DNA from: an uncultured Paraprevotella sp.
GTDB taxonomy: Bacteria; Bacteroidota; Bacteroidia; Bacteroidales; Bacteroidaceae
NCBI GenBank assembly: GCA_944319925.1
Contig: CALUFQ010000010.1
Span: 1-64,000 of the forward strand
Length of the DNA: 64,000 nt
Direction: 5' to 3'
A program made the translations under genes and the position numbers. The notes beneath the pieces were generated by a model. That model saw nothing but the letters and a program-made list of their open reading frames with translations, had not been told where the DNA came from and ran no database searches. Positions 1 through 64,000 of this stretch are shown here, piece by piece (positions within the stretch are counted from its first letter, which is position 1; each line of letters starts with the position of its first letter).

Positions 1-248
1 ATAAAAATTCCGAGCCCCGAAAAAAGAATTCCGGGGCTCGGAATTTCGCGTTCCGGCCCCGAATTTTCTCGTCAGACCGCTCCAAAAAATGAATGATACC
101 GACAAAACCTTGCACAGAAACCCCGTTTTGTGCAAAAAAATCGCGCAAAAATCTGCTATTTGGGCCGGATTGCGCAAAAGTCGCGTCACGAAAATCAGCC
201 CAAACGGTACAATTTGTCTGTTTTCACAAGCATTTCATGACATCCTGA
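1..248 (-). repeat. 248-bp dispersed repeat, left copy
   Basis: The reverse complement of this stretch aligns collinearly, with scattered substitutions, to 60749-60995. It carries a perfect 14-bp hairpin (arms 5-18 and 33-46, AAATTCCGAGCCCC and its complement). The other copy keeps the hairpin although its arm sequence differs. There is no convincing ORF. The element may extend left of the window. It could be a non-autonomous mobile element, a structured RNA, or a repeated intergenic module; the sequence does not decide between them. Confidence 0.85.
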
Positions 249-647
249 TTTTGGGGTCGTAACGACCCTTTTGTTTTCCATGCGGATGCCAAGACTGTCC
301 CGCCTCGCAGGGGGACGAGCCCCGAAGGGGCGGAGGGGGTCTTACACCCACGGGGGCGTAACGCCCCTTCTGTTCGCCGTGCGACGGGCATAATGCCGTT
401 TTGTTTCCCCTTGCGGAATGACACGTGGGTGGGAAACCCCTCCGGCTCTTCGAGCCACCTCCCCTGCAAGGCGGAGGAGTTTTTTCTCCGCAAGGGTAAG
501 TGACGGGAGGCATGGCATTTGATTACAAATGAATATTCGTCAGTTGTTAAATCCCCAAGGCTAGGAACAGTTCCTATATTTCTACTGCTCCAAAATCCCA
601 AACGGTTCCTAATTCGTTTGCGGGAACGGAGCGCAGGTTACAGAAAA
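249..647. other. Non-coding region rich in short palindromes
   Basis: No believable gene is seen. The ORFs here are low-complexity, rich in Pro, Arg and Gly, and start inside GC-rich inverted repeats such as gggggcgtaacgcccc near 353-367. The part at 430-490 resembles the degenerate cctcc...ggagg dispersed repeats common in gut bacterial intergenic DNA. I see no RNA gene or IS terminus. Confidence 0.5.
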
Positions 648-667
648 AGGCTCTCTCACGAGAGCCT
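648..667 (-). terminator. Intrinsic terminator after DUF2023 gene
   Basis: An 8-bp perfect stem (AGGCTCTC/GAGAGCCT) with a 4-nt loop is followed on the minus strand by TTTTT. It lies about 55 bp past the stop of the minus-strand DUF2023 gene. Confidence 0.75.
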
Positions 668-721
668 GATTCCCTGATTTAAATCCAAAACGATATAAAG
701 AAATTGTATGAAAAGTGGTTA

Positions 722-1054
722 TCATGATACTTCCCGGACGCATGCCGTGCGCTTGCAGAAGCGTTCGCACTGCATGCAGATGTCATAACCCAGCAGCGCA
801 CCGAGGATGAAATCCTCTTCGGGGGTGAGTTCCTGCAGCGGGCGGGTAATCATCCGGCGCACGACTTCAATGCACTCGTCGCGCCCGAAGAAAATGTTGG
901 TGCGCCCGTTGCCTACCTCCTGCAGTTCGTAGGCGATGCCTTCGTTTTCCAGCCGCTTGACGGCTTCGGCGGAATAACGGCCGTTGACAGTGAAGAGCAC
1001 CATTCGCCTGACACCTTTCTTGTATTCGTAAATGTGGTTGGCAAAGACCCTCAT
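722..1054 (-). CDS. DUF2023 family protein
   Basis: A small cytosolic protein of about 110 residues. It starts MRVFANHIYEYKKG, as DUF2023 proteins do, and ends in a Cys-rich tail (CMQCERFCKRTAC). The function of the family is unknown. In Bacteroidetes it commonly sits beside flavodoxin, as here, where fldA lies just upstream on the same strand. The reading frame is open back to 1168, but a good promoter (-7 box 1123-1131) lies inside that extension, so a start at 1168 is unlikely. Starts at 1099 and 1054 are both possible; I chose 1054 because the family homology begins there. The CxxC-containing tail suggests metal or redox chemistry, which is inference. Confidence 0.75.
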   Translation of the reverse strand: MRVFANHIYEYKKGVRRMVLFTVNGRYSAEAVKRLENEGIAYELQEVGNGRTNIFFGRDECIEVVRRMITRPLQELTPEEDFILGALLGYDICMQCERFCKRTACVREVS

Positions 1055-1122
1055 CACGGAGTTTCCGCCTGGAATATGGATGGTCGCGGTTGTTTCCATT
1101 GCTTCGTCTTTTTCTTCTGCTT

Positions 1123-1154
1123 GCAAAGTTAAGCGAAATCCGTTGGTTTTGCAA
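1123..1154 (-). promoter_or_regulatory. Promoter of DUF2023 gene
   Basis: On the minus strand TTG (1154-1152), 20 nt, then TAACTTTGC (1131-1123) matches the Bacteroidetes sigma-ABfr pattern. The -33 element is embedded in GCGATTGCAA, which also occurs at the -33 position of the flavodoxin promoter. Confidence 0.65.
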
Positions 1155-1217
1155 TCGCTAAAATCCATGATTGTTTGCGCTCAGGCCGACATGGGTTTAC
1201 TTGTTTTCAAGTATGCG

Positions 1218-1724
1218 TCATGCCGTTTCTGACAGAATCTGCTTGGCCCAATTGGCAATCCGTTCCTCGCTCTTGTCACTTTCGTTTACGTCATCGAGTG
1301 CCAACCCGATGAAGTGTCCGCCTTCGACGGCTGTGGAGCCGGTGAAATTGTAGCCTTCTGCCGGAACGCTTCCGATGAAAGTGCATCCCGAATCTGCTAA
1401 GGCATCTTTTAGGTGGGTCATGGCTTCGCAGAACGTGTCACCATAGGATTCTCCGTCGCCGCAGGCGAAAAGTGCCACCGGTTTGCCGGCCAGGTCGGCC
1501 TTTTTCAGGATTTCCACTCCGTCGTACCAGTCATCTTGCAGGTCTCCGCAGCCCCATGTGGAAGAGCCGAGAATCAACATGTCGCTGCCCTCCAGCGTTT
1601 CTTTGGTCATGTCCGTCACATTGTGTACGTTTTCGCTCCCGATTCCCAGTGCGTTGGCAATCATTGAAGCCAGTGTCTCGCAGGTTCCCGTGGTGGAACC
1701 GTAGTAAATGGTCATTTGTTTCAT
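1218..1724 (-). CDS. fldA: Flavodoxin (FMN electron carrier)
   Basis: A 168-residue long-chain flavodoxin that carries electrons through non-covalent FMN in the cytosol, often replacing ferredoxin under iron limitation. The N-terminal phosphate-binding loop is visible (YGSTTGTCET, residues 8-17), as are the downstream SSTWGCGDLQDDW and FACGDGESYGDTF segments that form the isoalloxazine-binding loops. Length and segment order fit the family. It has its own promoter at 1775-1806 and is followed on the same strand by the DUF2023 gene, which has a related promoter. Confidence 0.95.
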   Translation of the reverse strand: MKQMTIYYGSTTGTCETLASMIANALGIGSENVHNVTDMTKETLEGSDMLILGSSTWGCGDLQDDWYDGVEILKKADLAGKPVALFACGDGESYGDTFCEAMTHLKDALADSGCTFIGSVPAEGYNFTGSTAVEGGHFIGLALDDVNESDKSEERIANWAKQILSETA

Positions 1725-1774
1725 GTCCTTTTCCTGTTTTGATGTGTATTCTTTGTTCGCTTATTTTTGATGCG

Positions 1775-1806
1775 GCAAAGTTAACACAAGGGGCGTGGAC
1801 TTGCAA
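1775..1806 (-). promoter_or_regulatory. Promoter of fldA
   Basis: Minus-strand TTG (1806-1804), 20 nt, TAACTTTGC (1783-1775). Spacing and -7 sequence are identical to the DUF2023 promoter. The -33 TTG falls inside one arm of the large palindrome at 1791-1840. Confidence 0.65.
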
Positions 1807-1840
1807 TCGCCAAGTTTGGTGATTTTGCAAGTCCACGCCC
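1791..1840. promoter_or_regulatory. 50-bp palindrome overlapping fldA promoter
   Basis: Perfect 16-bp arms GGGCGTGGACTTGCAA (1791-1806) and TTGCAAGTCCACGCCC (1825-1840), with an inner region (TCGCCA/TGGTGA) that can also pair. It lies 40 bp past the stop of the amylase gene and overlaps the fldA -33 element. It could be an operator or an attenuating hairpin for amylase read-through. No T-run follows it on the minus strand, so it is not a classical terminator. Confidence 0.5.
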
Positions 1841-1879
1841 TACTTGATAACCATGAGGCCGGGTGGGTCCGGGAGCTTT

Positions 1880-3571
1880 TTAAAGCCTTATCCGGAGGAT
1901 TTTCCCGCCGTATGCCGGCACGTCGCTCAACAATGGATGTGAGGAGTTGAAGGCGACGCATTCTTGGGCATTGTCCAATAGGTCTTGGGCTATTACCTCT
2001 TCTTTTTCTTCAATTTGGAAGAATTCGAAGAAGTGGCGCGGAAGGCAGACTGCCGTGTGTAGTTTCGTGTCGCAGAAATTGGCGATGATGACGAGCAGTT
2101 CCTTGTCTTTCCGGCGCGCGAAAGCATAACATTTGTCGGCATTGAACAAGTCAGAGCCGGTGTTGGCATACATCAAGTCGTAGAAATCCCCTTCGCGCAG
2201 GGCTTTTTCTTGGTTGCACAACGCCAGCACCCGGGCATAGAAATTCCTGAGTGCGGTTTCTTCCGCGGTGAGTTGACGTCCGCTGAAACGGCCTTTGTCG
2301 CGCCATCGCCGGATGGTGTCCACGCTCCAATAGTCGAAAATCGTGGTCCGCCCGTCGCGCCCGCTGAAACCTTCTTCGTCCATGCCGCGCTCGCCGAGTT
2401 CCTGGCCGAAGTAAATCATGAAAGGATTCCGTCCCATACAGGCACTGACGAGCAATGCGGGTTTCCCTTTTTCGGCGTTTCCGGCAAAGAAGTCCGAAGC
2501 GAGGCGTTGCTCGTCGTGGTTTTCAAGGAAGTTCAGCATGTGGTCTTTGATGTCATCTACACTTTGCCAGCATCCCGTGATTTGCCGGGCGGAAGCATGT
2601 CCGCAGGTCACGTTCCTAAGCGTGTCGTAGAGACCTACTTTGTCATAAAGGAAATCAAAATGTCCCCGGTGGAGATAATTTCGGTATTCGTTCGGATTAT
2701 AAACCTCGGCAATGAACAGGATGGAAGGGTAGTGGCATTTCACTTGCGGGATGGCCCATTCCCAAAATTCCACCGGTACCATCTCGGCCATGTCGCAACG
2801 GAATGCGTCCACGCCTTTGCTGCTCCAGAAGAGCAGGATGTCACGCATCTTGAACCAGGTGGAGGGGACAGGATTGAAGCAGGCGGTGCGTCCGCCGCAG
2901 TAATCCACGCCGTAGTTGAGCTTCACGGTTTCATACCAGTCATTCCGGCCTGGCGAGGGCGAGAAGTTGTCGTTGCCCGTGGCTTTTGCCGGACTTTCAT
3001 GGTACGGGGCCGAAGCATCGCCTTGGAGGTCGAAACCGGGTTGGAATGTGCTGCCGGGAATGTAGTAGAAATTGTTCTGCGGGGAGAAAGCCATGCCCGT
3101 GTCGTCGTTTTCCCCAAGGTCTTCCACGCCTTGCGGGCGGTTGGCGGAATGGTATTGCCGGGCCACGTGGTTGGGTACAAAGTCGATGATGACTTTCAGC
3201 CCTGCGTCGTGGGTGCGGCGGACAAGGTTCAGGAATTCCCCGTTTCGTTTTTCGGGGTTCACGGCCAAGTCGGGGTCAACGTCATAATAGTCTCTGATGG
3301 CGTAGGGCGAGCCGGCTTTTCCTTTGACGATGGCCGGATGGTTGGCAGGGAGGCCGAATGGACTATAGTCTGTTTGTGTGGCATGCGCGATGACTCCGGT
3401 GTACCAGACGTGGGTAATCCCGAGGGCTTTGATTTCCGCCAATGCCTTCTTGGTGAAATCGGCGAAGTGGCCGCATCCGTTTTCTTCAATTGTGCCGTTG
3501 GGGGTGCAGGGCGTATGGTCGTTGCCGAAAAGGCGGGTAAACGCTTGATAAATGATGATTCTGTTTCTCAT
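1880..3571 (-). CDS. GH13 alpha-amylase, cytoplasmic
   Basis: A 563-residue glycoside hydrolase family 13 enzyme acting on alpha-glucans or maltooligosaccharides. The conserved regions are visible: DFVPNH (130-135), GVDAFRCD with the nucleophile Asp260, FIAEV with the acid/base Glu289, and NHDE (351-354). Residues after about 470 would form the C-terminal beta domain. The frame is open upstream to 4018, but that stretch is antisense to fabD; homology begins at MRNRIIIYQ. No signal peptide is seen, so it probably acts in the cytosol on imported or stored glucan. Exact specificity (alpha-amylase, oligosaccharide hydrolase or glucanotransferase) is not settled. Confidence 0.9.
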   Translation of the reverse strand: MRNRIIIYQAFTRLFGNDHTPCTPNGTIEENGCGHFADFTKKALAEIKALGITHVWYTGVIAHATQTDYSPFGLPANHPAIVKGKAGSPYAIRDYYDVDPDLAVNPEKRNGEFLNLVRRTHDAGLKVIIDFVPNHVARQYHSANRPQGVEDLGENDDTGMAFSPQNNFYYIPGSTFQPGFDLQGDASAPYHESPAKATGNDNFSPSPGRNDWYETVKLNYGVDYCGGRTACFNPVPSTWFKMRDILLFWSSKGVDAFRCDMAEMVPVEFWEWAIPQVKCHYPSILFIAEVYNPNEYRNYLHRGHFDFLYDKVGLYDTLRNVTCGHASARQITGCWQSVDDIKDHMLNFLENHDEQRLASDFFAGNAEKGKPALLVSACMGRNPFMIYFGQELGERGMDEEGFSGRDGRTTIFDYWSVDTIRRWRDKGRFSGRQLTAEETALRNFYARVLALCNQEKALREGDFYDLMYANTGSDLFNADKCYAFARRKDKELLVIIANFCDTKLHTAVCLPRHFFEFFQIEEKEEVIAQDLLDNAQECVAFNSSHPLLSDVPAYGGKILRIRL

Positions 3572-3601
3572 ATACCTTAATATATATGCCAAATTAAAAT
3601 A

Positions 3602-3627
3602 TCCCCTCGCCGTAATTGGCAAGGGGA
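3602..3627 (-). terminator. Intrinsic terminator after fabD
   Basis: Stem TCCCCT.GCC/GGC.AGGGGA with one mismatch and a GTAATT loop, followed on the minus strand by ATATTTTAATTT. It lies 18 bp past the fabD stop and separates fabD from the amylase gene. Confidence 0.6.
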
Positions 3628-3645
3628 CATCTTTTGTCGTGTGGT

Positions 3646-4545
3646 TTAGGCATCTATGCCGTGTGCCGTGACGGCATCGTTGCCTTTGGCTATTTTCCCG
3701 ATCAAGCCTTGCAGCACTTTCCCCGGGCCGCATTCCGTGAAGTCCGTGGCACCGGCAGCAATCATGTTCTGCACTTCTTGTGTCCAACGCACGGGAGCTG
3801 TCAACTGGGCAATCAAATTGGCTTTGATTTCCTCCGGATTGGTGTGGGCTTGTGCGTCCACGTTCTGATATACGGCGCACTTCGGCGTGTGGAAATTCGT
3901 TTTTTCGATGGCGGCCTGCAGTTCGTCTTTGGCAGGTTGCATCAACGGGGAGTGGAAAGCACCGCCGACAGGGAGAAGCAATGCACGGCGCGCACCGGCT
4001 TCCTTCAATTTTTCGCATGCGGCTTTCACGGCTTCAATGTTTCCGCTGATGACCAGCTGGCCCGGGCAATTGTAGTTGGCCGGGACAACCACGTTGTCGG
4101 CAGAATGGATTTCGCTGCATGTCTTTTCGATGGTGGCATCGTCCAAACCCACGATGGCGGCCATTGTGGACGGCGCGGCTTCGCAGGCTTTCTGCATGGC
4201 CATGGCGCGGGCATAGACCAGTTTCAAGCCGTCTTCGAAATCCAATGCGCCGCCGGCCACCAATGCCGAAAATTCGCCCAAAGAATGTCCGGCTACCATG
4301 TCGGGTGTAAAAGCTTCGCCCATGCAGAGTGCCGAAATGACGGAATGGAGAAACACGGCAGGTTGCGTGACTTTGGTTTGCTTCAGTTCTTCGTCAGTCC
4401 CGTTGAACATGATGTCCGTGATGCGGAAACCCAAGATGTCGTTCGCTTTCTCGAATAAATCTTTTGCTACAGGGTTGTTTTCATACAGGTCTTTGCCCAT
4501 TCCGACGAATTGGGCACCCTGACCGGGGAATACAAATGCTTTCAT
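3646..4545 (-). CDS. fabD: Malonyl-CoA:ACP transacylase
   Basis: A 299-residue enzyme that moves malonyl from CoA to acyl carrier protein, feeding fatty acid synthesis and, plausibly, the aryl-polyene cluster further along, which has no malonyltransferase of its own. The GQGAQ oxyanion segment (8-12), nucleophile GHSLG (Ser88), and catalytic His198 in GGAFHSPLM are visible. Length is typical. It follows thiD on the same strand after a 52-bp gap and is bounded by a terminator. Confidence 0.97.
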   Translation of the reverse strand: MKAFVFPGQGAQFVGMGKDLYENNPVAKDLFEKANDILGFRITDIMFNGTDEELKQTKVTQPAVFLHSVISALCMGEAFTPDMVAGHSLGEFSALVAGGALDFEDGLKLVYARAMAMQKACEAAPSTMAAIVGLDDATIEKTCSEIHSADNVVVPANYNCPGQLVISGNIEAVKAACEKLKEAGARRALLLPVGGAFHSPLMQPAKDELQAAIEKTNFHTPKCAVYQNVDAQAHTNPEEIKANLIAQLTAPVRWTQEVQNMIAAGATDFTECGPGKVLQGLIGKIAKGNDAVTAHGIDA

Positions 4546-4597
4546 GTAGTTATAGCTTTTTAATGAGATTCCTAACTAATTGCAAAATTACAAAAAC

Positions 4598-5416
4598 TTA
4601 CTTTATTATCAGCTTTTCGGGGGCAAAAAAATGATTCAGCGGGCCGTGGCCTTTGCCTATTGACACATCTTTTCCTGCGGCGAGTGCGTCTGAAAGGAAT
4701 TGTTTGCCCTTGGCCACGGCGTTTGGCATGTTTTCTCCGCGGGCGAGATAAGAAGCTATGGCCGAGGAGAGTGTGCAACCCGTTCCGTGGGTGTTTCTCG
4801 AATCTATTTTTGTGGCATGGAAATGGACGACTTCTTGCGGGTGTCCTCCCGTAACCAGGACATCGGTCATGTCATGTCCTCTCAAATGTCCTCCTTTTAC
4901 CAATACGGCTCGGCATCCGTTCATGAGAATGACACGTCCGGCGGCCGCCATGTCCTCGGAAGTCCGGATTGTGACTCCCGAAAGCGTTTCGGCTTCGGGA
5001 ATGTTAGGCGTGAGCAACGTGCAAATCGGTATCAGTTCTTTTACCAATATGTCCATGGCTTCCGGAGAGACCAATGGATACCCGCTGCTGGAAATGAGGA
5101 CAGGGTCGAAGATGACCGGGATGCCGTGGCCGTTTAGTGAAGCGGCCACGGCGGAAATGACTCCTTTGTCCGTGACCATGCCGATTTTCACGGCATCGGG
5201 CATAAGGTCTTCCATGGCGGCCTTGATTTGTTCGCCAACCCATTTCGCAGGAACGGGAAGAACGTCTTTCACGCCGCACGTGTCTTGTACGGTGACAGCC
5301 GTGATGGCACTGGCCGCATAACAACCCAATGCGGAAATTGTCTTAATGTCTGCTTGGATGCCTGCCCCGCCACTGCAATCAGAGCCGGCAATGGTCAAAA
5401 CTGTGATATATTTCAT
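4598..5416 (-). CDS. thiD: Hydroxymethylpyrimidine/phosphomethylpyrimidine kinase
   Basis: A 272-residue ribokinase-fold kinase that phosphorylates HMP and HMP-phosphate in thiamine synthesis. Visible are AGSDCSGGAGIQADIK near the N-terminus (substrate/ATP site) and the C-terminal anion hole GTGCTLSSAI. The frame is open to 5458, but the -7 box at 5427-5435 excludes that start; MKYITVLTIAGSD at 5416 is the family start. No TPP riboswitch is visible; the leader would be only a few bases. Isolated from other thiamine genes, so it may serve in pyrimidine salvage. Confidence 0.95.
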   Translation of the reverse strand: MKYITVLTIAGSDCSGGAGIQADIKTISALGCYAASAITAVTVQDTCGVKDVLPVPAKWVGEQIKAAMEDLMPDAVKIGMVTDKGVISAVAASLNGHGIPVIFDPVLISSSGYPLVSPEAMDILVKELIPICTLLTPNIPEAETLSGVTIRTSEDMAAAGRVILMNGCRAVLVKGGHLRGHDMTDVLVTGGHPQEVVHFHATKIDSRNTHGTGCTLSSAIASYLARGENMPNAVAKGKQFLSDALAAGKDVSIGKGHGPLNHFFAPEKLIIK

Positions 5417-5426
5417 GATTTTGTAT

Positions 5427-5458
5427 GCAAAGATAGGGCTTTGGTTGGTGATGCACAA
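5427..5458 (-). promoter_or_regulatory. Promoter of thiD, near-leaderless
   Basis: Minus-strand TTG (5458-5456), 20 nt, TATCTTTGC (5435-5427). The ATG at 5416 lies 10 bp past the box, so the transcript should have almost no 5' leader. Confidence 0.65.
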
Positions 5459-5560
5459 ATAGGAAATATGGAATCTTGAAAAAAATAGTGGGAAAAATTG
5501 TAGGCGGATTTAGAAAAATAGTTGTAATTTTGTGACAAAACATTAATTAGGGCAAAGACC

Positions 5561-6622
5561 ATGGGAAATAGTGACAATTATCTTGTGATTATGGCCGGAG
5601 GCATTGGTAGCCGTTTTTGGCCGATGAGCACACCTGAATGTCCCAAACAATTCATAGACGTGTTAGGGTGCGGGCGCACTTTGTTGCAATTGACGGTAGA
5701 TCGCTTCAAGAGCATCTGTCCCCAGGAAAACATCTGGGTGGTGACCTCCGCTTCGTATGCCGATATTGTGAAAGAGCAACTTCCGGGGGTTCCGGAATCC
5801 AACATATTAAGGGAGCCATGCCGGCGGAATACGGCCCCGTGCATCGCGTATGTGAGTTGGCGCATAAAAAAGCAAAATCCAAAAGCTAACATCGTGGTTA
5901 CGCCAAGTGACCATATCGTGATGAACGTGCCGGAATTTGAACGGGTCATTTTGTGCGGCCTGAAATTCACGGCCGAGACAGATTCCATCCTCACGTTGGG
6001 GATGAAGCCTAACCGTCCGGAAACGGGATATGGCTACATCCAAGCGGACTTGAGCTTCGCTTCGGCGCGCAACAAGGAAATATTCAGGGTGGATTCGTTC
6101 AAGGAAAAGCCGGACTTGGCCACAGCGAGCCGTTATATTCAAAAAAACAATTATTTTTGGAATGCCGGGATATTTTTGTGGAACGTCAGCACCATCGTGA
6201 ATGCATTCCGCGTCTATCAGCCAGCCATCGCGCAAATTTTCGAAGGGCTGATGCCCGTTTACGGCACACCGCAGGAACAGGAAGCGATTGACAGGGAATT
6301 CCCGTTGTGCGAGAATATCTCTGTGGATTATGCCATCATGGAAAAGGTAGAGGAGATATTCGTGCTTCCGGCTAATTTCGGATGGAGCGACTTGGGCACT
6401 TGGGGGTCGTTGCACGAGCATGTGGCTCATGATGCCTATGGAAACGCTTGCATCGGGAAAAACATTTCTGTCTATGACACGCGGAATTGCATGATTCATG
6501 TCACGCAGGAACGCAAGGTGGTGGTTCAAGGGCTGGAGGGTTTTATCGTAGCGGAGAAAAACGACACTTTGCTGATATGCAAACTGTCGGAAGAACAACG
6601 AATCAAGCAATTCAGTGAATGA
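5561..6622 (+). CDS. manC: Mannose-1-phosphate guanylyltransferase
   Basis: A 353-residue nucleotidyltransferase making GDP-mannose from mannose-1-phosphate and GTP, a precursor for surface polysaccharide and GDP-fucose. The N-terminal GGIGSRFWPMS (13-23) is the nucleotide-binding signature, SDHIV follows, and FKEKPD is the sugar-phosphate lysine region. This is the short form without the fused C-terminal phosphomannose isomerase cupin. A -7 box TAATTTTG lies at 5525-5532. It is transcribed alone and converges with the TPR gene. Confidence 0.93.
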   Translation: MGNSDNYLVIMAGGIGSRFWPMSTPECPKQFIDVLGCGRTLLQLTVDRFKSICPQENIWVVTSASYADIVKEQLPGVPESNILREPCRRNTAPCIAYVSWRIKKQNPKANIVVTPSDHIVMNVPEFERVILCGLKFTAETDSILTLGMKPNRPETGYGYIQADLSFASARNKEIFRVDSFKEKPDLATASRYIQKNNYFWNAGIFLWNVSTIVNAFRVYQPAIAQIFEGLMPVYGTPQEQEAIDREFPLCENISVDYAIMEKVEEIFVLPANFGWSDLGTWGSLHEHVAHDAYGNACIGKNISVYDTRNCMIHVTQERKVVVQGLEGFIVAEKNDTLLICKLSEEQRIKQFSE

Positions 6623-6644
6623 TTGAAAGACAGCGTGGAAGCCG

Positions 6645-6670
6645 CGCGGGGACAGTCATTCGTCCCCGCG
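6645..6670 (+). terminator. Terminator after manC; loop holds TPR stop codon
   Basis: A 9-bp perfect stem CGCGGGGAC/GTCCCCGCG with an 8-nt loop is followed on the plus strand by TCTTTCC. The stop codon of the convergent TPR gene (6658-6656) lies in the loop, so the hairpin overlaps its 3' end. Confidence 0.55.
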
Positions 6671-8158
6671 TCTTTCCCTGTGTCTTTCGTGTGCGTCGTC
6701 CGGCTTTTCTTGTCGCCCCATCCGTTGAAACGAGTCGGCATGCGCCAAAACATATTGGTAGAAATCTTTTATTTCTATCTCTTCCGGGATATATTGCCCG
6801 ATGGTATATTCCACGCCGTCCGGGTCTTTTTCTATGGCTGTTTTCAGGCAAGACAAGAAATCCATGAATTGTCCCGTCTTGAGAAAGCACAGAGAAAGAT
6901 ACGCGTATGTCTTTCTCCTGTTCTCATTGGTGGCCGAAGCATGAAGGAGGGTATAGTTCAAATGCGGAATGGCCTCTTCGTAGGCTTTGTTCTCTGTTAA
7001 CGACACGCCTACGAAAAAGTGGGCATCGGCGGGTGTCGGGCTGCTTTGTATGTATTTGTCATAACAAGCCATCCCCTCTTCCTTGCGCCCGTTTTCCAAC
7101 ATGATATGCCCTTTATAAAGGTTGATGTCGTAATCGGGAAGAAGTTCCTTGACTTTTTGGATGTATTCCAATGCTTTTTCAGGTTTCCCCAGTTTGCTAT
7201 ATACCTCGGAAAGGTTTGCATAAATATGCTGTTGTTCCGAGGAAATGCCCTGTGCGATATCTTCCGCTAAAAGCAATTGGTCTAACGCGTCCTGGTAGGC
7301 ACCGACGGCCATGAGGCTTACCCCGTCGAAAAGGTAAGGAATCTCATTGGCGTTATATTCCTTAAAATAGCGGGTGTATAGTTCGTGTGCCGCTTCATAA
7401 TGTTGCTGTTGGAACATGCAATTGGCTTTCAGCAGCAAAGCCTGCGCGTTATGCTCGTCTATGGCCAAGGCGAAGTCGGCCGACTCTTTTGCCTTTGGGT
7501 AGTCCTCGCCCACGAAATATGCCTCGCCCAAAGAATTCCATGCGTTAAGGTCGTAAGGGTTGCGGTCCAACAATGCGTCCAGTAACTGCACCGCTTCCTG
7601 CAACCGGTTTGCCGCAATGAAGAAGTCGGCTTTGAGCCTTAGGAATTTCTCGTTGTCCGGTTCCATCTCCAAAGCCTTTTTCCCCCATCGCGCGGCCAAG
7701 TCCAAATATCCATAATCAAGAAATAACACGGCCGTGTCGTAGGCATACATGGCATAATCCTCGCTTTCCGTTTCGGCTGTCTGTTCCATGTATTTTTCGG
7801 CTTCGGCTTCTTTTCCTTCGCGCAAAAGCAGTTCTGCATTAAAGAAAATGACTTCCCTGTCGTTTTGGTCCGTGATGCAGTCGCGTATGGTCCTTGCGCC
7901 TTCCATGTCTCCGTCAAACATCTTTTGGCGCGCGAGGAAAATGAGGGGGTCTATGCTTCCGGGGTGGATTTCCAAAGCATAATGGATGCAATCCATGGCT
8001 TTCCCTTTCTCGTTGTGTATGAGGTAATACTCGGCTATGTCAGTCAGTTCGTCTGCTTCCAGATAAACTGACTGGCCGCCTTGTAGCATTTGCTCATATA
8101 AGACGAGCTTCTGCTTGAATTCATCCTCTTGGAAATAGGAGAGGTCTTCGTTGGGCAT
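6656..8158 (-). CDS. TPR-repeat protein
   Basis: A 500-residue soluble protein built almost wholly of tetratricopeptide repeats; units resembling AxxxYxxxxxxxPxxxxAW recur along it (for example PYDLNAWNSLGEAYFVGEDY near 200 and LGKPEKALEYIQKVKELLPDY near 340). No signal peptide, membrane segment or catalytic domain is seen. TPRs mediate protein-protein contacts; the partner is unknown. It sits 15 bp downstream of glnS on the same strand and is probably cotranscribed. The last 30 residues are highly charged (Glu/Arg/His). Confidence 0.85.
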   Translation of the reverse strand: MPNEDLSYFQEDEFKQKLVLYEQMLQGGQSVYLEADELTDIAEYYLIHNEKGKAMDCIHYALEIHPGSIDPLIFLARQKMFDGDMEGARTIRDCITDQNDREVIFFNAELLLREGKEAEAEKYMEQTAETESEDYAMYAYDTAVLFLDYGYLDLAARWGKKALEMEPDNEKFLRLKADFFIAANRLQEAVQLLDALLDRNPYDLNAWNSLGEAYFVGEDYPKAKESADFALAIDEHNAQALLLKANCMFQQQHYEAAHELYTRYFKEYNANEIPYLFDGVSLMAVGAYQDALDQLLLAEDIAQGISSEQQHIYANLSEVYSKLGKPEKALEYIQKVKELLPDYDINLYKGHIMLENGRKEEGMACYDKYIQSSPTPADAHFFVGVSLTENKAYEEAIPHLNYTLLHASATNENRRKTYAYLSLCFLKTGQFMDFLSCLKTAIEKDPDGVEYTIGQYIPEEIEIKDFYQYVLAHADSFQRMGRQEKPDDAHERHRERRGDE

Positions 8159-8173
8159 GTTGTCCGGGTTCCT

Positions 8174-9877
8174 TTATTTGTTCTTTTTGCCCCACGTGTC
8201 TTTTAGGCCGACGGTACGGTTGAATACCAAGTGCGCGGGCGTACTGTCTTTGTCCATCGTGAAATACCCGATGCGTTGGAATTGCAGGTAGTCTTGTGGC
8301 TTTTTCGTAGCTGCGAATTTTTCCACGAAGCAATTCTCCAGGACGCGCAATGAATCCGGGTTCAGCAGTTCGCGGAAATCACGCTCGTCAACGCTTGGAT
8401 TTTCAACATTGAACAGACGGTCGTAGAGACGGACTTCGGCTTGCAGGCAATGTGCGCGGCTCACCCAGTGCAGTGTGCCTTTTACCTTGCGGTCTGCTCC
8501 CGGCATGCCGCTTTTTGACTCAGGGTCGTATTCGCAATAGATTTCCTCCACGTTGCCCGCCTCGTCTTTTTTGCATCCGGTGCATTTCACTATATAAGCA
8601 TTTTTCAAACGCACTTCGCCTCCGGGTGTAAGGCGGAAATATTTCTTGGGCGCATTCTCCATGAAATCGTCCCTCTCAATCCATAGTTCACGGCTGAACT
8701 CGATGGTATGGGCCCCGTCCGCCTCGTTTTCCGGGTTGTTGACGGCTTCAAGCATTTCCACCTTGTCCTCAGGATAATTGGTGATGACAAGCTTTACGGG
8801 ATTCAGCACGGCCGATACACGTATGGCGCGTGCGTTCAAGTCTTCGCGCGCTGCGGCTTCCAGCATGGCGAAGTCATTCAGCGCGTCAAACTTCGTGTAA
8901 CCTATCATGTCGATGAATTTCCGGATGGACTCGGGAGAATACCCTCTTCTGCGGAATCCGCAAAGGGTGGGCATGCGCGGGTCATCCCATCCGTTGACTA
9001 GCCCTTCCTTTACCAATGCGAGCAATTTGCGTTTGCTCATTACGGTATAAGTCAGGTTGAGCCGGTTAAATTCTATTTGTCTCGGCCTGTTGTCATCCAA
9101 GTCTTTGCCGTCTTTCAGTTCATCAATGAAGTAATCGTAAAGCGGGCGGTGGGGGACGAACTCCAATGTGCAGATGGAGTGGGTGACACCTTCAAAGAAG
9201 TCACTTTGGCCGTGGGCAAAGTCATACATGGGATAGGCTTTCCATTTGTTGCCCGTCCGATGATGCTCCTTGTTGATGATTCGGTACATGATGGGGTCGC
9301 GGAAGTGCATGTTTGGACTGGCCATGTCTATTTTTGCGCGCAACACCATGGAGCCTTCTTCAGCCTCGCCGCTGTTCATCTTGTCGAACAAGGCCAAATT
9401 TTCTTCCACAGGACGGTCGCGATACGGGCTCGGTGTGCCCGGTTGTGTCGGCGTACCCTTTTGTGCGGCGATTTCTTCGCTGGTTTGCTCGTCGATATAT
9501 GCTTTTCCTGCCTTGATGAGTTTTACGGCGAAGTCCCACAACTGCTGGAAATAGTCCGAGGCATGGTAGATGTGCCCCCATTTGAAACCCAGCCATTGGA
9601 TGTCTTCTTTGATGGCTTCCACATATTCTGTGTCTTCTTTCACCGGGTTCGTGTCATCTAGCCGCAGGTTGCATTCCCCGCCGTATTTTTCAGCGATGCC
9701 GAAATCCATGCAAATGGCTTTCGCATGTCCTATGTGCAAATAACCGTTCGGTTCGGGCGGGAAACGAGTCTGCAACTTGCCGCCGTTTTTCCCGTTTTTG
9801 AGGTCTTCCCACACGATTTCTTCCACGAAATTGAGCCTTTTCTTTTCTGACAGCTCCGTATGATTTGTTTCAGTCAT
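8174..9877 (-). CDS. glnS: Glutaminyl-tRNA synthetase
   Basis: A 567-residue class I aminoacyl-tRNA synthetase charging tRNA-Gln. Visible are the HIGH box in FPPEPNGYLHIGHAKA (39-54), LDDTNP, and the KMSKS-type MSKRK loop, followed by the two beta-barrel anticodon-binding domains. Homology starts at MTETNHTEL (9877), not at the open frame start of 9940, because a -7 box TATCTTTGC lies at 9917-9909. It is followed by the TPR gene. Confidence is high from motif order and length. Confidence 0.97.
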   Translation of the reverse strand: MTETNHTELSEKKRLNFVEEIVWEDLKNGKNGGKLQTRFPPEPNGYLHIGHAKAICMDFGIAEKYGGECNLRLDDTNPVKEDTEYVEAIKEDIQWLGFKWGHIYHASDYFQQLWDFAVKLIKAGKAYIDEQTSEEIAAQKGTPTQPGTPSPYRDRPVEENLALFDKMNSGEAEEGSMVLRAKIDMASPNMHFRDPIMYRIINKEHHRTGNKWKAYPMYDFAHGQSDFFEGVTHSICTLEFVPHRPLYDYFIDELKDGKDLDDNRPRQIEFNRLNLTYTVMSKRKLLALVKEGLVNGWDDPRMPTLCGFRRRGYSPESIRKFIDMIGYTKFDALNDFAMLEAAAREDLNARAIRVSAVLNPVKLVITNYPEDKVEMLEAVNNPENEADGAHTIEFSRELWIERDDFMENAPKKYFRLTPGGEVRLKNAYIVKCTGCKKDEAGNVEEIYCEYDPESKSGMPGADRKVKGTLHWVSRAHCLQAEVRLYDRLFNVENPSVDERDFRELLNPDSLRVLENCFVEKFAATKKPQDYLQFQRIGYFTMDKDSTPAHLVFNRTVGLKDTWGKKNK

Positions 9878-10030
9878 AACAAATATTTGCGTAATACAGT
9901 AATTGGGGGCAAAGATACGATTAAAATTTGAAAATCTCATGGCATGGTCTATAATAATAAGGTGTAGAGGAGGCTTTTTCGTCCGTGTGAAAAAAAAGTG
10001 CAGATTTGATGAAGAAAAGTCCCGTTTTAT

Positions 10031-10165
10031 TTTGATAGTTGCTCAGAATGTGCGATATTTGCAACTGTTATTCTGAAAACAATCTTTTTACCTTAAAAAA
10101 ACTAATACCTAATAGTGAAATTATGGGAGGATGTGTCGTGAGACACGTCCTCTTGTTTGTTATTC
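10031..10165 (+). ncRNA. Candidate small RNA or leader with terminator hairpin
   Basis: TTTG (10031-10034), 20 nt, then GATATTTGC (10054-10062) looks like a promoter. About 65 bp later comes an 11-bp stem GAGGATGTGTC/GACACGTCCTC (10127-10152, one G-T pair, loop GTGA) followed by TTGTTTGTTATT. The product would be a short transcript of about 100 nt. No known RNA family was recognised. An 87-codon ORF through it shows no protein features. It could instead be an attenuator for galE, which starts 240 bp downstream with its own promoter. The rest of the 9878-10403 gap holds nothing else I can name. Confidence 0.4.
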
Positions 10166-10336
10166 TCCGCCATGCGGCGGCCATGATGGGAACAGTTTTC
10201 ATCAGGATGTTTCCGCAGATTCCATGTTTTTTGCGGGACAAGACAGTGGTTGTGGCCGTGTTTCTTAACTTTGGGCGGAAGATTTGTGCCTTTGTTTGTT
10301 AAAAAAGCGGCTTTACTTCATTTTTATGCGTTTAAA

Positions 10337-10369
10337 TTGTGCAAGTTCAATTAAAATTTGTACATTTGC
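10337..10369 (+). promoter_or_regulatory. Promoter of galE
   Basis: TTG (10337-10339), 21 nt, TACATTTGC (10361-10369), 35 bp ahead of the galE ATG. Confidence 0.55.
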
Positions 10370-10403
10370 TATATACATTAACTAAAGAATAAGACTTGCT
10401 AAT

Positions 10404-11438
10404 ATGAAAGAGACAATCTTGGTGACGGGCGGTACGGGATTTATCGGTTCCCATACGACGGTGGAGTTGCAACAGGCGGGTTATGAAGTAGTCATTGTTG
10501 ACAACCTGTCCAACTCCAACGAGGATGTGTTGGATGGAATCGAGAAAATCACCGGCATACGTCCTGCTTTTGAAAAAGTGGATTTGCGGGACTTGGATGC
10601 GACGGAGGCCGTGTTTAAAAAGTATCCCAAAATTAGCGGCATCATTCATTTCGCGGCAAGCAAGGCGGTGGGTGAAAGTGTGCAGAAACCGTTGTTGTAT
10701 TACCACAATAACATCGTTTCGTTGATTAACGTGCTGCAACTCATGCCGAAATATGGCGTAAAGGGCATTATTTTTTCTTCTTCGTGCACGGTTTACGGAC
10801 AGCCCGATGTGCTTCCGGCCACGGAAGAGACACCCATCAAGAAGGCGGAAAGTCCTTATGGCAACACGAAACAGATTAATGAGGAAATTATCGCCGATAC
10901 CATTAAGAGCGGCGCACCGATAAAAGCCATCCTGTTGCGTTATTTCAACCCGATTGGCGCGCATCCCTCGGCACTTATTGGCGAAATGCCCAACGGGGTG
11001 CCGCAAAACCTGATTCCATATTTGACGCAAACGGCCATAGGCATCCGCGAGCAACTGAGCGTGTTTGGTGATGATTATGACACTCCCGATGGGTCGTGCA
11101 TTCGTGACTATATCTATGTGGTGGACTTGGCCAAGGCGCATGTATGTGCCATGACGCGCATCATGGAAGACAAAACGACAGAACCTGTGGAAGTTTATAA
11201 TATAGGTACGGGAAAGGGGACTTCCGTGCTGGAGTTGATTCATGCTTTCGAGAAAGCTACCGGCGTGAAATTGAACTACAAAATTGTGGGGCGGCGCGCC
11301 GGAGACATCGAGCAGGTGTGGGGCAATGTTGACAAGGCCAACAAGGTACTGGGCTGGAAGGCCGACACTCCGTTGGAAGACGTGTTGGCTTCTGCATGGA
11401 AGTGGCAGTGTGCCCTGCGCGAAAGGGGGATTATGTGA
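10404..11438 (+). CDS. galE: UDP-glucose 4-epimerase
   Basis: A 344-residue extended short-chain dehydrogenase interconverting UDP-glucose and UDP-galactose (Leloir pathway and surface-sugar supply). Visible are the NAD loop TGGTGFIGSH (8-17), catalytic Ser in FSSSCTVYG and the Tyr152-x3-Lys156 pair in SPYGNTKQ, and the C-terminal RRAGDIEQVW segment. Length is typical. It has its own promoter and is monocistronic. Confidence 0.96.
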   Translation: MKETILVTGGTGFIGSHTTVELQQAGYEVVIVDNLSNSNEDVLDGIEKITGIRPAFEKVDLRDLDATEAVFKKYPKISGIIHFAASKAVGESVQKPLLYYHNNIVSLINVLQLMPKYGVKGIIFSSSCTVYGQPDVLPATEETPIKKAESPYGNTKQINEEIIADTIKSGAPIKAILLRYFNPIGAHPSALIGEMPNGVPQNLIPYLTQTAIGIREQLSVFGDDYDTPDGSCIRDYIYVVDLAKAHVCAMTRIMEDKTTEPVEVYNIGTGKGTSVLELIHAFEKATGVKLNYKIVGRRAGDIEQVWGNVDKANKVLGWKADTPLEDVLASAWKWQCALRERGIM

Positions 11439-11783
11439 TTTTAACATGGAGAAAACGAAGAGTCGCTTTATGCGTTTGCAGGTTAGCCTGACGGCGTTTC
11501 CCGTATGAGAATATTCAAGAAATGCGTCGTGTCCCATGAAACAGTAGGGACAAGCTAGCTTGCATGATAGTTTTGTCGTGTTTTATTTTGTGTTTGTGTT
11601 GTACTCTCTTCCGACGTGAGTCGGAAGAGAGTTTTAAGTAGTATTGGAAAGGTGTTCATTGCATCTGCCGGTGTAAAGGAGTTTAGAGACGGTTTTGAAT
11701 CTGTCGTGAATTTCTTGCCCGAAGCATACACGAAAAAATACATCAAGCGAGGAAAACTTTTTGTAGAAATTCAGGACTGCTTC
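11439..11783. other. Intergenic region without a recognised gene
   Basis: Between galE and the 3' end of the MBL hydrolase gene. Apart from the hairpin at 11603-11632 and a short palindrome AAGCTAGCTT near 11553 I see no gene. A plus-strand ORF crossing 11616-12020 is mostly antisense to the hydrolase and has no family features. Confidence 0.5.
11603..11632 (+). terminator. Strong intrinsic terminator
   Basis: A 13-bp perfect stem ACTCTCTTCCGAC/GTCGGAAGAGAGT with GTGA loop, followed on the plus strand by TTTAAG. It lies 165 bp past the galE stop, so it either ends the galE mRNA with a long 3' UTR or a separate small transcript. Confidence 0.7.
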
Positions 11784-12434
11784 TTATGCTCTGGCATAGG
11801 GATTATGCCGTTTCTCGAAACCGATTTGTGTTTGCGGGCCATGTCCGGGATAGACTACGGTGTCTTCAGGAAGGGTGAAAAGCTTGTTTTTCAAACTGTC
11901 CATCAATTGAGTGGTGTTTCCTCCCGGCAAATCGCTGCGTCCGATGCTACAATAGAACAAAGTGTCGCCTGCGAATACGGCTTTTTCCGCCTCGCAATAA
12001 AAGCAAAGGCCGCCCGGTGAATGTCCGGGAGTTGCCAATACTTTCAAGAGATGGTGGCCGAAACAGATTTCATCTCCCTCGGCCAGATAGCGGGCGGCTT
12101 GTGGTGAGAGTCCTTTTTTCATGGTTTGCACCAGCGGGCCGAAGATGTCCGACCCCATGCCTTCGTAAACGGCTTCGTCATCTTTGGAAAATTCCGGTGC
12201 CGCGTGATAGTTTTCCCATACGAATGCTGCGCCGAAGCAGTGGTCGTAGTGCATGTGTGTGCAAAGGTGATGGGTGACGGACAGGCGGTTGGTTTTCACG
12301 TATTCCATGATTTGGTTACGGTCGTTGTCGGTGAGTGCGCCGCAGTCGATGATGACAGCTTCGCCCGTGTCATCGCTGGCCACATAACAATTTTCTTCCA
12401 ACATGTTTACCGGAAATGCTTTGACGTTCCACAT
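11784..12434 (-). CDS. MBL-fold metallo-hydrolase (glyoxalase II-like)
   Basis: A 216-residue metallo-beta-lactamase-fold hydrolase. The metal motif THMHYDH (59-65) is followed by TPGHSPGG and VYPGHGPQT, giving the full set of metal ligands. It resembles small glyoxalase II-like thioester hydrolases, but the C-terminal glutathione-binding domain of true GloB is missing. The substrate is unknown. It is 12 bp downstream of rsmG in what looks like one minus-strand operon with the DUF3298 and LacI genes. Confidence 0.9.
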   Translation of the reverse strand: MWNVKAFPVNMLEENCYVASDDTGEAVIIDCGALTDNDRNQIMEYVKTNRLSVTHHLCTHMHYDHCFGAAFVWENYHAAPEFSKDDEAVYEGMGSDIFGPLVQTMKKGLSPQAARYLAEGDEICFGHHLLKVLATPGHSPGGLCFYCEAEKAVFAGDTLFYCSIGRSDLPGGNTTQLMDSLKNKLFTLPEDTVVYPGHGPQTQIGFEKRHNPYARA

Positions 12435-12446
12435 GGATGGTTTGAT

Positions 12447-13067
12447 TTAAAGTGAGACATAAACGATTTTCTTGGTGTCGAAGTATTCCTCATGGAAATA
12501 ATCGCTGAGCGGGGTGACTATGGCAATATGCTTGAAAGGCTGGATTTCCCGGTCCACTTCGCCGCCTTTCAGGCAAATCAGCCCGTTGGGCATGCCGTTG
12601 TGAGATTCTTTGGCGATGTTCTTGCGTACGACTTTGACCAACTCTGCCAGCGGCATGACGGCACGGCTTACCACGAAGTCGAATTTTCCTTTTTCGTCTT
12701 CCACGCGTTCGTGGCTGCACGTCACGTTCTTTAAGCCAATGCTTTGCGCCACTTCCATGCAGACTTTGATTTTTTTTCCGATGCTGTCCACAAGGTGGAA
12801 GTGGCAGTCCGGGAACATGATGGCCAGAGGGATGCCGGGGAAGCCGCCGCCCGTGCCGATATCCATGACTTTCGTGCCGGGCTTGAAGCGGATGATTTCC
12901 GCAATACCCAGCGAATGCAGCACGTGGTGTTCGTAAAGGTTGTCTATGTCTTTCCTGGAGATGACATTGATTTTCGCGTTCCAATCATGGTAAATCGCGT
13001 CCAGCATGCGGTATTGTTCTTTTTGTGTTTCCGTCAGCGCGGGAAAGTATTTCAGAATTTGTTCCAT
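12447..13067 (-). CDS. rsmG: 16S rRNA (guanine-N7)-methyltransferase
   Basis: A 206-residue class I SAM methyltransferase that makes m7G527 in 16S rRNA. The SAM loop VMDIGTGGGFPGIPLAI (67-83), the downstream VSRAVMPL segment, and the LKGG near residue 170 are family hallmarks. Length is typical (about 205-240). It is 10 bp after the DUF3298 gene. Loss of this gene gives low-level streptomycin resistance in other bacteria, which is known for the family and not seen here. Confidence 0.95.
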   Translation of the reverse strand: MEQILKYFPALTETQKEQYRMLDAIYHDWNAKINVISRKDIDNLYEHHVLHSLGIAEIIRFKPGTKVMDIGTGGGFPGIPLAIMFPDCHFHLVDSIGKKIKVCMEVAQSIGLKNVTCSHERVEDEKGKFDFVVSRAVMPLAELVKVVRKNIAKESHNGMPNGLICLKGGEVDREIQPFKHIAIVTPLSDYFHEEYFDTKKIVYVSL

Positions 13068-13077
13068 TGTATATTAT

Positions 13078-13878
13078 TTAATTCGGTTCTTTTTCCAGTG
13101 GCGCGAGTGCCCCGTATGGGATTGTGAGCCTGATTGTGCCGGTTTCGTATGAGGCTATTTCGTCGGGGGTATATACGAAGGTAATGCCTTCTTCCTCCAG
13201 TCTGTAGTTGCCGGGAATATACAGGTCGGTCAGCCTGAGTATGCCTTTCCTGTGGAGTGCTTCCAGGTTGTTGCAATCAAACTGTTCCTGCAGTTCTTTC
13301 ATCAGCAGGGGAAGCAACACACCAGGATAGGATGGTTGGTATAAATCGTTGAGTGTCACCAGCTCGCCAGTCGAAAGGTCGAAGTTCAGGCAGTGGTATT
13401 CCGTCACGTCGTGTGCGCCGCCTTCGTAGCGCGTGACTGTGATTTCATAGCACAACGTATGTCTGCGTCCAAGTTCGTATGTGGCGGCTACATCGTAACG
13501 GTAGTCATACCATGCGGAATTGACATTGTGCCTCTTGTCGGCCTCATACAAGGGCTGCAGATGTTCCTTGTACCGGGAAAAACGTGAGGCACAGAAAGAG
13601 TCGGCCGCAGCTTCCATAAGTCCCGACGATATGCCGAATGCGTGTTGCATGATGGTGCGGTTCATTCGTTTCGCGCTTTCCGTACTGTCTGAAATTTCAG
13701 CTACGTCCAGCACTACCTTGCAAACGGGGGCATCCGCGTTTGTGTCCAATGGCATTGTCCGGGTCATTTCTATCCGCCTGACATTTGGCATGTTGCCGTT
13801 TCCTTCTTGGCAGGCACACAATGCCAACAAACCGGCTATAAGCATGCCGGCGGTCCGGCCATGTTGTCGTGTCGTCAT
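13078..13878 (-). CDS. DUF3298-type lipoprotein
   Basis: A protein of about 266 residues with a basic N-terminus, a short hydrophobic stretch (GMLIAGLLAL) and a lipobox-like LCAC, so probably a lipoprotein. The rest resembles DUF3298/RsiV-type domains: the central YEGGAHDVTEY...LNFDLSTGELVTLNDL and the C-terminal GITFVYTPDEIA...IPYGAL are typical. Function is unknown; some relatives sense lysozyme, but that cannot be inferred here. The start may be 13878 (MTTRQH) or earlier at 13914, which would overlap the LacI gene by a few bases. Confidence 0.8.
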   Translation of the reverse strand: MTTRQHGRTAGMLIAGLLALCACQEGNGNMPNVRRIEMTRTMPLDTNADAPVCKVVLDVAEISDSTESAKRMNRTIMQHAFGISSGLMEAAADSFCASRFSRYKEHLQPLYEADKRHNVNSAWYDYRYDVAATYELGRRHTLCYEITVTRYEGGAHDVTEYHCLNFDLSTGELVTLNDLYQPSYPGVLLPLLMKELQEQFDCNNLEALHRKGILRLTDLYIPGNYRLEEEGITFVYTPDEIASYETGTIRLTIPYGALAPLEKEPN

Positions 13879-13903
13879 TTTCGTGTTATTCCTTTTCCCG
13901 GGT

Positions 13904-14983
13904 TTATTTTTCATCAGCAATGTAGTACATGTAGTTTTCCGCCGTGAGCAATTCGAGCGGCATATAATGATATTGTTGCACGGCTTTGCGCAACACTATG
14001 TGGTTGAACAAGGCTTTGACGCTGTTGTATCCTTGTTTCCAAGGGTGCTGCGCGACGAGGAAATCAATGGTGCCTTGCTTCAGGCATTCCATGTTCCTTT
14101 CTATCATGTCGTAGCCAAACAGGTGGAAGTCTTTCAGTCCATGCCGCAGGAAATATTCCCCCAGAATATGCGCCCGGGAAGAGAAGGTGATGCAATGCCG
14201 GATGTCGGGAAGCTGGGAGAGCATTTCACCGATTTGGGCATCATAACGTTCTTCTTCGCCGATTTGGAGGGGTAGCTCCACGATTTCGCAAGTCGGATGT
14301 TGCGCGGCCATGTAACTTCTGAATCCCACCTCGCGGTTTTCCTGTTGGCGCGAGGCTACGCGGCCTTTCGACATGAGTTTCATCAACAGGATGCGGCGCG
14401 TGGCTTCTCCTGCCTGCATCATGAAGATGCGCCCGGCAAAATGGCCGCTTTTCAAAGAGTCTTGCCCGAAAAAGGAGAGCGGGCTGATTTCCGGGATATT
14501 GGAATCCAGGAAAACGAACGGCACGGCGGTTTCCTGAAGTTTTGAGCAGAGCGTTCGCGTGGCTTCAAGATTTTGGGGGACGACAACCATGCCGTCGGGC
14601 TGTTTTTCCCATAATTTTTCGGCCGCTTCGCTGAACGATGATTCGTCAAATTGGTCATAATATTCCGTGAAGAGCGACAAGTGGAAGTCCCCCCTGTTGA
14701 GCACACATTGCCGCAATCCTTTCTCCACTTCTGTCCAGTAGGCGTTGCAACTGTGCGCGGGAAGCAGGCAGCAGAATGTGTATTTCCGGTTATAGGCCAA
14801 GGCACTGGCATAGCTGTTGGGCTGATAATTGATTTCTTTCAGCACGGCATCGACTTTGGCCTTGGCTTTCTTCGACACATTGGGGCGGTCGTGCAACACA
14901 CGATCCACCGTGCCCACAGACACTCCGGAACGTTCTGCGATATCCTTGATCCTGATTTTTTCTGAAGAATGGATTTCCCACAT
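13904..14983 (-). CDS. LacI-family transcriptional regulator
   Basis: A protein of about 359 residues with an N-terminal LacI helix-turn-helix (IRIKDIAERSGVSVGTVDRVL, hinge DRPNVSKKAKAKV, residues 11-45) and a periplasmic-binding-protein-like effector domain. It is divergent from kdgK-kdgA with about 200 bp between, so it most likely represses them, with KDG or a phosphorylated relative as inducer (inference). A dyad overlapping the kdgK -7 box (15095-15121) is a candidate operator. The start at 14983 was chosen over 15046 because HTH homology begins here; 15016 is also possible. Confidence 0.92.
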   Translation of the reverse strand: MWEIHSSEKIRIKDIAERSGVSVGTVDRVLHDRPNVSKKAKAKVDAVLKEINYQPNSYASALAYNRKYTFCCLLPAHSCNAYWTEVEKGLRQCVLNRGDFHLSLFTEYYDQFDESSFSEAAEKLWEKQPDGMVVVPQNLEATRTLCSKLQETAVPFVFLDSNIPEISPLSFFGQDSLKSGHFAGRIFMMQAGEATRRILLMKLMSKGRVASRQQENREVGFRSYMAAQHPTCEIVELPLQIGEEERYDAQIGEMLSQLPDIRHCITFSSRAHILGEYFLRHGLKDFHLFGYDMIERNMECLKQGTIDFLVAQHPWKQGYNSVKALFNHIVLRKAVQQYHYMPLELLTAENYMYYIADEK

Positions 14984-15086
14984 GACTCTTTCATGAATGA
15001 TGCTACGAAGATACATTAAAATCCTGTGGCAAGGCACATGAAGCATGCAAAAACTTGTTTTTTTGAATTATTTTTTGCACGGAATA

Positions 15087-15121
15087 TTTGTATTACGGAA
15101 AAAATATCTAATTTTGTCCGT
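15087..15121 (+). promoter_or_regulatory. kdgK promoter with overlapping dyad operator
   Basis: TTTG (15087-15090), 18 nt, TAATTTTG (15109-15116) is the promoter. It is overlaid by an inverted repeat, ACGGAAAAAAT (15095-15105), ATCTA, ATTTTGTCCGT (15111-15121), with 10 of 11 positions symmetric. Placement on the -7 box suits repression by the divergent LacI protein. Confidence 0.6.
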
Positions 15122-15184
15122 TGTATTAACAAACTGTGTGGGTTAACAGTGGTGGTTTTCCCGCATGGTGCAAAAAGTTCAAGT

Positions 15185-16207
15185 ATGGGAAAAATAATAA
15201 CGATGGGGGAGATTATGCTCCGTTTGTCCACTCCCGGGCAGTCGCGTTTCGTGCAGACAGGCACTTTCGACGTGAACTATGGGGGCGGGGAGGCCAATGT
15301 GGCTGTCAGCTGTGCCAATTACGGCCATGAAGCCTATTTTGTGTCTAAGCTTCCTAAGCATGAAATCGGCCAGGCGGCCGTGAATGCGTTGCGCCGTTAC
15401 GGGGTGCGCACCGACTACATCGCCCGTGGTGGCAATCGCGTGGGCATTTATTATCTGGAGACGGGAGCTTCCATGCGTCCGTCTAAGGTGATTTACGACC
15501 GTGCGGGCTCGTCCATAGCCGAAGCAAGCCCCGAAGATTTCGATTTTGATGCCATTATGGAAGGGGCCGACTGGTTCCATTGGAGCGGCATCACTCCGGC
15601 CATCTCGGATGCCAGCGCGGAATGCCTCCGCCAGGCTTGCATTGCGGCCAAGAAGCATGGCGTGACGGTGTCGTGCGACTTGAATTTCAGGAAAAAACTT
15701 TGGACTTCCGAAAAAGCGCAAAGCATCATGAAGCCCCTCATGCAATATGTGGACGTGTGCATCGGCAACGAGGAAGACGCAGAGTTGTGCCTCGGCTTCA
15801 AGCCGGATGCCGACGTGGAAGGCGGAAGCACGGATGCCGAAGGCTACAAGGGCATCTTCAAGGGCATGATGGAAGCTTTCGGGTTCAAATATGTCATTTC
15901 CACCCTGCGCGAGTCTATTTCGGCCACGCACAACGGTTGGAAGGCCATGATATATGACGGAAAGGAGTTTTATGTGTCCAAACACTACGACATCGACCCG
16001 ATTATCGACCGCGTGGGCGGGGGCGATTCTTTCTCGGGCGGTATCATCCACGGCCTGCTTACCATGCCGACGCAGGGTGAGGCCCTGGAGTTTGCCGTTG
16101 CGGCTTCGGCCTTGAAGCATACTATTCCCGGCGATTTCAACATGGTTTCGGCGGAAGAAGTGGCGGCCTTGGCCGGTGGTTCGGCGAACGGACGTGTGCA
16201 AAGATAA
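15185..16207 (+). CDS. kdgK: 2-dehydro-3-deoxygluconokinase
   Basis: A 340-residue PfkB-family sugar kinase that phosphorylates 2-keto-3-deoxygluconate (KDG) to KDPG. Visible are the N-terminal MGEIMLRL and YGGGEANVAV (substrate site) and the C-terminal GGGDSFSGGI holding the catalytic Asp and anion hole. The open frame reaches 15026, but the promoter at 15087-15116 rules that out. It is followed 36 bp later by kdgA, which takes its product. It would serve the uronate/L-galactonate route encoded at 22756-28645. Confidence 0.93.
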   Translation: MGKIITMGEIMLRLSTPGQSRFVQTGTFDVNYGGGEANVAVSCANYGHEAYFVSKLPKHEIGQAAVNALRRYGVRTDYIARGGNRVGIYYLETGASMRPSKVIYDRAGSSIAEASPEDFDFDAIMEGADWFHWSGITPAISDASAECLRQACIAAKKHGVTVSCDLNFRKKLWTSEKAQSIMKPLMQYVDVCIGNEEDAELCLGFKPDADVEGGSTDAEGYKGIFKGMMEAFGFKYVISTLRESISATHNGWKAMIYDGKEFYVSKHYDIDPIIDRVGGGDSFSGGIIHGLLTMPTQGEALEFAVAASALKHTIPGDFNMVSAEEVAALAGGSANGRVQR

Positions 16208-16243
16208 CGTGTCACATATATAATATAATAAGGAATACAGGAA

Positions 16244-16915
16244 ATGGCAAGATTCGACAAAATCGCAGTCATGCGGAAAATAGGGGAGACGGGAATGGTG
16301 CCTGTTTTCTACCACAAGGACGCGCAGGTGGCCAAGCAAGTCATCAAGGCTTGTTATGACGGCGGGGTGCGCGCCTTCGAGTTTACCAACCGCGGCGATT
16401 TCGCGCAGGAAGTGTTTGCCGAATGCGTGAAGTTTGCGGCCAAGGAGTGTCCGGAGTTGGCACTCGGCGTGGGGTCTGTGGTGGACGCGCCAACGGCGGC
16501 CCTTTACATCCAGCTTGGGGCTTGTTTCGTCGTGGGACCGCTGTTCAATCCTGACATCGTGCCAGTGTGCAACCGCCGCTTGGTGCCCTATTGCCCGGGA
16601 TGCGGGACGGTGTCAGAAATCGGAAAGGCACAGGAATTGGGTTGCGACCTTTGCAAGTTGTTCCCCGGTGATGTCTATGGGCCGGCCTTCGTGAAAGGCA
16701 TGATGGCTCCTTGTCCTTGGACGAAGCTGATGGTGACGGGCGGTGTCGCCCCGACAAAGGAAAACCTGACGGCATGGGTTAAAGCCGGAGTTTATTGCGT
16801 GGGAATGGGTTCGAAGCTCTTCCCGAAGGAGGAGGTGGCTGCCGAAAACTGGCAGTATGTCACCGACAAATGCAGGGAGGCATTGGGATACATCGCCGAA
16901 GCACGGGCCAAATGA
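16244..16915 (+). CDS. kdgA: KHG/KDPG aldolase
   Basis: A 223-residue class I aldolase cleaving KDPG to pyruvate and glyceraldehyde-3-phosphate. The catalytic Glu46 is in FEFTNRGD and the Schiff-base Lys138 in [29 protein letters not shown] and [11 protein letters not shown] are also family signatures. It lies directly after kdgK and ends with a terminator at 16941-16969. Confidence 0.95.
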
Positions 16916-16940
16916 TTTTCTGACACAGATGTTACAGGGG

Positions 16941-16969
16941 AGCCGCATTGTTTACTACACGATGCGGCT
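16941..16969 (+). terminator. Terminator after kdgA
   Basis: Stem AGCCGCAT/ATGCGGCT with a 13-nt loop, followed by TCCTTGCTTTTG, 26 bp after the kdgA stop. Confidence 0.6.
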
Positions 16970-17133
16970 TCCTTGCTTTTGTTTGCTTTTGCAGAGGCCG
17001 CCGCACCGCCGGAAATCCGCCGAAATTCTTCCTGCGGACGGCGAAGGCGGCTTTCGGGATTTTTGCGGGTGAAAGAAATGATTGTGCCGCCGGGAAAGGC
17101 GCGAAACAGCCTTCAAAAGATGCAGCCCCGATT

Positions 17134-17170
17134 GTGCAACCGAGTTGCACGGGAAAAGGACTAATTTTGC
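17134..17170 (+). promoter_or_regulatory. Metal ATPase promoter with perfect dyad
   Basis: A 17-bp perfect inverted repeat, GTGCAAC-CGA-GTTGCAC (17134-17150), lies 11 nt before the -7 box TAATTTTGC (17162-17170), replacing the usual -33 TTG. The layout suggests control by a metal-responsive regulator; the Fur-family gene two kilobases downstream is the obvious candidate. The site is not a canonical Fur or Zur box. Confidence 0.55.
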
Positions 17171-17196
17171 CTGCACGAATCAAAAAGACAGGCGAG

Positions 17197-19140
17197 ATGG
17201 AGATACATGAACATGCTTGCGGGTGTGCCGCACATTGTGGCGGCGAAGGGCAGGGCGACAAGAAGACGTATGCACGTCTTTTGTCTTCCACGTTATTGTT
17301 GTTGGGCGGTTTGGCTTTCCAATGGACGGATTCGGCTTTTTTCCGAGCGGAATGGGTGGCCTTGTGCTGGTTTCTGGCCGGCTGGTTGCCGGTGGCGGTG
17401 CCGGTGATGAGGGAGGCGTGGGAAACCATCCGCAAGCGCGACGTGTTCAATGAGTTCACGCTGATGCTCGTGGCTTCCTTGGGGGCTTTCTATATCGGGG
17501 AATATCCGGAAGCCCTTGCGGTCATGCTCTTTTATTCCGTGGGGGAATGGTTTCAGGACAAGGCCGTGGACAAGGCCCGCCACCACATCAAGGCGTTGCT
17601 GGACGTGCGCCCGCAGGTGGCCACTGTCTTGAGGAACGGGACATGGGAGGCTGTGTCGCCGGACGAAGTGGCCATCGGGGAGGAAATCGAAGTGAAGGCC
17701 GGCGAACGTGTGCCGTTGGACGGGACAATGTTGGAGGGCACGGCTTCGTTCAACACGGCGGCCTTGACGGGCGAAAGTATCCCCCGCAGCATCGGGGCGG
17801 GCGAGGAAGTGCTGGCCGGGATGATACCCGCAGACCGGGTCGTGCATATCCGCACGGTGCGCCGGTTCACGGACAGTGCGCTTTCGCGCATTCTCGACAT
17901 GGTGCAGCATGCTGCTTCGCGGAAAGCACCGGCCGAACAATTCATCCGTAAGTTTGCCCGTGTCTATACGCCTGCAGTGACGGCGTTGGCCGTGCTCTTG
18001 GTGCTGGTGCCTTGGGCATGGGCCTTTTTCCATCCGGCTTTTGTGTATGATTTCCACACGTGGCTCTACCGGGCATTGGTGTTCCTGGTCATCTCCTGCC
18101 CGTGTGCGTTGGTGGTCAGCATTCCCTTGGGTTATTTCGGCGGCATCGGCGCAGCCTCGCGGAAAGGCATTCTCTTCAAGGGGAGCAACTATTTGGATGC
18201 CATCACCCATATAGACACCATCATGTTTGACAAAACCGGTACCCTGACGCGCGGGGTGTTCCGTGTGCAGGAGGTGTGCCCTGCGGAGGGAATCACGCAA
18301 GAGGAATTGCTGGCATGCGCCGCAGCCGCCGAATCGGGCAGCACCCATCCCATTGCACGTGCCGTGGAAGAATATGCCGCGGGAAAGGACATTGCCGTCC
18401 TGCAAGTGCAGGAAGTGCGGGAACAGGCGGGCATGGGCATCCGCGCCGTGGCGGACGGAAAGATTGTCTTGGCCGGGAAACCGGACCTGCTCCGACGGAA
18501 CGGAGTGGAATGTCCGTCCGCCTTGGACGAAATACCCGACACGATTGTGACCGTGGCGGTGGATGGCCGTTACGCAGGCTATCTTTTGCTGGCCGACGAG
18601 CCGAAAGAAGATGCCGGGGAGGCAGTCCGTTTGCTGAAAGGATTGGGCATCAGCCGGCTTTGCATCCTGTCGGGCGACAAGTCGGCCTTGGTGGGGAAGT
18701 TGGCCGCAAGGTTGGGCATAACCCGTTATTTCGGCGACTTGATGCCGGAAGACAAGGTGCGCCACATCGAAGAAGCGCAGGAAGACGGCAGGCATCGGGT
18801 GGCTTTCGTGGGCGACGGACTGAACGATGCGCCCGTATTGGCCGTGAGCCGGGTCGGCATTGCCATGGGCGGCTTGGGGAGCGACGTGGCCATTGAGGCG
18901 GCCGACATTGTCCTGCAGACCGACCAACCTTCCAAGATAGCCGTGGCCATCGGCATCGCCCGGCGCACACGTGGCATCGTGTGCCAAAATATCGTGGGAG
19001 CCATTGGCGTGAAAGTGGTGGTGCTGGTTTTGGGTGCCGTCGGCGCGGCCACGATGTGGGCGGCTGTCTTTGCCGATGTGGGCGTGGCCTTGCTGGCCAT
19101 CCTGAATGCCATGAGGCTTTTGTATGATAAAAAAGATTGA
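17197..19140 (+). CDS. Heavy-metal-exporting P1B-type ATPase
   Basis: A 647-residue P1B ATPase of the ZntA/CadA type, exporting Zn(II), Cd(II) or Pb(II) across the inner membrane. Visible are the CPC metal motif in ISCPCAL (301-303), phosphorylation site DKTGT (Asp345), TGES, and GDGLNDAP (from 539). The N-terminus has a Cys/His-rich tail (HEHACGCAAHC) in place of a full metal-binding domain. The frame is open to 16948, but promoter and homology favour 17197. It is followed by a Fur-family regulator, fitting a self-regulated metal-efflux unit. Confidence 0.92.
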   Translation: MEIHEHACGCAAHCGGEGQGDKKTYARLLSSTLLLLGGLAFQWTDSAFFRAEWVALCWFLAGWLPVAVPVMREAWETIRKRDVFNEFTLMLVASLGAFYIGEYPEALAVMLFYSVGEWFQDKAVDKARHHIKALLDVRPQVATVLRNGTWEAVSPDEVAIGEEIEVKAGERVPLDGTMLEGTASFNTAALTGESIPRSIGAGEEVLAGMIPADRVVHIRTVRRFTDSALSRILDMVQHAASRKAPAEQFIRKFARVYTPAVTALAVLLVLVPWAWAFFHPAFVYDFHTWLYRALVFLVISCPCALVVSIPLGYFGGIGAASRKGILFKGSNYLDAITHIDTIMFDKTGTLTRGVFRVQEVCPAEGITQEELLACAAAAESGSTHPIARAVEEYAAGKDIAVLQVQEVREQAGMGIRAVADGKIVLAGKPDLLRRNGVECPSALDEIPDTIVTVAVDGRYAGYLLLADEPKEDAGEAVRLLKGLGISRLCILSGDKSALVGKLAARLGITRYFGDLMPEDKVRHIEEAQEDGRHRVAFVGDGLNDAPVLAVSRVGIAMGGLGSDVAIEAADIVLQTDQPSKIAVAIGIARRTRGIVCQNIVGAIGVKVVVLVLGAVGAATMWAAVFADVGVALLAILNAMRLLYDKKD

Positions 19141-19216
19141 GATGTCTGCCCGGAGTTTCCGGATAAAGTCGTACCTTTACCCGGAAACCGGGACATATAC
19201 CTTATATATATAGGAG

Positions 19217-19648
19217 ATGGAAGAAGACGTTTACTTGCATAAGCTGCATCTGCGCGGCATCAAGCCCACGGCCATGCGCCTGCTCATCCTGCGCGCCATG
19301 CTGGACACTAACCGTGCCGTGTCGCAGCATGATTTGGAAGAAACCTTGCAGACTGTGGACAAATCCACGATATTCCGCACTGTCATGTTGTTCATGGAAC
19401 ACCACCTGGTGCATGCCGTCGATGACGGATCTGGGGCGTTGAAGTATGCTGTGTGCAGCGACGACTGCACCTGCTCGGTGAGCGACCAGCACGTGCATTT
19501 CTATTGCGAGGGTTGCCATCGCGCGTTTTGTTTCCGACAACAGGCCGTTCCTGTGGTAGAAGCCCCGGAAGGCTTCGTCCTGCATGGCGTGAACTACGTG
19601 CTTAAAGGCTTGTGCCCAGCTTGCGCGGCAAAGAAAACGGAGGGGTGA
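19217..19648 (+). CDS. Fur-family metal-responsive regulator
   Basis: A 143-residue Fur/Zur-type repressor. The N-terminal winged helix (RGIKPTAMRLLILRAML and VDKSTIFRTV, residues 13-56) is followed by a dimerisation domain with QHVHFYCEGC (91-100) and CPAC (133-136), the four Cys of a structural zinc site. Pairing with a Zn/Cd-type exporter suggests it senses zinc or a related metal; the family also includes Fur and PerR, so the metal is inference. A TACCTTTAC -7-like box and CCGGAAACCGG-type inverted repeats lie in the 76 bp upstream, so it may also have its own promoter. Confidence 0.9.
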   Translation: MEEDVYLHKLHLRGIKPTAMRLLILRAMLDTNRAVSQHDLEETLQTVDKSTIFRTVMLFMEHHLVHAVDDGSGALKYAVCSDDCTCSVSDQHVHFYCEGCHRAFCFRQQAVPVVEAPEGFVLHGVNYVLKGLCPACAAKKTEG

Positions 19649-19660
19649 AGAAAGTTTTTT

Positions 19661-20215
19661 TCAAATCCCGTTTTCTGCAAAATACCGCCAAAGCGGCGCC
19701 AGCATGGCTGCTTGTTTGATTCCTCCATTGGCCAGCAGCCGGTGCACTTCTTCGGCGGGCAGGAGGCACACGCTGATGTCTTCCGTGGCTTCCTGGTGGG
19801 GTGGGGCGATTTGCCGCACACCGCGCGCGATGTAACAGTGGCACAGGTTGTTCATGGCCGAGGCGTTGGGGGCAATCGTCATTTGCAACTCCCATGTGCC
19901 GCCGCCGAACCCTGTTTCTTCCCACAGTTCCCTTTGGGCGGACTCCAAGGGTGTTTCCCCATCTTCGCACACACCGGCGCAGATTTCATATCCGGTCCAT
20001 TGCAGCCCGTGGCGGTATTGCCGTTCCATGACGAAGCGTCCGTCTTCCGTGATGGCAATCACGTTGACCCAGTCGGGATATTCCAACACGTAGTATTCGT
20101 CGTTGACCACTCCGTTGGGCAGTTTCACCTTGTCGCGCCGTGCCGTCAGCCACGGCCTTTGGATGAGGTATTCGCTTTCCAACACTTTCCATTGTCTGTT
20201 GTCTTTTTTTTCCAT
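19661..20215 (-). CDS. NUDIX hydrolase (ADP-ribose pyrophosphatase-like)
   Basis: A 184-residue NUDIX enzyme. The complete Nudix box GVCEDGETPLESAQRELWEE (81-100) is followed by TGFGG. The preceding beta-sheet region (EYPDWVNVIAITEDGRFVM, QYRHG) is typical of ADP-ribose or NDP-sugar pyrophosphatases of the NudF group. The exact substrate is not shown. It converges with the Fur gene 12 bp away. Confidence 0.88.
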   Translation of the reverse strand: MEKKDNRQWKVLESEYLIQRPWLTARRDKVKLPNGVVNDEYYVLEYPDWVNVIAITEDGRFVMERQYRHGLQWTGYEICAGVCEDGETPLESAQRELWEETGFGGGTWELQMTIAPNASAMNNLCHCYIARGVRQIAPPHQEATEDISVCLLPAEEVHRLLANGGIKQAAMLAPLWRYFAENGI

Positions 20216-20287
20216 ATCAACTTATATGTTTTTCTGTAAATCAATGACGTCCTACTGTAGCCGCCATACATAAAACGCTCCAAAACA

Positions 20288-20345
20288 AAAAACTATTGTC
20301 TTTCCATGGTTAAAGAGGTTTAATCATAGGATGACAATAGTTTTT
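20288..20345 (-). terminator. Long-stem terminator after esterase
   Basis: Perfect 13-bp arms AAAAACTATTGTC (20288-20300) and its complement (20333-20345), with an inner TGGTTAAA/TTTAATCA hairpin. The minus strand continues TTTTTTGTTTTG, so it ends the esterase transcript 26 bp past its stop. Confidence 0.75.
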
Positions 20346-20370
20346 CCCGTTTCGGATTTCCCGAAGCCGT

Positions 20371-22701
20371 TTATTTCATCAATACTTTCTTGGTTTGCCC
20401 ATCATTTGTCCGGACAATATTAATCCCTTTTTGCAAAGAAGAAAGTCTCGCGCCGGAAAGAGAAAAATAAACCTCCGGGATTACCTCGCTATCATTGCTT
20501 ACACGTTCTATGCCAGTGGGGGCTTCAAGGGTGCAATGCTTATATACCCCCTCTACTTTAGCGATGAGCGGTGCCGTATAGCCGCCAAAGAACGTCATCA
20601 TGCAGATTTGGGGAAGCAGCCCGCTGCTGACCATCTGAGGCTCAAGTTCGAACTTGTACTCCGTGGCTCCTTCCGGAACGTCAACCAGGGTCTGTCCTTC
20701 CCAAAATGCCACTTTCCATCCTGCCGCTACCGGCTCGGCAAATTTCACCACGACGTAATCGCAGTCCTTCACATTGATATCCACCATTTTGAAGGCAATT
20801 TGTAAATCGCCTGTCGCGGTGTATGTGTTGTACTCGTCACCGGCTTCGGAGCCCGTTGTGGAGAAACCTTCCAACTCTTCCTGGGCTTGCGGAATCTCGA
20901 TGAGATAGCCGCCCTCAGGTTCAGGAGAATCCTCTGGAAGCACGTCATCCTCGCTGTTTTCCGCAGAAGCAGGTTCGGCGCAGGAATGGATGGCAAAAGA
21001 GGTGAACTTGTCATCAGGTGAAGTCTTCACGATGGTAATCTTATATTCGGAATAAGCATCGACGGAGAAAGGCATCACGACTTTTTCACCGACCTTTCCG
21101 GATTTGCAGAAAAGCACGGAACTGCCGTCAAGTGCTTCGAGCTGGATATACATTTTGTTCCCTTCTGTTCCGGTGGATTCGAAGGTCAGCATGTAGTTTC
21201 CGGCCTCGAACTGCAAGGACGGATACACATTGTTGTCGGCATTGTTGGCCTTCTTGGCTGTGCCATACGTAAAGCGTGTCTTGTCGGCACTGACCGTCCA
21301 GTTGTGTTCCGTCGGTACAAATCCTTCTGTGTCGATATTGAGCCGCCATTTCAATGTCGGGTCGCATTCGTCCTCAAGCGTGTACTGGCTCAGGAAGTTC
21401 CACATCGTCAATGCCGAATTGCCTTCTGGGGTCTTGTCTGTGTAGTCGTTGTGCCCCATCCCTTCGATTTCATAATATATATATGGGAATCCGCCTTCGC
21501 CGGCTTCATAGACGCTGCAACGGTATTTGCCGGCAACTTCTGAAACTTCAGGAACCGGGTTGCAACCATTGCGAGCTACCATATTGTCGCGGATGACCGG
21601 CATGCAAGAGTATTTCACGAAATCATCCGCCATGCCGTGGATGTGCAGGAACGGAACCGGGCGGGCACCCGTTGGGCGGTGATGGAACTCGTTGAGCTGA
21701 AAACCGCTGATGGATGCAAAGGCCGCGAAAATATCGGCAGCGGCACTCGCGTTGGAATAGGTCATCATGCCGCCATTGGAGAACCCGCAGCAATAGATAC
21801 GCGAACGGTCTATGGCATAGTCTGCAGCGATGTCTTCGATGATTTGCTTGAAGAAATCCAAGTCTTCATTGGCCGCGCCTGTGGCGTTCCATCCGGTTAC
21901 GCTACCGCCGAAGACCGGGAATCTTTGGTTAACTCCTTGCGGATAGACCACGATACAGCCTTTTTCGTCGGCTACCGAAGTCCTAAACGGTGAACGGTCA
22001 GTCTGCTTACCGCCGGCACCATGAAGAGAGAACACCAGGGCCGGGTTCTCCGCCAACTGTTCAGGAACATACAACAGATAGCTACGTGTCACGCCGTTGA
22101 CCGTGAGGGAAACTTCTTTTTCAATTTTGGTAGGAGTGGTCGGTTCTGATTCACCCATGTGCTTATACACTCCTTCCACTTTGGCGACGAGCGGTGCCGT
22201 ATAGCCTCCAAAAAATGTCATCATGCAGATTTGGGGAAGCACCCCGCTGCTGATCATCTGTGGCTCAAGCTCGAATTTATACTCCGTGGCTCCTTCCGGA
22301 ACGGGAACCAGGTCTTGGTTTTCCCAAAAAGCCAGTTTCCATCCTGCCGCCACAGGTTCTGTAAATTTCACCACGACATAATCGCATGCCTTCACATCGA
22401 TATTCATCATCTTGAAGGCAATCTGCAAATCTCCGTTCGCGGTGTAAGTGTTGTACTCGTCACCGACTTCGAACTCCGTCCGGGTAAACGTATCCAAGTC
22501 TTTACCCTGATCCTGCGGAATTTCGATGAGTTCGCCGCTCTCCGCTTTGGGAGAGGTTTCCGGGAGAGTTTCGTCCTCAACCAGCTCAAGGATGTCTCGT
22601 GTCATTCCGTCGGCATAGGTGGAATGCGCATTCTTGACTTGTGTTCCCCAGCTACATATACATGTGGCTAGTGAAACCGTTAATAATGTAAACTTTTTCA
22701 T
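20371..22701 (-). CDS. Secreted PHB-depolymerase/feruloyl-esterase-like protein with duplicated flanking domains
   Basis: A 776-residue exported protein. Order: signal peptide (MKKFTLLTVSLATCICSWG), domain A (about 45-180), alpha/beta-hydrolase of the PHB depolymerase/CE1 type (about 190-450) with nucleophile Ser308 in CGFSNGG and a late His in EGMGHNDY, a beta-rich domain (about 455-590), domain B (about 596-722) nearly identical to A, and a Bacteroidales C-terminal tail (VYFSLSGARLSSLQKGINIV). This class cleaves feruloyl, acetyl or polyhydroxyalkanoate esters; which one is not shown. It starts 54 bp after uxaA with no clear promoter or terminator between, so it may belong to the L-galactose operon. 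Confidence 0.85.
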   Translation of the reverse strand: MKKFTLLTVSLATCICSWGTQVKNAHSTYADGMTRDILELVEDETLPETSPKAESGELIEIPQDQGKDLDTFTRTEFEVGDEYNTYTANGDLQIAFKMMNIDVKACDYVVVKFTEPVAAGWKLAFWENQDLVPVPEGATEYKFELEPQMISSGVLPQICMMTFFGGYTAPLVAKVEGVYKHMGESEPTTPTKIEKEVSLTVNGVTRSYLLYVPEQLAENPALVFSLHGAGGKQTDRSPFRTSVADEKGCIVVYPQGVNQRFPVFGGSVTGWNATGAANEDLDFFKQIIEDIAADYAIDRSRIYCCGFSNGGMMTYSNASAAADIFAAFASISGFQLNEFHHRPTGARPVPFLHIHGMADDFVKYSCMPVIRDNMVARNGCNPVPEVSEVAGKYRCSVYEAGEGGFPYIYYEIEGMGHNDYTDKTPEGNSALTMWNFLSQYTLEDECDPTLKWRLNIDTEGFVPTEHNWTVSADKTRFTYGTAKKANNADNNVYPSLQFEAGNYMLTFESTGTEGNKMYIQLEALDGSSVLFCKSGKVGEKVVMPFSVDAYSEYKITIVKTSPDDKFTSFAIHSCAEPASAENSEDDVLPEDSPEPEGGYLIEIPQAQEELEGFSTTGSEAGDEYNTYTATGDLQIAFKMVDINVKDCDYVVVKFAEPVAAGWKVAFWEGQTLVDVPEGATEYKFELEPQMVSSGLLPQICMMTFFGGYTAPLIAKVEGVYKHCTLEAPTGIERVSNDSEVIPEVYFSLSGARLSSLQKGINIVRTNDGQTKKVLMK
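20539..20915 (-). repeat. Intragenic duplicated domain, copy B
   Basis: C-terminal copy of a roughly 125-residue domain in the esterase gene. Stretches such as YVVVKF.EPVAAGWK and PQICMMTFFGGYTAPL are shared with copy A at 22162-22540. Much of the DNA is identical, with one 3-bp length difference. Confidence 0.9.
22162..22540 (-). repeat. Intragenic duplicated domain, copy A
   Basis: N-terminal copy of the same domain, directly after the signal peptide region of the esterase. It is predicted to be beta-rich and could bind carbohydrate or a surface partner; no known family was recognised with confidence. Confidence 0.9.
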
Positions 22702-22755
22702 ACTAAACATTTTAAGTTAGACATATGGTTAGTTTTAGATATAAGGTTTTTTGAG

Positions 22756-24240
22756 TTACAATGTGATGCCCGATTTGAAGATGGCTATCTCGTGGTAGGC
22801 GTGTTGCTCGTTGAGCGTTTGCCTGCCGCTGGCCACATCCAGTACAAAGTCCGTGAAGCGGGCAAGGAGTCGGTTCATGCTTTCCCCTTCGGCCAGTGTG
22901 CCGGCATTGAAATCAATCCATTCCGGTTTCTTTTTGAACAGGGCGGTGTTGGAAGAAATTTTCAGGGTGGGGACAAATGTGCCGAAGGGTGTGCCGCGTC
23001 CGGTGGTGAAAAGCACGAGGTGGCAGCCCGAGGCGGCCAATGCCGTGGAGGCGACAAGGTCGTTTCCCGGTGCGCTGAGCAGGTTCAGCCCGCAGGACGT
23101 AAGCCGGCCACCGTATTTCAGCACGTCGCACACGGCTGACGTGCCGGACTTTTGAACGCACCCCAACGATTTTTCTTCCAACGTGGAGATGCCTCCCGCT
23201 TTGTTCCCCGGAGAAGGGTTTTCAGAGACAGGTTGCTTGTGTTCAAGAAAATATTGCTTGAAATCGTTGATGAGGGAAACTGTCTTTTGGAAAGTGGCTT
23301 CGTCCTTGCACCGGTTCATCAGGAGTGTTTCCGCCCCGAACATTTCGGGCACCTCGGTGAGCACGGTGGTTCCGCCTTGTGCCACGAGATAATCAGAGAA
23401 ACGTCCCAGGAGCGGGTTGGCCGTGATGCCGGACAGCCCGTCCGACCCCCCGCATTTCAGTCCCACTTTCAGTTTGCTTGCAGGCACGTCCGTACGTATG
23501 TCGTTAGCCATGGCGGCATGCAAATCCCGCAATATCTCCATTCCCCGCGCGATTTCGTCTTCTTCTTTTTGGCAGACCAACAGGCGAATCCGTTGTTTGT
23601 CATAATCACCCAACGAGGCCATGAAATCTTCCGGCTGGTTGTTTTCGCATCCCAGTCCGACGATGAGCACACCGCCGGCATTGGGATGCAAGGCCATGTC
23701 GCGCAAGATGCGGCGCGTGTTTTCGTGGTCTTCTCCCAGTTGTGAACAGCCGTAGTTGTGGGTGTAGGCCGTGATGCCGTCAATATCCTTGGTGCGGGTT
23801 TCCTCGTTCATTCTGCGGGCCAGTTCCTGCGCCACGCCGTTGACGCATCCCACGGTGGGAATAATCCATAACTCGTTGCGTATGCCCACATCGCCATTCT
23901 TCCGCACATATCCTTTGAAGGTGCGCGGCTTGCCGGCATCTGTGCCAGGTATGGCAACCGGTTGGTATCGGTAGTCCGTGATGCCTTGCAGGTTCGTCTT
24001 CAGGACATGTTCATTTATCCATTGCCCGGGCATTGCCTCTTGTGTGACATGGCCGATAGGGAAGCCGTATTTGATGACATTTTCGCCTTGCCGGATAGTC
24101 TTTACCGCCACCTTGTGTCCTGCCGGGATGTCTTCCAGAATCCTGATTTCATGGCCGCCGCAGGTGATGTCTTCACCTTTTTGGAGCGGCTGCAATGCTA
24201 CCGCGACATTGTCGTCCGGATGGATGAGGATATATTTCAT
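22756..24240 (-). CDS. uxaA: Altronate dehydratase
   Basis: A 494-residue UxaA/GarD-family metal-dependent dehydratase converting D-altronate to KDG. The N-terminal SAF-like domain (1-75, GHKVAVKTIRQGE) is followed by the long catalytic part with NYGCSQLGEDHENTRR, GLGCENNQPE, LKCGGSDGLSG and the C-terminal TTGRGTPFG. It follows uxaB by 16 bp. Its product feeds KdgK/KdgA at 15185-16915. No uronate isomerase (uxaC) is in the window. Confidence 0.95.
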   Translation of the reverse strand: MKYILIHPDDNVAVALQPLQKGEDITCGGHEIRILEDIPAGHKVAVKTIRQGENVIKYGFPIGHVTQEAMPGQWINEHVLKTNLQGITDYRYQPVAIPGTDAGKPRTFKGYVRKNGDVGIRNELWIIPTVGCVNGVAQELARRMNEETRTKDIDGITAYTHNYGCSQLGEDHENTRRILRDMALHPNAGGVLIVGLGCENNQPEDFMASLGDYDKQRIRLLVCQKEEDEIARGMEILRDLHAAMANDIRTDVPASKLKVGLKCGGSDGLSGITANPLLGRFSDYLVAQGGTTVLTEVPEMFGAETLLMNRCKDEATFQKTVSLINDFKQYFLEHKQPVSENPSPGNKAGGISTLEEKSLGCVQKSGTSAVCDVLKYGGRLTSCGLNLLSAPGNDLVASTALAASGCHLVLFTTGRGTPFGTFVPTLKISSNTALFKKKPEWIDFNAGTLAEGESMNRLLARFTDFVLDVASGRQTLNEQHAYHEIAIFKSGITL

Positions 24241-24256
24241 GGTTTTGTCGTCTGCT

Positions 24257-25702
24257 TTATTGGTTCAGCATTTGTTTGACCGCCGCCCTCATTCCCGATT
24301 GCCTGATGGCTTTCAGGTGCAGTGCCAGTAAATCCTGCAAACCCGGAATACGGGTCAGGTCTTCCTGCCACAGCATGCGGCTTCCCAATACTTTTCCGGC
24401 CACTTCCTGTTCGTTACCGCATTGCCAGGCTTCAGCGAGCAACTGCATGATTTCCGGTGCGTCGTTCGGTGCGATGGGTTTCCCGTCCTCTCGGTCGCCT
24501 CCTTTATAATAGGTTATGAGGGCGGCCAGGCCAAACACGATGCCTGCGGGCAGTTTCCCTTTTCTTCTGAGATATTCTTTCAGCCCCGGAAGGTCGCGTG
24601 TGGCAAATTTGGGGAATGCGTTCAACATGATGGACGTGACTTGGTGGTCGATAAACGGGTTGGTAAAACGTTCCAGCACATCGTCTGCAAATTGCCGTAA
24701 TTCCCCTTTGGGCAGGTCGAGGGTTTCGAGAAGTTCGTCGTAAATCACCTTGCGGACATACGCACCGACTGTTTCGTCTTGGCATGCGTCCCGCACGATG
24801 TCGATTCCCGACAAATAGGCCACAGGCGAAAGCAAGGTGTGGGGGCCGTTGAGCAACGTCACTTTGCGCTGGTGGTAAGGAGCTTCGTCTGCCACAAACT
24901 GCACGTTCAGCCCGCATGCCTGGGCTGGAAATTCCCGGGCCACGTTTTCCGGGGCTTCAATGACCCACAGGTGGTAAACTTCCCCTTGCACGACGAGGTT
25001 GTCATCGTATTGCAGCTTTTCCTTGATGCTGTCTATCGTCTTGGCCGGGAAGCCGGGGACGATGCGGTCCACGAGCGTGGCGCAGACCCGGCATGCGGAG
25101 TGGAACCATTCGCCGAAGTCGTTGCCAAGTTGCCATAATTCGATATACTGCTTGATGGCTTCTTGCAGTTTTTGCCCGTTTTGGAACACCAGTTCGCAGG
25201 GAAGGATGATGACACCCTTGTCCTTGTCACCGTGGAAATATTGGAAACGGTGAAAAAGCAATTGGGTCAGTTTTCCCGGATAAGAGACAGCCGGCCTGTC
25301 CTCGAAGCGGCAAGAAGGGTCGAAAACGATGCCGGCTTCCGTGGTGTTGGATATGATGAAGCGCACGTCCGGGAGTTCGGCCAGCTTCATGTATTCGTCG
25401 AATTGGACGTATGGGTTGACTGCACGGCTGATGACATCGACGAGGCGGTATGAGTCCCTGACTTGTCCTTTTTCGATGCCTTGCAGGTTCACGTGGTAAA
25501 GGCAGTCTTGGCGTTGGAACGCGTCAAGATTGCCCCGGGGGGTAGGTTTGACCACTACGACACTCCCGTTGAACCCGGCGTGTTCGTTCATGATGGATAC
25601 AATCCAATCGGCAAAGGCGCGCAGGAAATTGCCTTCGCCGAACTGGATGATTCTTTCCGGCCTTGCAGGTTTGCGTGCTGTCTTGCTGTTCAATGGCAAC
25701 AT
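24257..25702 (-). CDS. uxaB: Tagaturonate reductase (altronate oxidoreductase)
   Basis: A 481-residue mannitol-dehydrogenase-superfamily enzyme reducing D-tagaturonate to D-altronate with NADH. The N-terminal IIQFGEGNFLRAFADW (19-34) is the nucleotide-binding start typical of UxaB, and LNGPHTLLSPVAYLSG around 280-296 contains the catalytic region of the family. Length fits UxaB (about 480). It lies between the Zn-dehydrogenase and uxaA (gaps 28 and 16 bp). D-mannonate oxidoreductase (UxuB) is the related alternative; pairing with uxaA favours UxaB. Confidence 0.93.
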   Translation of the reverse strand: MLPLNSKTARKPARPERIIQFGEGNFLRAFADWIVSIMNEHAGFNGSVVVVKPTPRGNLDAFQRQDCLYHVNLQGIEKGQVRDSYRLVDVISRAVNPYVQFDEYMKLAELPDVRFIISNTTEAGIVFDPSCRFEDRPAVSYPGKLTQLLFHRFQYFHGDKDKGVIILPCELVFQNGQKLQEAIKQYIELWQLGNDFGEWFHSACRVCATLVDRIVPGFPAKTIDSIKEKLQYDDNLVVQGEVYHLWVIEAPENVAREFPAQACGLNVQFVADEAPYHQRKVTLLNGPHTLLSPVAYLSGIDIVRDACQDETVGAYVRKVIYDELLETLDLPKGELRQFADDVLERFTNPFIDHQVTSIMLNAFPKFATRDLPGLKEYLRRKGKLPAGIVFGLAALITYYKGGDREDGKPIAPNDAPEIMQLLAEAWQCGNEQEVAGKVLGSRMLWQEDLTRIPGLQDLLALHLKAIRQSGMRAAVKQMLNQ

Positions 25703-25730
25703 GTTTGTCTTTTTTTAAGAATGAACCATA

Positions 25731-26753
25731 CTATTTTTCAAGTTTTATCAAGATGCGGAACACCTTGGACGGTGCTTCCGCCCATTGAGCCAACATGTCT
25801 CCGCCTTCTTCAATCGGGGCAATGGCCGAGATGAGGTTGTCGATGGGGCATGTTCCCTGTTGCAGGAAGCGGATGGCCGCACGGAAATCCGAGGGTAGCG
25901 CGTTTCGTGAACCGCGGATGTCCAGTTCCTTCTGTACGAACAATTTGGTTTGGAACGACACGTCGCTTTTTGCATAGCCGATATATACGACACGGCCCGT
26001 AAACGAGACTTCTTCCACGGCGGTGACGTAAGTGGCTGGAGAACCTACGGCTTCGATGACCACATCGGGCCCGAAGCCGTTTGTGTAATCCCGGAGGGTG
26101 GCGTGGATGTTTTCCGTTTGGGAGTTGAGCGTGTAGGTTGCCCCCATGGCGCGGGCCACGTTCAGTTTTCCGTTGTCAATATCTACAGCGATGACCCGTG
26201 CGCCGCGCATGGCAGACCGCGCGATGGCTCCCAGCCCCACCATGCCGCACCCGATGACCATGACCGTGTCTATATCGGTCACTCCGGCGCGCGACACGGC
26301 ATGGAATCCCACGCTTAGCGGTTCCACCAGTGCGCAGTCGCGGGCGGAAAGCCCGTCGGCTACAATCACTTTCTGCCAGGGAACGGCCACCAGTTCTGTC
26401 ATTGTGCCGTTGCGTTGCACACCGAAAGTTTCGTTGTGCTCGCAGGCATTCACGCGCCCGTTCCGGCAGGAGGCGCATTTCCCGCAATTAGTGTAAGGAT
26501 TGACCGTGACGTTCATGCCGGCTTTCAGGTTGGCCGGAACGTCCGCCCCGGTGGCTTCAATCACGGCACCGACCTCGTGCCCGGGGATGACCGGAAGCTT
26601 GACCATCGGGTTTTTGCCGAGATAGGTGTTAAGGTCTGAACCGCAAAATCCCACGTATTTGATGCGCAGCAACACTTCATTGGCTGCATACGTCGGTTTT
26701 TCGATTTCCGTCAGGGTCGTATGGCGGGGGGATGTTATCTGTAATGCTTTCAT
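25731..26753 (-). CDS. Zn-dependent dehydrogenase, probable L-galactonate 5-dehydrogenase (LgoD-like)
   Basis: A 340-residue medium-chain zinc dehydrogenase. It shows GHEVGAVI with catalytic Zn ligands, the structural-zinc Cys cluster CGKCASCRNGRVNAC, the Rossmann loop GCGMVGLGA, and a GSRNALPSDF segment resembling the same region in E. coli LgoD (YjjN), which oxidises L-galactonate to D-tagaturonate. Context fits that reaction: an aldose dehydrogenase and a lactonase lie upstream, tagaturonate reductase downstream. Sorbitol-type or other hexonate dehydrogenases remain possible. Confidence 0.8.
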   Translation of the reverse strand: MKALQITSPRHTTLTEIEKPTYAANEVLLRIKYVGFCGSDLNTYLGKNPMVKLPVIPGHEVGAVIEATGADVPANLKAGMNVTVNPYTNCGKCASCRNGRVNACEHNETFGVQRNGTMTELVAVPWQKVIVADGLSARDCALVEPLSVGFHAVSRAGVTDIDTVMVIGCGMVGLGAIARSAMRGARVIAVDIDNGKLNVARAMGATYTLNSQTENIHATLRDYTNGFGPDVVIEAVGSPATYVTAVEEVSFTGRVVYIGYAKSDVSFQTKLFVQKELDIRGSRNALPSDFRAAIRFLQQGTCPIDNLISAIAPIEEGGDMLAQWAEAPSKVFRILIKLEK

Positions 26754-26782
26754 TTCTGGTTTTTGGTTTGTTCTTTTAATGC

Positions 26783-27706
26783 TTATTCCGACATGTTTTT
26801 GATATAGGGCAACCGGGGCAAATCGTGGAAGCCGTAGAACGTTTTGGCGTTTTCGCCTAGGAAGAGGGCTTTTTCTTCTTCCGCAAGTTCGTTGCTCTTA
26901 AGGATGAAGTCATACGACATGCGGTAGGTGATGGCCGTGATGGTGCGCGGGTAGTCGGAGCCCCACATCAGTTTGTGCATGCCCACATGGCCGGCGGCTT
27001 CGCGGATGGCCCGCACTGCGCCTTTGAAAGGATAAAATTCGTCGTTGAACAACCACGTGATGCCGCCCGACTCAATGAACACGTTTTCGGCCAAAGCCAG
27101 CTTGATTTGTTCTTCCCATTTGGGGCGCGTGACCATGCCGAAGTGCCCGATGGCGATTTTCAGCTTCGGGCACTCTGCAATGACTTCTTTCATCTCGCCC
27201 GTTTGAGTGTCGCCTTCCAGCATGTCGATGGACAAGATAATATGATGGTCTTCCATGAGGTGGAACATTTCCATCATTTCCTCGCTGTTGAGCAGCACAC
27301 GCCCTTCACGCAAATCCAGGCGGTTGGCCGGAATCTTGATGGCGCGGAAGCCGTCGCGGATAAGTTCACGTGCCTGCGAGAGGAAGCCGGGACGGCGAAA
27401 TTCGCATAAACCGCACACCAGAAACCGGTCAGGATATTTTTCCTGCACTTGTTTCAAATAGTCGTTTTGGATGCCGTCGATATATTCTTGCGTCACCACG
27501 GCCGCGCCCACTTGGGCATAGTTCATGTTTGAGAGGAAAATCTCAGCGGTGTTTCTTCCATCTGTCATAAAAGGTGGAACCATCTGCCGGATTTCGCCCA
27601 TGAAGAGCGACCGCCCGCCGTCAAGGGTACGGATGGGCAACCCGTCAACTTCAGTGTCTTGCCAAAGCCACAAATGGGAATGGGCATCTATGATTGTGTA
27701 TTCCAT
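26783..27706 (-). CDS. Amidohydrolase-family sugar lactonase (probable)
   Basis: A 307-residue amidohydrolase_2-type TIM barrel. The N-terminal DAHSHLWLW holds the HxH metal motif; further metal/catalytic positions appear in AIGHFGM and LMWGSDYP. Members of this group hydrolyse sugar lactones (L-fuconolactone, L-rhamnonolactone and similar). Placed 6 bp after the aldo/keto reductase, it most likely opens L-galactono-lactone to L-galactonate (inference). A role on aromatic carboxylates, also known in the family, is unlikely in this operon. Confidence 0.8.
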   Translation of the reverse strand: MEYTIIDAHSHLWLWQDTEVDGLPIRTLDGGRSLFMGEIRQMVPPFMTDGRNTAEIFLSNMNYAQVGAAVVTQEYIDGIQNDYLKQVQEKYPDRFLVCGLCEFRRPGFLSQARELIRDGFRAIKIPANRLDLREGRVLLNSEEMMEMFHLMEDHHIILSIDMLEGDTQTGEMKEVIAECPKLKIAIGHFGMVTRPKWEEQIKLALAENVFIESGGITWLFNDEFYPFKGAVRAIREAAGHVGMHKLMWGSDYPRTITAITYRMSYDFILKSNELAEEEKALFLGENAKTFYGFHDLPRLPYIKNMSE

Positions 27707-27712
27707 TTTTCT

Positions 27713-28645
27713 TTAAGTGTTTTTCCACGACACGCGTTGCTGGTCGCCGATGATCTCCTTTACTTTCTTGACCAGCTCCCAGTCGATGGGTTCTTCAATG
27801 TAGCGCAGGTTTTTCAGCACGTTGTCCGGGTTGGCCGAGCTGAACAGCGTGGTGCAGATGCGCGGCTCGCTGACAGCGTATTGGATGGCCAGCTTCTCAA
27901 TGGGATAACCTTGGGATTGGCAATACTCGGCGGCCCTGCGGCAAGCTTCCGCCAAGGGGGCGGGAGCCGGGTGCCAGTCGGGTGCCCCGCGCCCGGACAG
28001 CAATCCCATGGAGAAAGGCGAGGCGTTGATGATGCCGATGCCTTTGCTTTCGAAATAGTCCAAGTAGTCTGCCAGTTTGTCGTCGTTCAATGTGTAGTGG
28101 CAGAAGTTGAGCACGCTTTCCACCGTGCCTTCTGGCACGTGGTCGATGACCCATTGCAGGTTTTCCAGTTGCAGGTCGGTGATGCCCACGTGTCCCACGA
28201 TGCCTTTTTCCCGCAGCTCCACCAATGCCGGAAGGGTTTCGTTGACCACTTGCGACAAGTCGGCAAATTCTATGTCGTGCACGTTGATGAGGTCGATGTA
28301 GTCCACATGCAGGCGTTCCATGCTTTCATACACGCTTTCTTGCGCCTTTTTTGCGGAATAATCCCATGTGTTTACCCCGTCTTTTCCATAACGTCCCACC
28401 TTCGTGGACAAGATGAAAGTGCTGCGCGGCAGGTCTTTCAACACCTTGCCCAGCACGGTTTCGGCTTTGTAATGCCCGTAATAGGGAGACACGTCGATGA
28501 AGTTCATCCCGTTTTCCACTGCGGTCAGCGCGGCCCGCATGCCGTCCGCTTCACGGATGGAATGGAACACGCCTCCCAGCGAGGAAGCCCCGAAACTTAG
28601 CACCGGAAGTTTCAACCCGGTTTTTCCTAAATACGAATACCGCAT
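27713..28645 (-). CDS. Aldo/keto reductase, probable L-galactose dehydrogenase
   Basis: A 310-residue aldo/keto reductase. The catalytic tetrad is apparent: Asp and Tyr in NFIDVSPYYG (48-57), Lys in STKVGR, and His in DLINVHDI. The start (YLGKTGLKLPVLSFGASSLGG) and overall sequence resemble L-galactose/L-fucose 1-dehydrogenases (D-threo-aldose dehydrogenases), including the plant ascorbate-pathway enzyme. First gene of the operon; followed by a lactonase. With UxaB/UxaA downstream, L-galactose is the aldose that makes every later step consistent; L-fucose would need a different dehydratase. Confidence 0.82.
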   Translation of the reverse strand: MRYSYLGKTGLKLPVLSFGASSLGGVFHSIREADGMRAALTAVENGMNFIDVSPYYGHYKAETVLGKVLKDLPRSTFILSTKVGRYGKDGVNTWDYSAKKAQESVYESMERLHVDYIDLINVHDIEFADLSQVVNETLPALVELREKGIVGHVGITDLQLENLQWVIDHVPEGTVESVLNFCHYTLNDDKLADYLDYFESKGIGIINASPFSMGLLSGRGAPDWHPAPAPLAEACRRAAEYCQSQGYPIEKLAIQYAVSEPRICTTLFSSANPDNVLKNLRYIEEPIDWELVKKVKEIIGDQQRVSWKNT

Positions 28646-28684
28646 AGTTTTGCTTTTTACAGATGAGTAATTGAATTTTGCATC

Positions 28685-28739
28685 GCAAAAGTAGGAAAAT
28701 GCGCCTTAAATTTATAGGATTTTATAGTCTTGTACAAGA
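28685..28739. promoter_or_regulatory. Divergent control region with palindrome
   Basis: A minus-strand -7 box TACTTTTGC (28693-28685) serves the aldo/keto reductase operon but no TTG lies 20 nt upstream, suggesting dependence on an activator. A perfect 12-bp palindrome TCTTGTACAAGA (28728-28739) lies 35 bp upstream of the box, a plausible site for the divergent AraC regulator. Confidence 0.5.
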
Positions 28740-28847
28740 ACAATATCTGCAAAAAGCGACCTCATGGCGTTTTTTAGGACTATTTAATTTGTCGGCGTTT
28801 GGCGGGAAAGCAGGAATTTGCTATCATTGAATCCAAATTGACGAAAT

Positions 28848-29711
28848 ATGGAATTAGATATAGACTCGTTTCACCCTTTTGTCTTGAATGTGGGGCTGGC
28901 GCGGCACAATGGGGATTGGAATTGGAAGAATGTCAGCAGTCCGTTTGCGCGCCTGTATTATGTGGTGGAAGGCGAAGCGCAGGTCATATTGTCCGACCAC
29001 GTGGTGGAACTTCGTGCGGGGAACATGTATTTCATTCCTGCATTCACGAGGCATAGTTACGTGTGCGACTCTCTCTTTTGTCATTACTACGCCCACATTT
29101 ACGAAGACCCCCAGGCGGAACATTCGTTCCTGGAAGATTGGGATTTGCCGGAAGAAATCGAAGGGGACAGCCTGAGCTTGGCGCTTTTCGAGAAATTGTA
29201 CGCTTTGAATCCCACCATGAAACTGCCGGGTTCGGACCCTTCGACGTATGATAATAGCCCCACTTTGGCTTCCAACCTGCTTAAAAACAAGCAACGTCCA
29301 CTGTATAACAAAATCATGTCGAGAGGCATTGTTTACCAGTTGCTGGCAACTTTCTTCAAAACGGCACAGCTCAAGGTGGCTATCGCGGATGACCGGGTTC
29401 AGAAAGCCATAGCACTTATCCGGGACCACATATCGGACGAAGTCAACATAGACAAGATTGCCGAAGAGCTTTGTGTCTCGAAGAATTATTTTATCCGGCT
29501 GTTCAAAAAAGAAATGGGGGTCACCCCCGTGAACTTCATCATTCGGCGTAAAATCGAAAAAGCGCAATTGCTGCTTATCGCCGGAGACCAGCCCGTGAAA
29601 CAGATTGCCTATTTTGTGGGGTTTGAGGATTTCTCTTATTTTAGCCGGGTGTTCAAGAAAATCACCGGGCTCACGCCCAATGGATACCGGAAAGAAGCGA
29701 GGGCGCACTGA
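28848..29711 (+). CDS. AraC-family transcriptional regulator
   Basis: A 287-residue regulator with an N-terminal cupin-like sensor (RLYYVVEGEAQVIL, GNMYFIPAFTRHSY, about 30-75) and a C-terminal double helix-turn-helix (VNIDKIAEELCVSKNYFIRL and IAYFVGFEDFSYFSRVFKKI). It is divergent from the L-galactose-type operon and probably activates it on sensing a pathway sugar or intermediate (inference). It ends at the bidirectional terminator 29726-29759. Confidence 0.92.
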   Translation: MELDIDSFHPFVLNVGLARHNGDWNWKNVSSPFARLYYVVEGEAQVILSDHVVELRAGNMYFIPAFTRHSYVCDSLFCHYYAHIYEDPQAEHSFLEDWDLPEEIEGDSLSLALFEKLYALNPTMKLPGSDPSTYDNSPTLASNLLKNKQRPLYNKIMSRGIVYQLLATFFKTAQLKVAIADDRVQKAIALIRDHISDEVNIDKIAEELCVSKNYFIRLFKKEMGVTPVNFIIRRKIEKAQLLLIAGDQPVKQIAYFVGFEDFSYFSRVFKKITGLTPNGYRKEARAH

Positions 29712-29725
29712 GGGGTGAAAATGAG

Positions 29726-29759
29726 AAAAGGATGCCGTTTTTTTACAGGCATCCTTTTT
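29726..29759. terminator. Bidirectional terminator
   Basis: AAAAGGATGCC (29726-29736) pairs with GGCATCCTTTT; T-runs occur on both sides. It serves the AraC gene on the plus strand and the tRNA-Cys pair on the minus strand. Confidence 0.8.
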
Positions 29760-29765
29760 GTCGGG

Positions 29766-29836
29766 AGGTTCCCAGCAGATTCGAACTGCTGTAGACGGTT
29801 TTGCAGACCGTTACCTAGCCACTCGGTCAGGGAACC
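29766..29836 (-). tRNA. tRNA-Cys (GCA), second of tandem pair
   Basis: The minus strand folds as a cloverleaf: acceptor GGTTCCC/GGGAACC with discriminator U, anticodon stem ACGGT/ACCGT with loop CTGCAAA (anticodon GCA), and a T arm AGCAG-TTCGAAT-CTGCT. CCA is not encoded. Identical to the copy at 29863-29933; the two are separated by 26 bp and probably cotranscribed. Confidence 0.95.
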
Positions 29837-29862
29837 ATTTTCGCTTTTATCTTTTTTAGGAG

Positions 29863-29933
29863 AGGTTCCCAGCAGATTCGAACTGCTGTAGACGGTTTTG
29901 CAGACCGTTACCTAGCCACTCGGTCAGGGAACC
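29863..29933 (-). tRNA. tRNA-Cys (GCA), first of tandem pair
   Basis: Same 71-nt sequence and fold as the copy at 29766-29836. It lies 48 bp downstream of the stop of the Cys-rich membrane protein gene on the same strand. Confidence 0.95.
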
Positions 29934-29981
29934 ATTTCCGTTTTGTGACTGCAAAGGTACAACTTTTTTTCAAGATACAAA

Positions 29982-30188
29982 CTATTTGCGCGAATTTTCG
30001 ACTTTTTTCGTGCAGTTTTGCCGTTTCTCCGCTTGGGAAGGGCGCTTCATGCCCTTTAGTTTGCAATCGGCCGTACAGGATGCACATGAAGCATTTTTTC
30101 CAGGATGCCGCAACACAAGATAGCCTTGGCGTATGAGGTAGAAAACAGCTGCGGCGATGATAAGATATGCGAGGTAGTCGTGCCACAT
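29982..30188 (-). CDS. FeoB-associated Cys-rich membrane protein-like
   Basis: A 68-residue protein with one N-terminal membrane helix (YLAYLIIAAAVFYLI) and a short tail with three clustered Cys, CASCTADCKLKG. This is the layout of FeoB-associated Cys-rich membrane proteins, which usually accompany the ferrous iron transporter FeoB. No feoB lies in the window, so here it is an orphan. The start at MWHDYLAY (30188) is 31 bp past a strong promoter -7 box (30219-30227), which excludes the longer frame. Confidence 0.75.
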   Translation of the reverse strand: MWHDYLAYLIIAAAVFYLIRQGYLVLRHPGKNASCASCTADCKLKGMKRPSQAEKRQNCTKKVENSRK

Positions 30189-30218
30189 TTTGGTAATTTG
30201 TCTTAGATGTAGGAATAG

Positions 30219-30250
30219 GCAAAAATAGCGCAAAAATGGCTTGTCTCCAA
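30219..30250 (-). promoter_or_regulatory. Promoter of Cys-rich membrane protein / tRNA-Cys
   Basis: Minus-strand TTG (30250-30248), 20 nt, TATTTTTGC (30227-30219). With no terminator seen before the tRNA-Cys pair, it may drive all three genes. A separate plus-strand -7 box TATCTTTGC at 30353-30361 probably starts nadC; the remainder of this gap is featureless. Confidence 0.65.
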
Positions 30251-30454
30251 TTTTTCCCGTTTTTATTTTCGCTTTTTTAGAAACTGTTTTGAATTGACGG
30301 ATGCGTTGTCATATTTTTCCTTGAAGCTGCCCTGTAATCGGATAAAAGTGGCTATCTTTGCAGAAAGTAGGCTGCATTTCGGCATAACCTCCCAAGCGGG
30401 CGGGGCTGTTTTGCGCTAGTTTTCGGTTGAATTTGAATACTAAAAAGATAAGTT

Positions 30455-31303
30455 ATGTTGTCAGTAGAAGAATTAAATGACCGCTTGATTGATTTGGCTT
30501 TCGCGGAAGACATCGGTGATGGTGACCATACTACGTTGTGTTGCATCCCCAAGGAAGCAATGGGAAAGTCCAAACTCTTGATTAAGGAAGAAGGCATATT
30601 GGCCGGTGTGGAAATCGCGAAGGAAGTGTTTCGCCGCTTCGACCCGGAAATGCAGGTGGAGGTGCTCATGCAAGACGGGGCACACGTGAAGCCTGGCGAC
30701 GTGGCCATGGTGGTGACTGGGCGGGTGCAGAGCCTGTTGCAGACGGAACGCCTGATGTTGAACATCATGCAGCGCATGAGCGGCATCGCCACCATGACGC
30801 ACAAATACGTGGAACGGTTGGAAGGCACGAAGACCCGTGTGCTGGATACCCGCAAGACCACGCCGGGCATGCGCATGCTGGAAAAGGCGGCCGTGAAAAT
30901 CGGTGGCGGGGTGAACCACCGCATCGGTTTGTTTGACATGATTCTGTTGAAGGACAATCATGTGGATTTTGCCGGGGGCATTGCCAATGCCATCAACCGT
31001 TGCCATGCTTATTTGAAAGAAAAGGGCAAGGATTTGAAAATAGAAATCGAGGTTCGCAACCTGGACGAGTTGCAGCAGGTGTTGGACATCGGCGGCGTGG
31101 ACCGCATCATGTTCGACAATTTCTCGTTGGCCGACACGCGCAAAGGCGTGGAAATGGTCGGCGGGCGTTATGAAACGGAGTCAAGCGGAGGCATCACGTT
31201 CGATACCTTGCGCGACTATGCCGAATGCGGCGTGGATTTCATTTCCGTCGGCGCATTGACCCATTCGGTCAAGGGGTTGGACATGAGTTTCAAGGCTTGT
31301 TGA
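30455..31303 (+). CDS. nadC: Quinolinate phosphoribosyltransferase
   Basis: A 282-residue enzyme making nicotinate mononucleotide from quinolinate and PRPP in NAD synthesis. Visible are the N-terminal EDIGDGDHTT, RLMLNIMQRMSGIAT, LDTRKTTPGMR, GGGVNHRIGLFDMILLKDNH, and the C-terminal SGGITFDTL phosphate loop. Length and order are typical. The M23 peptidase gene starts 6 bp after its stop. Confidence 0.97.
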   Translation: MLSVEELNDRLIDLAFAEDIGDGDHTTLCCIPKEAMGKSKLLIKEEGILAGVEIAKEVFRRFDPEMQVEVLMQDGAHVKPGDVAMVVTGRVQSLLQTERLMLNIMQRMSGIATMTHKYVERLEGTKTRVLDTRKTTPGMRMLEKAAVKIGGGVNHRIGLFDMILLKDNHVDFAGGIANAINRCHAYLKEKGKDLKIEIEVRNLDELQQVLDIGGVDRIMFDNFSLADTRKGVEMVGGRYETESSGGITFDTLRDYAECGVDFISVGALTHSVKGLDMSFKAC

Positions 31304-31308
31304 AAGCA

Positions 31309-32988
31309 ATGAAAGGTTTCATCGTGGCTTGTTCCGCCATGCTGGCCTTGCCGCTTGCGGCACAGGTGGCGGAATATCATTCGCCCGTGGATATTCCTTT
31401 CCTGATGTCCGGCAGTTTCGGCGAGCCGCGCCCCAATCACTTTCATTGTGGCATTGACGTAAAGACCCAGGGGGTGATTGGGAAACGGGTGTTGGCGGTA
31501 AGCGATGGCTACGTGTCGCGGCTCACGGTGGGATATGACGGATTCGGCAATGCGGCGTACGTCACGCATACGGACGGTAACATCTCGGTGTATTGCCATC
31601 TGAATGCTTTCGTTTCGGAGTTGCAGGCACGGGTGCTGAGGCAACAGTATGCGGAAGAGTCCGAACGGGTGGACGTGCGGCTTTCGCCGGAGGATTTTCC
31701 TGTGAAAGCGGGCGATTTGATAGCTTATAGCGGCAATACGGGGGCTTCGCTGGCCCCTCATCTGCACCTGGAGCTCCACCGCGCGGCGGACGGGGCGCGG
31801 ATTGACCCGTTGCCTTACTTCATAAGGTTGCCCAAGGACGACATGCCGCCCGTGGCCCATGGGCTGAAACTTTATCCTTGTCCCGGGCAGGGTGTGGTGA
31901 ACGGGGCGGGGGAACCCGTGACGTTCACCGCGACGGCTGATGCTTCCGCCCGTGTGCTGAGGGCTTGGGGGAAAGTGGGTGCCGCCGTGTGGGCGGACGA
32001 TTACATGAACGGGACGCAGAACAAGTTTGGCATCCGGCGCATCACGTTGCGGGTGGACGGGAGGCAGGTGTTCCAAAGCCTGATGGACGAGTTCATGCCG
32101 GACGAGAATCCGCTGGTGAATGCGTGGGGAGATTACGGGCACTACCGCCGGACGAAGCATTGGTATCTGAAGGCTTTTGTGGATCCGGGCAACACGCTGA
32201 GCATGCTTCACACGGATGAAAACCGGGGATGGGTGGACATCTGTGAAGAACGGGACTATGTGTTTGAATATGTCTTGGAAGACCTGAAGGGGAATCAGCG
32301 CACATATCGGTTTACGGTGCGCGGGGCGCGAAATGACGGGCTTTTGGCCGAAGAGGCCGAACGGGAACGGGCGCGTATGGCATCCGGTGCGCGGTTGATG
32401 TACGACCGTCCGAACGTGGTGCAGGGGCCGGGAATGGAATTGCGCATTCCCACGGGCGCGTTGATGAAGGACGATGTGCTCAGGGTGCGGATAGAGGCTC
32501 AGGAAGACGGCGTTTCCAACCGATACACGTTGCATGATGATTTTTTCCCGTTGGCCAAAAGGGCTACGCTGATGCTGGCTCCGCGCGAACCGGTGGCGCG
32601 TCCGGAGCAGTGTTACATTGAATCTTCGCGGGGATATGTGGGCGGCACGTATGCCGACGGCTGGTATTCGGCGCGAATCCGAGATTTGGGCGAACGCTAT
32701 GCTTTGGCAGTGGATACGGTGGCTCCGGAATGCAAGTTGCTTTCTTCGTTAAAGGGAAAGAAAGTGTCAAGAATCCGTTTTTCCGTTTCTGACAAAGGTT
32801 CCGGAATCCGTTCGTTCAAGGCATACGTGGACGGGCAGTTCGTGTTGTTTACTGCCGATGACGGTGTGCGGGCTTGCCGTTTGTCGGACACGCCGGTGCG
32901 CCCGAATGGGAAAGTCCGCCGGTTGGTCGTGAAAGTGGCCGACCGCTGTGGCAATGAGACAATAGAAGAATATGAGTTTATTTATTAA
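31309..32988 (+). CDS. Secreted M23-family metallopeptidase
   Basis: A 559-residue exported protein with signal peptide MKGFIVACSAMLALPLAAQ. The M23 (LytM-like) domain spans about 25-170, with zinc ligands HFHCGID (His46, Asp50) and HLHLEL (His151, His153), all present, so it should be an active peptidoglycan endopeptidase. The remaining 390 residues are beta-rich with no recognised domain; family members of this length are common in Bacteroidales. It probably acts in the periplasm on the cell wall. Start chosen at the signal peptide; the open frame extends into nadC. Confidence 0.9.
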   Translation: MKGFIVACSAMLALPLAAQVAEYHSPVDIPFLMSGSFGEPRPNHFHCGIDVKTQGVIGKRVLAVSDGYVSRLTVGYDGFGNAAYVTHTDGNISVYCHLNAFVSELQARVLRQQYAEESERVDVRLSPEDFPVKAGDLIAYSGNTGASLAPHLHLELHRAADGARIDPLPYFIRLPKDDMPPVAHGLKLYPCPGQGVVNGAGEPVTFTATADASARVLRAWGKVGAAVWADDYMNGTQNKFGIRRITLRVDGRQVFQSLMDEFMPDENPLVNAWGDYGHYRRTKHWYLKAFVDPGNTLSMLHTDENRGWVDICEERDYVFEYVLEDLKGNQRTYRFTVRGARNDGLLAEEAERERARMASGARLMYDRPNVVQGPGMELRIPTGALMKDDVLRVRIEAQEDGVSNRYTLHDDFFPLAKRATLMLAPREPVARPEQCYIESSRGYVGGTYADGWYSARIRDLGERYALAVDTVAPECKLLSSLKGKKVSRIRFSVSDKGSGIRSFKAYVDGQFVLFTADDGVRACRLSDTPVRPNGKVRRLVVKVADRCGNETIEEYEFIY

Positions 32989-32990
32989 AT

Positions 32991-34646
32991 ATGAGGAATG
33001 CAATAGTTTTGAGAGGGATGGCGGTAGCATTTGCGGCCGCCTTTGCCTTATATGGTGAGGCTTGCACGAATTTGATTGTGGGCAAGAAAGCCTCGGCCGA
33101 CGGGTCGGTCATGGTGTCCTACAGTGCGGATGATTTTGGCAGTTTCGGTTATTTGCGCCATTTCCCGGCCGCGGAACACGCCAAGGGGGCTACCCGTTTC
33201 ATTTATGACTGGGAGACAAACAACTATTTGGGCGAGATCGCGGAAGCCGGGGAAACATACAATGTCATCGGCAACATGAACGAGTATCAGCTGACGGTGA
33301 CTGAGACTACATTCGGCGGACGGCCTGAACTGGTGGACACTACAGGGCTGCTAGATTACGGCAGCCTGATGTATATCGCTTTGCAGCGGGCGAAGACAGC
33401 CCGGGAAGCCATAGGCGTGATTACCGGATTGATTGAGCGTTACGGTTATTGCAGCGCGGGGGAAAGTTTCACGATTGCCGACAAGGAAGAAGCCTGGGTG
33501 ATGGATCTTATCGGGAAAGGGCCGGGACGGAAAGGTGCCGTGTGGGTGGCCATGCGGGTGCCGGACGATTGCATCTGCGCCCATGCTAACCAAAGCCGCA
33601 TCCGGCAGTTTCCGCTCGACGACCCTGACAACTGCCTGTATGCGAAGGACGTGATCAGTTTTGCCCGCGAGAAAGGATATTATCAAGGCAAGGAGGATGC
33701 GGATTTTTCGTTTTGCGAGGCCTACGCCCCGGCGGATTTCAGTGCGTTGCGTTTTTGCGAAGCCCGTGTGTGGAGCTTTTTCAACCGTTATGCGGATGGG
33801 ATGGAGAAGTATTTGCCTTACGCTTCGGGCGAGGATTTGCAGGCCGAACCGATGCCTTTGTTCGTAAAGCCCGACCGCTTGCTTTCCGTACAGGACGTGA
33901 AGGACATGATGCGCGACCATTACGAAGGTACGCCCTTGGCGTTGGACAACGACCCCGGCATGGGGCCTTTTGAGGCCCCTTATCGTCCCACGCCGTTGAC
34001 ATGGAAAGTGGATGGCAAAACTTATTTCAACGAGCGTCCCATTTCCACCCAACAGTCGGCTTTCGTCATGGTGGCACAGATGCGTGGCTGGTTGCCCGAC
34101 TATGTGGGCGGGGTGTTGTGGTTTGGCTGCGACGATGCCAACATGATGGCTTTCACGCCGGTGTATTGCTGCACGGACATCGTGCCGGAATGTTACAGCG
34201 ACAAGGTGGCCGACGGGTTGAACTTTTCCTTTAAAAGCGCGTTTTGGGTGTGCAATTGGGTGAGCAGTTTCGTTTATCCCCGCTATTGTCAGTTGTTCGG
34301 TGAAGTGAAAGCCGTGCGCGACCGTTTGGAAGCCGACTACGCCGGCTTGCAGCAAGACACGGAACGCAAGGCACAGGAATTGGCGCGTGATTCGGGAGAG
34401 GCTGTGGCGCGTGACTACCTGACCGATTACACCAACCGTGCGGCGGGTGGTATGCTGTATGCTTGGATGGAACTGGGCAAGCGGTTGATGGTGAAATACC
34501 TTGACGGAGGCGTACGTCCTGAGGAAGACGGCCGTTATGTCCGCACTTCCGGCGGTCTGGGCGTTCCCGTGGAGCGTCCGGGCTATCCGGAACGTTACCG
34601 GCGCGAAATCGTGAAGGCCACAGGAACCCGTTTTGAAGTGAAATAA
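32991..34646 (+). CDS. C69-family dipeptidase
   Basis: A 551-residue Ntn-hydrolase of peptidase family C69 (PepD-like). The signal-like N-terminus (MAVAFAAAFALYGEA) precedes Cys25 in ACTNLIVGKKAS, which becomes the catalytic N-terminal nucleophile after cleavage. GNMNEYQLTVTETTFGG and the RYGYCSAGESFTIAD region are typical. It is 2 bp after the M23 peptidase stop, so the two are translationally linked and may act in sequence on peptides released from the wall or diet. Confidence 0.92.
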   Translation: MRNAIVLRGMAVAFAAAFALYGEACTNLIVGKKASADGSVMVSYSADDFGSFGYLRHFPAAEHAKGATRFIYDWETNNYLGEIAEAGETYNVIGNMNEYQLTVTETTFGGRPELVDTTGLLDYGSLMYIALQRAKTAREAIGVITGLIERYGYCSAGESFTIADKEEAWVMDLIGKGPGRKGAVWVAMRVPDDCICAHANQSRIRQFPLDDPDNCLYAKDVISFAREKGYYQGKEDADFSFCEAYAPADFSALRFCEARVWSFFNRYADGMEKYLPYASGEDLQAEPMPLFVKPDRLLSVQDVKDMMRDHYEGTPLALDNDPGMGPFEAPYRPTPLTWKVDGKTYFNERPISTQQSAFVMVAQMRGWLPDYVGGVLWFGCDDANMMAFTPVYCCTDIVPECYSDKVADGLNFSFKSAFWVCNWVSSFVYPRYCQLFGEVKAVRDRLEADYAGLQQDTERKAQELARDSGEAVARDYLTDYTNRAAGGMLYAWMELGKRLMVKYLDGGVRPEEDGRYVRTSGGLGVPVERPGYPERYRREIVKATGTRFEVK

Positions 34647-34767
34647 AATCATGGTGAATGGTGCATTTTTCGCATTGAATCGTAGGCGGTGTGCTGTGAA
34701 TTTGGTATATTTGCCATGCGAAGATAGGATGCGGTGCGGGTGAGCCGACGGAAAATCGGGCTTTTCC

Positions 34768-34799
34768 TTGTCTCGTCTCTCACCTTTCGCTATATTTGC
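34768..34799 (+). promoter_or_regulatory. Promoter of phosphohexomutase gene
   Basis: TTG (34768-34770), 20 nt, TATATTTGC (34791-34799), 57 bp before the ATG. A second TATATTTGCC at about 34708-34717 has no TTG at the right distance. Confidence 0.65.
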
Positions 34800-34855
34800 C
34801 ATAAATTAAGTATGGAAAACAGAATCTATTAATAATTTCGTAAAGACAATTTACT

Positions 34856-36613
34856 ATGGACAACGAATTAATTAAGGTATGTGAAGCCAAGGCTCAGGCC
34901 TGGCTGTCTTCCACAGTGTATGACGCTGCGACCCAGGCCGAGGTGCGTAGGATGCTTGAATGTGAGGACAAGACGGATTTGGTAGAGGCGTTCTACCAGA
35001 ACTTGGAATTTGGCACGGGCGGGCTGCGCGGCATCATGGGCGTGGGCACCAACCGCATGAACATTTACACGGTGGGAGCGGCCACGCAAGGCTTGTCCAA
35101 CTACCTGAACAAGAATTTCAAAGGCTTGGAGCAGATTTCCGTGGTCATCGGGCACGACTGCCGCAACAACAGCCGCCTTTTTGCCGAGGTGTCGGCCAAC
35201 ATATTTGCCGCCAACGGCATCAAGGTGTATTTGTTCGATGACATGCGCCCCACGCCGGAAATGTCTTTCGCCATCCGCCAATTGGGTTGCCAAAGCGGCA
35301 TCATCCTGACGGCTTCGCACAACCCGAAGGAATACAACGGCTACAAGGCTTACTGGGACGATGGCGCGCAGGTGCTCGCCCCGCACGACAAGGGTATCAT
35401 CGAGGAGGTGAACAAAGTGGCGGCCGAGGACATCAAGGGGCTGGACACGGCCTTGGACGCCGCCAACCCGCTGATTGAAATCATCGGCGAGGAAATCGAC
35501 AAGCTGTATTTGGAGAAAATAAAGACCATTTCCATCGACCCGGAAGTCATCCAGCGGCAGAAGGACATGAAAATCGTCTATACGCCCATTCACGGCACGG
35601 GCATGATGCTCATCCCGCGTTCGTTGAAGATGTGGGGCTTTGAAAATGTTAACACGGTGCCCGAACAGATGGTGAAGGACGGCAACTTTCCCACCGTGCA
35701 GTCGCCGAATCCCGAAAACGCCGAGGCACTTTCCATGGCCATCGCGTTGGCCAAGAAGATTGACGCCGACATCGTGATGGCTTCCGACCCGGATGCCGAC
35801 CGCGTGGGAATGGCCTGCAAGAACAGCGACGGCGAATGGGTGCTGGTGAACGGCAACCAGACGTGCATGATTTTCTTGTACTACATCATTAAGAACCGTA
35901 TCGCGATGGGCAAGATGAAAGGAAACGAATTCGTGGTGAAGACCATAGTGACCACGGAGCTCATCAAGGCCATTGCGGACAAGAATAATGTGGAAATGTA
36001 TGACTGCTACACGGGATTCAAGTGGATTGCCCGTCAGATTCGCCTGAACGAAGGCAAGAAACAGTATATCGGTGGCGGAGAGGAATCCTACGGTTTCTTG
36101 GCCGAAGACTTCGTGCGCGACAAGGATGCCGTGTCGGCTTGTTCGTTGCTGGCCGAAATCTGCGCATGGGCAAAGGACCAGGGCAAGACGTTGTTCGACG
36201 TGCTGATGGACATCTATGTGGAGTATGGCTTCGCCCTCAACCAGACCATCAACGTGGTGAAGCCGGGTAAGACGGGTGCGGACGAAATCAAGCAGATGAT
36301 GGTGGATTTCCGTGCCAATCCGCCCAAGGAACTGGCCGGTGAGGAAGTTGTCTTGGTGAAGGATTACCAGACGCTGAAGGCTACGGACAACAAGGGCAAC
36401 GTGAGCGACATTGACCAGCCGGAACCGTCCAACGTGTTGCAATGGTACACAGCCGGGGGCACGAAAGTGAGCGTACGTCCTTCCGGTACGGAGCCTAAGA
36501 TTAAGTTCTATGTGGAAGTGACGGGCGAGATGAAATGCCCGAAATGCTACGCGGATGCCGAGGCAAAGGCTTTGAAGACCGTGGAAGGCGTGAAGAAATC
36601 ATTGGGATTGTAA
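34856..36613 (+). CDS. Phosphoglucomutase/phosphomannomutase
   Basis: A 585-residue alpha-D-phosphohexomutase interconverting hexose-1- and hexose-6-phosphates. The four domain signatures are visible: phosphoserine Ser154 in TASHNPKEYNG, metal-binding DPDADRVG, sugar-binding GGGEESYGF, and C-terminal phosphate-binding RPSGTEPKIKFY. Length matches the PgcA-like group of phosphoglucomutases. It could supply mannose-1-phosphate to ManC or glucose-1-phosphate to other pathways. Monocistronic with its own promoter and terminator. Confidence 0.94.
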   Translation: MDNELIKVCEAKAQAWLSSTVYDAATQAEVRRMLECEDKTDLVEAFYQNLEFGTGGLRGIMGVGTNRMNIYTVGAATQGLSNYLNKNFKGLEQISVVIGHDCRNNSRLFAEVSANIFAANGIKVYLFDDMRPTPEMSFAIRQLGCQSGIILTASHNPKEYNGYKAYWDDGAQVLAPHDKGIIEEVNKVAAEDIKGLDTALDAANPLIEIIGEEIDKLYLEKIKTISIDPEVIQRQKDMKIVYTPIHGTGMMLIPRSLKMWGFENVNTVPEQMVKDGNFPTVQSPNPENAEALSMAIALAKKIDADIVMASDPDADRVGMACKNSDGEWVLVNGNQTCMIFLYYIIKNRIAMGKMKGNEFVVKTIVTTELIKAIADKNNVEMYDCYTGFKWIARQIRLNEGKKQYIGGGEESYGFLAEDFVRDKDAVSACSLLAEICAWAKDQGKTLFDVLMDIYVEYGFALNQTINVVKPGKTGADEIKQMMVDFRANPPKELAGEEVVLVKDYQTLKATDNKGNVSDIDQPEPSNVLQWYTAGGTKVSVRPSGTEPKIKFYVEVTGEMKCPKCYADAEAKALKTVEGVKKSLGL

Positions 36614-36641
36614 TTTTTTATTCGCTAATTGATATGGTGGA

Positions 36642-36672
36642 AAAGCCTCGCCCCGGATTGGGCGGGGCTTTC
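36642..36672 (+). terminator. Terminator after phosphohexomutase gene
   Basis: A 12-bp stem AAAGCCTCGCCC/GGGCGGGGCTTT (one G-T pair) with loop CGGATT, followed by CTTTCG. It lies 28 bp after the stop and 18 bp before nudC. Confidence 0.75.
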
Positions 36673-36689
36673 TTTCGCGTTTGGAGTGT

Positions 36690-37490
36690 ATGGAAGAATC
36701 AAAGTTGGACGGGCCTGTTTATTGGTTCGTTTTTTGCAAGGACGAATTGCTTTTAGAGAAGACGGAAGGCGGCGGGTATGCCGTGCCTTTTTCGAAGGAG
36801 CCGCCAGTCAGGTTGGCGGAATGGCACACCGTGCACCGGATTACACCGCTTGACGGGCGGGAATGCCGTGCGGTGCGTGTTGATGTCCCTGAGGCGGGTA
36901 ACGGCAAGTTCATGATGTCGGGCTTGCGGGCTTCGTTCCATTTGTTGGCAAGGCCGTTTTATCTGAAAGCGGGCAAGGCCGCCGAAATATTGTATTGGGA
37001 CCAATGCACGAAGTTCTGCGGTGTTTGCGGCGCCCCGATGCGGAAGCACACGGACATCAGCAAGCGTTGCACGAATTGCGGGAAGGAAGTGTGGCCGCAA
37101 CTGGCCACGGCCGTCATCGTGCTGGTGCGGCGTGGCGACAGTATCCTGATGGTGCATCCCCACAACCTGAAAGGAGACTATTACGGGTTAGTGGCCGGTT
37201 TCGTGGAGACGGGGGAGACGTTGGAAGAGTGCGTCCGCCGGGAGTTGATGGAAGAGACGGGAGTGAGGGTGGCGAACATCCGTTACTTCGCCAGCCAGCC
37301 ATGGCCCTATCCCTGTGGTCTGATGGTGGGATTCTATGCCGATTACGTGGAAGGCGAAGTCCGCTTGCAGCGCAGCGAGATAGCCCGTGGCGGATGGTTT
37401 AGCCGCGCGGGCCTGCCCGCCATCCCCGGCAAGGAGTCCATGGCTCGCATGCTGATCGACGCATGGCTGGAGGGGAGGCTTGCGGACTAG
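36690..37490 (+). CDS. nudC: NAD(+) diphosphatase / RNA decapping NUDIX hydrolase
   Basis: A 266-residue NudC-type enzyme hydrolysing NADH/NAD+ and NAD caps on RNA. A zinc ribbon (Cys110, Cys113, Cys127, Cys130) precedes the Nudix box GFVETGETLEECVRRELMEE (170-189), and SQPWPYP (202-208) is the NAD-specificity motif. Start at ATG 36690; an in-frame TTG 9 bp earlier is less likely. The start follows closely on the terminator of the previous gene. Confidence 0.94.
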   Translation: MEESKLDGPVYWFVFCKDELLLEKTEGGGYAVPFSKEPPVRLAEWHTVHRITPLDGRECRAVRVDVPEAGNGKFMMSGLRASFHLLARPFYLKAGKAAEILYWDQCTKFCGVCGAPMRKHTDISKRCTNCGKEVWPQLATAVIVLVRRGDSILMVHPHNLKGDYYGLVAGFVETGETLEECVRRELMEETGVRVANIRYFASQPWPYPCGLMVGFYADYVEGEVRLQRSEIARGGWFSRAGLPAIPGKESMARMLIDAWLEGRLAD

Positions 37491-37602
37491 GGGCGGTGGC
37501 TGCGGCTTATTGCCTTTAAAAGTCGGCGGGGCGTGGTATTATTAGAATAAGGATTACTTTTGCATTCGGTTTTGAACTGACGGGATTGTTTAGGGAGAAG
37601 AT

Positions 37603-38826
37603 ATGAACAAGGTATTAAGTAAGATAAAAGGTCATCCTCGTATGGTGGAGGGAACGGCCTATGCGATATTGTTCACGATGGGCACTTGCCATTTGCTGAA
37701 CGACATGATTCAGTCGGTCATTCCGGCTTTGTATCCGTTGCTGAAGGACAAGTTCGGCTTCACATTCGCGCAAATCGGCGTCATCACGTTGGTGTTCCAG
37801 CTGACTTCATTCGTGCTCCAGCCTTTTGTCGGCCAGTATGCCGACCGCCATCCGCAACCTTATTCGCTGGCTTTGGGCATGTGTTTCACGCTGGTTGGGC
37901 TGTTGTCCTTGGCTTTTGCCCCGGATTTCCTGTTGCTCCTTTTTTCCGTGGCATTGATTGGCTGCGGTTCGTCGGTGTTCCATCCGGAGGCTTCACGGGT
38001 GGCGCAGTTGGCTTCCGGAGGGCGCAAGAGTCTGGCGCAATCCATTTTCCAGGTCGGCGGGAACGGTGGGAGTGCCATCGGCCCTCTGTTGGCCGCCTTG
38101 ATTGTGATTCCCTACGGGCAGCATGCCGTGGGATGGTTTGCGGTGGCGGCTTTGGCGGCTTCGTTCCTGTTGACGCGGGCGGGCTATTGGTACAGCCTGA
38201 TGCTGGCTGAGACAAGGACGTTACATCGAAAAGCGGCCACGGCTGTTTGCACACTTCCGGCAAAAACCGTGCGCAATGCATTCGTCATTTTGGTATTGAT
38301 GATATTTTCGAAGTACTTTTTCAATGCCTGCATGACGAATTACTTCACCTTTTTCCTGATAGAGAAGTTCGGCCTGTCGGTGCAACAGTCGCAATTCTGC
38401 CTTTTTGCTTACTTGGCGGCCTTTGCCGCCGGGACGTTGTTGGGTGGTTTCCTTGGCGACCGTTACGGGCGCAAGTATGTCATCCTGTTTTCCATTCTCG
38501 GGGCGGCCCCATTTACGTTGGCCATGCCCTATCTGAACCTGTTTTGGACAATCGTCATGTCCATCATCACGGGGCTTGTCATCGCGTCTGCCTTTTCCGC
38601 TATCGTGGTCTTTGCCACCGACTTGAAGCCGGACAAGGTGGGGATGGTGGCCGGCGTGTTCTTCGGCCTGATGTTCGGGTTGGGCGGCATCGGCTCGGCC
38701 TTCTTTGGCTGGCTGGCAGACTTGACGAGCATTGATTTTGTTTTCCGGGTCAGCACGTGGTTGCCGTTGTTGGGCATCGTGGCATTGTTCCTGCCCGACG
38801 TGCGGCCTCGGCACGGCGGGGAATAA
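37603..38826 (+). CDS. MFS transporter, fosmidomycin-resistance (Fsr)-like
   Basis: A 407-residue major facilitator protein with about 12 membrane helices. MGTCHLLNDMIQSVIPALYP near residue 30 and GQYADRHPQPY (the loop 2-3 motif) resemble the Fsr family of drug exporters. Substrate is not shown by sequence. A TACTTTTGC -7-like box lies about 40 bp upstream of the ATG. It converges with the aryl-polyene-like cluster, 17 bp apart, and is probably unrelated to it. Confidence 0.88.
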   Translation: MNKVLSKIKGHPRMVEGTAYAILFTMGTCHLLNDMIQSVIPALYPLLKDKFGFTFAQIGVITLVFQLTSFVLQPFVGQYADRHPQPYSLALGMCFTLVGLLSLAFAPDFLLLLFSVALIGCGSSVFHPEASRVAQLASGGRKSLAQSIFQVGGNGGSAIGPLLAALIVIPYGQHAVGWFAVAALAASFLLTRAGYWYSLMLAETRTLHRKAATAVCTLPAKTVRNAFVILVLMIFSKYFFNACMTNYFTFFLIEKFGLSVQQSQFCLFAYLAAFAAGTLLGGFLGDRYGRKYVILFSILGAAPFTLAMPYLNLFWTIVMSIITGLVIASAFSAIVVFATDLKPDKVGMVAGVFFGLMFGLGGIGSAFFGWLADLTSIDFVFRVSTWLPLLGIVALFLPDVRPRHGGE

Positions 38827-38843
38827 GGAAGACTGCGGTCGCG

Positions 38844-40190
38844 TCACTTGGCATGTGCGCGGTAATACCCCCGGTCTATCTTCCCGTTGTATGTGCGGTG
38901 TATGCGGTCTGTTTCTTCGTATGCGGCCGGGACTTTGTATGTCTCCAGCTTTTCATGGAGGAAGCGGGCTATCTTTTTCTTGTCGAACACACTTCCTGCA
39001 GTCGTCACGACAAGGAGCTTGGGCACTTGTCCGGCGACGGGGTGGTACAGGGGGATGCAGACGCAGTCTTCTATGTCCGGCATGGACATGGCGGCGTCTT
39101 CCACCTCTGAGGGCGCCACTTTGAACCCGCCTACGTTGATGACGTCGTCCGCTCTCCCGCCGAGGCGCAGCATGCCTTCTTCATCGATAGCTCCGTTGTC
39201 GCGGGTGAAAAGGATGCCGTCGCGGAGCACGGCGGCGGTCAGCTCTGGGTCGCCCACGTACCCGCTCATCAGCGTTTTCCCCCGGCAGGCCACGGTGCCC
39301 TCTTCGGTGATGAATATCTCGGAATGTTTCATCGGCTTTCCGAGGCATCCCGCCACGCATTTCTTCCCGTTGAAGTCGTGGGTGCAGATGATGCCCGTTT
39401 CAGTTGAGGCGTACGTGTTGTACAGGCGTGTCTTGGGGAGCAGGCGGCACAGTCTTTCCATATCGGACTGGCCCAGGGGGGCGGCTCCGGTTTCGATGAA
39501 GTCAATCGCGTCCGCGCATGCTTCCAGTTTTCCTCCGCCGAGAGTCATGAGCATGCGCAGGCCGGCGGGGACGAGGAATGTGGCGAACTTGCCGCTTCCT
39601 CCCGGGCGGTCGAATGCGGCGAAGAAGGCGGAAAGGTCTTTCATGCCGCTAGTGATATGCAGTGTGGACCCGCACATGAGGGTCGGATAGACTTTGGAAA
39701 GGCTTCCGATGTGGTTCAGCGGCCCGCAGATGATGAAGGTCAGACCGGGGGAGAAACCTTGGGCGTCCATGAGGTTCTCCGCGTTGGCCACGATGGCTTC
39801 GTGGCTTATCATCACTCCTTTGCTTTTTCCTGTCGTGCCGGTGGTGAAGAGGATGTCCGCCGTGCCATCGGGAATGTCGGCCCGGGCGGCCAAGTCTTCC
39901 CATTCGTGCAGGCGTTCGTCGGGGATGTCGTGTTCCATGGGCATTGCCACGCCTCCGGCCAGGTGGGTAGCGAGATATTCGACGAGGAAGCCCGCCGTCT
40001 GTCCCGCGCGTATGGCCCGAGGCATGCCCGGCCCGAGGCCTTCTGTGCGAAGCTGGTCCGCGCGGGCCTGTATGCATTCCCATAATCGGGCGTATGTCAT
40101 TTCCGCGTCGCCGCACACGATGGCCGTTTTCCCGGGACACCGGTTTGTCGTTTGCCAAAGATAGTCTTCGAATGTGCGCATGTGGCTCAT
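38844..40190 (-). CDS. Acyl/aryl-AMP ligase of the aryl-polyene-like cluster
   Basis: A 448-residue ANL-superfamily adenylating enzyme, shorter than usual. The P-loop TTGTTGKSKG (116-125), YASTETG, and the hinge/C-terminal GGRADDVINVGGFKV and YNGKIDR are intact. By analogy with aryl-polyene clusters it should activate an aryl carboxylate (such as a hydroxybenzoate or cinnamate) and load it on a carrier protein; substrate is inference. It is the last gene of the array, 5 bp after an ACP gene that is its likely partner. Start may be 40190 or 40181. Confidence 0.9.
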   Translation of the reverse strand: MSHMRTFEDYLWQTTNRCPGKTAIVCGDAEMTYARLWECIQARADQLRTEGLGPGMPRAIRAGQTAGFLVEYLATHLAGGVAMPMEHDIPDERLHEWEDLAARADIPDGTADILFTTGTTGKSKGVMISHEAIVANAENLMDAQGFSPGLTFIICGPLNHIGSLSKVYPTLMCGSTLHITSGMKDLSAFFAAFDRPGGSGKFATFLVPAGLRMLMTLGGGKLEACADAIDFIETGAAPLGQSDMERLCRLLPKTRLYNTYASTETGIICTHDFNGKKCVAGCLGKPMKHSEIFITEEGTVACRGKTLMSGYVGDPELTAAVLRDGILFTRDNGAIDEEGMLRLGGRADDVINVGGFKVAPSEVEDAAMSMPDIEDCVCIPLYHPVAGQVPKLLVVTTAGSVFDKKKIARFLHEKLETYKVPAAYEETDRIHRTYNGKIDRGYYRAHAK

Positions 40191-40195
40191 GTGTG

Positions 40196-40423
40196 CTATG
40201 GTTGTTCCTTTAGTTTGCTTTTTACCAGGGCTGCGATGCTGTCCAGGTTTTTCAGGTTCTTGGGCGTGGCGTCGCGGTGGTCGAGCCGGATGTCGTAATG
40301 TTCGGCCAGCAGCATTAGGATGGTCGTGACACCGAGTGAGTCCAATTCGGCAAAGAGGAAGTCCGAGTCGAAGTCAACCAACGGAAGTGCTTCTTCGAGC
40401 ATGGATCTGATTTCATTTTTCAT
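40196..40423 (-). CDS. Acyl carrier protein, starter-loading type
   Basis: A 75-residue carrier protein. The phosphopantetheine serine is Ser29 in ELDSLGV. The helices around it are divergent from housekeeping AcpP. Its place directly before the AMP-ligase suggests it receives the activated aryl starter (inference). One of three carrier proteins in the array. Confidence 0.85.
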   Translation of the reverse strand: MKNEIRSMLEEALPLVDFDSDFLFAELDSLGVTTILMLLAEHYDIRLDHRDATPKNLKNLDSIAALVKSKLKEQP

Positions 40424-40483
40424 ACGGATGTGGCTTTTTAAGATGAATTGTCATGTTTGTGATATAGTCTGTCCGGAGGCGTT

Positions 40484-41632
40484 TCATCCTTGTGCTTGGT
40501 CAACGGGGTTTGCGTATATCCCCGTCAAGATGTCGGACAGGATGGCCGTGTCGCAGTTTTCCCCATATTGTTCCAATGTCTTCAGTCTGTTTTCGAACGC
40601 GGCTTCTTGCACCCGGGTGTACAGGCCGGCAAACTCCCGTTTCCCGGAACGCATGTCGTGGGCGATGTAATTGTTTGGGAAAAGGCGGTATGCCTTGCAG
40701 ATGCGCCGGTCTATCAGGTTGGCCACGGCGCGGTTGAAGCCGCCGGGCGCGGACGGGTCGATTGCCGCCAGTTCGTCTTCCTTCAAAGGTTCGCAGAACT
40801 CCATGTGTACGCGTCCTTTGGCTTGGGCGAATCCCGTGAGGATGCTGTTCACGTCTTCGCCGGGTTTCTTGACATAGCATCCCGCCTTTTGTTTTTCGTA
40901 TAGTTCCAGTGTTTTCAGTATGTCGCACGGCTCCCATTCGTAGCTGATGGCCACGGGGGCGATGCGGAGTCGGGCTATCGCGTCGGCCTTGTTCCGGCCT
41001 CCGCTCATTCCCAGCATTTTGATGATACCCTGGTCTGTGGAGTCTTTTCCGTCCTTGGTGCGCCCGTTGCGTTGCGCGATCCATACCGAGCGGTGTTTGT
41101 GGCAGATGGTATGGCGGATGTATTCGCTCAGGCGGAGCGAGGATTGGTAGAACTGCCTCATGTCGGTGCCGGGGCGTTCCACTTTGAACATCTTGTTGGC
41201 TTTTCCGATGTCAATGATGAGTTGGTTTTGCATCAGGTTTGCGCCGAACGTGATTTCGCTTGTTTCGTGCCCGTTTTGGAACAACACATATTGCATGAGG
41301 CTTGAGTCAAGCACGATGTCGCGGTGGTTGCCGATGAACAAGTATCTTTCCGAGGGCGAAAGGTGTCCAATCCCCCCATAGGTAAATTCGGTCATGGTGC
41401 GCCGTATGACCTGGGCGTTCACGTGGTACATGACCTGTGCCTGGAACTGGTCTGTCGTGCGGATGGCTTTTACGGCCTCCTTCACTGTGGCCAGGTCGGA
41501 TTCCGGGAACACGTAAGACGCCAGCAGGGGGAAAAACGTGCTGTCCGCGATGCGTTGCATGGCTGCGGGGATTTCTTCGTCGCGATAGGGGCGCATGCTT
41601 TCAAATTTGCTTTCGTCTGTCATATTCTTCAT
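40484..41632 (-). CDS. 1-acyl-glycerol-3-phosphate acyltransferase-like protein
   Basis: A 382-residue acyltransferase with the catalytic block IGNHRDIVLDSS (100-111) and a WIAQRNGRTKDG segment. No membrane helix is obvious. It probably transfers an acyl or polyenoyl group to a glycerol-phosphate-like or sugar acceptor (inference). It overlaps the 3' end of the preceding FAD oxidoreductase by about 30 bp. Start at 41632 or 41623. Confidence 0.85.
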   Translation of the reverse strand: MKNMTDESKFESMRPYRDEEIPAAMQRIADSTFFPLLASYVFPESDLATVKEAVKAIRTTDQFQAQVMYHVNAQVIRRTMTEFTYGGIGHLSPSERYLFIGNHRDIVLDSSLMQYVLFQNGHETSEITFGANLMQNQLIIDIGKANKMFKVERPGTDMRQFYQSSLRLSEYIRHTICHKHRSVWIAQRNGRTKDGKDSTDQGIIKMLGMSGGRNKADAIARLRIAPVAISYEWEPCDILKTLELYEKQKAGCYVKKPGEDVNSILTGFAQAKGRVHMEFCEPLKEDELAAIDPSAPGGFNRAVANLIDRRICKAYRLFPNNYIAHDMRSGKREFAGLYTRVQEAAFENRLKTLEQYGENCDTAILSDILTGIYANPVDQAQG

Positions 41633-43145
41633 TGATTTTTTTTACGATGTTGCCATTTCCCACGATGCATTCCGCAGTCTCTATCGCCGTGAGCGGGACT
41701 CCGCAGATGCCGTGCAGGTTGATGTTTTGCCCCGTCAGGAGCAGGTTGCGCACTTTGGTCGCGATGGGCAGTTGGGACAATGCCATGTTCTTGCAGTCGC
41801 GGTTGTACCCATACAAGGCACCTTCTTTCGTGCCGTAGAAATCGCGTATGGTCAGCGGGGAGGACGCGAGGCAGAACTCCATGTCGGCGCGGATATGCGG
41901 GCGCACGGTTTCAAGCTTGTCCAGGATGTGTTGCAGGCATCGCTCTTTCCATGCCTCGTAAGCCGGCGGGCGGTGTCCTGTCCGGCTGCCGGCCCACTGT
42001 GCCACCGCGCTGAACGGCATCGGGCAGTTGACGGTCATGCGCTCCGCCCACGGGCCTTGTTTCCGGGCGGGAGGGGTGAGATACATGAATCCCGAGGGGA
42101 AAGTCTCTTCGTCGTATTCGCAGAGTTTCCATATGCGCCCGTGTGCCGACTGGTAATAGCATGGGTGGTTGACAAAAGGCTGGTGCGCCTCTTTTTTAAA
42201 CTTGATGTACACCGAGAAGGAGGAATACGAGTTGGGGATTTCCTGCAGGCGGTCGCGGTAAGATTTCGGGAAGGCTTTTTCCGGCAGCAAGGCCAGCAAC
42301 GCACAGGGGTGGATGGCGGAAACATACAGGTCGCCTTTGTAGGTCTTCCCGCTCCGGGTCGTGACCTGCCCGATGAGACGTTCGGGCTGGTCTATGGATA
42401 TGCCGGCCGCGGGGTCACCTGCGTGTATGGCCCCACCCGCCGAGGTGATGATGCCGGCCAAGGCTTCGGCCATTTGCTGGCTTCCGCCGGCAAACATGCT
42501 TGAGCCGTTGATGTACAGCACGTTGATTAGCGCATGCACGTAGGCGGGAGTATGTCCGGCCACGCCTCCGTACATCGGGTTCATATAGGCCAGCAGTTCG
42601 GCCAGGCGCGGGTCGGTGATGTATTTGGCGATGAACTCGTCTGCGGGCATGAGGAAATCTTCCGAGTGCGCCCGGAGTATGTCTTGCCTAGTGGTGCGCA
42701 GGTGGAAAAGGTCCACTTCCTCGCTAAGTGACCAGACTGCGTCCATGTAGCGGCGGAGGTTTTCCGCCTGGCGGGGGAAGCGGCCGGCGAGGTAATGCCC
42801 GAAGGCTTCTTTCCCCCGGGGCAGGAGATAGGTCGCGCCGTCGGCTCCGCCGAATGTCACGGAGTCGATGCATCCGGCATCCGTGTGGCGGATTTCCAGC
42901 TGGTCAATGATGCCCAGGTAGGCGCAGATTTTGTGGAGGGTGCCGCCTGGCATGAATCCTCCCAGGATGTGCATGCCTGTCTCGAAAATGCTTCCGTGCC
43001 TGTGGAAGCATTGCAGGCCTCCCCCGATGATGTGGTTTTTCTCCAGCACGGTTACCCTGAATCCTTCCTTGGCAAGGAGGGCACCCGTCATAAGCCCGCC
43101 CAGGCCTCCGCCTATTACGACGATGTCTTTTCCTGTGTTGTTCAT
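41601..43145 (-). CDS. Phytoene-desaturase-like FAD oxidoreductase 2
   Basis: A 514-residue NAD(P)/FAD-dependent oxidoreductase. The dinucleotide motif GGGLGGL (12-18) is followed by GGGLQCFHRHGSIFETGMH and a C-terminal LTGQNINLHG typical of the carotene-isomerase/phytoene-desaturase group. No carotenoid synthesis genes accompany it, so a role in polyene oxidation, reduction or isomerisation is more likely. Its ATG overlaps the stop of the paralogous gene by 4 bp. The two are clearly related but divergent in sequence. Confidence 0.9.
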   Translation of the reverse strand: MNNTGKDIVVIGGGLGGLMTGALLAKEGFRVTVLEKNHIIGGGLQCFHRHGSIFETGMHILGGFMPGGTLHKICAYLGIIDQLEIRHTDAGCIDSVTFGGADGATYLLPRGKEAFGHYLAGRFPRQAENLRRYMDAVWSLSEEVDLFHLRTTRQDILRAHSEDFLMPADEFIAKYITDPRLAELLAYMNPMYGGVAGHTPAYVHALINVLYINGSSMFAGGSQQMAEALAGIITSAGGAIHAGDPAAGISIDQPERLIGQVTTRSGKTYKGDLYVSAIHPCALLALLPEKAFPKSYRDRLQEIPNSYSSFSVYIKFKKEAHQPFVNHPCYYQSAHGRIWKLCEYDEETFPSGFMYLTPPARKQGPWAERMTVNCPMPFSAVAQWAGSRTGHRPPAYEAWKERCLQHILDKLETVRPHIRADMEFCLASSPLTIRDFYGTKEGALYGYNRDCKNMALSQLPIATKVRNLLLTGQNINLHGICGVPLTAIETAECIVGNGNIVKKINEEYDRRKQI

Positions 43146-44638
43146 TTGCCTGCCTCCAATATGTGTCTGTATAAAAAACCGGATGTCAGAAACTCGCTGC
43201 AAACCACGATGGAGCCCACGATAGTGCCCAGCATGCCGTGGGAATTGATGTTTTGCCCGGCCATGAAGACGTTCGGGATGCGGGTCTTGTGCGGGACTCT
43301 CCCGGCGCTGCCGAGCGCCACGTCTTTTGCCACGCCGTAAATGGCACCGTTTTCCGTGCCCGTGTAGTCGCGGTAAGTCAGTGGTGAGGAAACGTGGAAA
43401 CCGGCGATGTTGTCCCTGATGCCGGGGAACTGCTTGGCGAGCGAGGCAATCAGGCCTCTGGCGCGCCTGTCTATGAAATCTTCATAATCTTTTCCCCTGT
43501 GCCCGACGGTTGTGTGCTTCCATGCCTCAAGCTCTTCTGCCCGCATATATGAGATGATGGTGCCGGCCTTGGCGAACTGTTGGTTGGGAGTGTCGCAAGT
43601 GTGCATGTACAGGTAGCCTTTTGGCCATGTGGCCTCATCGTATTGCTCGCATCCCCATGGCGTGCCGGCATTGTAGTTGAAGAAATTATAGTTCATGTAC
43701 GGCACGGCGTTTTCCTTGAAACGCAGGTAAACGGAAAAACCGCCTGTCGTTTGCGGGATATGGTTGATACGGTGTCTGAACGCGGGGCGGATGAGGTTTG
43801 TGCCAGCCAGCAGTTCCATGGTGCGCATGGGGTGGATGGCGGCTATCACGTAGTCGGCGGGCAGCAGTTCCCCGCCATTAGTTTCCACTCCTGTGGCGCG
43901 GGTGCTGTCGCAGACGATGCGCGTGGCCTTGCTTCTGGTCCGGACATTTCCTCCATGTTTGGCAATGACCCGGGAGAGGGCACCGGCCACGATGTCGCTT
44001 CCGCCGATGATTCGGAACGAGCTTTGGTTGTAGAAATCCATGATGAAAGCATGGACGGAGAAAGGGGTCTTGCCGCGCTCGGCCGCATACAGCGGTAGGT
44101 CTCCCGCCAATACTTTTTGCAACAACGGGTCTGTGAACAGCTCTTCGAGCACCTTGTCCATGGGGCGTAGCTGGTATTCGGTGCCTGCGGCGTTGAGGGG
44201 CGTCTCGTCTTTCAGCGTGTGCAGTGCCGAGGCGGAAGCGATGCTGTCAATGACACGGCAATATTTCGCCAGGTTGTCTGTTTGTGAAGGGAAATAGGAG
44301 GCCATCTTTTCGATGAACGCGTCTTTCCCGTTGGCGTATTCGAATTGCTGCCCTTCGAGCGATATGACGTTGTACCTGTCCGTGTCCAGCCGCGAGAGCG
44401 GGAGCTGGTCTTCGATTTCAAGGTAGCGCAGCATTTTGTTCAAGATTTGTCCCTCGTCCGCGCTGCCGATGAAATGCATCCCCGTTTCGAATTTGGTTTT
44501 CTGGCGGTAGAAGCATTGCAGGCATCCGCCGATTTGGGCGTTTTGCTCAAGAACGGTCACGTTGTAGCCGTTTTTTGCGAGGATGACGCCTGTGGACAGC
44601 CCGCCTAACCCGCCGCCTATGATAATGACTTTCTTCAT
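43142..44638 (-). CDS. Phytoene-desaturase-like FAD oxidoreductase 1
   Basis: A 498-residue FAD enzyme of the same group: GGGLGGL (8-14), IGGCLQCFYRQKTKFETGMH, and C-terminal MAGQNINSHGMLG. It overlaps the MMPL-acyltransferase gene by 4 bp upstream and its paralogue by 4 bp downstream, so the three are translationally coupled. The substrate may be the aryl-polyene chain, which is inference. Confidence 0.9.
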   Translation of the reverse strand: MKKVIIIGGGLGGLSTGVILAKNGYNVTVLEQNAQIGGCLQCFYRQKTKFETGMHFIGSADEGQILNKMLRYLEIEDQLPLSRLDTDRYNVISLEGQQFEYANGKDAFIEKMASYFPSQTDNLAKYCRVIDSIASASALHTLKDETPLNAAGTEYQLRPMDKVLEELFTDPLLQKVLAGDLPLYAAERGKTPFSVHAFIMDFYNQSSFRIIGGSDIVAGALSRVIAKHGGNVRTRSKATRIVCDSTRATGVETNGGELLPADYVIAAIHPMRTMELLAGTNLIRPAFRHRINHIPQTTGGFSVYLRFKENAVPYMNYNFFNYNAGTPWGCEQYDEATWPKGYLYMHTCDTPNQQFAKAGTIISYMRAEELEAWKHTTVGHRGKDYEDFIDRRARGLIASLAKQFPGIRDNIAGFHVSSPLTYRDYTGTENGAIYGVAKDVALGSAGRVPHKTRIPNVFMAGQNINSHGMLGTIVGSIVVCSEFLTSGFLYRHILEAGK

Positions 44639-47600
44639 GACAAGCTTACTTTGTATTTGTTCTTATATGCCGTATATGGGGCTATGTAGGCCGGGGTTTC
44701 CAGTTCTTCCCTCAACTTCCGGTATTCCTTTACGTACCATTTGTGCATCTGGCTGGTCAGTTCCCGGTCTGTGGCATCCTTTATGGCACCGGCCGTGAGT
44801 CTTTCGAATATTTCCAATGTCACTTGTCCCCGCCTGAGCATGAAGTCATGTTTGGGGAGTACGTCGTACAAGCCGTGGATACATACGGGCAAGATGTCTA
44901 TGCCCAGTGCTTTGGCCAAAGTGAACGCTCCTTTGTGGAATCTTCCGATTTCCCCGTCGGGTGTCCGTGTGCCTTCGGGGAACACGACGATGCTGTATCC
45001 TCTTTCTACCAAGTCTTGCAAGTAGGGGAAGTTGCGGTCGTATCCGTTGGACACGGGGCGGAACTCGGCTGTGTGTATGACGGCCCCATAGTAGGGATTG
45101 TTCCAGACCCAGTCGTTGGTCAGCACGATGATTTTTGGAGACAGTTGCATGAGGCACATCAAGTCCAGGTGTGATTGGTGGTTGCATACGATGACGGCAG
45201 GGCGGGCAAATTGTTCCCCGGTCCTGTTTCTCATCTGGAACCTGACTCCGGGCACGTGGCGGATGACGAAATGGGAAATCCGTTGCAGCAACCGGTGGTA
45301 GGAGTTTTCGCCATTCCAAAATCTTTGCAACGGGCGGTATATAAATAAGGTATAGGGAATCAGCAGGGCGAACATGCCGAAGAGGAAAAAGCTGATGGAA
45401 AAGAGAGATGAGGCCAGGCGGGACAACGTGACAGGGTATTCCCTCCGCTCGCCGTTCTTTTCCGTCAGCCAGCGGAATATGGCCGGCGGGATGCTGTATG
45501 CCATGAACACGACGGTTGCCATGCCGATGATGGCGACTTCCGCAAGCGACCGCATGGCCGGGTGCTTGCTGAAAATCAGGGTGCCGATGCCGATGAACAT
45601 GATGATGGCGGAAAGCCCGACGCTGTTTTTATATTGTTCCAGGCGGCGTTTCCCCGTGGTGTATTCGTACATCAAGCCTTCTGTGATGAAAATCGTGTAA
45701 TCGTCACCTTGCCCGAAGATAAACGTGGCGAGGATGATGTTCACGATGTTGAACTGCATGCCCGACAGTTGCATGATGCCCAGGATCCATGTCCAGCTGA
45801 CGGCTAGCGGGAGGAAGGCCATGATGCTTAGTTCGATGCTGCCGAAAGAAAGCCAAAGGAAAACGAACACGACGAGGCCGCAGACGATGCCGAGATAGTC
45901 GAACGAGTCGGAAAGCGTTTCGGCAAGATGGTTGCTGACATCCGATTGGGAAAAGACGAAACAGCCTTGCGGGGCAAGGAGGGCTATTTGCCTTTTGACC
46001 GATTCGGCTTGGTGTTTGTCCGTTTGCACGAAGTTCACCACCTTGTATCCGCTCTCGTCCTGCATGATGAACCTGTGTCCGGCGAATCTGCGGAACAAGT
46101 CCTGGAAAGCGGAGTCGGCTTCGTGGAAAGAGCCATGGCGCATCATTTCCTCGAAGGGCGAGAATGCTTCCGGGGAGAAGCCGGCGGCGGCCGCCGCCGT
46201 TTCGAGCGATGTGGCAACATGCGCGTGGTTTCTCCAGAAAGCGTTCCAACGGTCGGTGCGCTTGTTCCTGAGGCTGTCGGAAAGCATTATTCCTGCAATT
46301 CCGACCGTGTTGCACACTCCGTCCAGTCCTGTGATGCGCCCTGCCATGTGTTCATTGCGTCTTAACGCTTCGTCCAGTGTCTTTCCTTCTGCCACGGCAT
46401 ATAACAAGGCTGTGCTGTCGTCCCGGCCTTGCATGCTTGAAGACAGGAAATCCAGGTCTTCGCGTTGTTGCGGGAGCATGTAATTGATGTGCCGCATGTC
46501 TGAATCGAAAGAGGTGTCCCGGCTGAAATACCCGAAAATGGCGGTCAGTCCGGCTATGGTCCACAGGAGGGCACGTCTCCCGCGTTTGTTTTGTGGCAGG
46601 GCCAAACGCCCCAAGGGAATGGTTCTTTCGTGCGCTTTCCCGTTTTTATGCGGGCGCATGAGGACAGGCAGGCAGACGAGTACGAACAAGATTGTGCCGG
46701 CCAAGACCAGCGAACCGAATAATCCGAGGTCGCGCATGGCCTGCGCGTCGAGCAAGACAAGGCACAGGAAGGCACTGATCGTGGTGATGTTGCCCACGAG
46801 CAGCGGCGGCACCATTTCCTTGAGGACTTCCCGCATGTCGGCCTCATGTTTGAGATGCTCGATGAAGTGCAGCGGGTAGTTGACAGCGATGCCGATGATG
46901 ACGGAACCAATCCCTATGACAATCAGGGACATGCCGTCGCGTATCAAAGAGATGGTGCCCAAGGCGAAAAGCCATCCGGCACACACGGACAGGCCAATCC
47001 AAAGAATATCGCGCGCCCGGCGGAACGAATAGAGGAGAATCGACAAGATGAGCACGACCGACAGGGACACGGCAAGCAGGCTGTCTTGCTTGATTTGTGT
47101 GGCATTGGTCACTGCTATGAGAGGGGCACCGACGGCAGACAGGCTTAATGAAGGGTAATCTGCCTGCACATCCTGCATGCACGAATCCAGCAGTTGTTTC
47201 AATCGTTCGTTGTCGCGCGACTCGCTGATGCCGAATGGCGACTCTAACAGCACGATGCCGGTGCTGTCTTTGAAGAGATGCCCGTCGATGGTTTTGTATG
47301 CACCGTCCATGCCGAGCTTGCGCAGCCGGCCGATGGCATCGGTGCTTAGGTTGAGAGGGTCGTATGGCAGGCTTTGGGCCATGAAGTTTCCCATCGGGAA
47401 CATGAGCATTTGTTTGTTGCGCTCCATTTGTGTGGGCAGGAAGTCTTCCCGGGCCAGCAAGGATTCGGCGTGGCGGTAGTCCTCGTCCGAAAAAAGGAGA
47501 GGGTAAACTTGCCGGACGCATTGCAGCAAGTCCATCATCGCCGTTTCGTCAATCCTCACTTGGAGGTTCCGTGCCAGCCGCCCCGTGTCTCTCCGGGCGA

Positions 47601-47877
47601 CGGCTTCGCCGAAGGCGTCCATGGCCTCTCCCAAGAGGGCATGGTCTTCCTTCCCCCTGAAAAGCACGGCGATTTGGTCCTGCCCGCCCACGCCTGCGAA
47701 CACGTCGGAGTATTTCTCCGTTTGTTCGTCAAGAGGCACGAATGCCGAGATGTCTTCATCATAATGCATGCGGTATGCCGATATGCCGCAAAGAATCAGC
47801 AACGCGCATGTGACGATGGCGGTTGCCACGCGGTATCCGCTTAATTTGTCGAATATTTTCAGGAACGGTCCGGACAT
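44635..47877 (-). CDS. MMPL/RND exporter fused to a PlsC-type acyltransferase
   Basis: A 1080-residue inner-membrane protein. Residues 1-790 form an RND/MMPL-like lipid exporter with two sets of membrane helices (for example VVLILSILLYSFRRA and LGIVCGLVVFVFLWLSFGS) and two periplasmic domains. After about 840 a PlsC domain follows, with CNHQSHLD (His900, Asp905) and FPEGTRTPDG. Similar exporter genes occur in aryl-polyene clusters; the fusion suggests acylation coupled to export. Start at 47877 chosen over 47928, which lies deeper inside the glycosyltransferase gene. Confidence 0.9.
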   Translation of the reverse strand: MSGPFLKIFDKLSGYRVATAIVTCALLILCGISAYRMHYDEDISAFVPLDEQTEKYSDVFAGVGGQDQIAVLFRGKEDHALLGEAMDAFGEAVARRDTGRLARNLQVRIDETAMMDLLQCVRQVYPLLFSDEDYRHAESLLAREDFLPTQMERNKQMLMFPMGNFMAQSLPYDPLNLSTDAIGRLRKLGMDGAYKTIDGHLFKDSTGIVLLESPFGISESRDNERLKQLLDSCMQDVQADYPSLSLSAVGAPLIAVTNATQIKQDSLLAVSLSVVLILSILLYSFRRARDILWIGLSVCAGWLFALGTISLIRDGMSLIVIGIGSVIIGIAVNYPLHFIEHLKHEADMREVLKEMVPPLLVGNITTISAFLCLVLLDAQAMRDLGLFGSLVLAGTILFVLVCLPVLMRPHKNGKAHERTIPLGRLALPQNKRGRRALLWTIAGLTAIFGYFSRDTSFDSDMRHINYMLPQQREDLDFLSSSMQGRDDSTALLYAVAEGKTLDEALRRNEHMAGRITGLDGVCNTVGIAGIMLSDSLRNKRTDRWNAFWRNHAHVATSLETAAAAAGFSPEAFSPFEEMMRHGSFHEADSAFQDLFRRFAGHRFIMQDESGYKVVNFVQTDKHQAESVKRQIALLAPQGCFVFSQSDVSNHLAETLSDSFDYLGIVCGLVVFVFLWLSFGSIELSIMAFLPLAVSWTWILGIMQLSGMQFNIVNIILATFIFGQGDDYTIFITEGLMYEYTTGKRRLEQYKNSVGLSAIIMFIGIGTLIFSKHPAMRSLAEVAIIGMATVVFMAYSIPPAIFRWLTEKNGERREYPVTLSRLASSLFSISFFLFGMFALLIPYTLFIYRPLQRFWNGENSYHRLLQRISHFVIRHVPGVRFQMRNRTGEQFARPAVIVCNHQSHLDLMCLMQLSPKIIVLTNDWVWNNPYYGAVIHTAEFRPVSNGYDRNFPYLQDLVERGYSIVVFPEGTRTPDGEIGRFHKGAFTLAKALGIDILPVCIHGLYDVLPKHDFMLRRGQVTLEIFERLTAGAIKDATDRELTSQMHKWYVKEYRKLREELETPAYIAPYTAYKNKYKVSLS

Positions 47878-48587
47878 GATAATCTGATGAGTCTTAAAGG
47901 TAAGCCAATGATGACGGCAAGGATGCAAACCACCACGTTCAGCAGGCTGATGCGGGCGAAGTCATATACCGGACGGAAGTGGGTGACACGTTCCTGCGCC
48001 GGCGGGTAATAGACGTGGGTCTTGACCGGGATTAGCCGGATGCCGCGCCATGCCGCGTAGATTAACAATTCTAGTTCGGCTTCGTAACGCGAGGTCATCC
48101 ACCACATTTTTTTCCCAATCCGTTTCAGGGGATACAGGCGGAATCCCGTTTGTGTGTCGGGCAGGTCGATGCCGGTTTGGAGTCTGAACCAGAAGTTGGA
48201 AAATTTGTTGGCAAAGGTGTTTGCCGAAGGCATGTTCTTTGCTGACAGGTTGCGGCAACCCACGACCAGGCTTCCCGGGTGTTGCCTGGCGGCTTGCACG
48301 AATGCCGGGATGTCCGAGGCAAGGTGCTGTCCGTCGGCATCCATCGTGATGGCGCAGTCAAACCCGGCCTCGCGGGCTTTTTCGAAGCCGGTTTTCAGGG
48401 CCTGGCCTTTCCCGCGGTTGCGGGCATGGCTGGCGACGGTTACGTCCATGCCGTCAAGGACGGACAGTGTGTCATCCGTGCACCCGTCGTTTACCACGAT
48501 GATGTCACGGGTGTATTGGCGCACGTTCGTGATGACCTCGCGGATAGTCCCTGCGTTGTTATAAGTCGGAATGATTACGCACCACAT
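47859..48587 (-). CDS. Family 2 glycosyltransferase
   Basis: A 242-residue GT2 enzyme. IIPTYNNAGTIREVI starts the GT-A fold and MDADGQH (82-88) is the DxD metal/nucleotide motif. The C-terminus has a hydrophobic stretch (ISLLNVVVCILAVIIGLPL) that may anchor it to the membrane, as in DPM1-like enzymes. It could glycosylate the lipid or charge a polyprenyl carrier; a GT2 is common in aryl-polyene clusters. Overlaps the neighbours on both sides. Confidence 0.9.
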   Translation of the reverse strand: MWCVIIPTYNNAGTIREVITNVRQYTRDIIVVNDGCTDDTLSVLDGMDVTVASHARNRGKGQALKTGFEKAREAGFDCAITMDADGQHLASDIPAFVQAARQHPGSLVVGCRNLSAKNMPSANTFANKFSNFWFRLQTGIDLPDTQTGFRLYPLKRIGKKMWWMTSRYEAELELLIYAAWRGIRLIPVKTHVYYPPAQERVTHFRPVYDFARISLLNVVVCILAVIIGLPLRLIRLSCPDRS

Positions 48588-48945
48588 GGTATGTCATTGA
48601 CATTTTGGAAAAGATTTGTCCGCCGTCGTCAAGGATGGCGGTTATTTTGCAGGTGTCTCCGTTTGTCGCTATCTTGGTGAACTGGACAGACAAGTCTGTG
48701 GTTTCCCTCGGCGAGACCACAGCCATGAATTTCACGTTTTTAACGTCTGTCAGGCGGACTTCCTCCCCGAGATGCAATGCCAGCAGCTCCGTCACTATCT
48801 GTATTTGGCAGACGCCGGGAGTGACTGGATGCCCCGGGAAATGCGCATTGTAGATTTCGTGTTCCGGGTTAAGTCGGATGGCAAAGCCGGGGGTGTCCGG
48901 GGCCGGCATCTTTGCCGTGATATGGAAAAACTTATTCAACAACAT
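48559..48945 (-). CDS. FabZ/ApeI-like hot-dog dehydratase
   Basis: A 128-residue single hot-dog protein. HEIYNAHFPGHPVTPGV (29-45) carries the FabA/FabZ catalytic His35 and signature. It should dehydrate 3-hydroxyacyl-ACP intermediates in polyene extension. One of two dehydratase-like genes in the array. Overlaps the preceding gene by 14 bp. Confidence 0.88.
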   Translation of the reverse strand: MLLNKFFHITAKMPAPDTPGFAIRLNPEHEIYNAHFPGHPVTPGVCQIQIVTELLALHLGEEVRLTDVKNVKFMAVVSPRETTDLSVQFTKIATNGDTCKITAILDDGGQIFSKMSMTYHVVRNHSDL

Positions 48946-49396
48946 CTTTTAATGGAGTCAGGTGATAAGTGATTTTGAAACGTTTGTTGCTTAAGACCAG
49001 GGTGCCGTCGTCCCTGTGCCGGATAGTGCGGGATTTTGGCGTTTTTTTACCGGGGGCGAACAGGCACTTCATGTCTTTGGCTATGATTTTCCGCGCGCGC
49101 CGCCTGTTTAGCGGCTTGATGACATTGCGGAGCTCCACCTTGTCTTTCCCTGCGGAATAAACCGCGTCGAACGCCTTGATGCCAAATTCGTTGAAAAGGC
49201 TCATGGCACCGCCGTCTTTGTCCGTGCGGATGATGCAGATGCCGGAAATGCCCTTCCCCCCCGGCAAGGTGATGTGTGCGCCATAGCGGCGCAGTTCCTG
49301 TGCTTTGGCGGGCAGGATGTTTGCCAAAAGGAAAAGTGCCGGCACGAGGCGTACCAAGCATCGTCTGTTCCGGCTAGTCGATGTGGAATAGGGCAT
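48932..49396 (-). CDS. Exported protein of unknown function
   Basis: A 154-residue protein with a basic start and a hydrophobic stretch ending LPAKAQ, a likely signal peptide. The rest is rich in Arg/Lys and beta-strands; no family was recognised. The position after LolA recalls the small DUF3261-type lipoprotein of enterobacterial aryl-polyene clusters, but no lipobox is present. It may help move the product to the outer membrane (inference). Confidence 0.7.
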   Translation of the reverse strand: MPYSTSTSRNRRCLVRLVPALFLLANILPAKAQELRRYGAHITLPGGKGISGICIIRTDKDGGAMSLFNEFGIKAFDAVYSAGKDKVELRNVIKPLNRRRARKIIAKDMKCLFAPGKKTPKSRTIRHRDDGTLVLSNKRFKITYHLTPLKDVVE

Positions 49397-50003
49397 CGTC
49401 CAGGGGGGTATTTTTTTTGATGTTCGTCATTGTAATCCTTGTGAGGTCGCCGCTTTTTTCTGTCAGCTCGACTTCCGTGGCTGTTTGGGACTTGGGGTCA
49501 ATGTGCAACCGGATGCGGGTGAACAGCTGCGCCAGTTCTTTTTGTCGCGGGATGAGTTCCGCGACCCATTCATTCCCTTCGACCAGCATGGTCACGTGGA
49601 AATCTTCGGTGTCCGACAGGCATTTCCCCGTGATGCTGTGCATCATGATGCGGGCTATTTGCTTGAATGTTTTGCTCGAATTGACTTGGATGACATCCGT
49701 TTTCCCTTGTGACCCCAGCATGACCTTGTCGCCGTTCAGCAGGAATGTGTAGGCATACGGGGATACATACTCCCATTTCAGTGCCTTTCCTCCTTTGTAG
49801 TACATCTTGCCTGTGGACACCATGTTGGTTTCCAGCAGGGAGAGCCGTTTTTCCTGTCGGAAGTCGCATTGCAGGGTTTGCATTTTCCCGGCGGCGGCGC
49901 ACACCTGTTCAATCATCTTTTTGCTTTCTCCCGCGCTGGCCGGCTTCTGGGCCGCTGCCGACAGGACGCTCCATATTGCAGTGATAAGGAAGAGATATTT
50001 CAT
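49374..50003 (-). CDS. LolA-type outer-membrane lipoprotein carrier-like protein
   Basis: A 209-residue periplasmic protein with signal peptide MKYLFLITAIWSVLSAAAQ. MQTLQCDFRQEKRLSLL and GKMYYKGGKALKWEY are typical LolA beta-barrel segments. Cluster-specific LolA homologues accompany aryl-polyene exporters and probably shuttle the lipid across the periplasm rather than lipoproteins (inference). Confidence 0.88.
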   Translation of the reverse strand: MKYLFLITAIWSVLSAAAQKPASAGESKKMIEQVCAAAGKMQTLQCDFRQEKRLSLLETNMVSTGKMYYKGGKALKWEYVSPYAYTFLLNGDKVMLGSQGKTDVIQVNSSKTFKQIARIMMHSITGKCLSDTEDFHVTMLVEGNEWVAELIPRQKELAQLFTRIRLHIDPKSQTATEVELTEKSGDLTRITMTNIKKNTPLDDALFHID

Positions 50004-50024
50004 ACCGTTTTCTGTTTAATGTTT

Positions 50025-50381
50025 TCATTTAAGTATCAACATGCATCCGCAGACAATCAGTGCGCAGCCCATCCACCGGTGCGCGGGAACCGTTTCATGG
50101 AAAAACAGGATGGCCGAAAACATGGCGATGACGTAGCTGAGGCTGATCATGGGATAAGCCATGCTGAATGGGAAATTTTTGAGGATGTACATCCACAATA
50201 GCGAGGCTGCGGCATAACAGAGGCCGCAGGCGGCGAATTGCCAATTGGCAAACAATGGCAGCCAAAACTCCCTGTTCCAGCCAAAAGGCGGCATTTTCAG
50301 CAAGGCGAACTTCAGCAGCACCTGCCCTGAAGAGAGCAGGGTGCATTGAATCAATGAATATATGAAAAGCTTCCACGTCAT
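50025..50381 (-). CDS. Small EamA/SMR-like membrane protein
   Basis: A 118-residue protein with four predicted membrane helices (IYSLIQCTLLSSGQVLLKFALL, FAACGLCYAAASLLWMYIL, AYPMISLSYVIAMFSAILFF, GCALIVCGCMLIL). The shape matches half-size EamA/DMT transporters such as ArnE/ArnF, which flip lipid-linked sugars. A flippase role for the glycosylated lipid is plausible. 4 bp after the ketosynthase stop. Confidence 0.8.
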   Translation of the reverse strand: MTWKLFIYSLIQCTLLSSGQVLLKFALLKMPPFGWNREFWLPLFANWQFAACGLCYAAASLLWMYILKNFPFSMAYPMISLSYVIAMFSAILFFHETVPAHRWMGCALIVCGCMLILK

Positions 50382-50385
50382 GGTG

Positions 50386-52167
50386 TCATTGTTTTTCTAT
50401 CACCTCGGCCACGGCCGTGACACCGACGGGGACGTCTTTCCCGTAGAGTCTGAGAATCATGTCGTGGAGTGCCGGGGTCACTTCGTTGTAATAGCCGACA
50501 AGCGCATTCCTGATTTTGCCTTGCCGCATGAGCATTTCGGCATCCTGCCGGCAAAGGGCAAGTACCCGCTCCTCGTCCGGGTCCGTGTAAGTGATGTTAT
50601 AGCCATGGCAATGTGTCCGGATGGCCAAAGAACCGGCAATGGTGTTGTGTGTGCTTTGCATGAACAGTGTCGGGCTTAAGCCTTGTTCTCCTTCCTTGCA
50701 CATTTGCAAGAGGAATTTCTCGCTGTTTTCCAGCATGCCGTATGAAGTCCCGACAATGATTGCGTCGGGGTTTTCCATGCGGGCTTCTTGCAGGGCGGAG
50801 AGTGAGGCGGCCATTGCTGATTTTTGCAGGTCGCACAGGCGGCGGGTTTCCAAGGGGGTCATGTATTTCCTTATGTCGCCCTTCGGCGAATCCGGCGTCA
50901 GGCGGTTTCTTGAAAGGACTTTTGTCCGGAGTACGCCCTCAGCGCAGCTTGGTTCGGGGATGTCCGGGGCGTCTATGTGGCTTCCTGCTTGCGAGATTAC
51001 CAAGGAAGAGTCGTTTCCGCCGAATCCGAAACTGTTGCACATGATGTGCTTCAGGCGGATGCCCGTGCGTCCGGCCGCCGGGGTGATGCCGTCCGGCATT
51101 TGGTTTTGCCAGCCCAGGTTTGCCGGAATGAAGCCTTCCTGCATGGCCAACAGACAGATGGTCGTTTCGATGCTGCCTGAAGCGGAGGTCGTGTGGCCTG
51201 TGAAAGGCTTGGTGCTTGAGACGGGGGGCATGTCTTGGCCGAATATGCGTTTCAAGGCCGCGCTTTCGCTGGAGTCGTTGTTGAGGGTGCCTGTGCCATG
51301 GGCGTTTACATAGTCAATCTGGCCGGGTGACAGGCCGGCCATGTCCAAGGCTTCTTTCATGGCGAGATAAGCGCCTTCCCCGTCGGGGGAAGAGGCTGTC
51401 TGGTGGAACGCGTCGCACCTGTTGCCGTATCCGGACAATATGGCGAGCGGCTTTCCGCCACGCCGCATGACCGACGCGGCACTTTCCAGTACCACGAATG
51501 ACGCGCCTTCTCCCAGGTTCAGTCCCTTGCGCGTGGCATCAAACGGGCGGCAACGCTCCGTGTCCAAGACCATCAGGGTGTTGAACCCGTTGAGGTGGAA
51601 CAGGCTTAGCGATTCGCTTCCTCCGGCGATGACCTTTTCCGCTTTTCCCGTCTTGATCATGTTTGCGCCGACGATGAGCGCGTTGGCTGCGGAAGAGCAG
51701 GCAGTGGATACTGTGGCAGTGTGCCCGTTGGGGATTCCGAAATATTCGGCCATGAGTTTCGTAGTCGAACCGGAATCATGGGAAGCCAACAGGGCCAGGT
51801 GGCGGTCGTCTTCCAACATTTCCAGGAAGTGGCGTTCCGTGGCATCCATCCCGCCCACTGTCGTGCCCGAGACGAGGAAAGCCTCTTCGGGTGCTATGCC
51901 GGACTGTTCCAATGCCTGGCGGATGGCTTCGATGCCCAGAAGTGCCGTGCGGTTGCATGCTTTCCCTTCGGGCATGCCCAGCATTTCGCGCAGTTCTTCG
52001 TTGGACATTTTCACTTCCCCGCATGGCAATTCGCGGTGCGCGGACTGCAAGTGGTGCAATTCCCCGATGCCGGATTCTTTTGCCAGCAGCGATTGTTTGG
52101 TTTCCGCCTTGTTGTTGCCTATGGCGGAAATGATGCCTGCGCCGGTTATGAAAATGGTGTTGTCCAT
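50386..52167 (-). CDS. Ketosynthase with C-terminal ketosynthase-like domain (a)
   Basis: A 593-residue protein. Residues 1-400 are a complete FabF-type ketosynthase: Cys157 in VSTACSSA, His290 in VNAHGTGT, His325 in KPFTGHT. Residues about 410-593 resemble the N-terminal half of a second ketosynthase (IIVGTSYGMLENSEKF, SPTLFMQSTHNTIAGSLAI), but where the active-site Cys would stand the sequence runs TYTDPDEE, so this part is inactive and may act like a chain-length factor. Likely the chain-extending condensing enzyme. Preceded 21 bp upstream by an ACP gene. Confidence 0.9.
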   Translation of the reverse strand: MDNTIFITGAGIISAIGNNKAETKQSLLAKESGIGELHHLQSAHRELPCGEVKMSNEELREMLGMPEGKACNRTALLGIEAIRQALEQSGIAPEEAFLVSGTTVGGMDATERHFLEMLEDDRHLALLASHDSGSTTKLMAEYFGIPNGHTATVSTACSSAANALIVGANMIKTGKAEKVIAGGSESLSLFHLNGFNTLMVLDTERCRPFDATRKGLNLGEGASFVVLESAASVMRRGGKPLAILSGYGNRCDAFHQTASSPDGEGAYLAMKEALDMAGLSPGQIDYVNAHGTGTLNNDSSESAALKRIFGQDMPPVSSTKPFTGHTTSASGSIETTICLLAMQEGFIPANLGWQNQMPDGITPAAGRTGIRLKHIMCNSFGFGGNDSSLVISQAGSHIDAPDIPEPSCAEGVLRTKVLSRNRLTPDSPKGDIRKYMTPLETRRLCDLQKSAMAASLSALQEARMENPDAIIVGTSYGMLENSEKFLLQMCKEGEQGLSPTLFMQSTHNTIAGSLAIRTHCHGYNITYTDPDEERVLALCRQDAEMLMRQGKIRNALVGYYNEVTPALHDMILRLYGKDVPVGVTAVAEVIEKQ

Positions 52168-52188
52168 CAGGTGCGTCTCTGTATGGGG

Positions 52189-52446
52189 TTATTTTGTGCG
52201 ATGGGCGGCGACGTAGCCGGCCATCGTGTGTATGGATTTGAAAATGGCTTTTCCTTCCGAAGGGTCGGACAGCTTGATGCCGTAATGTTTCTCGAGGAGC
52301 ACAATCAGTTCAAGCGCGTCAATGGAGTCGAGTCCGAGCCCGTCGCCGAAAAGCGGCGCGTCGCCCTCGATGTCTTCCGGGCTCATGTCTTCAAGGTTCA
52401 GGACCTCGATTATCTGTTGTTTCAGTTGTTTTTCCAGTTCTTCCAT
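52189..52446 (-). CDS. Acyl carrier protein, extension type
   Basis: An 85-residue carrier protein with GLGLDSIDALEL; the phosphopantetheine site is Ser41. It lies between the two fused ketosynthase genes, which suggests it carries the growing polyene. Confidence 0.92.
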   Translation of the reverse strand: MEELEKQLKQQIIEVLNLEDMSPEDIEGDAPLFGDGLGLDSIDALELIVLLEKHYGIKLSDPSEGKAIFKSIHTMAGYVAAHRTK

Positions 52447-52462
52447 GTTCTTGTATGTTTAA

Positions 52463-54211
52463 TCAAATATTGTGTTCCTTGTTTATGATATATAGTTCCG
52501 CTTCGAAGCATTCCGGGGATTGGGCTTCGATCCAGCCTCCAATGACGCTTTCCGTCCCGGGGGCAGAAAGTGCCTGCCGCACCAGCCCGGCGGTTTGTGC
52601 CGGCGTGTCTTGCAACAAATACGATGTCTCGCCATGGTAATGGTTGCGGATGGCCACTTCGCCCGCCACGATGTTGGGCAATGTGTAGATGAAAGCCGAA
52701 GGGCTCGGGTAATAGTCTTCCGGGCACTGGATGGTCTGTTGGTAAGACTTGTCTGCACAAAGCGACCCGCTCCGCCCCACAAATATTACGGCGCGGTCTT
52801 CGCGCGCGACGAAGCGCCTGCTTTCCCCCGCTTTTGCCTCGGCTTCCAGCAACAGTTCCGATGCGATGAAGCCCAATTTGCACAATAAATCCATTTTGTG
52901 GAATTTCGGGTAGTCTTTGACGTATGTGTGGTAGAGGGTTTTCAGCATGGCTGCACCGCTGCAGTTTGCCGTCGGAAGGACTTTCCCGTCGAGGGAGACG
53001 TCCCGGCTTGTCATGCGCACGGTATGGGCGACATGGGCGTATGCGGTTTGCCGGCGGGTGTTTGTCCCGGGGCGGGGGACACCTTTCCTGAACAACACAC
53101 AAGCATTGCATCCGCCGAATCCCGACATCATTTTCAGGAAACTGTTTCCGGTGGCCGTACGGTGTTGTCCGGACAGGTTGGCCGGGTGGCTGACACCGGC
53201 ATGTTCGAAGCCTTTTGTGGCCAATATCGTCCGGTCTTCCACTGCGGCCATGGAAATCAATGTTTCCAAAACGCCGGACGCGCCTAACGTGTGGCCGAAA
53301 TAGCCTTTCAGCCCATTGGCCGGGATGTTGTCCAATCCCATCCGGTGGATGGCCGTGGCCTCCATTTCGTCGTTGAAGAGTGTCGCCGTGCCATGCACGT
53401 TGATGAAGGCGAGGTCTGATGTGTCTTGCTCCTCAAGCGTTTCTTTGAGTGCGCGGTATGCCCCTTCCGCAGTTTTGGACGGTCCCGAGGTGTGGAATGC
53501 GTCGTTGCGGATACTCCCGCAGGCAATGTGCCAGGCTTCCGTTTCCTGTCCGTCCGCGCGGCGGGTGTAAATGACACATGCCGCGGCCTCTCCCAAGTTC
53601 AGCCCGGCCCGGTCTTCGTCGAAAGGCCTGCAGGCGTTTTCCGACATGGCTTTCAGGGACTGGAAGCCGCTGACGATGAAAGGCGAGAGGACATCGGCCC
53701 CGATGACGACGGCATGGTCGTATGGTCCTGTTTTCAAAATGCGGAAAGCTTGCAACTGGGCATCCAGACCTGAAATGCAGGCATTGCACACCACAAGCGG
53801 TTCGTTTGGGTTGCGAAACCATCCGGCGATGCGTTTGGCCGTTTCCGGCAGCAGCAGGCGGTCGGAAGCGGTGCTGTCGTTGCCCAACAGTTCCACGTTG
53901 CCTTTTGTCGTGGCGATGACGAAGAGCACATGCGGGCTTTGGGGGTTGATGGAGGTTTCTTGCATGGCACGGGCGGCTGCAAGGATGGCGATACGTTCGA
54001 AACGTGTATGGCCGGATATGGATATGCCTGTTTCGGCGCATGCTTGGTCAATCATCCCGTCGTCAAGCATGGAAGCCACGAAAGGTTCTGGCATGTCCCA
54101 TATTCCCGTATGCCTGCGGAGCATGGACGCGCCAGCCTTGACACGTTCATAATTGACGTGTGTGCCCATCCCGAGCGGTGAAACGATATAGTCTGATACT
54201 TTGGTGATCAT
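52463..54211 (-). CDS. Ketosynthase with C-terminal ketosynthase-like domain (b)
   Basis: About 582 residues in the same layout as the gene at 50386-52167. The N-terminal ketosynthase has Cys145 (CNACISGLDAQ), His271 (NVHGTAT) and His305 (GYFGHTLGAS). The final 170 residues hold a ketosynthase-like segment (FVGRSGSLCAD, SAFIYTLPNIVAGEVAIRN) without an active-site Cys. The ATG at 54211 overlaps the thioesterase stop as ATGA; starts at 54223 and 54235 are also in frame. The active-site Cys sits in an unusual NACISG rather than TACSSG context, which may mark starter-unit or hydroxylated-chain specificity (inference). Confidence 0.88.
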   Translation of the reverse strand: MITKVSDYIVSPLGMGTHVNYERVKAGASMLRRHTGIWDMPEPFVASMLDDGMIDQACAETGISISGHTRFERIAILAAARAMQETSINPQSPHVLFVIATTKGNVELLGNDSTASDRLLLPETAKRIAGWFRNPNEPLVVCNACISGLDAQLQAFRILKTGPYDHAVVIGADVLSPFIVSGFQSLKAMSENACRPFDEDRAGLNLGEAAACVIYTRRADGQETEAWHIACGSIRNDAFHTSGPSKTAEGAYRALKETLEEQDTSDLAFINVHGTATLFNDEMEATAIHRMGLDNIPANGLKGYFGHTLGASGVLETLISMAAVEDRTILATKGFEHAGVSHPANLSGQHRTATGNSFLKMMSGFGGCNACVLFRKGVPRPGTNTRRQTAYAHVAHTVRMTSRDVSLDGKVLPTANCSGAAMLKTLYHTYVKDYPKFHKMDLLCKLGFIASELLLEAEAKAGESRRFVAREDRAVIFVGRSGSLCADKSYQQTIQCPEDYYPSPSAFIYTLPNIVAGEVAIRNHYHGETSYLLQDTPAQTAGLVRQALSAPGTESVIGGWIEAQSPECFEAELYIINKEHNI

Positions 54212-54627
54212 TCCGTCAGCCATTGTTTTTTCCATTCTTCATAGAATGGCGGGGTGAACCAGATTAATTGGTAGTGGTTGTCGGTGAACACTTGTGTCGA
54301 ACGCCCCGTTGCGACGAGGCTGCCGTCTTCCGTGTCGCGTATCTCATAGTCGAAAACTATTTTTGCGGCCTCTGTCGGAAGGTATTTGACGGTTATGCTC
54401 GGGTGCATGCCATAGACCAATGGCTTTTTATATTGGATGTTCAATTCCACAATCGGGGCGAAATAGCCGTTTCGGAAGATTTTCATATATCCTAAATCAT
54501 ATTTCTTTCCGAAAGCTTCGCGCGCATCTTCAAAATATAACGGATAAGAGCCATGCCACACCACGTTCATGGAGTCCACTTCGCTGAAGCGGATGTCGAA
54601 GGCGAGGGTTTCTGTCAGTTCTTTCAT
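54208..54627 (-). CDS. YbgC/4HBT-like thioesterase
   Basis: A 139-residue hot-dog thioesterase. RFSEVDSMNVVWHGSYPLYFEDAREAF in the first third matches the 4-hydroxybenzoyl-CoA thioesterase group (Asp then His in the active loop); only short parts are quoted here as key residues. It may release or edit acyl-ACP chains. Coupled by 4-bp overlaps to genes on both sides. Confidence 0.87.
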   Translation of the reverse strand: MKELTETLAFDIRFSEVDSMNVVWHGSYPLYFEDAREAFGKKYDLGYMKIFRNGYFAPIVELNIQYKKPLVYGMHPSITVKYLPTEAAKIVFDYEIRDTEDGSLVATGRSTQVFTDNHYQLIWFTPPFYEEWKKQWLTE

Positions 54628-55055
54628 TGTCGGATGGCTATTTTTATGTTTGCTGTCACAATGGTTTCATCGCAAGCGCGTATTTCGGCATTCGCCAGTG
54701 TCATGCCGAACACCTCTTCCTTGACCCAAATGGTCGTGTTGAGGGTCTCGCCTGTTTGGGGTGTGCGGGATACGTGCAGGTCGCTGACAGCCCCGATAAA
54801 GCCGATTTTTACGGGCTGCCCGCTAATCAGGTTGAAATACCCTAGCCGTGCGGCACAAGTCTGGGCGATGTTTTCTATCAAGCCGGAAGCCAGCATCATC
54901 CCCCCTGAAACAAAAATGTTGTCGTGCCGGATGGTGAGCCGGGTGCTTGTCTTTGTTTCATCGCAATGCGTCAGCCTGTCAATCAGGATGAACGGAGGGC
55001 GTTGCGGCAGGATGTCCTCGGGGTTTATGTCCAGAAGTCGTAAAAGTTGAACCAT
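54624..55055 (-). CDS. ApeP-like 3-hydroxyacyl-ACP dehydratase
   Basis: A 143-residue hot-dog protein. The N-terminal LPQRPPFILIDRL is the hallmark of the dehydratases found in aryl-polyene clusters, and MLASGLIENIAQTCAARLGY gives the central helix. The first in-frame ATG (55109) lies deep in the upstream gene; MVQLLRLLDIN at 55055 fits the family start and leaves a 31-bp overlap. Confidence 0.87.
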   Translation of the reverse strand: MVQLLRLLDINPEDILPQRPPFILIDRLTHCDETKTSTRLTIRHDNIFVSGGMMLASGLIENIAQTCAARLGYFNLISGQPVKIGFIGAVSDLHVSRTPQTGETLNTTIWVKEEVFGMTLANAEIRACDETIVTANIKIAIRQ

Positions 55056-55891
55056 TGTGTCGGGTATAGTTTGATGATGTGTTCTAATTCCGTGGCAAAG
55101 CATTGGCATAATGCTTCCTTGTCCTTTCCTTGCAGCTTGCGCACATATATTTTATAGCGTTTCATCCCCGTTTTCATGACAAAGACGGCCAATACAGGCA
55201 GTTCCCGTTGGACGGCCAATGCGAACGGCCCTAGCGGGAACCGGGCTTTGCCTGCCATGAAGTCGCAGGTTATACTGCGCGGCGACCCGAATACGCGGTC
55301 TCCGGGCATGCTGACGATGTTTCCCGTCTGCAACGCCGTGTTGATGGCAAAGATGTGCGACATGTCCGTGCCCACCGGCACCATCTTGACACCGTGTGTG
55401 GAGAACAGCCGTGAGCGTGAAGCCATCACGGTTTCCGTTTCGCCGGCGAACACCAACGAATAGAACGTTTTGTGGGCCGGTTTCAGCGAATAGCCCGCCA
55501 ATTCATAATTACCCACGTGCGAGCTGAGCTGCAGGAACCCGTCTTTCCCTCTTTCCAGTTCGTCGAACAGTTCCTGGCCTTCCACTTCGAACCGGAACTG
55601 ATGTCCGGCATAGGCCGCGAAACGGTCCACGATGATTTGCCCGAACCGGAAATGGTTAAGGCAGGCATGCCAAAAGGCTTTTGCCCGGTTCATGCCGAAT
55701 CTCAGGCGGTAGAACTTGTAACTGGCTTGGTAGCCCTTGCGCCGGGTTATCATGTAAAACGGGACCATCCATCCCATGCACCAATAGGGGATGAACAGCG
55801 AAGTGTGGCGAAACCATCGGATGAGTGTCCGTTGCATCCAAGGTGTCCCGTCTGTCGTCCCTTTCCAGTCTTTATGTTCAAGTTCCGCCAT
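55025..55891 (-). CDS. LpxL/HtrB-like acyltransferase
   Basis: A 288-residue lysophospholipid-acyltransferase-family protein with the HX4E motif LSSHVGNYE (His125, Glu130) and a hydrophobic N-terminal anchor (SLFIPYWCMGWMVPFYMI). Relatives acylate lipid A; in aryl-polyene/flexirubin clusters such enzymes are thought to esterify the polyene to a lipid. ATG at 55891 preferred to the GTG at 55900. Confidence 0.9.
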   Translation of the reverse strand: MAELEHKDWKGTTDGTPWMQRTLIRWFRHTSLFIPYWCMGWMVPFYMITRRKGYQASYKFYRLRFGMNRAKAFWHACLNHFRFGQIIVDRFAAYAGHQFRFEVEGQELFDELERGKDGFLQLSSHVGNYELAGYSLKPAHKTFYSLVFAGETETVMASRSRLFSTHGVKMVPVGTDMSHIFAINTALQTGNIVSMPGDRVFGSPRSITCDFMAGKARFPLGPFALAVQRELPVLAVFVMKTGMKRYKIYVRKLQGKDKEALCQCFATELEHIIKLYPTQWFNFYDFWT

Positions 55892-55916
55892 TGCTGCCAC
55901 TTGCTGTCACTTGCTG

Positions 55917-56162
55917 TCAACCGTTGAGCTTGCTTTCTATGTAATCGCAGAATTTGCTGAATGTATCGACCCCTTGCATTTCCTCGGGTTTGATTTTGAA
56001 GCCGAAGTTTTTGTCCACAATGACCACGATGTCCACAAAGTCGAGCGAATCAATGCCCATGTCTTCTTTCAACTTTGCGTCCGGGGTGATTTTGTCTTCT
56101 TCGATTTCGAGGTCTTCGATAAGGAAGTTACGTACTTTTTCTTCAATCTCTGTTCTTGTCAT
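55917..56162 (-). CDS. Acyl carrier protein
   Basis: An 81-residue carrier protein with MGIDSLDFVDIV; the attachment site is Ser39. Of the three in the array it is the closest to ordinary ACPs. It lies between the O-methyltransferase and the LpxL-like gene. Confidence 0.93.
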   Translation of the reverse strand: MTRTEIEEKVRNFLIEDLEIEEDKITPDAKLKEDMGIDSLDFVDIVVIVDKNFGFKIKPEEMQGVDTFSKFCDYIESKLNG

Positions 56163-56180
56163 ATCCTTTATAATGGTTTT

Positions 56181-57284
56181 TTATTTGGTTTTGCAAATTA
56201 AAATGCTGTGCCCATGCCCCAAACCGTCATGGATGGCTTCCACTGCCAGCCCGGCCTTCTCGATGCATGCCCGAAGGTCTTCTGTGTTATACATCTTGCT
56301 GTTTCCGTTGGCAATGGCCGTGAAATAGAGCGAGGTCATGGTGAGGGCCAATGCCGCAGGCGCGTATTTTTGCCTGTCCCAAAGGGTTTCCATGATATAC
56401 AGGCGGGAGTTTTCGGCCATGGCTTCACGTGCCCGTTCCAGGATGCTTGTGATTTCGTCCATGCTGAAGCAGTCCAGGAACTGGCTCATCCAAATGGCAT
56501 CGGCTTTCCGCCCTTCGGGGAAATGCTGCCCGGCATCGAGCAGGTTGATTCCGTAGCCGTCGATGCGCGAGGCTTCCGCTTCGTCTCGGATTGCTTCCTT
56601 CATCATGGCTATCTGTTGTGGCAAGTCGAGTATTGTCACCCGCACTTCTTTGTCATGATTCACGCAACGCAACGCCCATCGCCCGGTGTTTCCCCCTACG
56701 TCGAAAAGGGTGCGCGGTTTGTTGGTGCCGAATACGATGGACAAGGCTTCGTCAAATGAATGGTCGCTGTAGAAATGGTCGAATGCGAACCACGAGCGTT
56801 GGACGTGGCGGGGAAGCGAGGAAAGGCCTTCATACACCGTGGGCCATTCGCCGAAATGGCGAAGCCCTTCCGGCTTGCCGTTTTCCAATGACTCTTCCAA
56901 GGAAAACCATCCCTCGTAGTTGACGTCATGGTTGAAGTCTATGTCCACTTGCGTGGCCGGGTCGATGAGCAGGAACCAGCCGGTTTTGGACAGCCTGTAG
57001 CGGTCGGTTGCCGTGTCTGCCAGGATTGTGCCGATGCAGAGGGATGCTTCCAGCAGGCATTTCACTGCGTAGTCGCTCAGTCCGGTCTTTTGGCATATTT
57101 CATCGCGTGTCAGCCCTTTTTCGTGCTCGCGCAGCATGTCCAGGATGCCGCGTTTCAGCATGATGCGCGTGGCTTGGAAAATGGCCGGCCCCCATGCGAT
57201 GAACTGCGCTCGGAGCTGTGCTTCCCGTGCGGAAAGCTTTTCTTGGGTATATGCCTTTTTCAGGGCGGGAGAGAGTTCCATCAT
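56181..57284 (-). CDS. SAM-dependent O-methyltransferase
   Basis: A 367-residue methyltransferase with an N-terminal winged-helix dimerisation domain (GILDMLREHEKGLTRDEICQ) and a class I SAM fold with DVGGNTGRWA (195-204). This architecture is that of small-molecule O-methyltransferases (CalO1/COMT-like). It would methylate a phenolic oxygen on the aryl head group (inference), as in methoxylated aryl polyenes. Overlaps the upstream gene by 4 bp. Confidence 0.9.
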   Translation of the reverse strand: MMELSPALKKAYTQEKLSAREAQLRAQFIAWGPAIFQATRIMLKRGILDMLREHEKGLTRDEICQKTGLSDYAVKCLLEASLCIGTILADTATDRYRLSKTGWFLLIDPATQVDIDFNHDVNYEGWFSLEESLENGKPEGLRHFGEWPTVYEGLSSLPRHVQRSWFAFDHFYSDHSFDEALSIVFGTNKPRTLFDVGGNTGRWALRCVNHDKEVRVTILDLPQQIAMMKEAIRDEAEASRIDGYGINLLDAGQHFPEGRKADAIWMSQFLDCFSMDEITSILERAREAMAENSRLYIMETLWDRQKYAPAALALTMTSLYFTAIANGNSKMYNTEDLRACIEKAGLAVEAIHDGLGHGHSILICKTK

Positions 57285-57850
57285 TTGATTGCGTCAAGAA
57301 GCCCGTCGGCAAGATAGCGGTACACGCTGATGGCACGTGCCTTAAAAACCGGTGCCATCAAACCTTTTACTTTGGCGAATTCGAATTCGCATACGGTTTC
57401 TCCGCTTTGATTGTCCACCAATTGCATCGTCCCGTTGATCAAGGCGCCGCCTGCTTTCCGGCTCATGCCCCATATCATGCCGCCCGCGTTGCCCACGTTC
57501 ATGGACGTGACGTTGACTTTCAACGTGTATTTTGCGGTGTCATTGTCCTGGGTCATGGCCAGCTTTATCTTTTGTCCGCGCTTTTCGTTAAAATATGTGA
57601 TGAAGCTTTCATGACCCCGGTTTACGTCGTCGATGAACTTCTGGTATTCATCTGCGCTTTTTTCGCCATAATAGACATCTGCAGGCTTGTTTTTGCCGTC
57701 AATCATTGTCTTGTGGTCGTCTATCACCACGTTGGCGACGGCTTCTTCTTCAAAGACGGTTTTGTTGCCGCTTGTCATTTTTACCGGGTCGGCCGCATGG
57801 AGCAGGACTGTTCCCAGCAGCAACATGCATGCAAGCACAATTTTTTTCAT
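57281..57850 (-). CDS. Exported protein of unknown function in the cluster
   Basis: A 189-residue protein with a clear signal peptide (MKKIVLACMLLLGTVLLHA). The mature part holds YNEKRGQKIKLAM-like charged strands and NVGNAGGMIWGMSRKAGGALI; no family was recognised. It overlaps the ketosynthase stop and the methyltransferase start by 4 bp each, so it is an integral part of the array. A periplasmic role is likely; nothing more can be said. Confidence 0.8.
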   Translation of the reverse strand: MKKIVLACMLLLGTVLLHAADPVKMTSGNKTVFEEEAVANVVIDDHKTMIDGKNKPADVYYGEKSADEYQKFIDDVNRGHESFITYFNEKRGQKIKLAMTQDNDTAKYTLKVNVTSMNVGNAGGMIWGMSRKAGGALINGTMQLVDNQSGETVCEFEFAKVKGLMAPVFKARAISVYRYLADGLLDAIK

Positions 57851-59106
57851 GATTCCTCTTTTTTTATTGATGATTCGTTTTCTTTTACTGACCGGATAAC
57901 GAGTGCGCTGTTTGTCCCCCCGAATCCGAAGCTGTTGCTCAACACCGTATTCACTTGCGTGTCCACGGCTTTTGTGGGGATGTTCAGTTTTAGGGCACAC
58001 TCGTCCGGGTGTTCCAAGTTGATGTTCGGTGCGACGAAACCGTTTTGCATCATGATAATGGAATAAACGATTTCGCTGGCACCGGCCATCCAGCATTCGT
58101 GCCCGGTCATGGATTTGGTCGAGCTGACGAGTGCATGTTTGCCTTCGAACAGGCGGGTCAGTGCCTTGGCTTCATACATGTCGCCTTGCGGGGTGGAAGT
58201 CGCGTGGGCATTGACATAGTCTATGTCATCGGGGGTCAGCCCGGCATCGTCCAACGCGCGCGACATGGCGATGAAACAGCCCTCCTCGCTCGGTTGGGAG
58301 ATACCTCCGCCATTGCTCGAAAAGCCATATCCGGTCACTTCGCACAAAATGTCTGCCCCCCGCGCTTTGGCATGTTCGTATTCCTCCAGCACAAGGGCGG
58401 CTGCCCCCCCGCTCGGGATCAGCCCGTCACGGTCTCTGTCGAATGGGCGGCTTGCTTTTTCCGGTTCGCCCATGCGCACGGAGAATGCCCGCAGCGCGTC
58501 AAACGATGCCATGGAATAATAGTTGGTTTCCTGTGCGCCTCCGCACAACACCATGTCTTGCAGTCCTTGTTTGATGAGCATGTATCCGATGCCTATCGAG
58601 TGGCTGCCGCTGGCACAGGCGGCACTGATGGTGAAGTTGATTCCGCGTAGGTGGAATATGGTGCAAAGATTCATGTTGACGGTTGAGTTCATTGATTGGA
58701 ACACTAGTCCGTAGCCCAGCATTTCCGAGTCGTGCTTTTCGTCCATGATCCTGGCCGACTCTACGACTGGTTTTGCCGACGAGTCGTTGCCGAAGATGCA
58801 TCCCATTTCGTTCTGCAACAAGTATTCATCATTTATTTTTGCCATGGCCAACGCCTGGCGACTGGCCATGTAGGCATATTCCGCTTCTTCCGACATGCCT
58901 GCGCGGGTGTGCCGGTCAAGGTCTTTCCGCGTGATGACCGGTTTTTCGACCCTTCCGGTCAGTCCGGAGCGGTAGCCATATTGGATGCGTTCCGGGTCCA
59001 GCCCTATTCCCGACTTGCCGTTATAAAGTGCTTCTTTTACGGTTGCTATGTCAGTTCCCAGGCAAGACCAAATGCCCATGCCCGTGATGACCACTCTTCT
59101 TTCCAT
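57847..59106 (-). CDS. FabF-like ketosynthase (single domain)
   Basis: A 419-residue ketosynthase with the complete triad Cys164 (SAACASGSHS), His301 (NAHATSTPQGD) and His336 (KSMTGHE). Unlike the other two, it has no C-terminal extra domain. It is second in the array, after fabG, and may start the chain or make a distinct acyl unit. The ATG at 59106 is 17 bp after the fabG-like stop. Confidence 0.93.
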   Translation of the reverse strand: MERRVVITGMGIWSCLGTDIATVKEALYNGKSGIGLDPERIQYGYRSGLTGRVEKPVITRKDLDRHTRAGMSEEAEYAYMASRQALAMAKINDEYLLQNEMGCIFGNDSSAKPVVESARIMDEKHDSEMLGYGLVFQSMNSTVNMNLCTIFHLRGINFTISAACASGSHSIGIGYMLIKQGLQDMVLCGGAQETNYYSMASFDALRAFSVRMGEPEKASRPFDRDRDGLIPSGGAAALVLEEYEHAKARGADILCEVTGYGFSSNGGGISQPSEEGCFIAMSRALDDAGLTPDDIDYVNAHATSTPQGDMYEAKALTRLFEGKHALVSSTKSMTGHECWMAGASEIVYSIIMMQNGFVAPNINLEHPDECALKLNIPTKAVDTQVNTVLSNSFGFGGTNSALVIRSVKENESSIKKEES

Positions 59107-59123
59107 TGTGTCAGTATATATAA

Positions 59124-59855
59124 TTAAGTGTAAAGCCCCCCGTTGATGGAGATTACTTCGCCCGTGATGTAGCTTGCGGCATCGGATATGAGGAAGCCGG
59201 CCAAAGCCGCGACTTCTTCCGGCTTTCCGAAACGCTGCATGGGGATTAGCTTTTTCAACTCGTCTTGCGGAAGGTTCTTGGTCATGTCGGTTTCTATGAA
59301 TCCGGGTGCGATGGCATTTACGGTCACGCCCCGGGCGGCAGTTTCCTGTGCCAATGCCTTGGTGGCGCCGATGAGTGCGGCTTTGGCCGCGCTGTAGTTG
59401 GTTTGCCCTGGAAGTCCTTTCAGTCCGGACAATGAGGCCATGTTTACGATTCTTCCGCCGTGTTTGCGCATCATCATCTTGGGAAGCAGATGCCGTGTCA
59501 CGTGAAAGAATCCGTCCAAGGTGGTGTTTATCACCCCATGCCAATCTTCTTCGGGCATCATGAACATCAGGTTGTCCTTGCGGATGCCTGCGTTGTTGAC
59601 CAAATAAGCGATGTAGTCGTCGGGGTGGGCATTCTCCCAGCGGTTGAGTGCCGTTTCCACGGCTTCTTTCGAACTTACGTCAAACTGCATTAATTCGGCC
59701 GTGGCATTTTCCGCTTCCACAAGCCGCTTCACTTCTTGGGCTGCTTCAGCGTTGTTTTGGTAATTAATAAGCACAGGAATTCCCATTTGGGCGAGTTTCA
59801 GGCAAATGGCTCTGCCCAATCCGCGCGATCCTCCAGTTACGAGTGCATATTTCAT
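59124..59855 (-). CDS. FabG-like 3-ketoacyl-ACP reductase
   Basis: A 243-residue short-chain dehydrogenase with TGGSRGLGRA (NADPH loop), NNAG, and the Ser / Tyr-x3-Lys set in MASLSG and NYSAAKAAL. First gene of the array. It would reduce the 3-keto group in each polyene extension cycle. MKYALVTGG at 59855 is the family start; the upstream open frame lies across the promoter region. Confidence 0.95.
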   Translation of the reverse strand: MKYALVTGGSRGLGRAICLKLAQMGIPVLINYQNNAEAAQEVKRLVEAENATAELMQFDVSSKEAVETALNRWENAHPDDYIAYLVNNAGIRKDNLMFMMPEEDWHGVINTTLDGFFHVTRHLLPKMMMRKHGGRIVNMASLSGLKGLPGQTNYSAAKAALIGATKALAQETAARGVTVNAIAPGFIETDMTKNLPQDELKKLIPMQRFGKPEEVAALAGFLISDAASYITGEVISINGGLYT

Positions 59856-59896
59856 ACTGTTTTTATTGCTTTTTTCGTTAAAGGTTGCATTCTTTC

Positions 59897-59916
59897 TGCA
59901 AAAATAAAACAAAATT
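59897..59916 (-). promoter_or_regulatory. -7 boxes before the 22-gene array
   Basis: Two overlapping minus-strand -7-type boxes, TATTTTTGC (59905-59897) and TAATTTTG (59916-59909), precede the first gene. Neither has TTG about 20 nt upstream, so initiation may need an activator. No regulator gene is in the array itself. Confidence 0.45.
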
Positions 59917-60032
59917 AGGAAAGAGAGGCCACGATTGAGGAAAAATATGTTTTCCGGCTCATTCTTCATTTGCAATTTCTTGGGCGAAATTGACGAAATG
60001 CAATGCTTGTGGATTTATTAAAAACGGTTTTG

Positions 60033-60065
60033 TTGCCCGTATGTTATCAAAAAACGTTATTTTTG
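60033..60065 (+). promoter_or_regulatory. Promoter of ogt
   Basis: TTG (60033-60035), 22 nt, TATTTTTG (60058-60065), 46 bp before the ogt ATG. Confidence 0.5.
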
Positions 60066-60111
60066 TTGCCGTTGATAAAAATGGGTTTATGGTTTTCACT
60101 TTAGAGGAATT

Positions 60112-60636
60112 ATGAAAAGCATGGTATTAATAGAACCTTACTCGTCGCCCTGCGGGGATTTGGTGCTTGGCTCCTTCGGGGAAGCGTTGTGTTTGTGCAA
60201 CTGGGTGGAAGAAAAGCATCCGTTGCGGGTGAATCACAGGCTGCGGACTTTGCTGGATGCCGATATGAGGGTGGGCGGTTCGGACATTACCCGGGAGGCG
60301 GCCCGCCAGTTGGATGAATATTTCCAAGGCCGGCGCAGGGTGTTTGACATCCCGTTGCGTTTTGCTGGCACGGCGTTCCAGGAAACCGTGTGGCGTGGGT
60401 TGCTGGAAATATCTTATGGCCATACGGTTTCTTACGGCGAGTTGGCGGAGCGGTTGGGCATGCCCAAGGCCGTGCGTGCCGTGGCCAACGCAAACGGGGC
60501 CAATGCCATTTCCATTTTCGCTCCTTGTCATCGCGTTGTTGGCAGCGATGGTTCGCTGACGGGCTACGGCGGCGGCATCGAGGCCAAGAAATTTTTGTTG
60601 GATTTGGAAGGACATCTGTCCCGGAACGGCAAGTAG
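60112..60636 (+). CDS. ogt: Methylated-DNA-[protein]-cysteine S-methyltransferase
   Basis: A 174-residue suicide repair protein removing O6-alkyl groups from guanine. The active-site motif FAPCHRVV holds the acceptor Cys; the preceding SYGELAERLGMPKAVRAVANA is the DNA-binding helix-turn-helix with its Arg finger, and GYGGGIEAKKFLL follows. The N-terminal domain is short, as in Ogt/MGMT forms without Ada functions. Monocistronic. Confidence 0.94.
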   Translation: MKSMVLIEPYSSPCGDLVLGSFGEALCLCNWVEEKHPLRVNHRLRTLLDADMRVGGSDITREAARQLDEYFQGRRRVFDIPLRFAGTAFQETVWRGLLEISYGHTVSYGELAERLGMPKAVRAVANANGANAISIFAPCHRVVGSDGSLTGYGGGIEAKKFLLDLEGHLSRNGK

Positions 60637-60748
60637 GGCGGGGTGTTTTTGCTGCGGCGGATTTCCGAATCTGTCGCAGCATATCAGCGGAGAAGCATGA
60701 AACCGTTCTTCCCCACTGAATTTCCCCTGCGACAGAAAAAAGAGAAAG
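60637..60748. other. Spacer after ogt with a hairpin
   Basis: Contains TGCTGCG...CGCAGCA (about 60650-60681), a weak hairpin with no T-run, possibly the end of the ogt transcript. No gene is seen. Confidence 0.4.
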
Positions 60749-60995
60749 TCAGGATGTCATGAATTTCTTCTTAAATCAGACAAAATGTTTCATTTCCGTC
60801 GTTTTTCGTGACGCGACTTTTGCACAATCCGGCTCAAATAGCAGATTTTTGCGAGATTTTTTTGCACAAAACGGGGATTCTGTGCAATGTTTTGTCAGAG
60901 CAAGTTACTTTTTGGACGGTCTGACGCGAAATTTCGGGGTCGGAACGCGAAATTCCAAGCCCCGGAATTTTTTTTTCGGGGCTTGGAATTTTTAT
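60749..60995 (+). repeat. 248-bp dispersed repeat, right copy
   Basis: A 247-bp inverted-orientation partner of 1-248, recognisable along its whole length from tcaggatgtcatga to gaatttttat. The hairpin at its right end is kept (ATTCCAAGCCCC/GGGGCTTGGAAT), with one base pair changed on both arms relative to the left copy. The two copies lie about 60.5 kb apart. Confidence 0.85.
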
Positions 60996-61416
60996 TTCGG
61001 GGTTCGTATGAAAAAATCCCGTTACAGAAACTTTTTTGCGGCGGATTGGGGGCCGTTTTTTCCTCTCGTTGGAGTTTTTTCACGTGCAAGTTTTCCGTGT
61101 CATTTTGTCGGCGGAATCCCTGTCCGTGCTTTCCCGCCTTCCGAAGTCCTGCATCGGGAATGCCTTGCATCTCGTCGGGAAGACAGGAAAACGGCGTTTC
61201 CTGCGACACTTTGATTCCCGTACACCGCGCGTGGCTGTGTTTTTTCCATCCCATCCCGGGCCTGTGGCCGAATACGCGAATCTCAGAGGGCGAAAAATGG
61301 CATTTTGTCAATGTGCCCCCGGATGTACATTCCGTGTCATGCCACTTCGTTTCCAAAATGAATCGGGCGCATGGCGGAATTATATGTTAAATCTCTAAGA
61401 GTCAGGAACTTCGCCG
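60996..61416. other. Intergenic region without a recognised gene
   Basis: Overlapping short ORFs are present on both strands but are Arg/Ser/Phe-rich, overlap each other, begin inside the repeat and show no domain. No RNA gene or IS end is visible. Together with the repeat this makes a gene-free gap of about 780 bp. Confidence 0.5.
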
Positions 61417-64000
61417 TCATTGTCCGGGATTGATTTTTGGCTTCAGCTCATCTGGCGAATCGCGGGTGTACATATCTATTTTCGGAGTTTCTTTGGTGAA
61501 AAGGGATTTGACGCACTCCATGCCGATGTCGTACCGGGGGCGGAAATCGTCGGATGCCATATAGCCGAGGATGGCTTTACGCATTTGTGCCGTGACGGGG
61601 CTGGATGCGTCGGCTTCCAGCGGCATGGTGGTCATCAGCAGCTTGCCACCGCCCACATTCGCCTCGAACAGCATGCCGGTTTTCCGGCTCAGGAACCACG
61701 TGTCGATGCTTTGCACGATGGGTTGGAACTCCTCGGGAAAGTCGGAGAACAGCATGACCTGTTGGCGGTTCACAAGTTCCCACCATTGCAGGTCGCTGTG
61801 GTAATCGGTGGGGAAGTCGCGGAAGAGCGGGTGATAGTGGTTGATGTAGAGTCCCGTGGTGTGGGGCGGGCGCATCTTGAACCAACTTGTGTTCCAAAAC
61901 ACAGGGAGGAACTGTTGCACGATGCCTTGTCCGTAGTGTATTTTCCCGGCGGCGGTTACCAACACTTTGCCTCCGGCGGCCAACACGTTTTCGGCTTCGG
62001 CATCCAGCGTGTCGGTGATATGGATGTCGCTTGGGGCCGGATTGGAGAGGGCTTGCAGGGTGGCTTTCGGATAGACCCAGAAGTCCCAATGGTTTTTGCT
62101 GCGTACTTCCTCGTTGCCGTCGGCTAGTTCGTAATGCCCTTCCAGGCTGACTTCCAATGTGAGCTTTTGTGCTTTTAAGCCTTTTCCATAAAAAGGAGGA
62201 ATTTGTCCGATACGCTGGTTGCCCAAGGCCATTTCGCCTTGGCCCACAATGCCTTGTGCGTATGTTTTGCCGTATTCATCGCGGATGGCGTATGCCACGA
62301 TGGCATCGTGGATGGGTGCTTTTCCAAAATGGGCGATTTCAACGTCGGCGCAAAAAGCTTCATCGTCCCAATAGGTGAATTTGGGGATGCGCGCCAGCAA
62401 CACTGTGGGCGAGCAAAATTCCCTGAACTCATCGGGGCTGCAATATTCTTTTTCATCGAAGAAAACGTCGGTTACGCCGACCAATGCGCTGCCTTGGCCG
62501 GAATAATCGTTCAGGGCCAGCAGTTGGAAGCCGGCATATTCCGGGGTGCGGAGAGTGCGTTCGATTTCATGCTTGTAGCACAGTACTTGCAGCTTCCCGG
62601 AGGCCATCATGAATTTGTGTGCCATCTCGCCCAAATGATTCTCTTGCAGGATGTCGCGGAAGATTTCAAAGTTCTTGGCTTTGTTCACTCCTGTGTATTT
62701 CCCGATTTCATCGAAGTTCGGGAAAACGCACCATTGGCCTGTCTCGTGGGAAACGAAGGGGACACTCACGGTGTCAATCTTGGCACGAAAGTCAGACAGG
62801 CTTTCGGGAGCCCGCCTGCGCCATTCGTCCAATCCGCGCACCCCGGCCTTTACGTGGTACATGTTGCGGGGTTGCCATGCCCAACCGCCGCCCACTGAGG
62901 CTCCGGTATAGACGTGGCGGGAGTCAGTCCGTTGCCAATAGTCCACGAAATGGCTGACCCAAGGCACCCAGTTGCCGGCCGGTTCGTTGCCGCAGGCCAG
63001 CATGCAAAAGGACGGATGGTTGCCATAGGCTTTGTTCATCCGGCGTGTTTCTTCCATCAGGTAACGGTCGATGGGCATCCCGTTGCCCAACTTCACGCCG
63101 TGGTTGGGCCAACTTGGGCCTTCGGGCTGCAGGTAGAAGCCTACACGGTCGGCGGCGGCGAAGGCAGCTTCGGGCGGGCAGTAGGAATGGAAACGCATGT
63201 GGTTCAGTCCATACTGTCGGCAGATGCGGAACACGCGTTCCCAGGCGGCTTCGTCCATTGGGGCGTAGCCGGTGAGTGGAAAGTCGCAATTTTCCACCGT
63301 GCCGCGAAGCTGCGTGACGCGGCCGTTTACGTAGAACATCTTTCCTTCCGTCCGGAACTCCCGCATGCCGAAAGTCCGTGTCTGGCGGTCGGTGCCATGG
63401 CGTGAGGTCACAGTGGCTTCGAGGCGGTAGAGCGCGGGGGAAAATTCATCCCATAGTTGCATGCTGTCGCCCATTTCTAATGTCATTTCCACTTCGGCGA
63501 TGCCGTTCTTTAACTTGATTTTCCGGCTGGTAACCGGTACTTCGTGGCGGATTTCGGAATTGAAACTGCAGGCCGAAAGCCGTATTTCGGCTTCCGGGTT
63601 GCCTTTTGTGCGTTGTCCGTTCAGGCGAAGGTGCACGATGGCTTTCTTTTGGCGGATGTCCGGATAGACTTGGATGTCCTCGGCATAGAGCAAGGGGGAC
63701 GACTGCAACTCGATGTTCCCCACGATTCCATTCCAATTCCCCTGTGTTTGGTCGGTCACGCTGTGGGAGTCGGCTCCCACGCACACACTCTCGATCCGGT
63801 TGTCCACCCGGATTGCTAATATGTTTGTGCCGCTGCGGGTCAGGCCGGTCAGGTCAAAAACGTGCGGGGTGGAAAGGCTGTTTGCACGACCTGCCGGTTT
63901 CCCGTTCAGAAATACTTGTGTTTCAATGTGCGGGCGTTCGAGAAAGAGCGTGATGCGTTGTCCCGCCCATTCCATCGGGATATTGATGTTTTTGCGATAC
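61417..64000 (-). CDS. GH2-family glycoside hydrolase, 3' part (runs off right edge)
   Basis: At least 860 residues of a glycoside hydrolase family 2 enzyme; the frame stays open to the window edge (upstream codons read YRKNINIP before MEWAGQR), so the N-terminus is missing. Order: sugar-binding jelly roll (FLNGKPAGRANSLSTPHVFDL), Ig-like domain (FGMREFRTEGKMFYVNG), TIM barrel with the acid/base Glu in LACGNEPAGN and a probable nucleophile in SHETGQW, then about 400 residues of C-terminal domains. Specificity (galactosidase, glucuronidase, mannosidase) cannot be told. Such long forms are usually exported polysaccharide-degrading enzymes. Confidence 0.88.
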   Translation of the reverse strand, partial: YRKNINIPMEWAGQRITLFLERPHIETQVFLNGKPAGRANSLSTPHVFDLTGLTRSGTNILAIRVDNRIESVCVGADSHSVTDQTQGNWNGIVGNIELQSSPLLYAEDIQVYPDIRQKKAIVHLRLNGQRTKGNPEAEIRLSACSFNSEIRHEVPVTSRKIKLKNGIAEVEMTLEMGDSMQLWDEFSPALYRLEATVTSRHGTDRQTRTFGMREFRTEGKMFYVNGRVTQLRGTVENCDFPLTGYAPMDEAAWERVFRICRQYGLNHMRFHSYCPPEAAFAAADRVGFYLQPEGPSWPNHGVKLGNGMPIDRYLMEETRRMNKAYGNHPSFCMLACGNEPAGNWVPWVSHFVDYWQRTDSRHVYTGASVGGGWAWQPRNMYHVKAGVRGLDEWRRRAPESLSDFRAKIDTVSVPFVSHETGQWCVFPNFDEIGKYTGVNKAKNFEIFRDILQENHLGEMAHKFMMASGKLQVLCYKHEIERTLRTPEYAGFQLLALNDYSGQGSALVGVTDVFFDEKEYCSPDEFREFCSPTVLLARIPKFTYWDDEAFCADVEIAHFGKAPIHDAIVAYAIRDEYGKTYAQGIVGQGEMALGNQRIGQIPPFYGKGLKAQKLTLEVSLEGHYELADGNEEVRSKNHWDFWVYPKATLQALSNPAPSDIHITDTLDAEAENVLAAGGKVLVTAAGKIHYGQGIVQQFLPVFWNTSWFKMRPPHTTGLYINHYHPLFRDFPTDYHSDLQWWELVNRQQVMLFSDFPEEFQPIVQSIDTWFLSRKTGMLFEANVGGGKLLMTTMPLEADASSPVTAQMRKAILGYMASDDFRPRYDIGMECVKSLFTKETPKIDMYTRDSPDELKPKINPGQ

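Follow-up and report, generated by a model that had tools for sequence, protein, structure and literature searches.

Genetic organization of the cluster

The 64,000-nucleotide stretch analysed here (the window), from a gut-type Bacteroidales genome, includes an array of 22 ORFs between positions 38844 and 59855, all of them on the minus strand and tightly packed, with intergenic gaps of -85 to +60 bases, values that follow the adopted coordinates, in which several gene starts were re-set (Table 1). All 22 ORFs are uninterrupted, and the ketosynthase (KS) Cys and ACP Ser sites are present. Pfam and NCBIfam searches of the ORFs matched an SDR, three KSs, three ACPs, FlxJ, an LpxL-like acyltransferase, a 4HBT thioesterase, a FabA-like dehydratase, an EamA-like protein, LolA2, a GT2, an MMPL-PlsC fusion and an AMP ligase. 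The 22-gene array proposed in an earlier sequence-only reading is real. PADLOC assigned the LolB2-like protein to none of its families. The predicted structure of AT3 is GPAT/PlsC-like (mean pLDDT 79), and a profile search of this protein against the sequences of solved structures gave no matches. A terminator scan 3' of the ligase gene found one site, on the opposite strand, with 1.1 expected.

Table 1. ORFs of the cluster; G numbers denote individual genomes, L numbers loci
Feature	Coordinates	Strand	Evidence
FlxB-type SDR ketoreductase, 243 aa	59124..59855	-	NF053542 397 bits, cut-off 340
KS1, FabF/FabB-like ketosynthase	57847..59106	-	Pfam KS N and C domains; Cys, NAH, GH motifs; start re-set
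Small protein, family-less, signal-peptide-like N-terminus (by eye)	57281..57850	-	No Pfam/NCBIfam matches; homologues at same place in L023, L024
FlxJ-family methyltransferase	56181..57284	-	NF053543 578 bits, cut-off 560
ACP1	55917..56162	-	PF00550; DSL site
LpxL-like acyltransferase	55025..55900	-	PF03279; alternative ATG start at 55891
DH1, putative dehydratase	54624..55055	-	No Pfam family, no NCBIfam at E <= 1e-10; assigned solely by position and relatives
4HBT-fold thioesterase	54208..54627	-	PF13279
KS2, ketosynthase with C-terminal extension	52463..54235	-	Pfam; extension is a gene of its own in G020
ACP2	52189..52446	-	PF00550; DSI site
KS3, ketosynthase fused to second KS-like (CLF-like) domain	50386..52167	-	PF00109, PF02801, PF13723 at 433-570; split in G020, G022
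EamA/SMR-like small membrane protein	50025..50381	-	PF00892
LolA2, flexirubin transport	49374..50003	-	NF053544 219 bits, cut-off 125
LolB2-like protein, weak match	48932..49396	-	NF053540 21 bits, cut-off 60
DH2, FabA/ApeI-like dehydratase	48559..48945	-	PF07977; weak PF22818 (ApeI-like)
GT2 glycosyltransferase	47859..48587	-	PF00535
MMPL exporter fused to PlsC-type acyltransferase	44635..47877	-	PF03176, PF01553; similar long proteins in G020, G022
FAD1, CrtD/CrtISO-like flavoenzyme	43142..44638	-	PF01593; TIGR02733 110 bits, under cut-off 550
FAD2, CrtD/CrtISO-like flavoenzyme	41601..43145	-	PF01593; TIGR02733 110 bits, under cut-off 550
AT3, GPAT-like acyltransferase	40484..41632	-	No Pfam; Foldseek on predicted model: best GPAT1 8e4y E 2.8e-7, then PlsC
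ACP3, carrier protein adjoining ligase	40196..40423	-	PF00550 24.4 bits, cut-off 20.8; LDSLG site
ANL-family acyl/aryl-acid ligase, in place of FlxY	38844..40190	-	PF00501, PF13193; AlphaFold pLDDT 88.7

Judged by its sequence, the locus is a flexirubin-type (flx) aryl-polyene cluster because FlxB, FlxJ and LolA2 exceed the cut-offs of their NCBIfam equivalog models, in agreement with the flexirubin/aryl-polyene toolkit recognized earlier. FlxJ was found in none of the 17 other genomes of the same genus, in which the cluster is thus patchy.

Starter enzymes

In the known flexirubin pathway FlxA, a tyrosine ammonia-lyase (TAL), deaminates tyrosine to 4-coumarate, and FlxY forms the CoA ester. 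FlxY is the pathway-starting enzyme of the Chitinophaga pinensis flexirubin cluster (PMC3992019). The genome that includes the window (G000) is 99.4% complete and has no match anywhere to the ammonia lyase family PF00221 (HAL/TAL) or to the FlxA model NF053541, nor a match at E <= 1e-100 to NF053551, the model for the 4-coumarate:CoA ligase FlxY. Chorismate lyases of the UbiC (PF04345) and Rv2949c-like (PF01947) types are absent from all 30 genomes searched, G000 included. Remnants of three genes were sought in the window by tblastn and not detected, the best E values being 1.2 for TAL, 0.26 for FlxY and 0.52 for an esterase found in related clusters. G000 also has no DarB, its sole match to PF08541 (KAS III C-terminal) being FabH (409 bits with NF006829); since hmmscan detects the DarB of the class-level relative G547 with the same family (49.6 bits), a DarB in G000 would have been expected to match. 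The putative DarA of G547 has no Pfam or NCBIfam match.

The sequence-only reading was accordingly right that an aryl-forming enzyme and DarB are lacking. The former lack is not peculiar to this cluster, as TAL is missing from 38 of the 57 FlxJ-positive genomes described below. Of the starters it envisaged (imported, made elsewhere or not aromatic), a scavenged acid or an unrecognised route is retained, while a non-aromatic one is less likely because FlxJ is presumed to be a ring methyltransferase. What it overlooked is the distinctive feature of the locus, namely the loss of FlxY and its exclusive alternation with a ligase-ACP pair.

FlxY and ligase-type clusters in the family

A survey of 299 genomes of the family, in which FlxY was scored at E <= 1e-100 and the window-type ligase at 45% identity or more, found FlxJ in 57. 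FlxY is present in 36 of these and the window-type ligase in the other 21; no genome has both and none has neither. ACP3 shows a constant pairing with the ligase, which it adjoins in 22 of 22 ligase-bearing genomes, and it was found in all 21 ligase-type genomes vs none of the 21 FlxY-type genomes (of 36) that were read beyond FlxJ. On a quick FlxJ tree the ligase type changes four times, at least three of them on supported branches. A FlxA-like TAL is present in 19 of the 36 FlxY-type genomes vs 0 of the 21 ligase-type ones (raw Fisher p 1.9e-5, kinship ignored), a contrast that on the tree comes down to three independent pairs, is not significant and may be explained by kinship. The 17 FlxY-type genomes without TAL indicate that loss of TAL does not require a change of ligase.

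The closest comparisons are within the family. The TAL-less FlxY-type clusters of G022, G159 and G054 have a near-identical gene order from FlxB through the FAD genes, but they carry FlxY before AT3 and an esterase gene, whereas the window has ACP3 and the ligase after AT3; FlxY and the ligase share a distal location in the operon, beyond the FAD genes. The ligase-type clusters of G018, G060, G253 and G318 share with the window a ligase 51-58% identical, an adjoining ACP3 and the absence of TAL. They differ from it in carrying a BD-FAE-type esterase and, in G018, G060 and G318, a GT2-containing protein of about 500 amino acids with a separate MMPL.

Compared with flxA-flxY of C. pinensis (PMC3992019), the window's cluster has the FlxB, FlxJ and LolA2 equivalogs, the KS/DH/thioesterase core, a glycosyltransferase, an acyltransferase and an exporter, but it lacks FlxA, FlxY and DarB and has the ligase and ACP3. 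With APE-Ec and APE-Xd, as described in PMC8253772, it shares an AMP-forming ligase, dedicated ACPs, a type II core, a methyltransferase and an RND/MMPL transporter with LolA/LolB-like proteins. It differs from them in that three of its proteins match flexirubin models and in that UbiC, the source of 4-hydroxybenzoate, is absent from its genome. By gene content, the adjoining ligase and ACP3 may correspond to the acyl-ACP ligase and dedicated ACP of the APE clusters.

Three features that had been considered unusual recur in related clusters and were discarded as novelties. The methyltransferase is FlxJ, above the NF053543 cut-off. Proteins similar to the exporter-acyltransferase fusion are found in G020 (1202 aa) and G022 (1160 aa). 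FAD1- or FAD2-like genes occur across FlxY- and ligase-type relatives: among the genomes read beyond FlxJ they score in 10 of 11 with TAL and FlxY, 7 of 10 with FlxY only and 13 of 21 of the ligase type, counts affected by cross-matching between the two queries and by loci that are in part incomplete. A single FAD gene was seen in each of eight TAL plus FlxY clusters, so that two copies characterize clusters of the window's type, among them those of G169, G018, G020 and G022. G547, which carries FlxA-like, FlxY-like and DarB genes, has a FAD1 homologue with 34% identity.

Ligase, ACP3 and a model for initiation

Residues H160, E264 and K437 of the ligase are invariant in an alignment of 16 sequences. 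Its nearest folds are mixed (MenE, MatB and 4CL; malonate and o-succinylbenzoate ligases and NRPS domains are included) at 19-24% identity, and feruloyl-CoA synthetase is also among the nearest solved ligases. Position 161 is Ile in 13 and Leu in 7 of 20 sequences; the aligned gramicidin synthetase domains have there an Asp that we take to be the amino-acid-binding residue, which speaks against an amino acid as substrate.

We favor, with a probability of roughly 0.6, a flexirubin-type cluster in which initiation has been exchanged, TAL and the CoA ligase having been replaced by a ligase-ACP pair acting on an aromatic acid, either scavenged or the product of an unrecognised route. The ANL ligase would adenylate the acid and load it directly onto the adjacent ACP3, resembling loading by ApeH in other aryl polyenes; according to PMC8253772, ApeH adenylates 4-hydroxybenzoate and loads an ACP without a CoA ester. 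KS1-3, FlxB, the dehydratases and ACP1/2 would then build the polyene on this starter by adding malonyl units, FlxJ would methylate the ring, the thioesterase would release the product, and the acyltransferases, GT2, LolA2/LolB2 and MMPL would take part in lipid attachment and transfer to the outer membrane. Gut or rumen contents are the probable source of this acid, or else a route unlike TAL or a known chorismate lyase. The earlier suggestion of a new variant is a fair description. The mixed nearest folds and the place of the pair relative to AT3, which differs from that of FlxY, count against this model, as does the ligase of G178, only 44-45% identical and located on another contig.

The pair could instead still activate 4-coumarate, TAL having been lost because the plant acid abounds in gut and rumen, with an ordinary flexirubin-type product. 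The 17 TAL-less FlxY-type genomes that keep a 4-coumarate ligase fit this idea, as do 4CL and feruloyl-CoA synthetase among the nearest solved ligases. It also fits that 17 of the 21 ligase-type genomes have, within the stretches read, a homologue of the BD-FAE-type esterase (PF20434) seen in G022. We nevertheless think it unlikely: it leaves unexplained why FlxY is never kept beside the new ligase, the window has no esterase, and two pocket positions, presumably Gly and Ser in 4CL, are occupied in the ligase by Ala (19 of 20 sequences) and Lys (20 of 20).

A late role for the pair, in which it would activate a fatty acid or the completed polyene for attachment or export and the starter would come from an unrecognised enzyme encoded outside the cluster, is rather improbable. 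The ligase often lies 3' of MMPL in relatives, in several of them together with ACP3, and ACP3 is in frame with MMPL in G318, an arrangement that would also suit attachment or export and speaks against initiation, and the positions of the pair and FlxY around AT3 are not identical. However, FlxY, with which the pair alternates exclusively, is the starting enzyme in C. pinensis (PMC3992019), and both types share the distal operon part.

A decaying cluster or a non-aromatic polyene is very improbable. The patchy distribution in the genus would fit this reading, as would certain ligase-type loci from another genus, some of them partial, in which no FAD, FlxB or thioesterase gene scored, but the intact ORFs with their KS and ACP sites and the conservation of FlxJ speak against it.

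Biological implications

The lack of FlxA and FlxY, together with the presence of a different ligase and its ACP, suggests that synthesis of the pigment begins with another aromatic acid or a scavenged one. A broader proposal, which we put forward tentatively, is that gut Bacteroidales have repeatedly swapped TAL and the CoA ligase for a ligase-ACP pair that primes with a different, diet-scavenged aromatic acid, yielding diet-dependent outer-membrane aryl polyenes without dialkylresorcinol. If initiation is a swappable cassette, the head group may be predictable from the type of ligase, and gut strains that lack TAL may rely on phenolic acids from the diet to make a lipid of the outer membrane.

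Gene content of the cluster

The 22 minus-strand genes of the cluster are separated by spacers that, from the ORF coordinates, are short or negative, an arrangement consistent with a single transcription unit. Functions were assigned from Pfam and NCBIfam, and the curated flexirubin equivalog cut-offs were passed by three proteins, FlxB, FlxJ and LolA2. The sequence-only reading had described an O-methyltransferase with its own domain set; this protein is FlxJ. The ketosynthases KS2 and KS3, of about 590 aa each, are both split into two genes in comparison genome G020. A 382-aa protein belonging to no family has a predicted model (pLDDT 79 on average, under 50 in three stretches) of a GPAT/PlsC-type acyltransferase, with GPAT1 as top Foldseek match (E 2.8e-7). 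The cluster is a real, intact, flexirubin-type aryl-polyene cluster.

Features of the window and of related loci
Feature	Location	NCBIfam bits	Cut-off	Remark
Cluster	38844-59855 (-)			22 genes
Ligase	38844-40190 (-)			ANL AMP ligase
ACP3	40196-40423 (-)			acyl carrier protein
FlxB		397	340
FlxJ		578	560
LolA2		219	125
LolB2		21	60	weak match
MFS transporter	37603-38826			convergent to ligase gene; by position, possible importer
FlxA-like lyase	G275:C133:3307-4723			two pieces, in-frame stop; FlxY retained
BD-FAE-type esterase	L019:13505-14416			PF20434; signal-like N-terminus (by eye)

Known starter enzymes not found in the genome

Over its whole length, the 3.11-Mb genome (105 contigs, completeness 99.4%) gave no match to the ammonia-lyase profile PF00221 or to the model of FlxA, the tyrosine ammonia-lyase (TAL). 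The chorismate lyases UbiC (PF04345; E. coli control positive) and Rv2949c-like (PF01947; control, matches in three other genomes) were found in none of the 30 genomes searched for each, this one included. The sole KAS III C-terminal domain is that of FabH (409 bits, NF006829), encoded beside a gene that by eye resembles GTPase Era. The dialkylresorcinol enzyme DarB was not among the matches to the Pfam model of that domain, which detects the DarB of relative G547 (hmmscan, 49.6 bits), so that a DarB should have shown. The sequence-only reading, that no HAL/TAL, chorismate lyase or DarB accompanies the array, is thus borne out genome-wide; it had overlooked the loss of the 4-coumarate:CoA ligase FlxY, also missing (E <= 1e-100). 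Since none of FlxA, FlxY and DarB was found, the cluster does not count as a flexirubin cluster strictly speaking.

Distribution of FlxY and the ligase

FlxJ, FlxY, the window's ligase and PF00221 were each searched for in one draw of 299 genomes from the window's family, all with a completeness of 85% or more. FlxJ was present in 57, and FlxY (E <= 1e-100) in 36, all FlxJ-positive. The ligase (E <= 1e-60) was matched in 23, of which 21 carry FlxJ (identity 45-100%); G128 has a 48% identical ligase without FlxJ, and the match in G216, a FlxY-positive genome, was excluded as a distant paralogue (36% over part only, far from the cluster). With that match excluded, FlxY and ligase co-occur in no genome, and each FlxJ-positive genome carries one or the other (36 + 21 = 57).

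A FlxA-like lyase was found in 19 FlxJ-positive genomes, within about 5 kb of FlxJ in 17 and on a separate contig in G275 and G020. All 19 are FlxY-type and none of the 21 ligase-type genomes has one, a contrast (19/36 vs 0/21) that is not significant because the independent pairs number three. Full-length FlxA-like proteins scored 497-554 bits and a HutH-like group, present in ligase-type genomes G178 and G186, 596-654; an extra partial match in G293 (517 bits, other contig) was assigned to neither. Identity as FlxA was verified by model for G020 and for G025, the latter from outside the 299. In G275 the broken lyase is possibly a TAL loss under way.

In a tree built quickly from FlxJ of the 57 genomes, where four end branches are long and 17 of 54 inner branches lack support, the ligase type requires 4 changes, of which supported branches force 3, versus a shuffled mean of 17.4, and the TAL plus FlxY state 7. 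By FlxJ, FlxY-type and ligase-type clusters are interleaved, which indicates that the ligase has been exchanged more than once.

The ligase and its proposed role in the starter step

In C. pinensis, FlxA is reported to convert tyrosine to 4-coumarate, whose CoA ester FlxY then forms (PMC3992019). FlxY is PaaK-like (the G022 protein scores 699 bits to NF053551; C-terminal domain PF14535), while the window's ligase belongs to a different ANL branch (PF13193), retaining in alignment the TTGTTG loop and the C-terminal lysine. Its substrate and the source of the starter acid have to be inferred. Position 161 is Ile or Leu where aligned gramicidin synthetase domains have Asp, which speaks against an amino acid substrate. 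The ligase model (pLDDT 88.7) has MenE, MatB, 4CL, feruloyl-CoA synthetase and 4-chlorobenzoate ligase as nearest folds (20-24% identity), compatible with, and not diagnostic of, an aryl acid. FlxJ, which we read as a ring methyltransferase, is retained in 21 of 22 ligase-bearing genomes, and this favours an aromatic head group.

ACP3 lies immediately upstream of the ligase in all 22 ligase-bearing genomes, G290 included, with gaps of up to about 140 bases; its LDSL site was seen in 21, the motif pattern not being matched in G066. It was not found in the 21 of 36 FlxY-type genomes read past FlxJ, among which G077, G110 and G132 carry little weight, having few or no other cluster genes at the locus. 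This adjacency suggests, by analogy with ApeH, for which direct loading onto an ACP is reported (PMC8253772), that the ligase would load its acid directly onto ACP3. In G318 (L142) a single ORF spans ACP3 and the MMPL exporter in one frame, through either a genuine fusion or a misassembly.

Related clusters

A scan of GTDB species genomes gave at least 572 stretches encoding a FlxJ relative (E <= 1e-3). The best 80 of these are titled as Bacteroidota, for example Prevotella, Bacteroides or Parabacteroides, apart from two that read just 'uncultured bacterium'; many titles mention the rumen or gut. Among these 80, TAL is within the examined stretch in 15; of the 44 having FlxB and at least 2 kb of upstream sequence, 13 have TAL and 31 do not. 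The ligase is in view in L034 and L053, with no TAL in the examined stretch of either. The closest of the 80, L023 and L024 (FlxJ 75%), share the window's gene order as far as MMPL; the roughly 7.4 kb upstream of their FlxB contain no TAL.

The BD-FAE-type esterase, found in most related clusters read and in 17 of 21 ligase-type genomes, is missing from the window; release of phenolic acids from plant material is a possible function. Clusters of G216 (L138), G253 (L152) and G318 contain a two-gene insertion (about 430 and 120 aa) not seen in the window, the larger protein resembling by eye a B12-binding radical SAM protein. In G110 (L145) and G077 (L157) FlxJ is isolated from other cluster genes, with FlxY on a different contig, and the pathway appears dispersed. 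Six ligase-type genomes of one genus, g27 (G066, G160, G227, G248, G262, G274), had no FAD1/FAD2 (CrtD/CrtISO-like flavoenzymes), thioesterase or FlxB-like gene scored, some loci being partial.

FlxJ was found in none of 17 other genomes searched from the window's genus, and the GC content of the cluster is slightly higher (55.1% vs 52.6-53.0%); gain by transfer is therefore possible.

For Bacteroides xylanisolvens, a cluster resembling the flexirubin cluster of C. pinensis is reported (PMC12940132). Titles and abstract openings, with subscription journals mostly outside their scope, held no description of the ligase exchange, and the combination of aryl polyene, tyrosine ammonia-lyase and Bacteroid- matched nothing in literature of similar scope. 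Undescribed as far as searched, the starter variant to which the window's cluster belongs is common.
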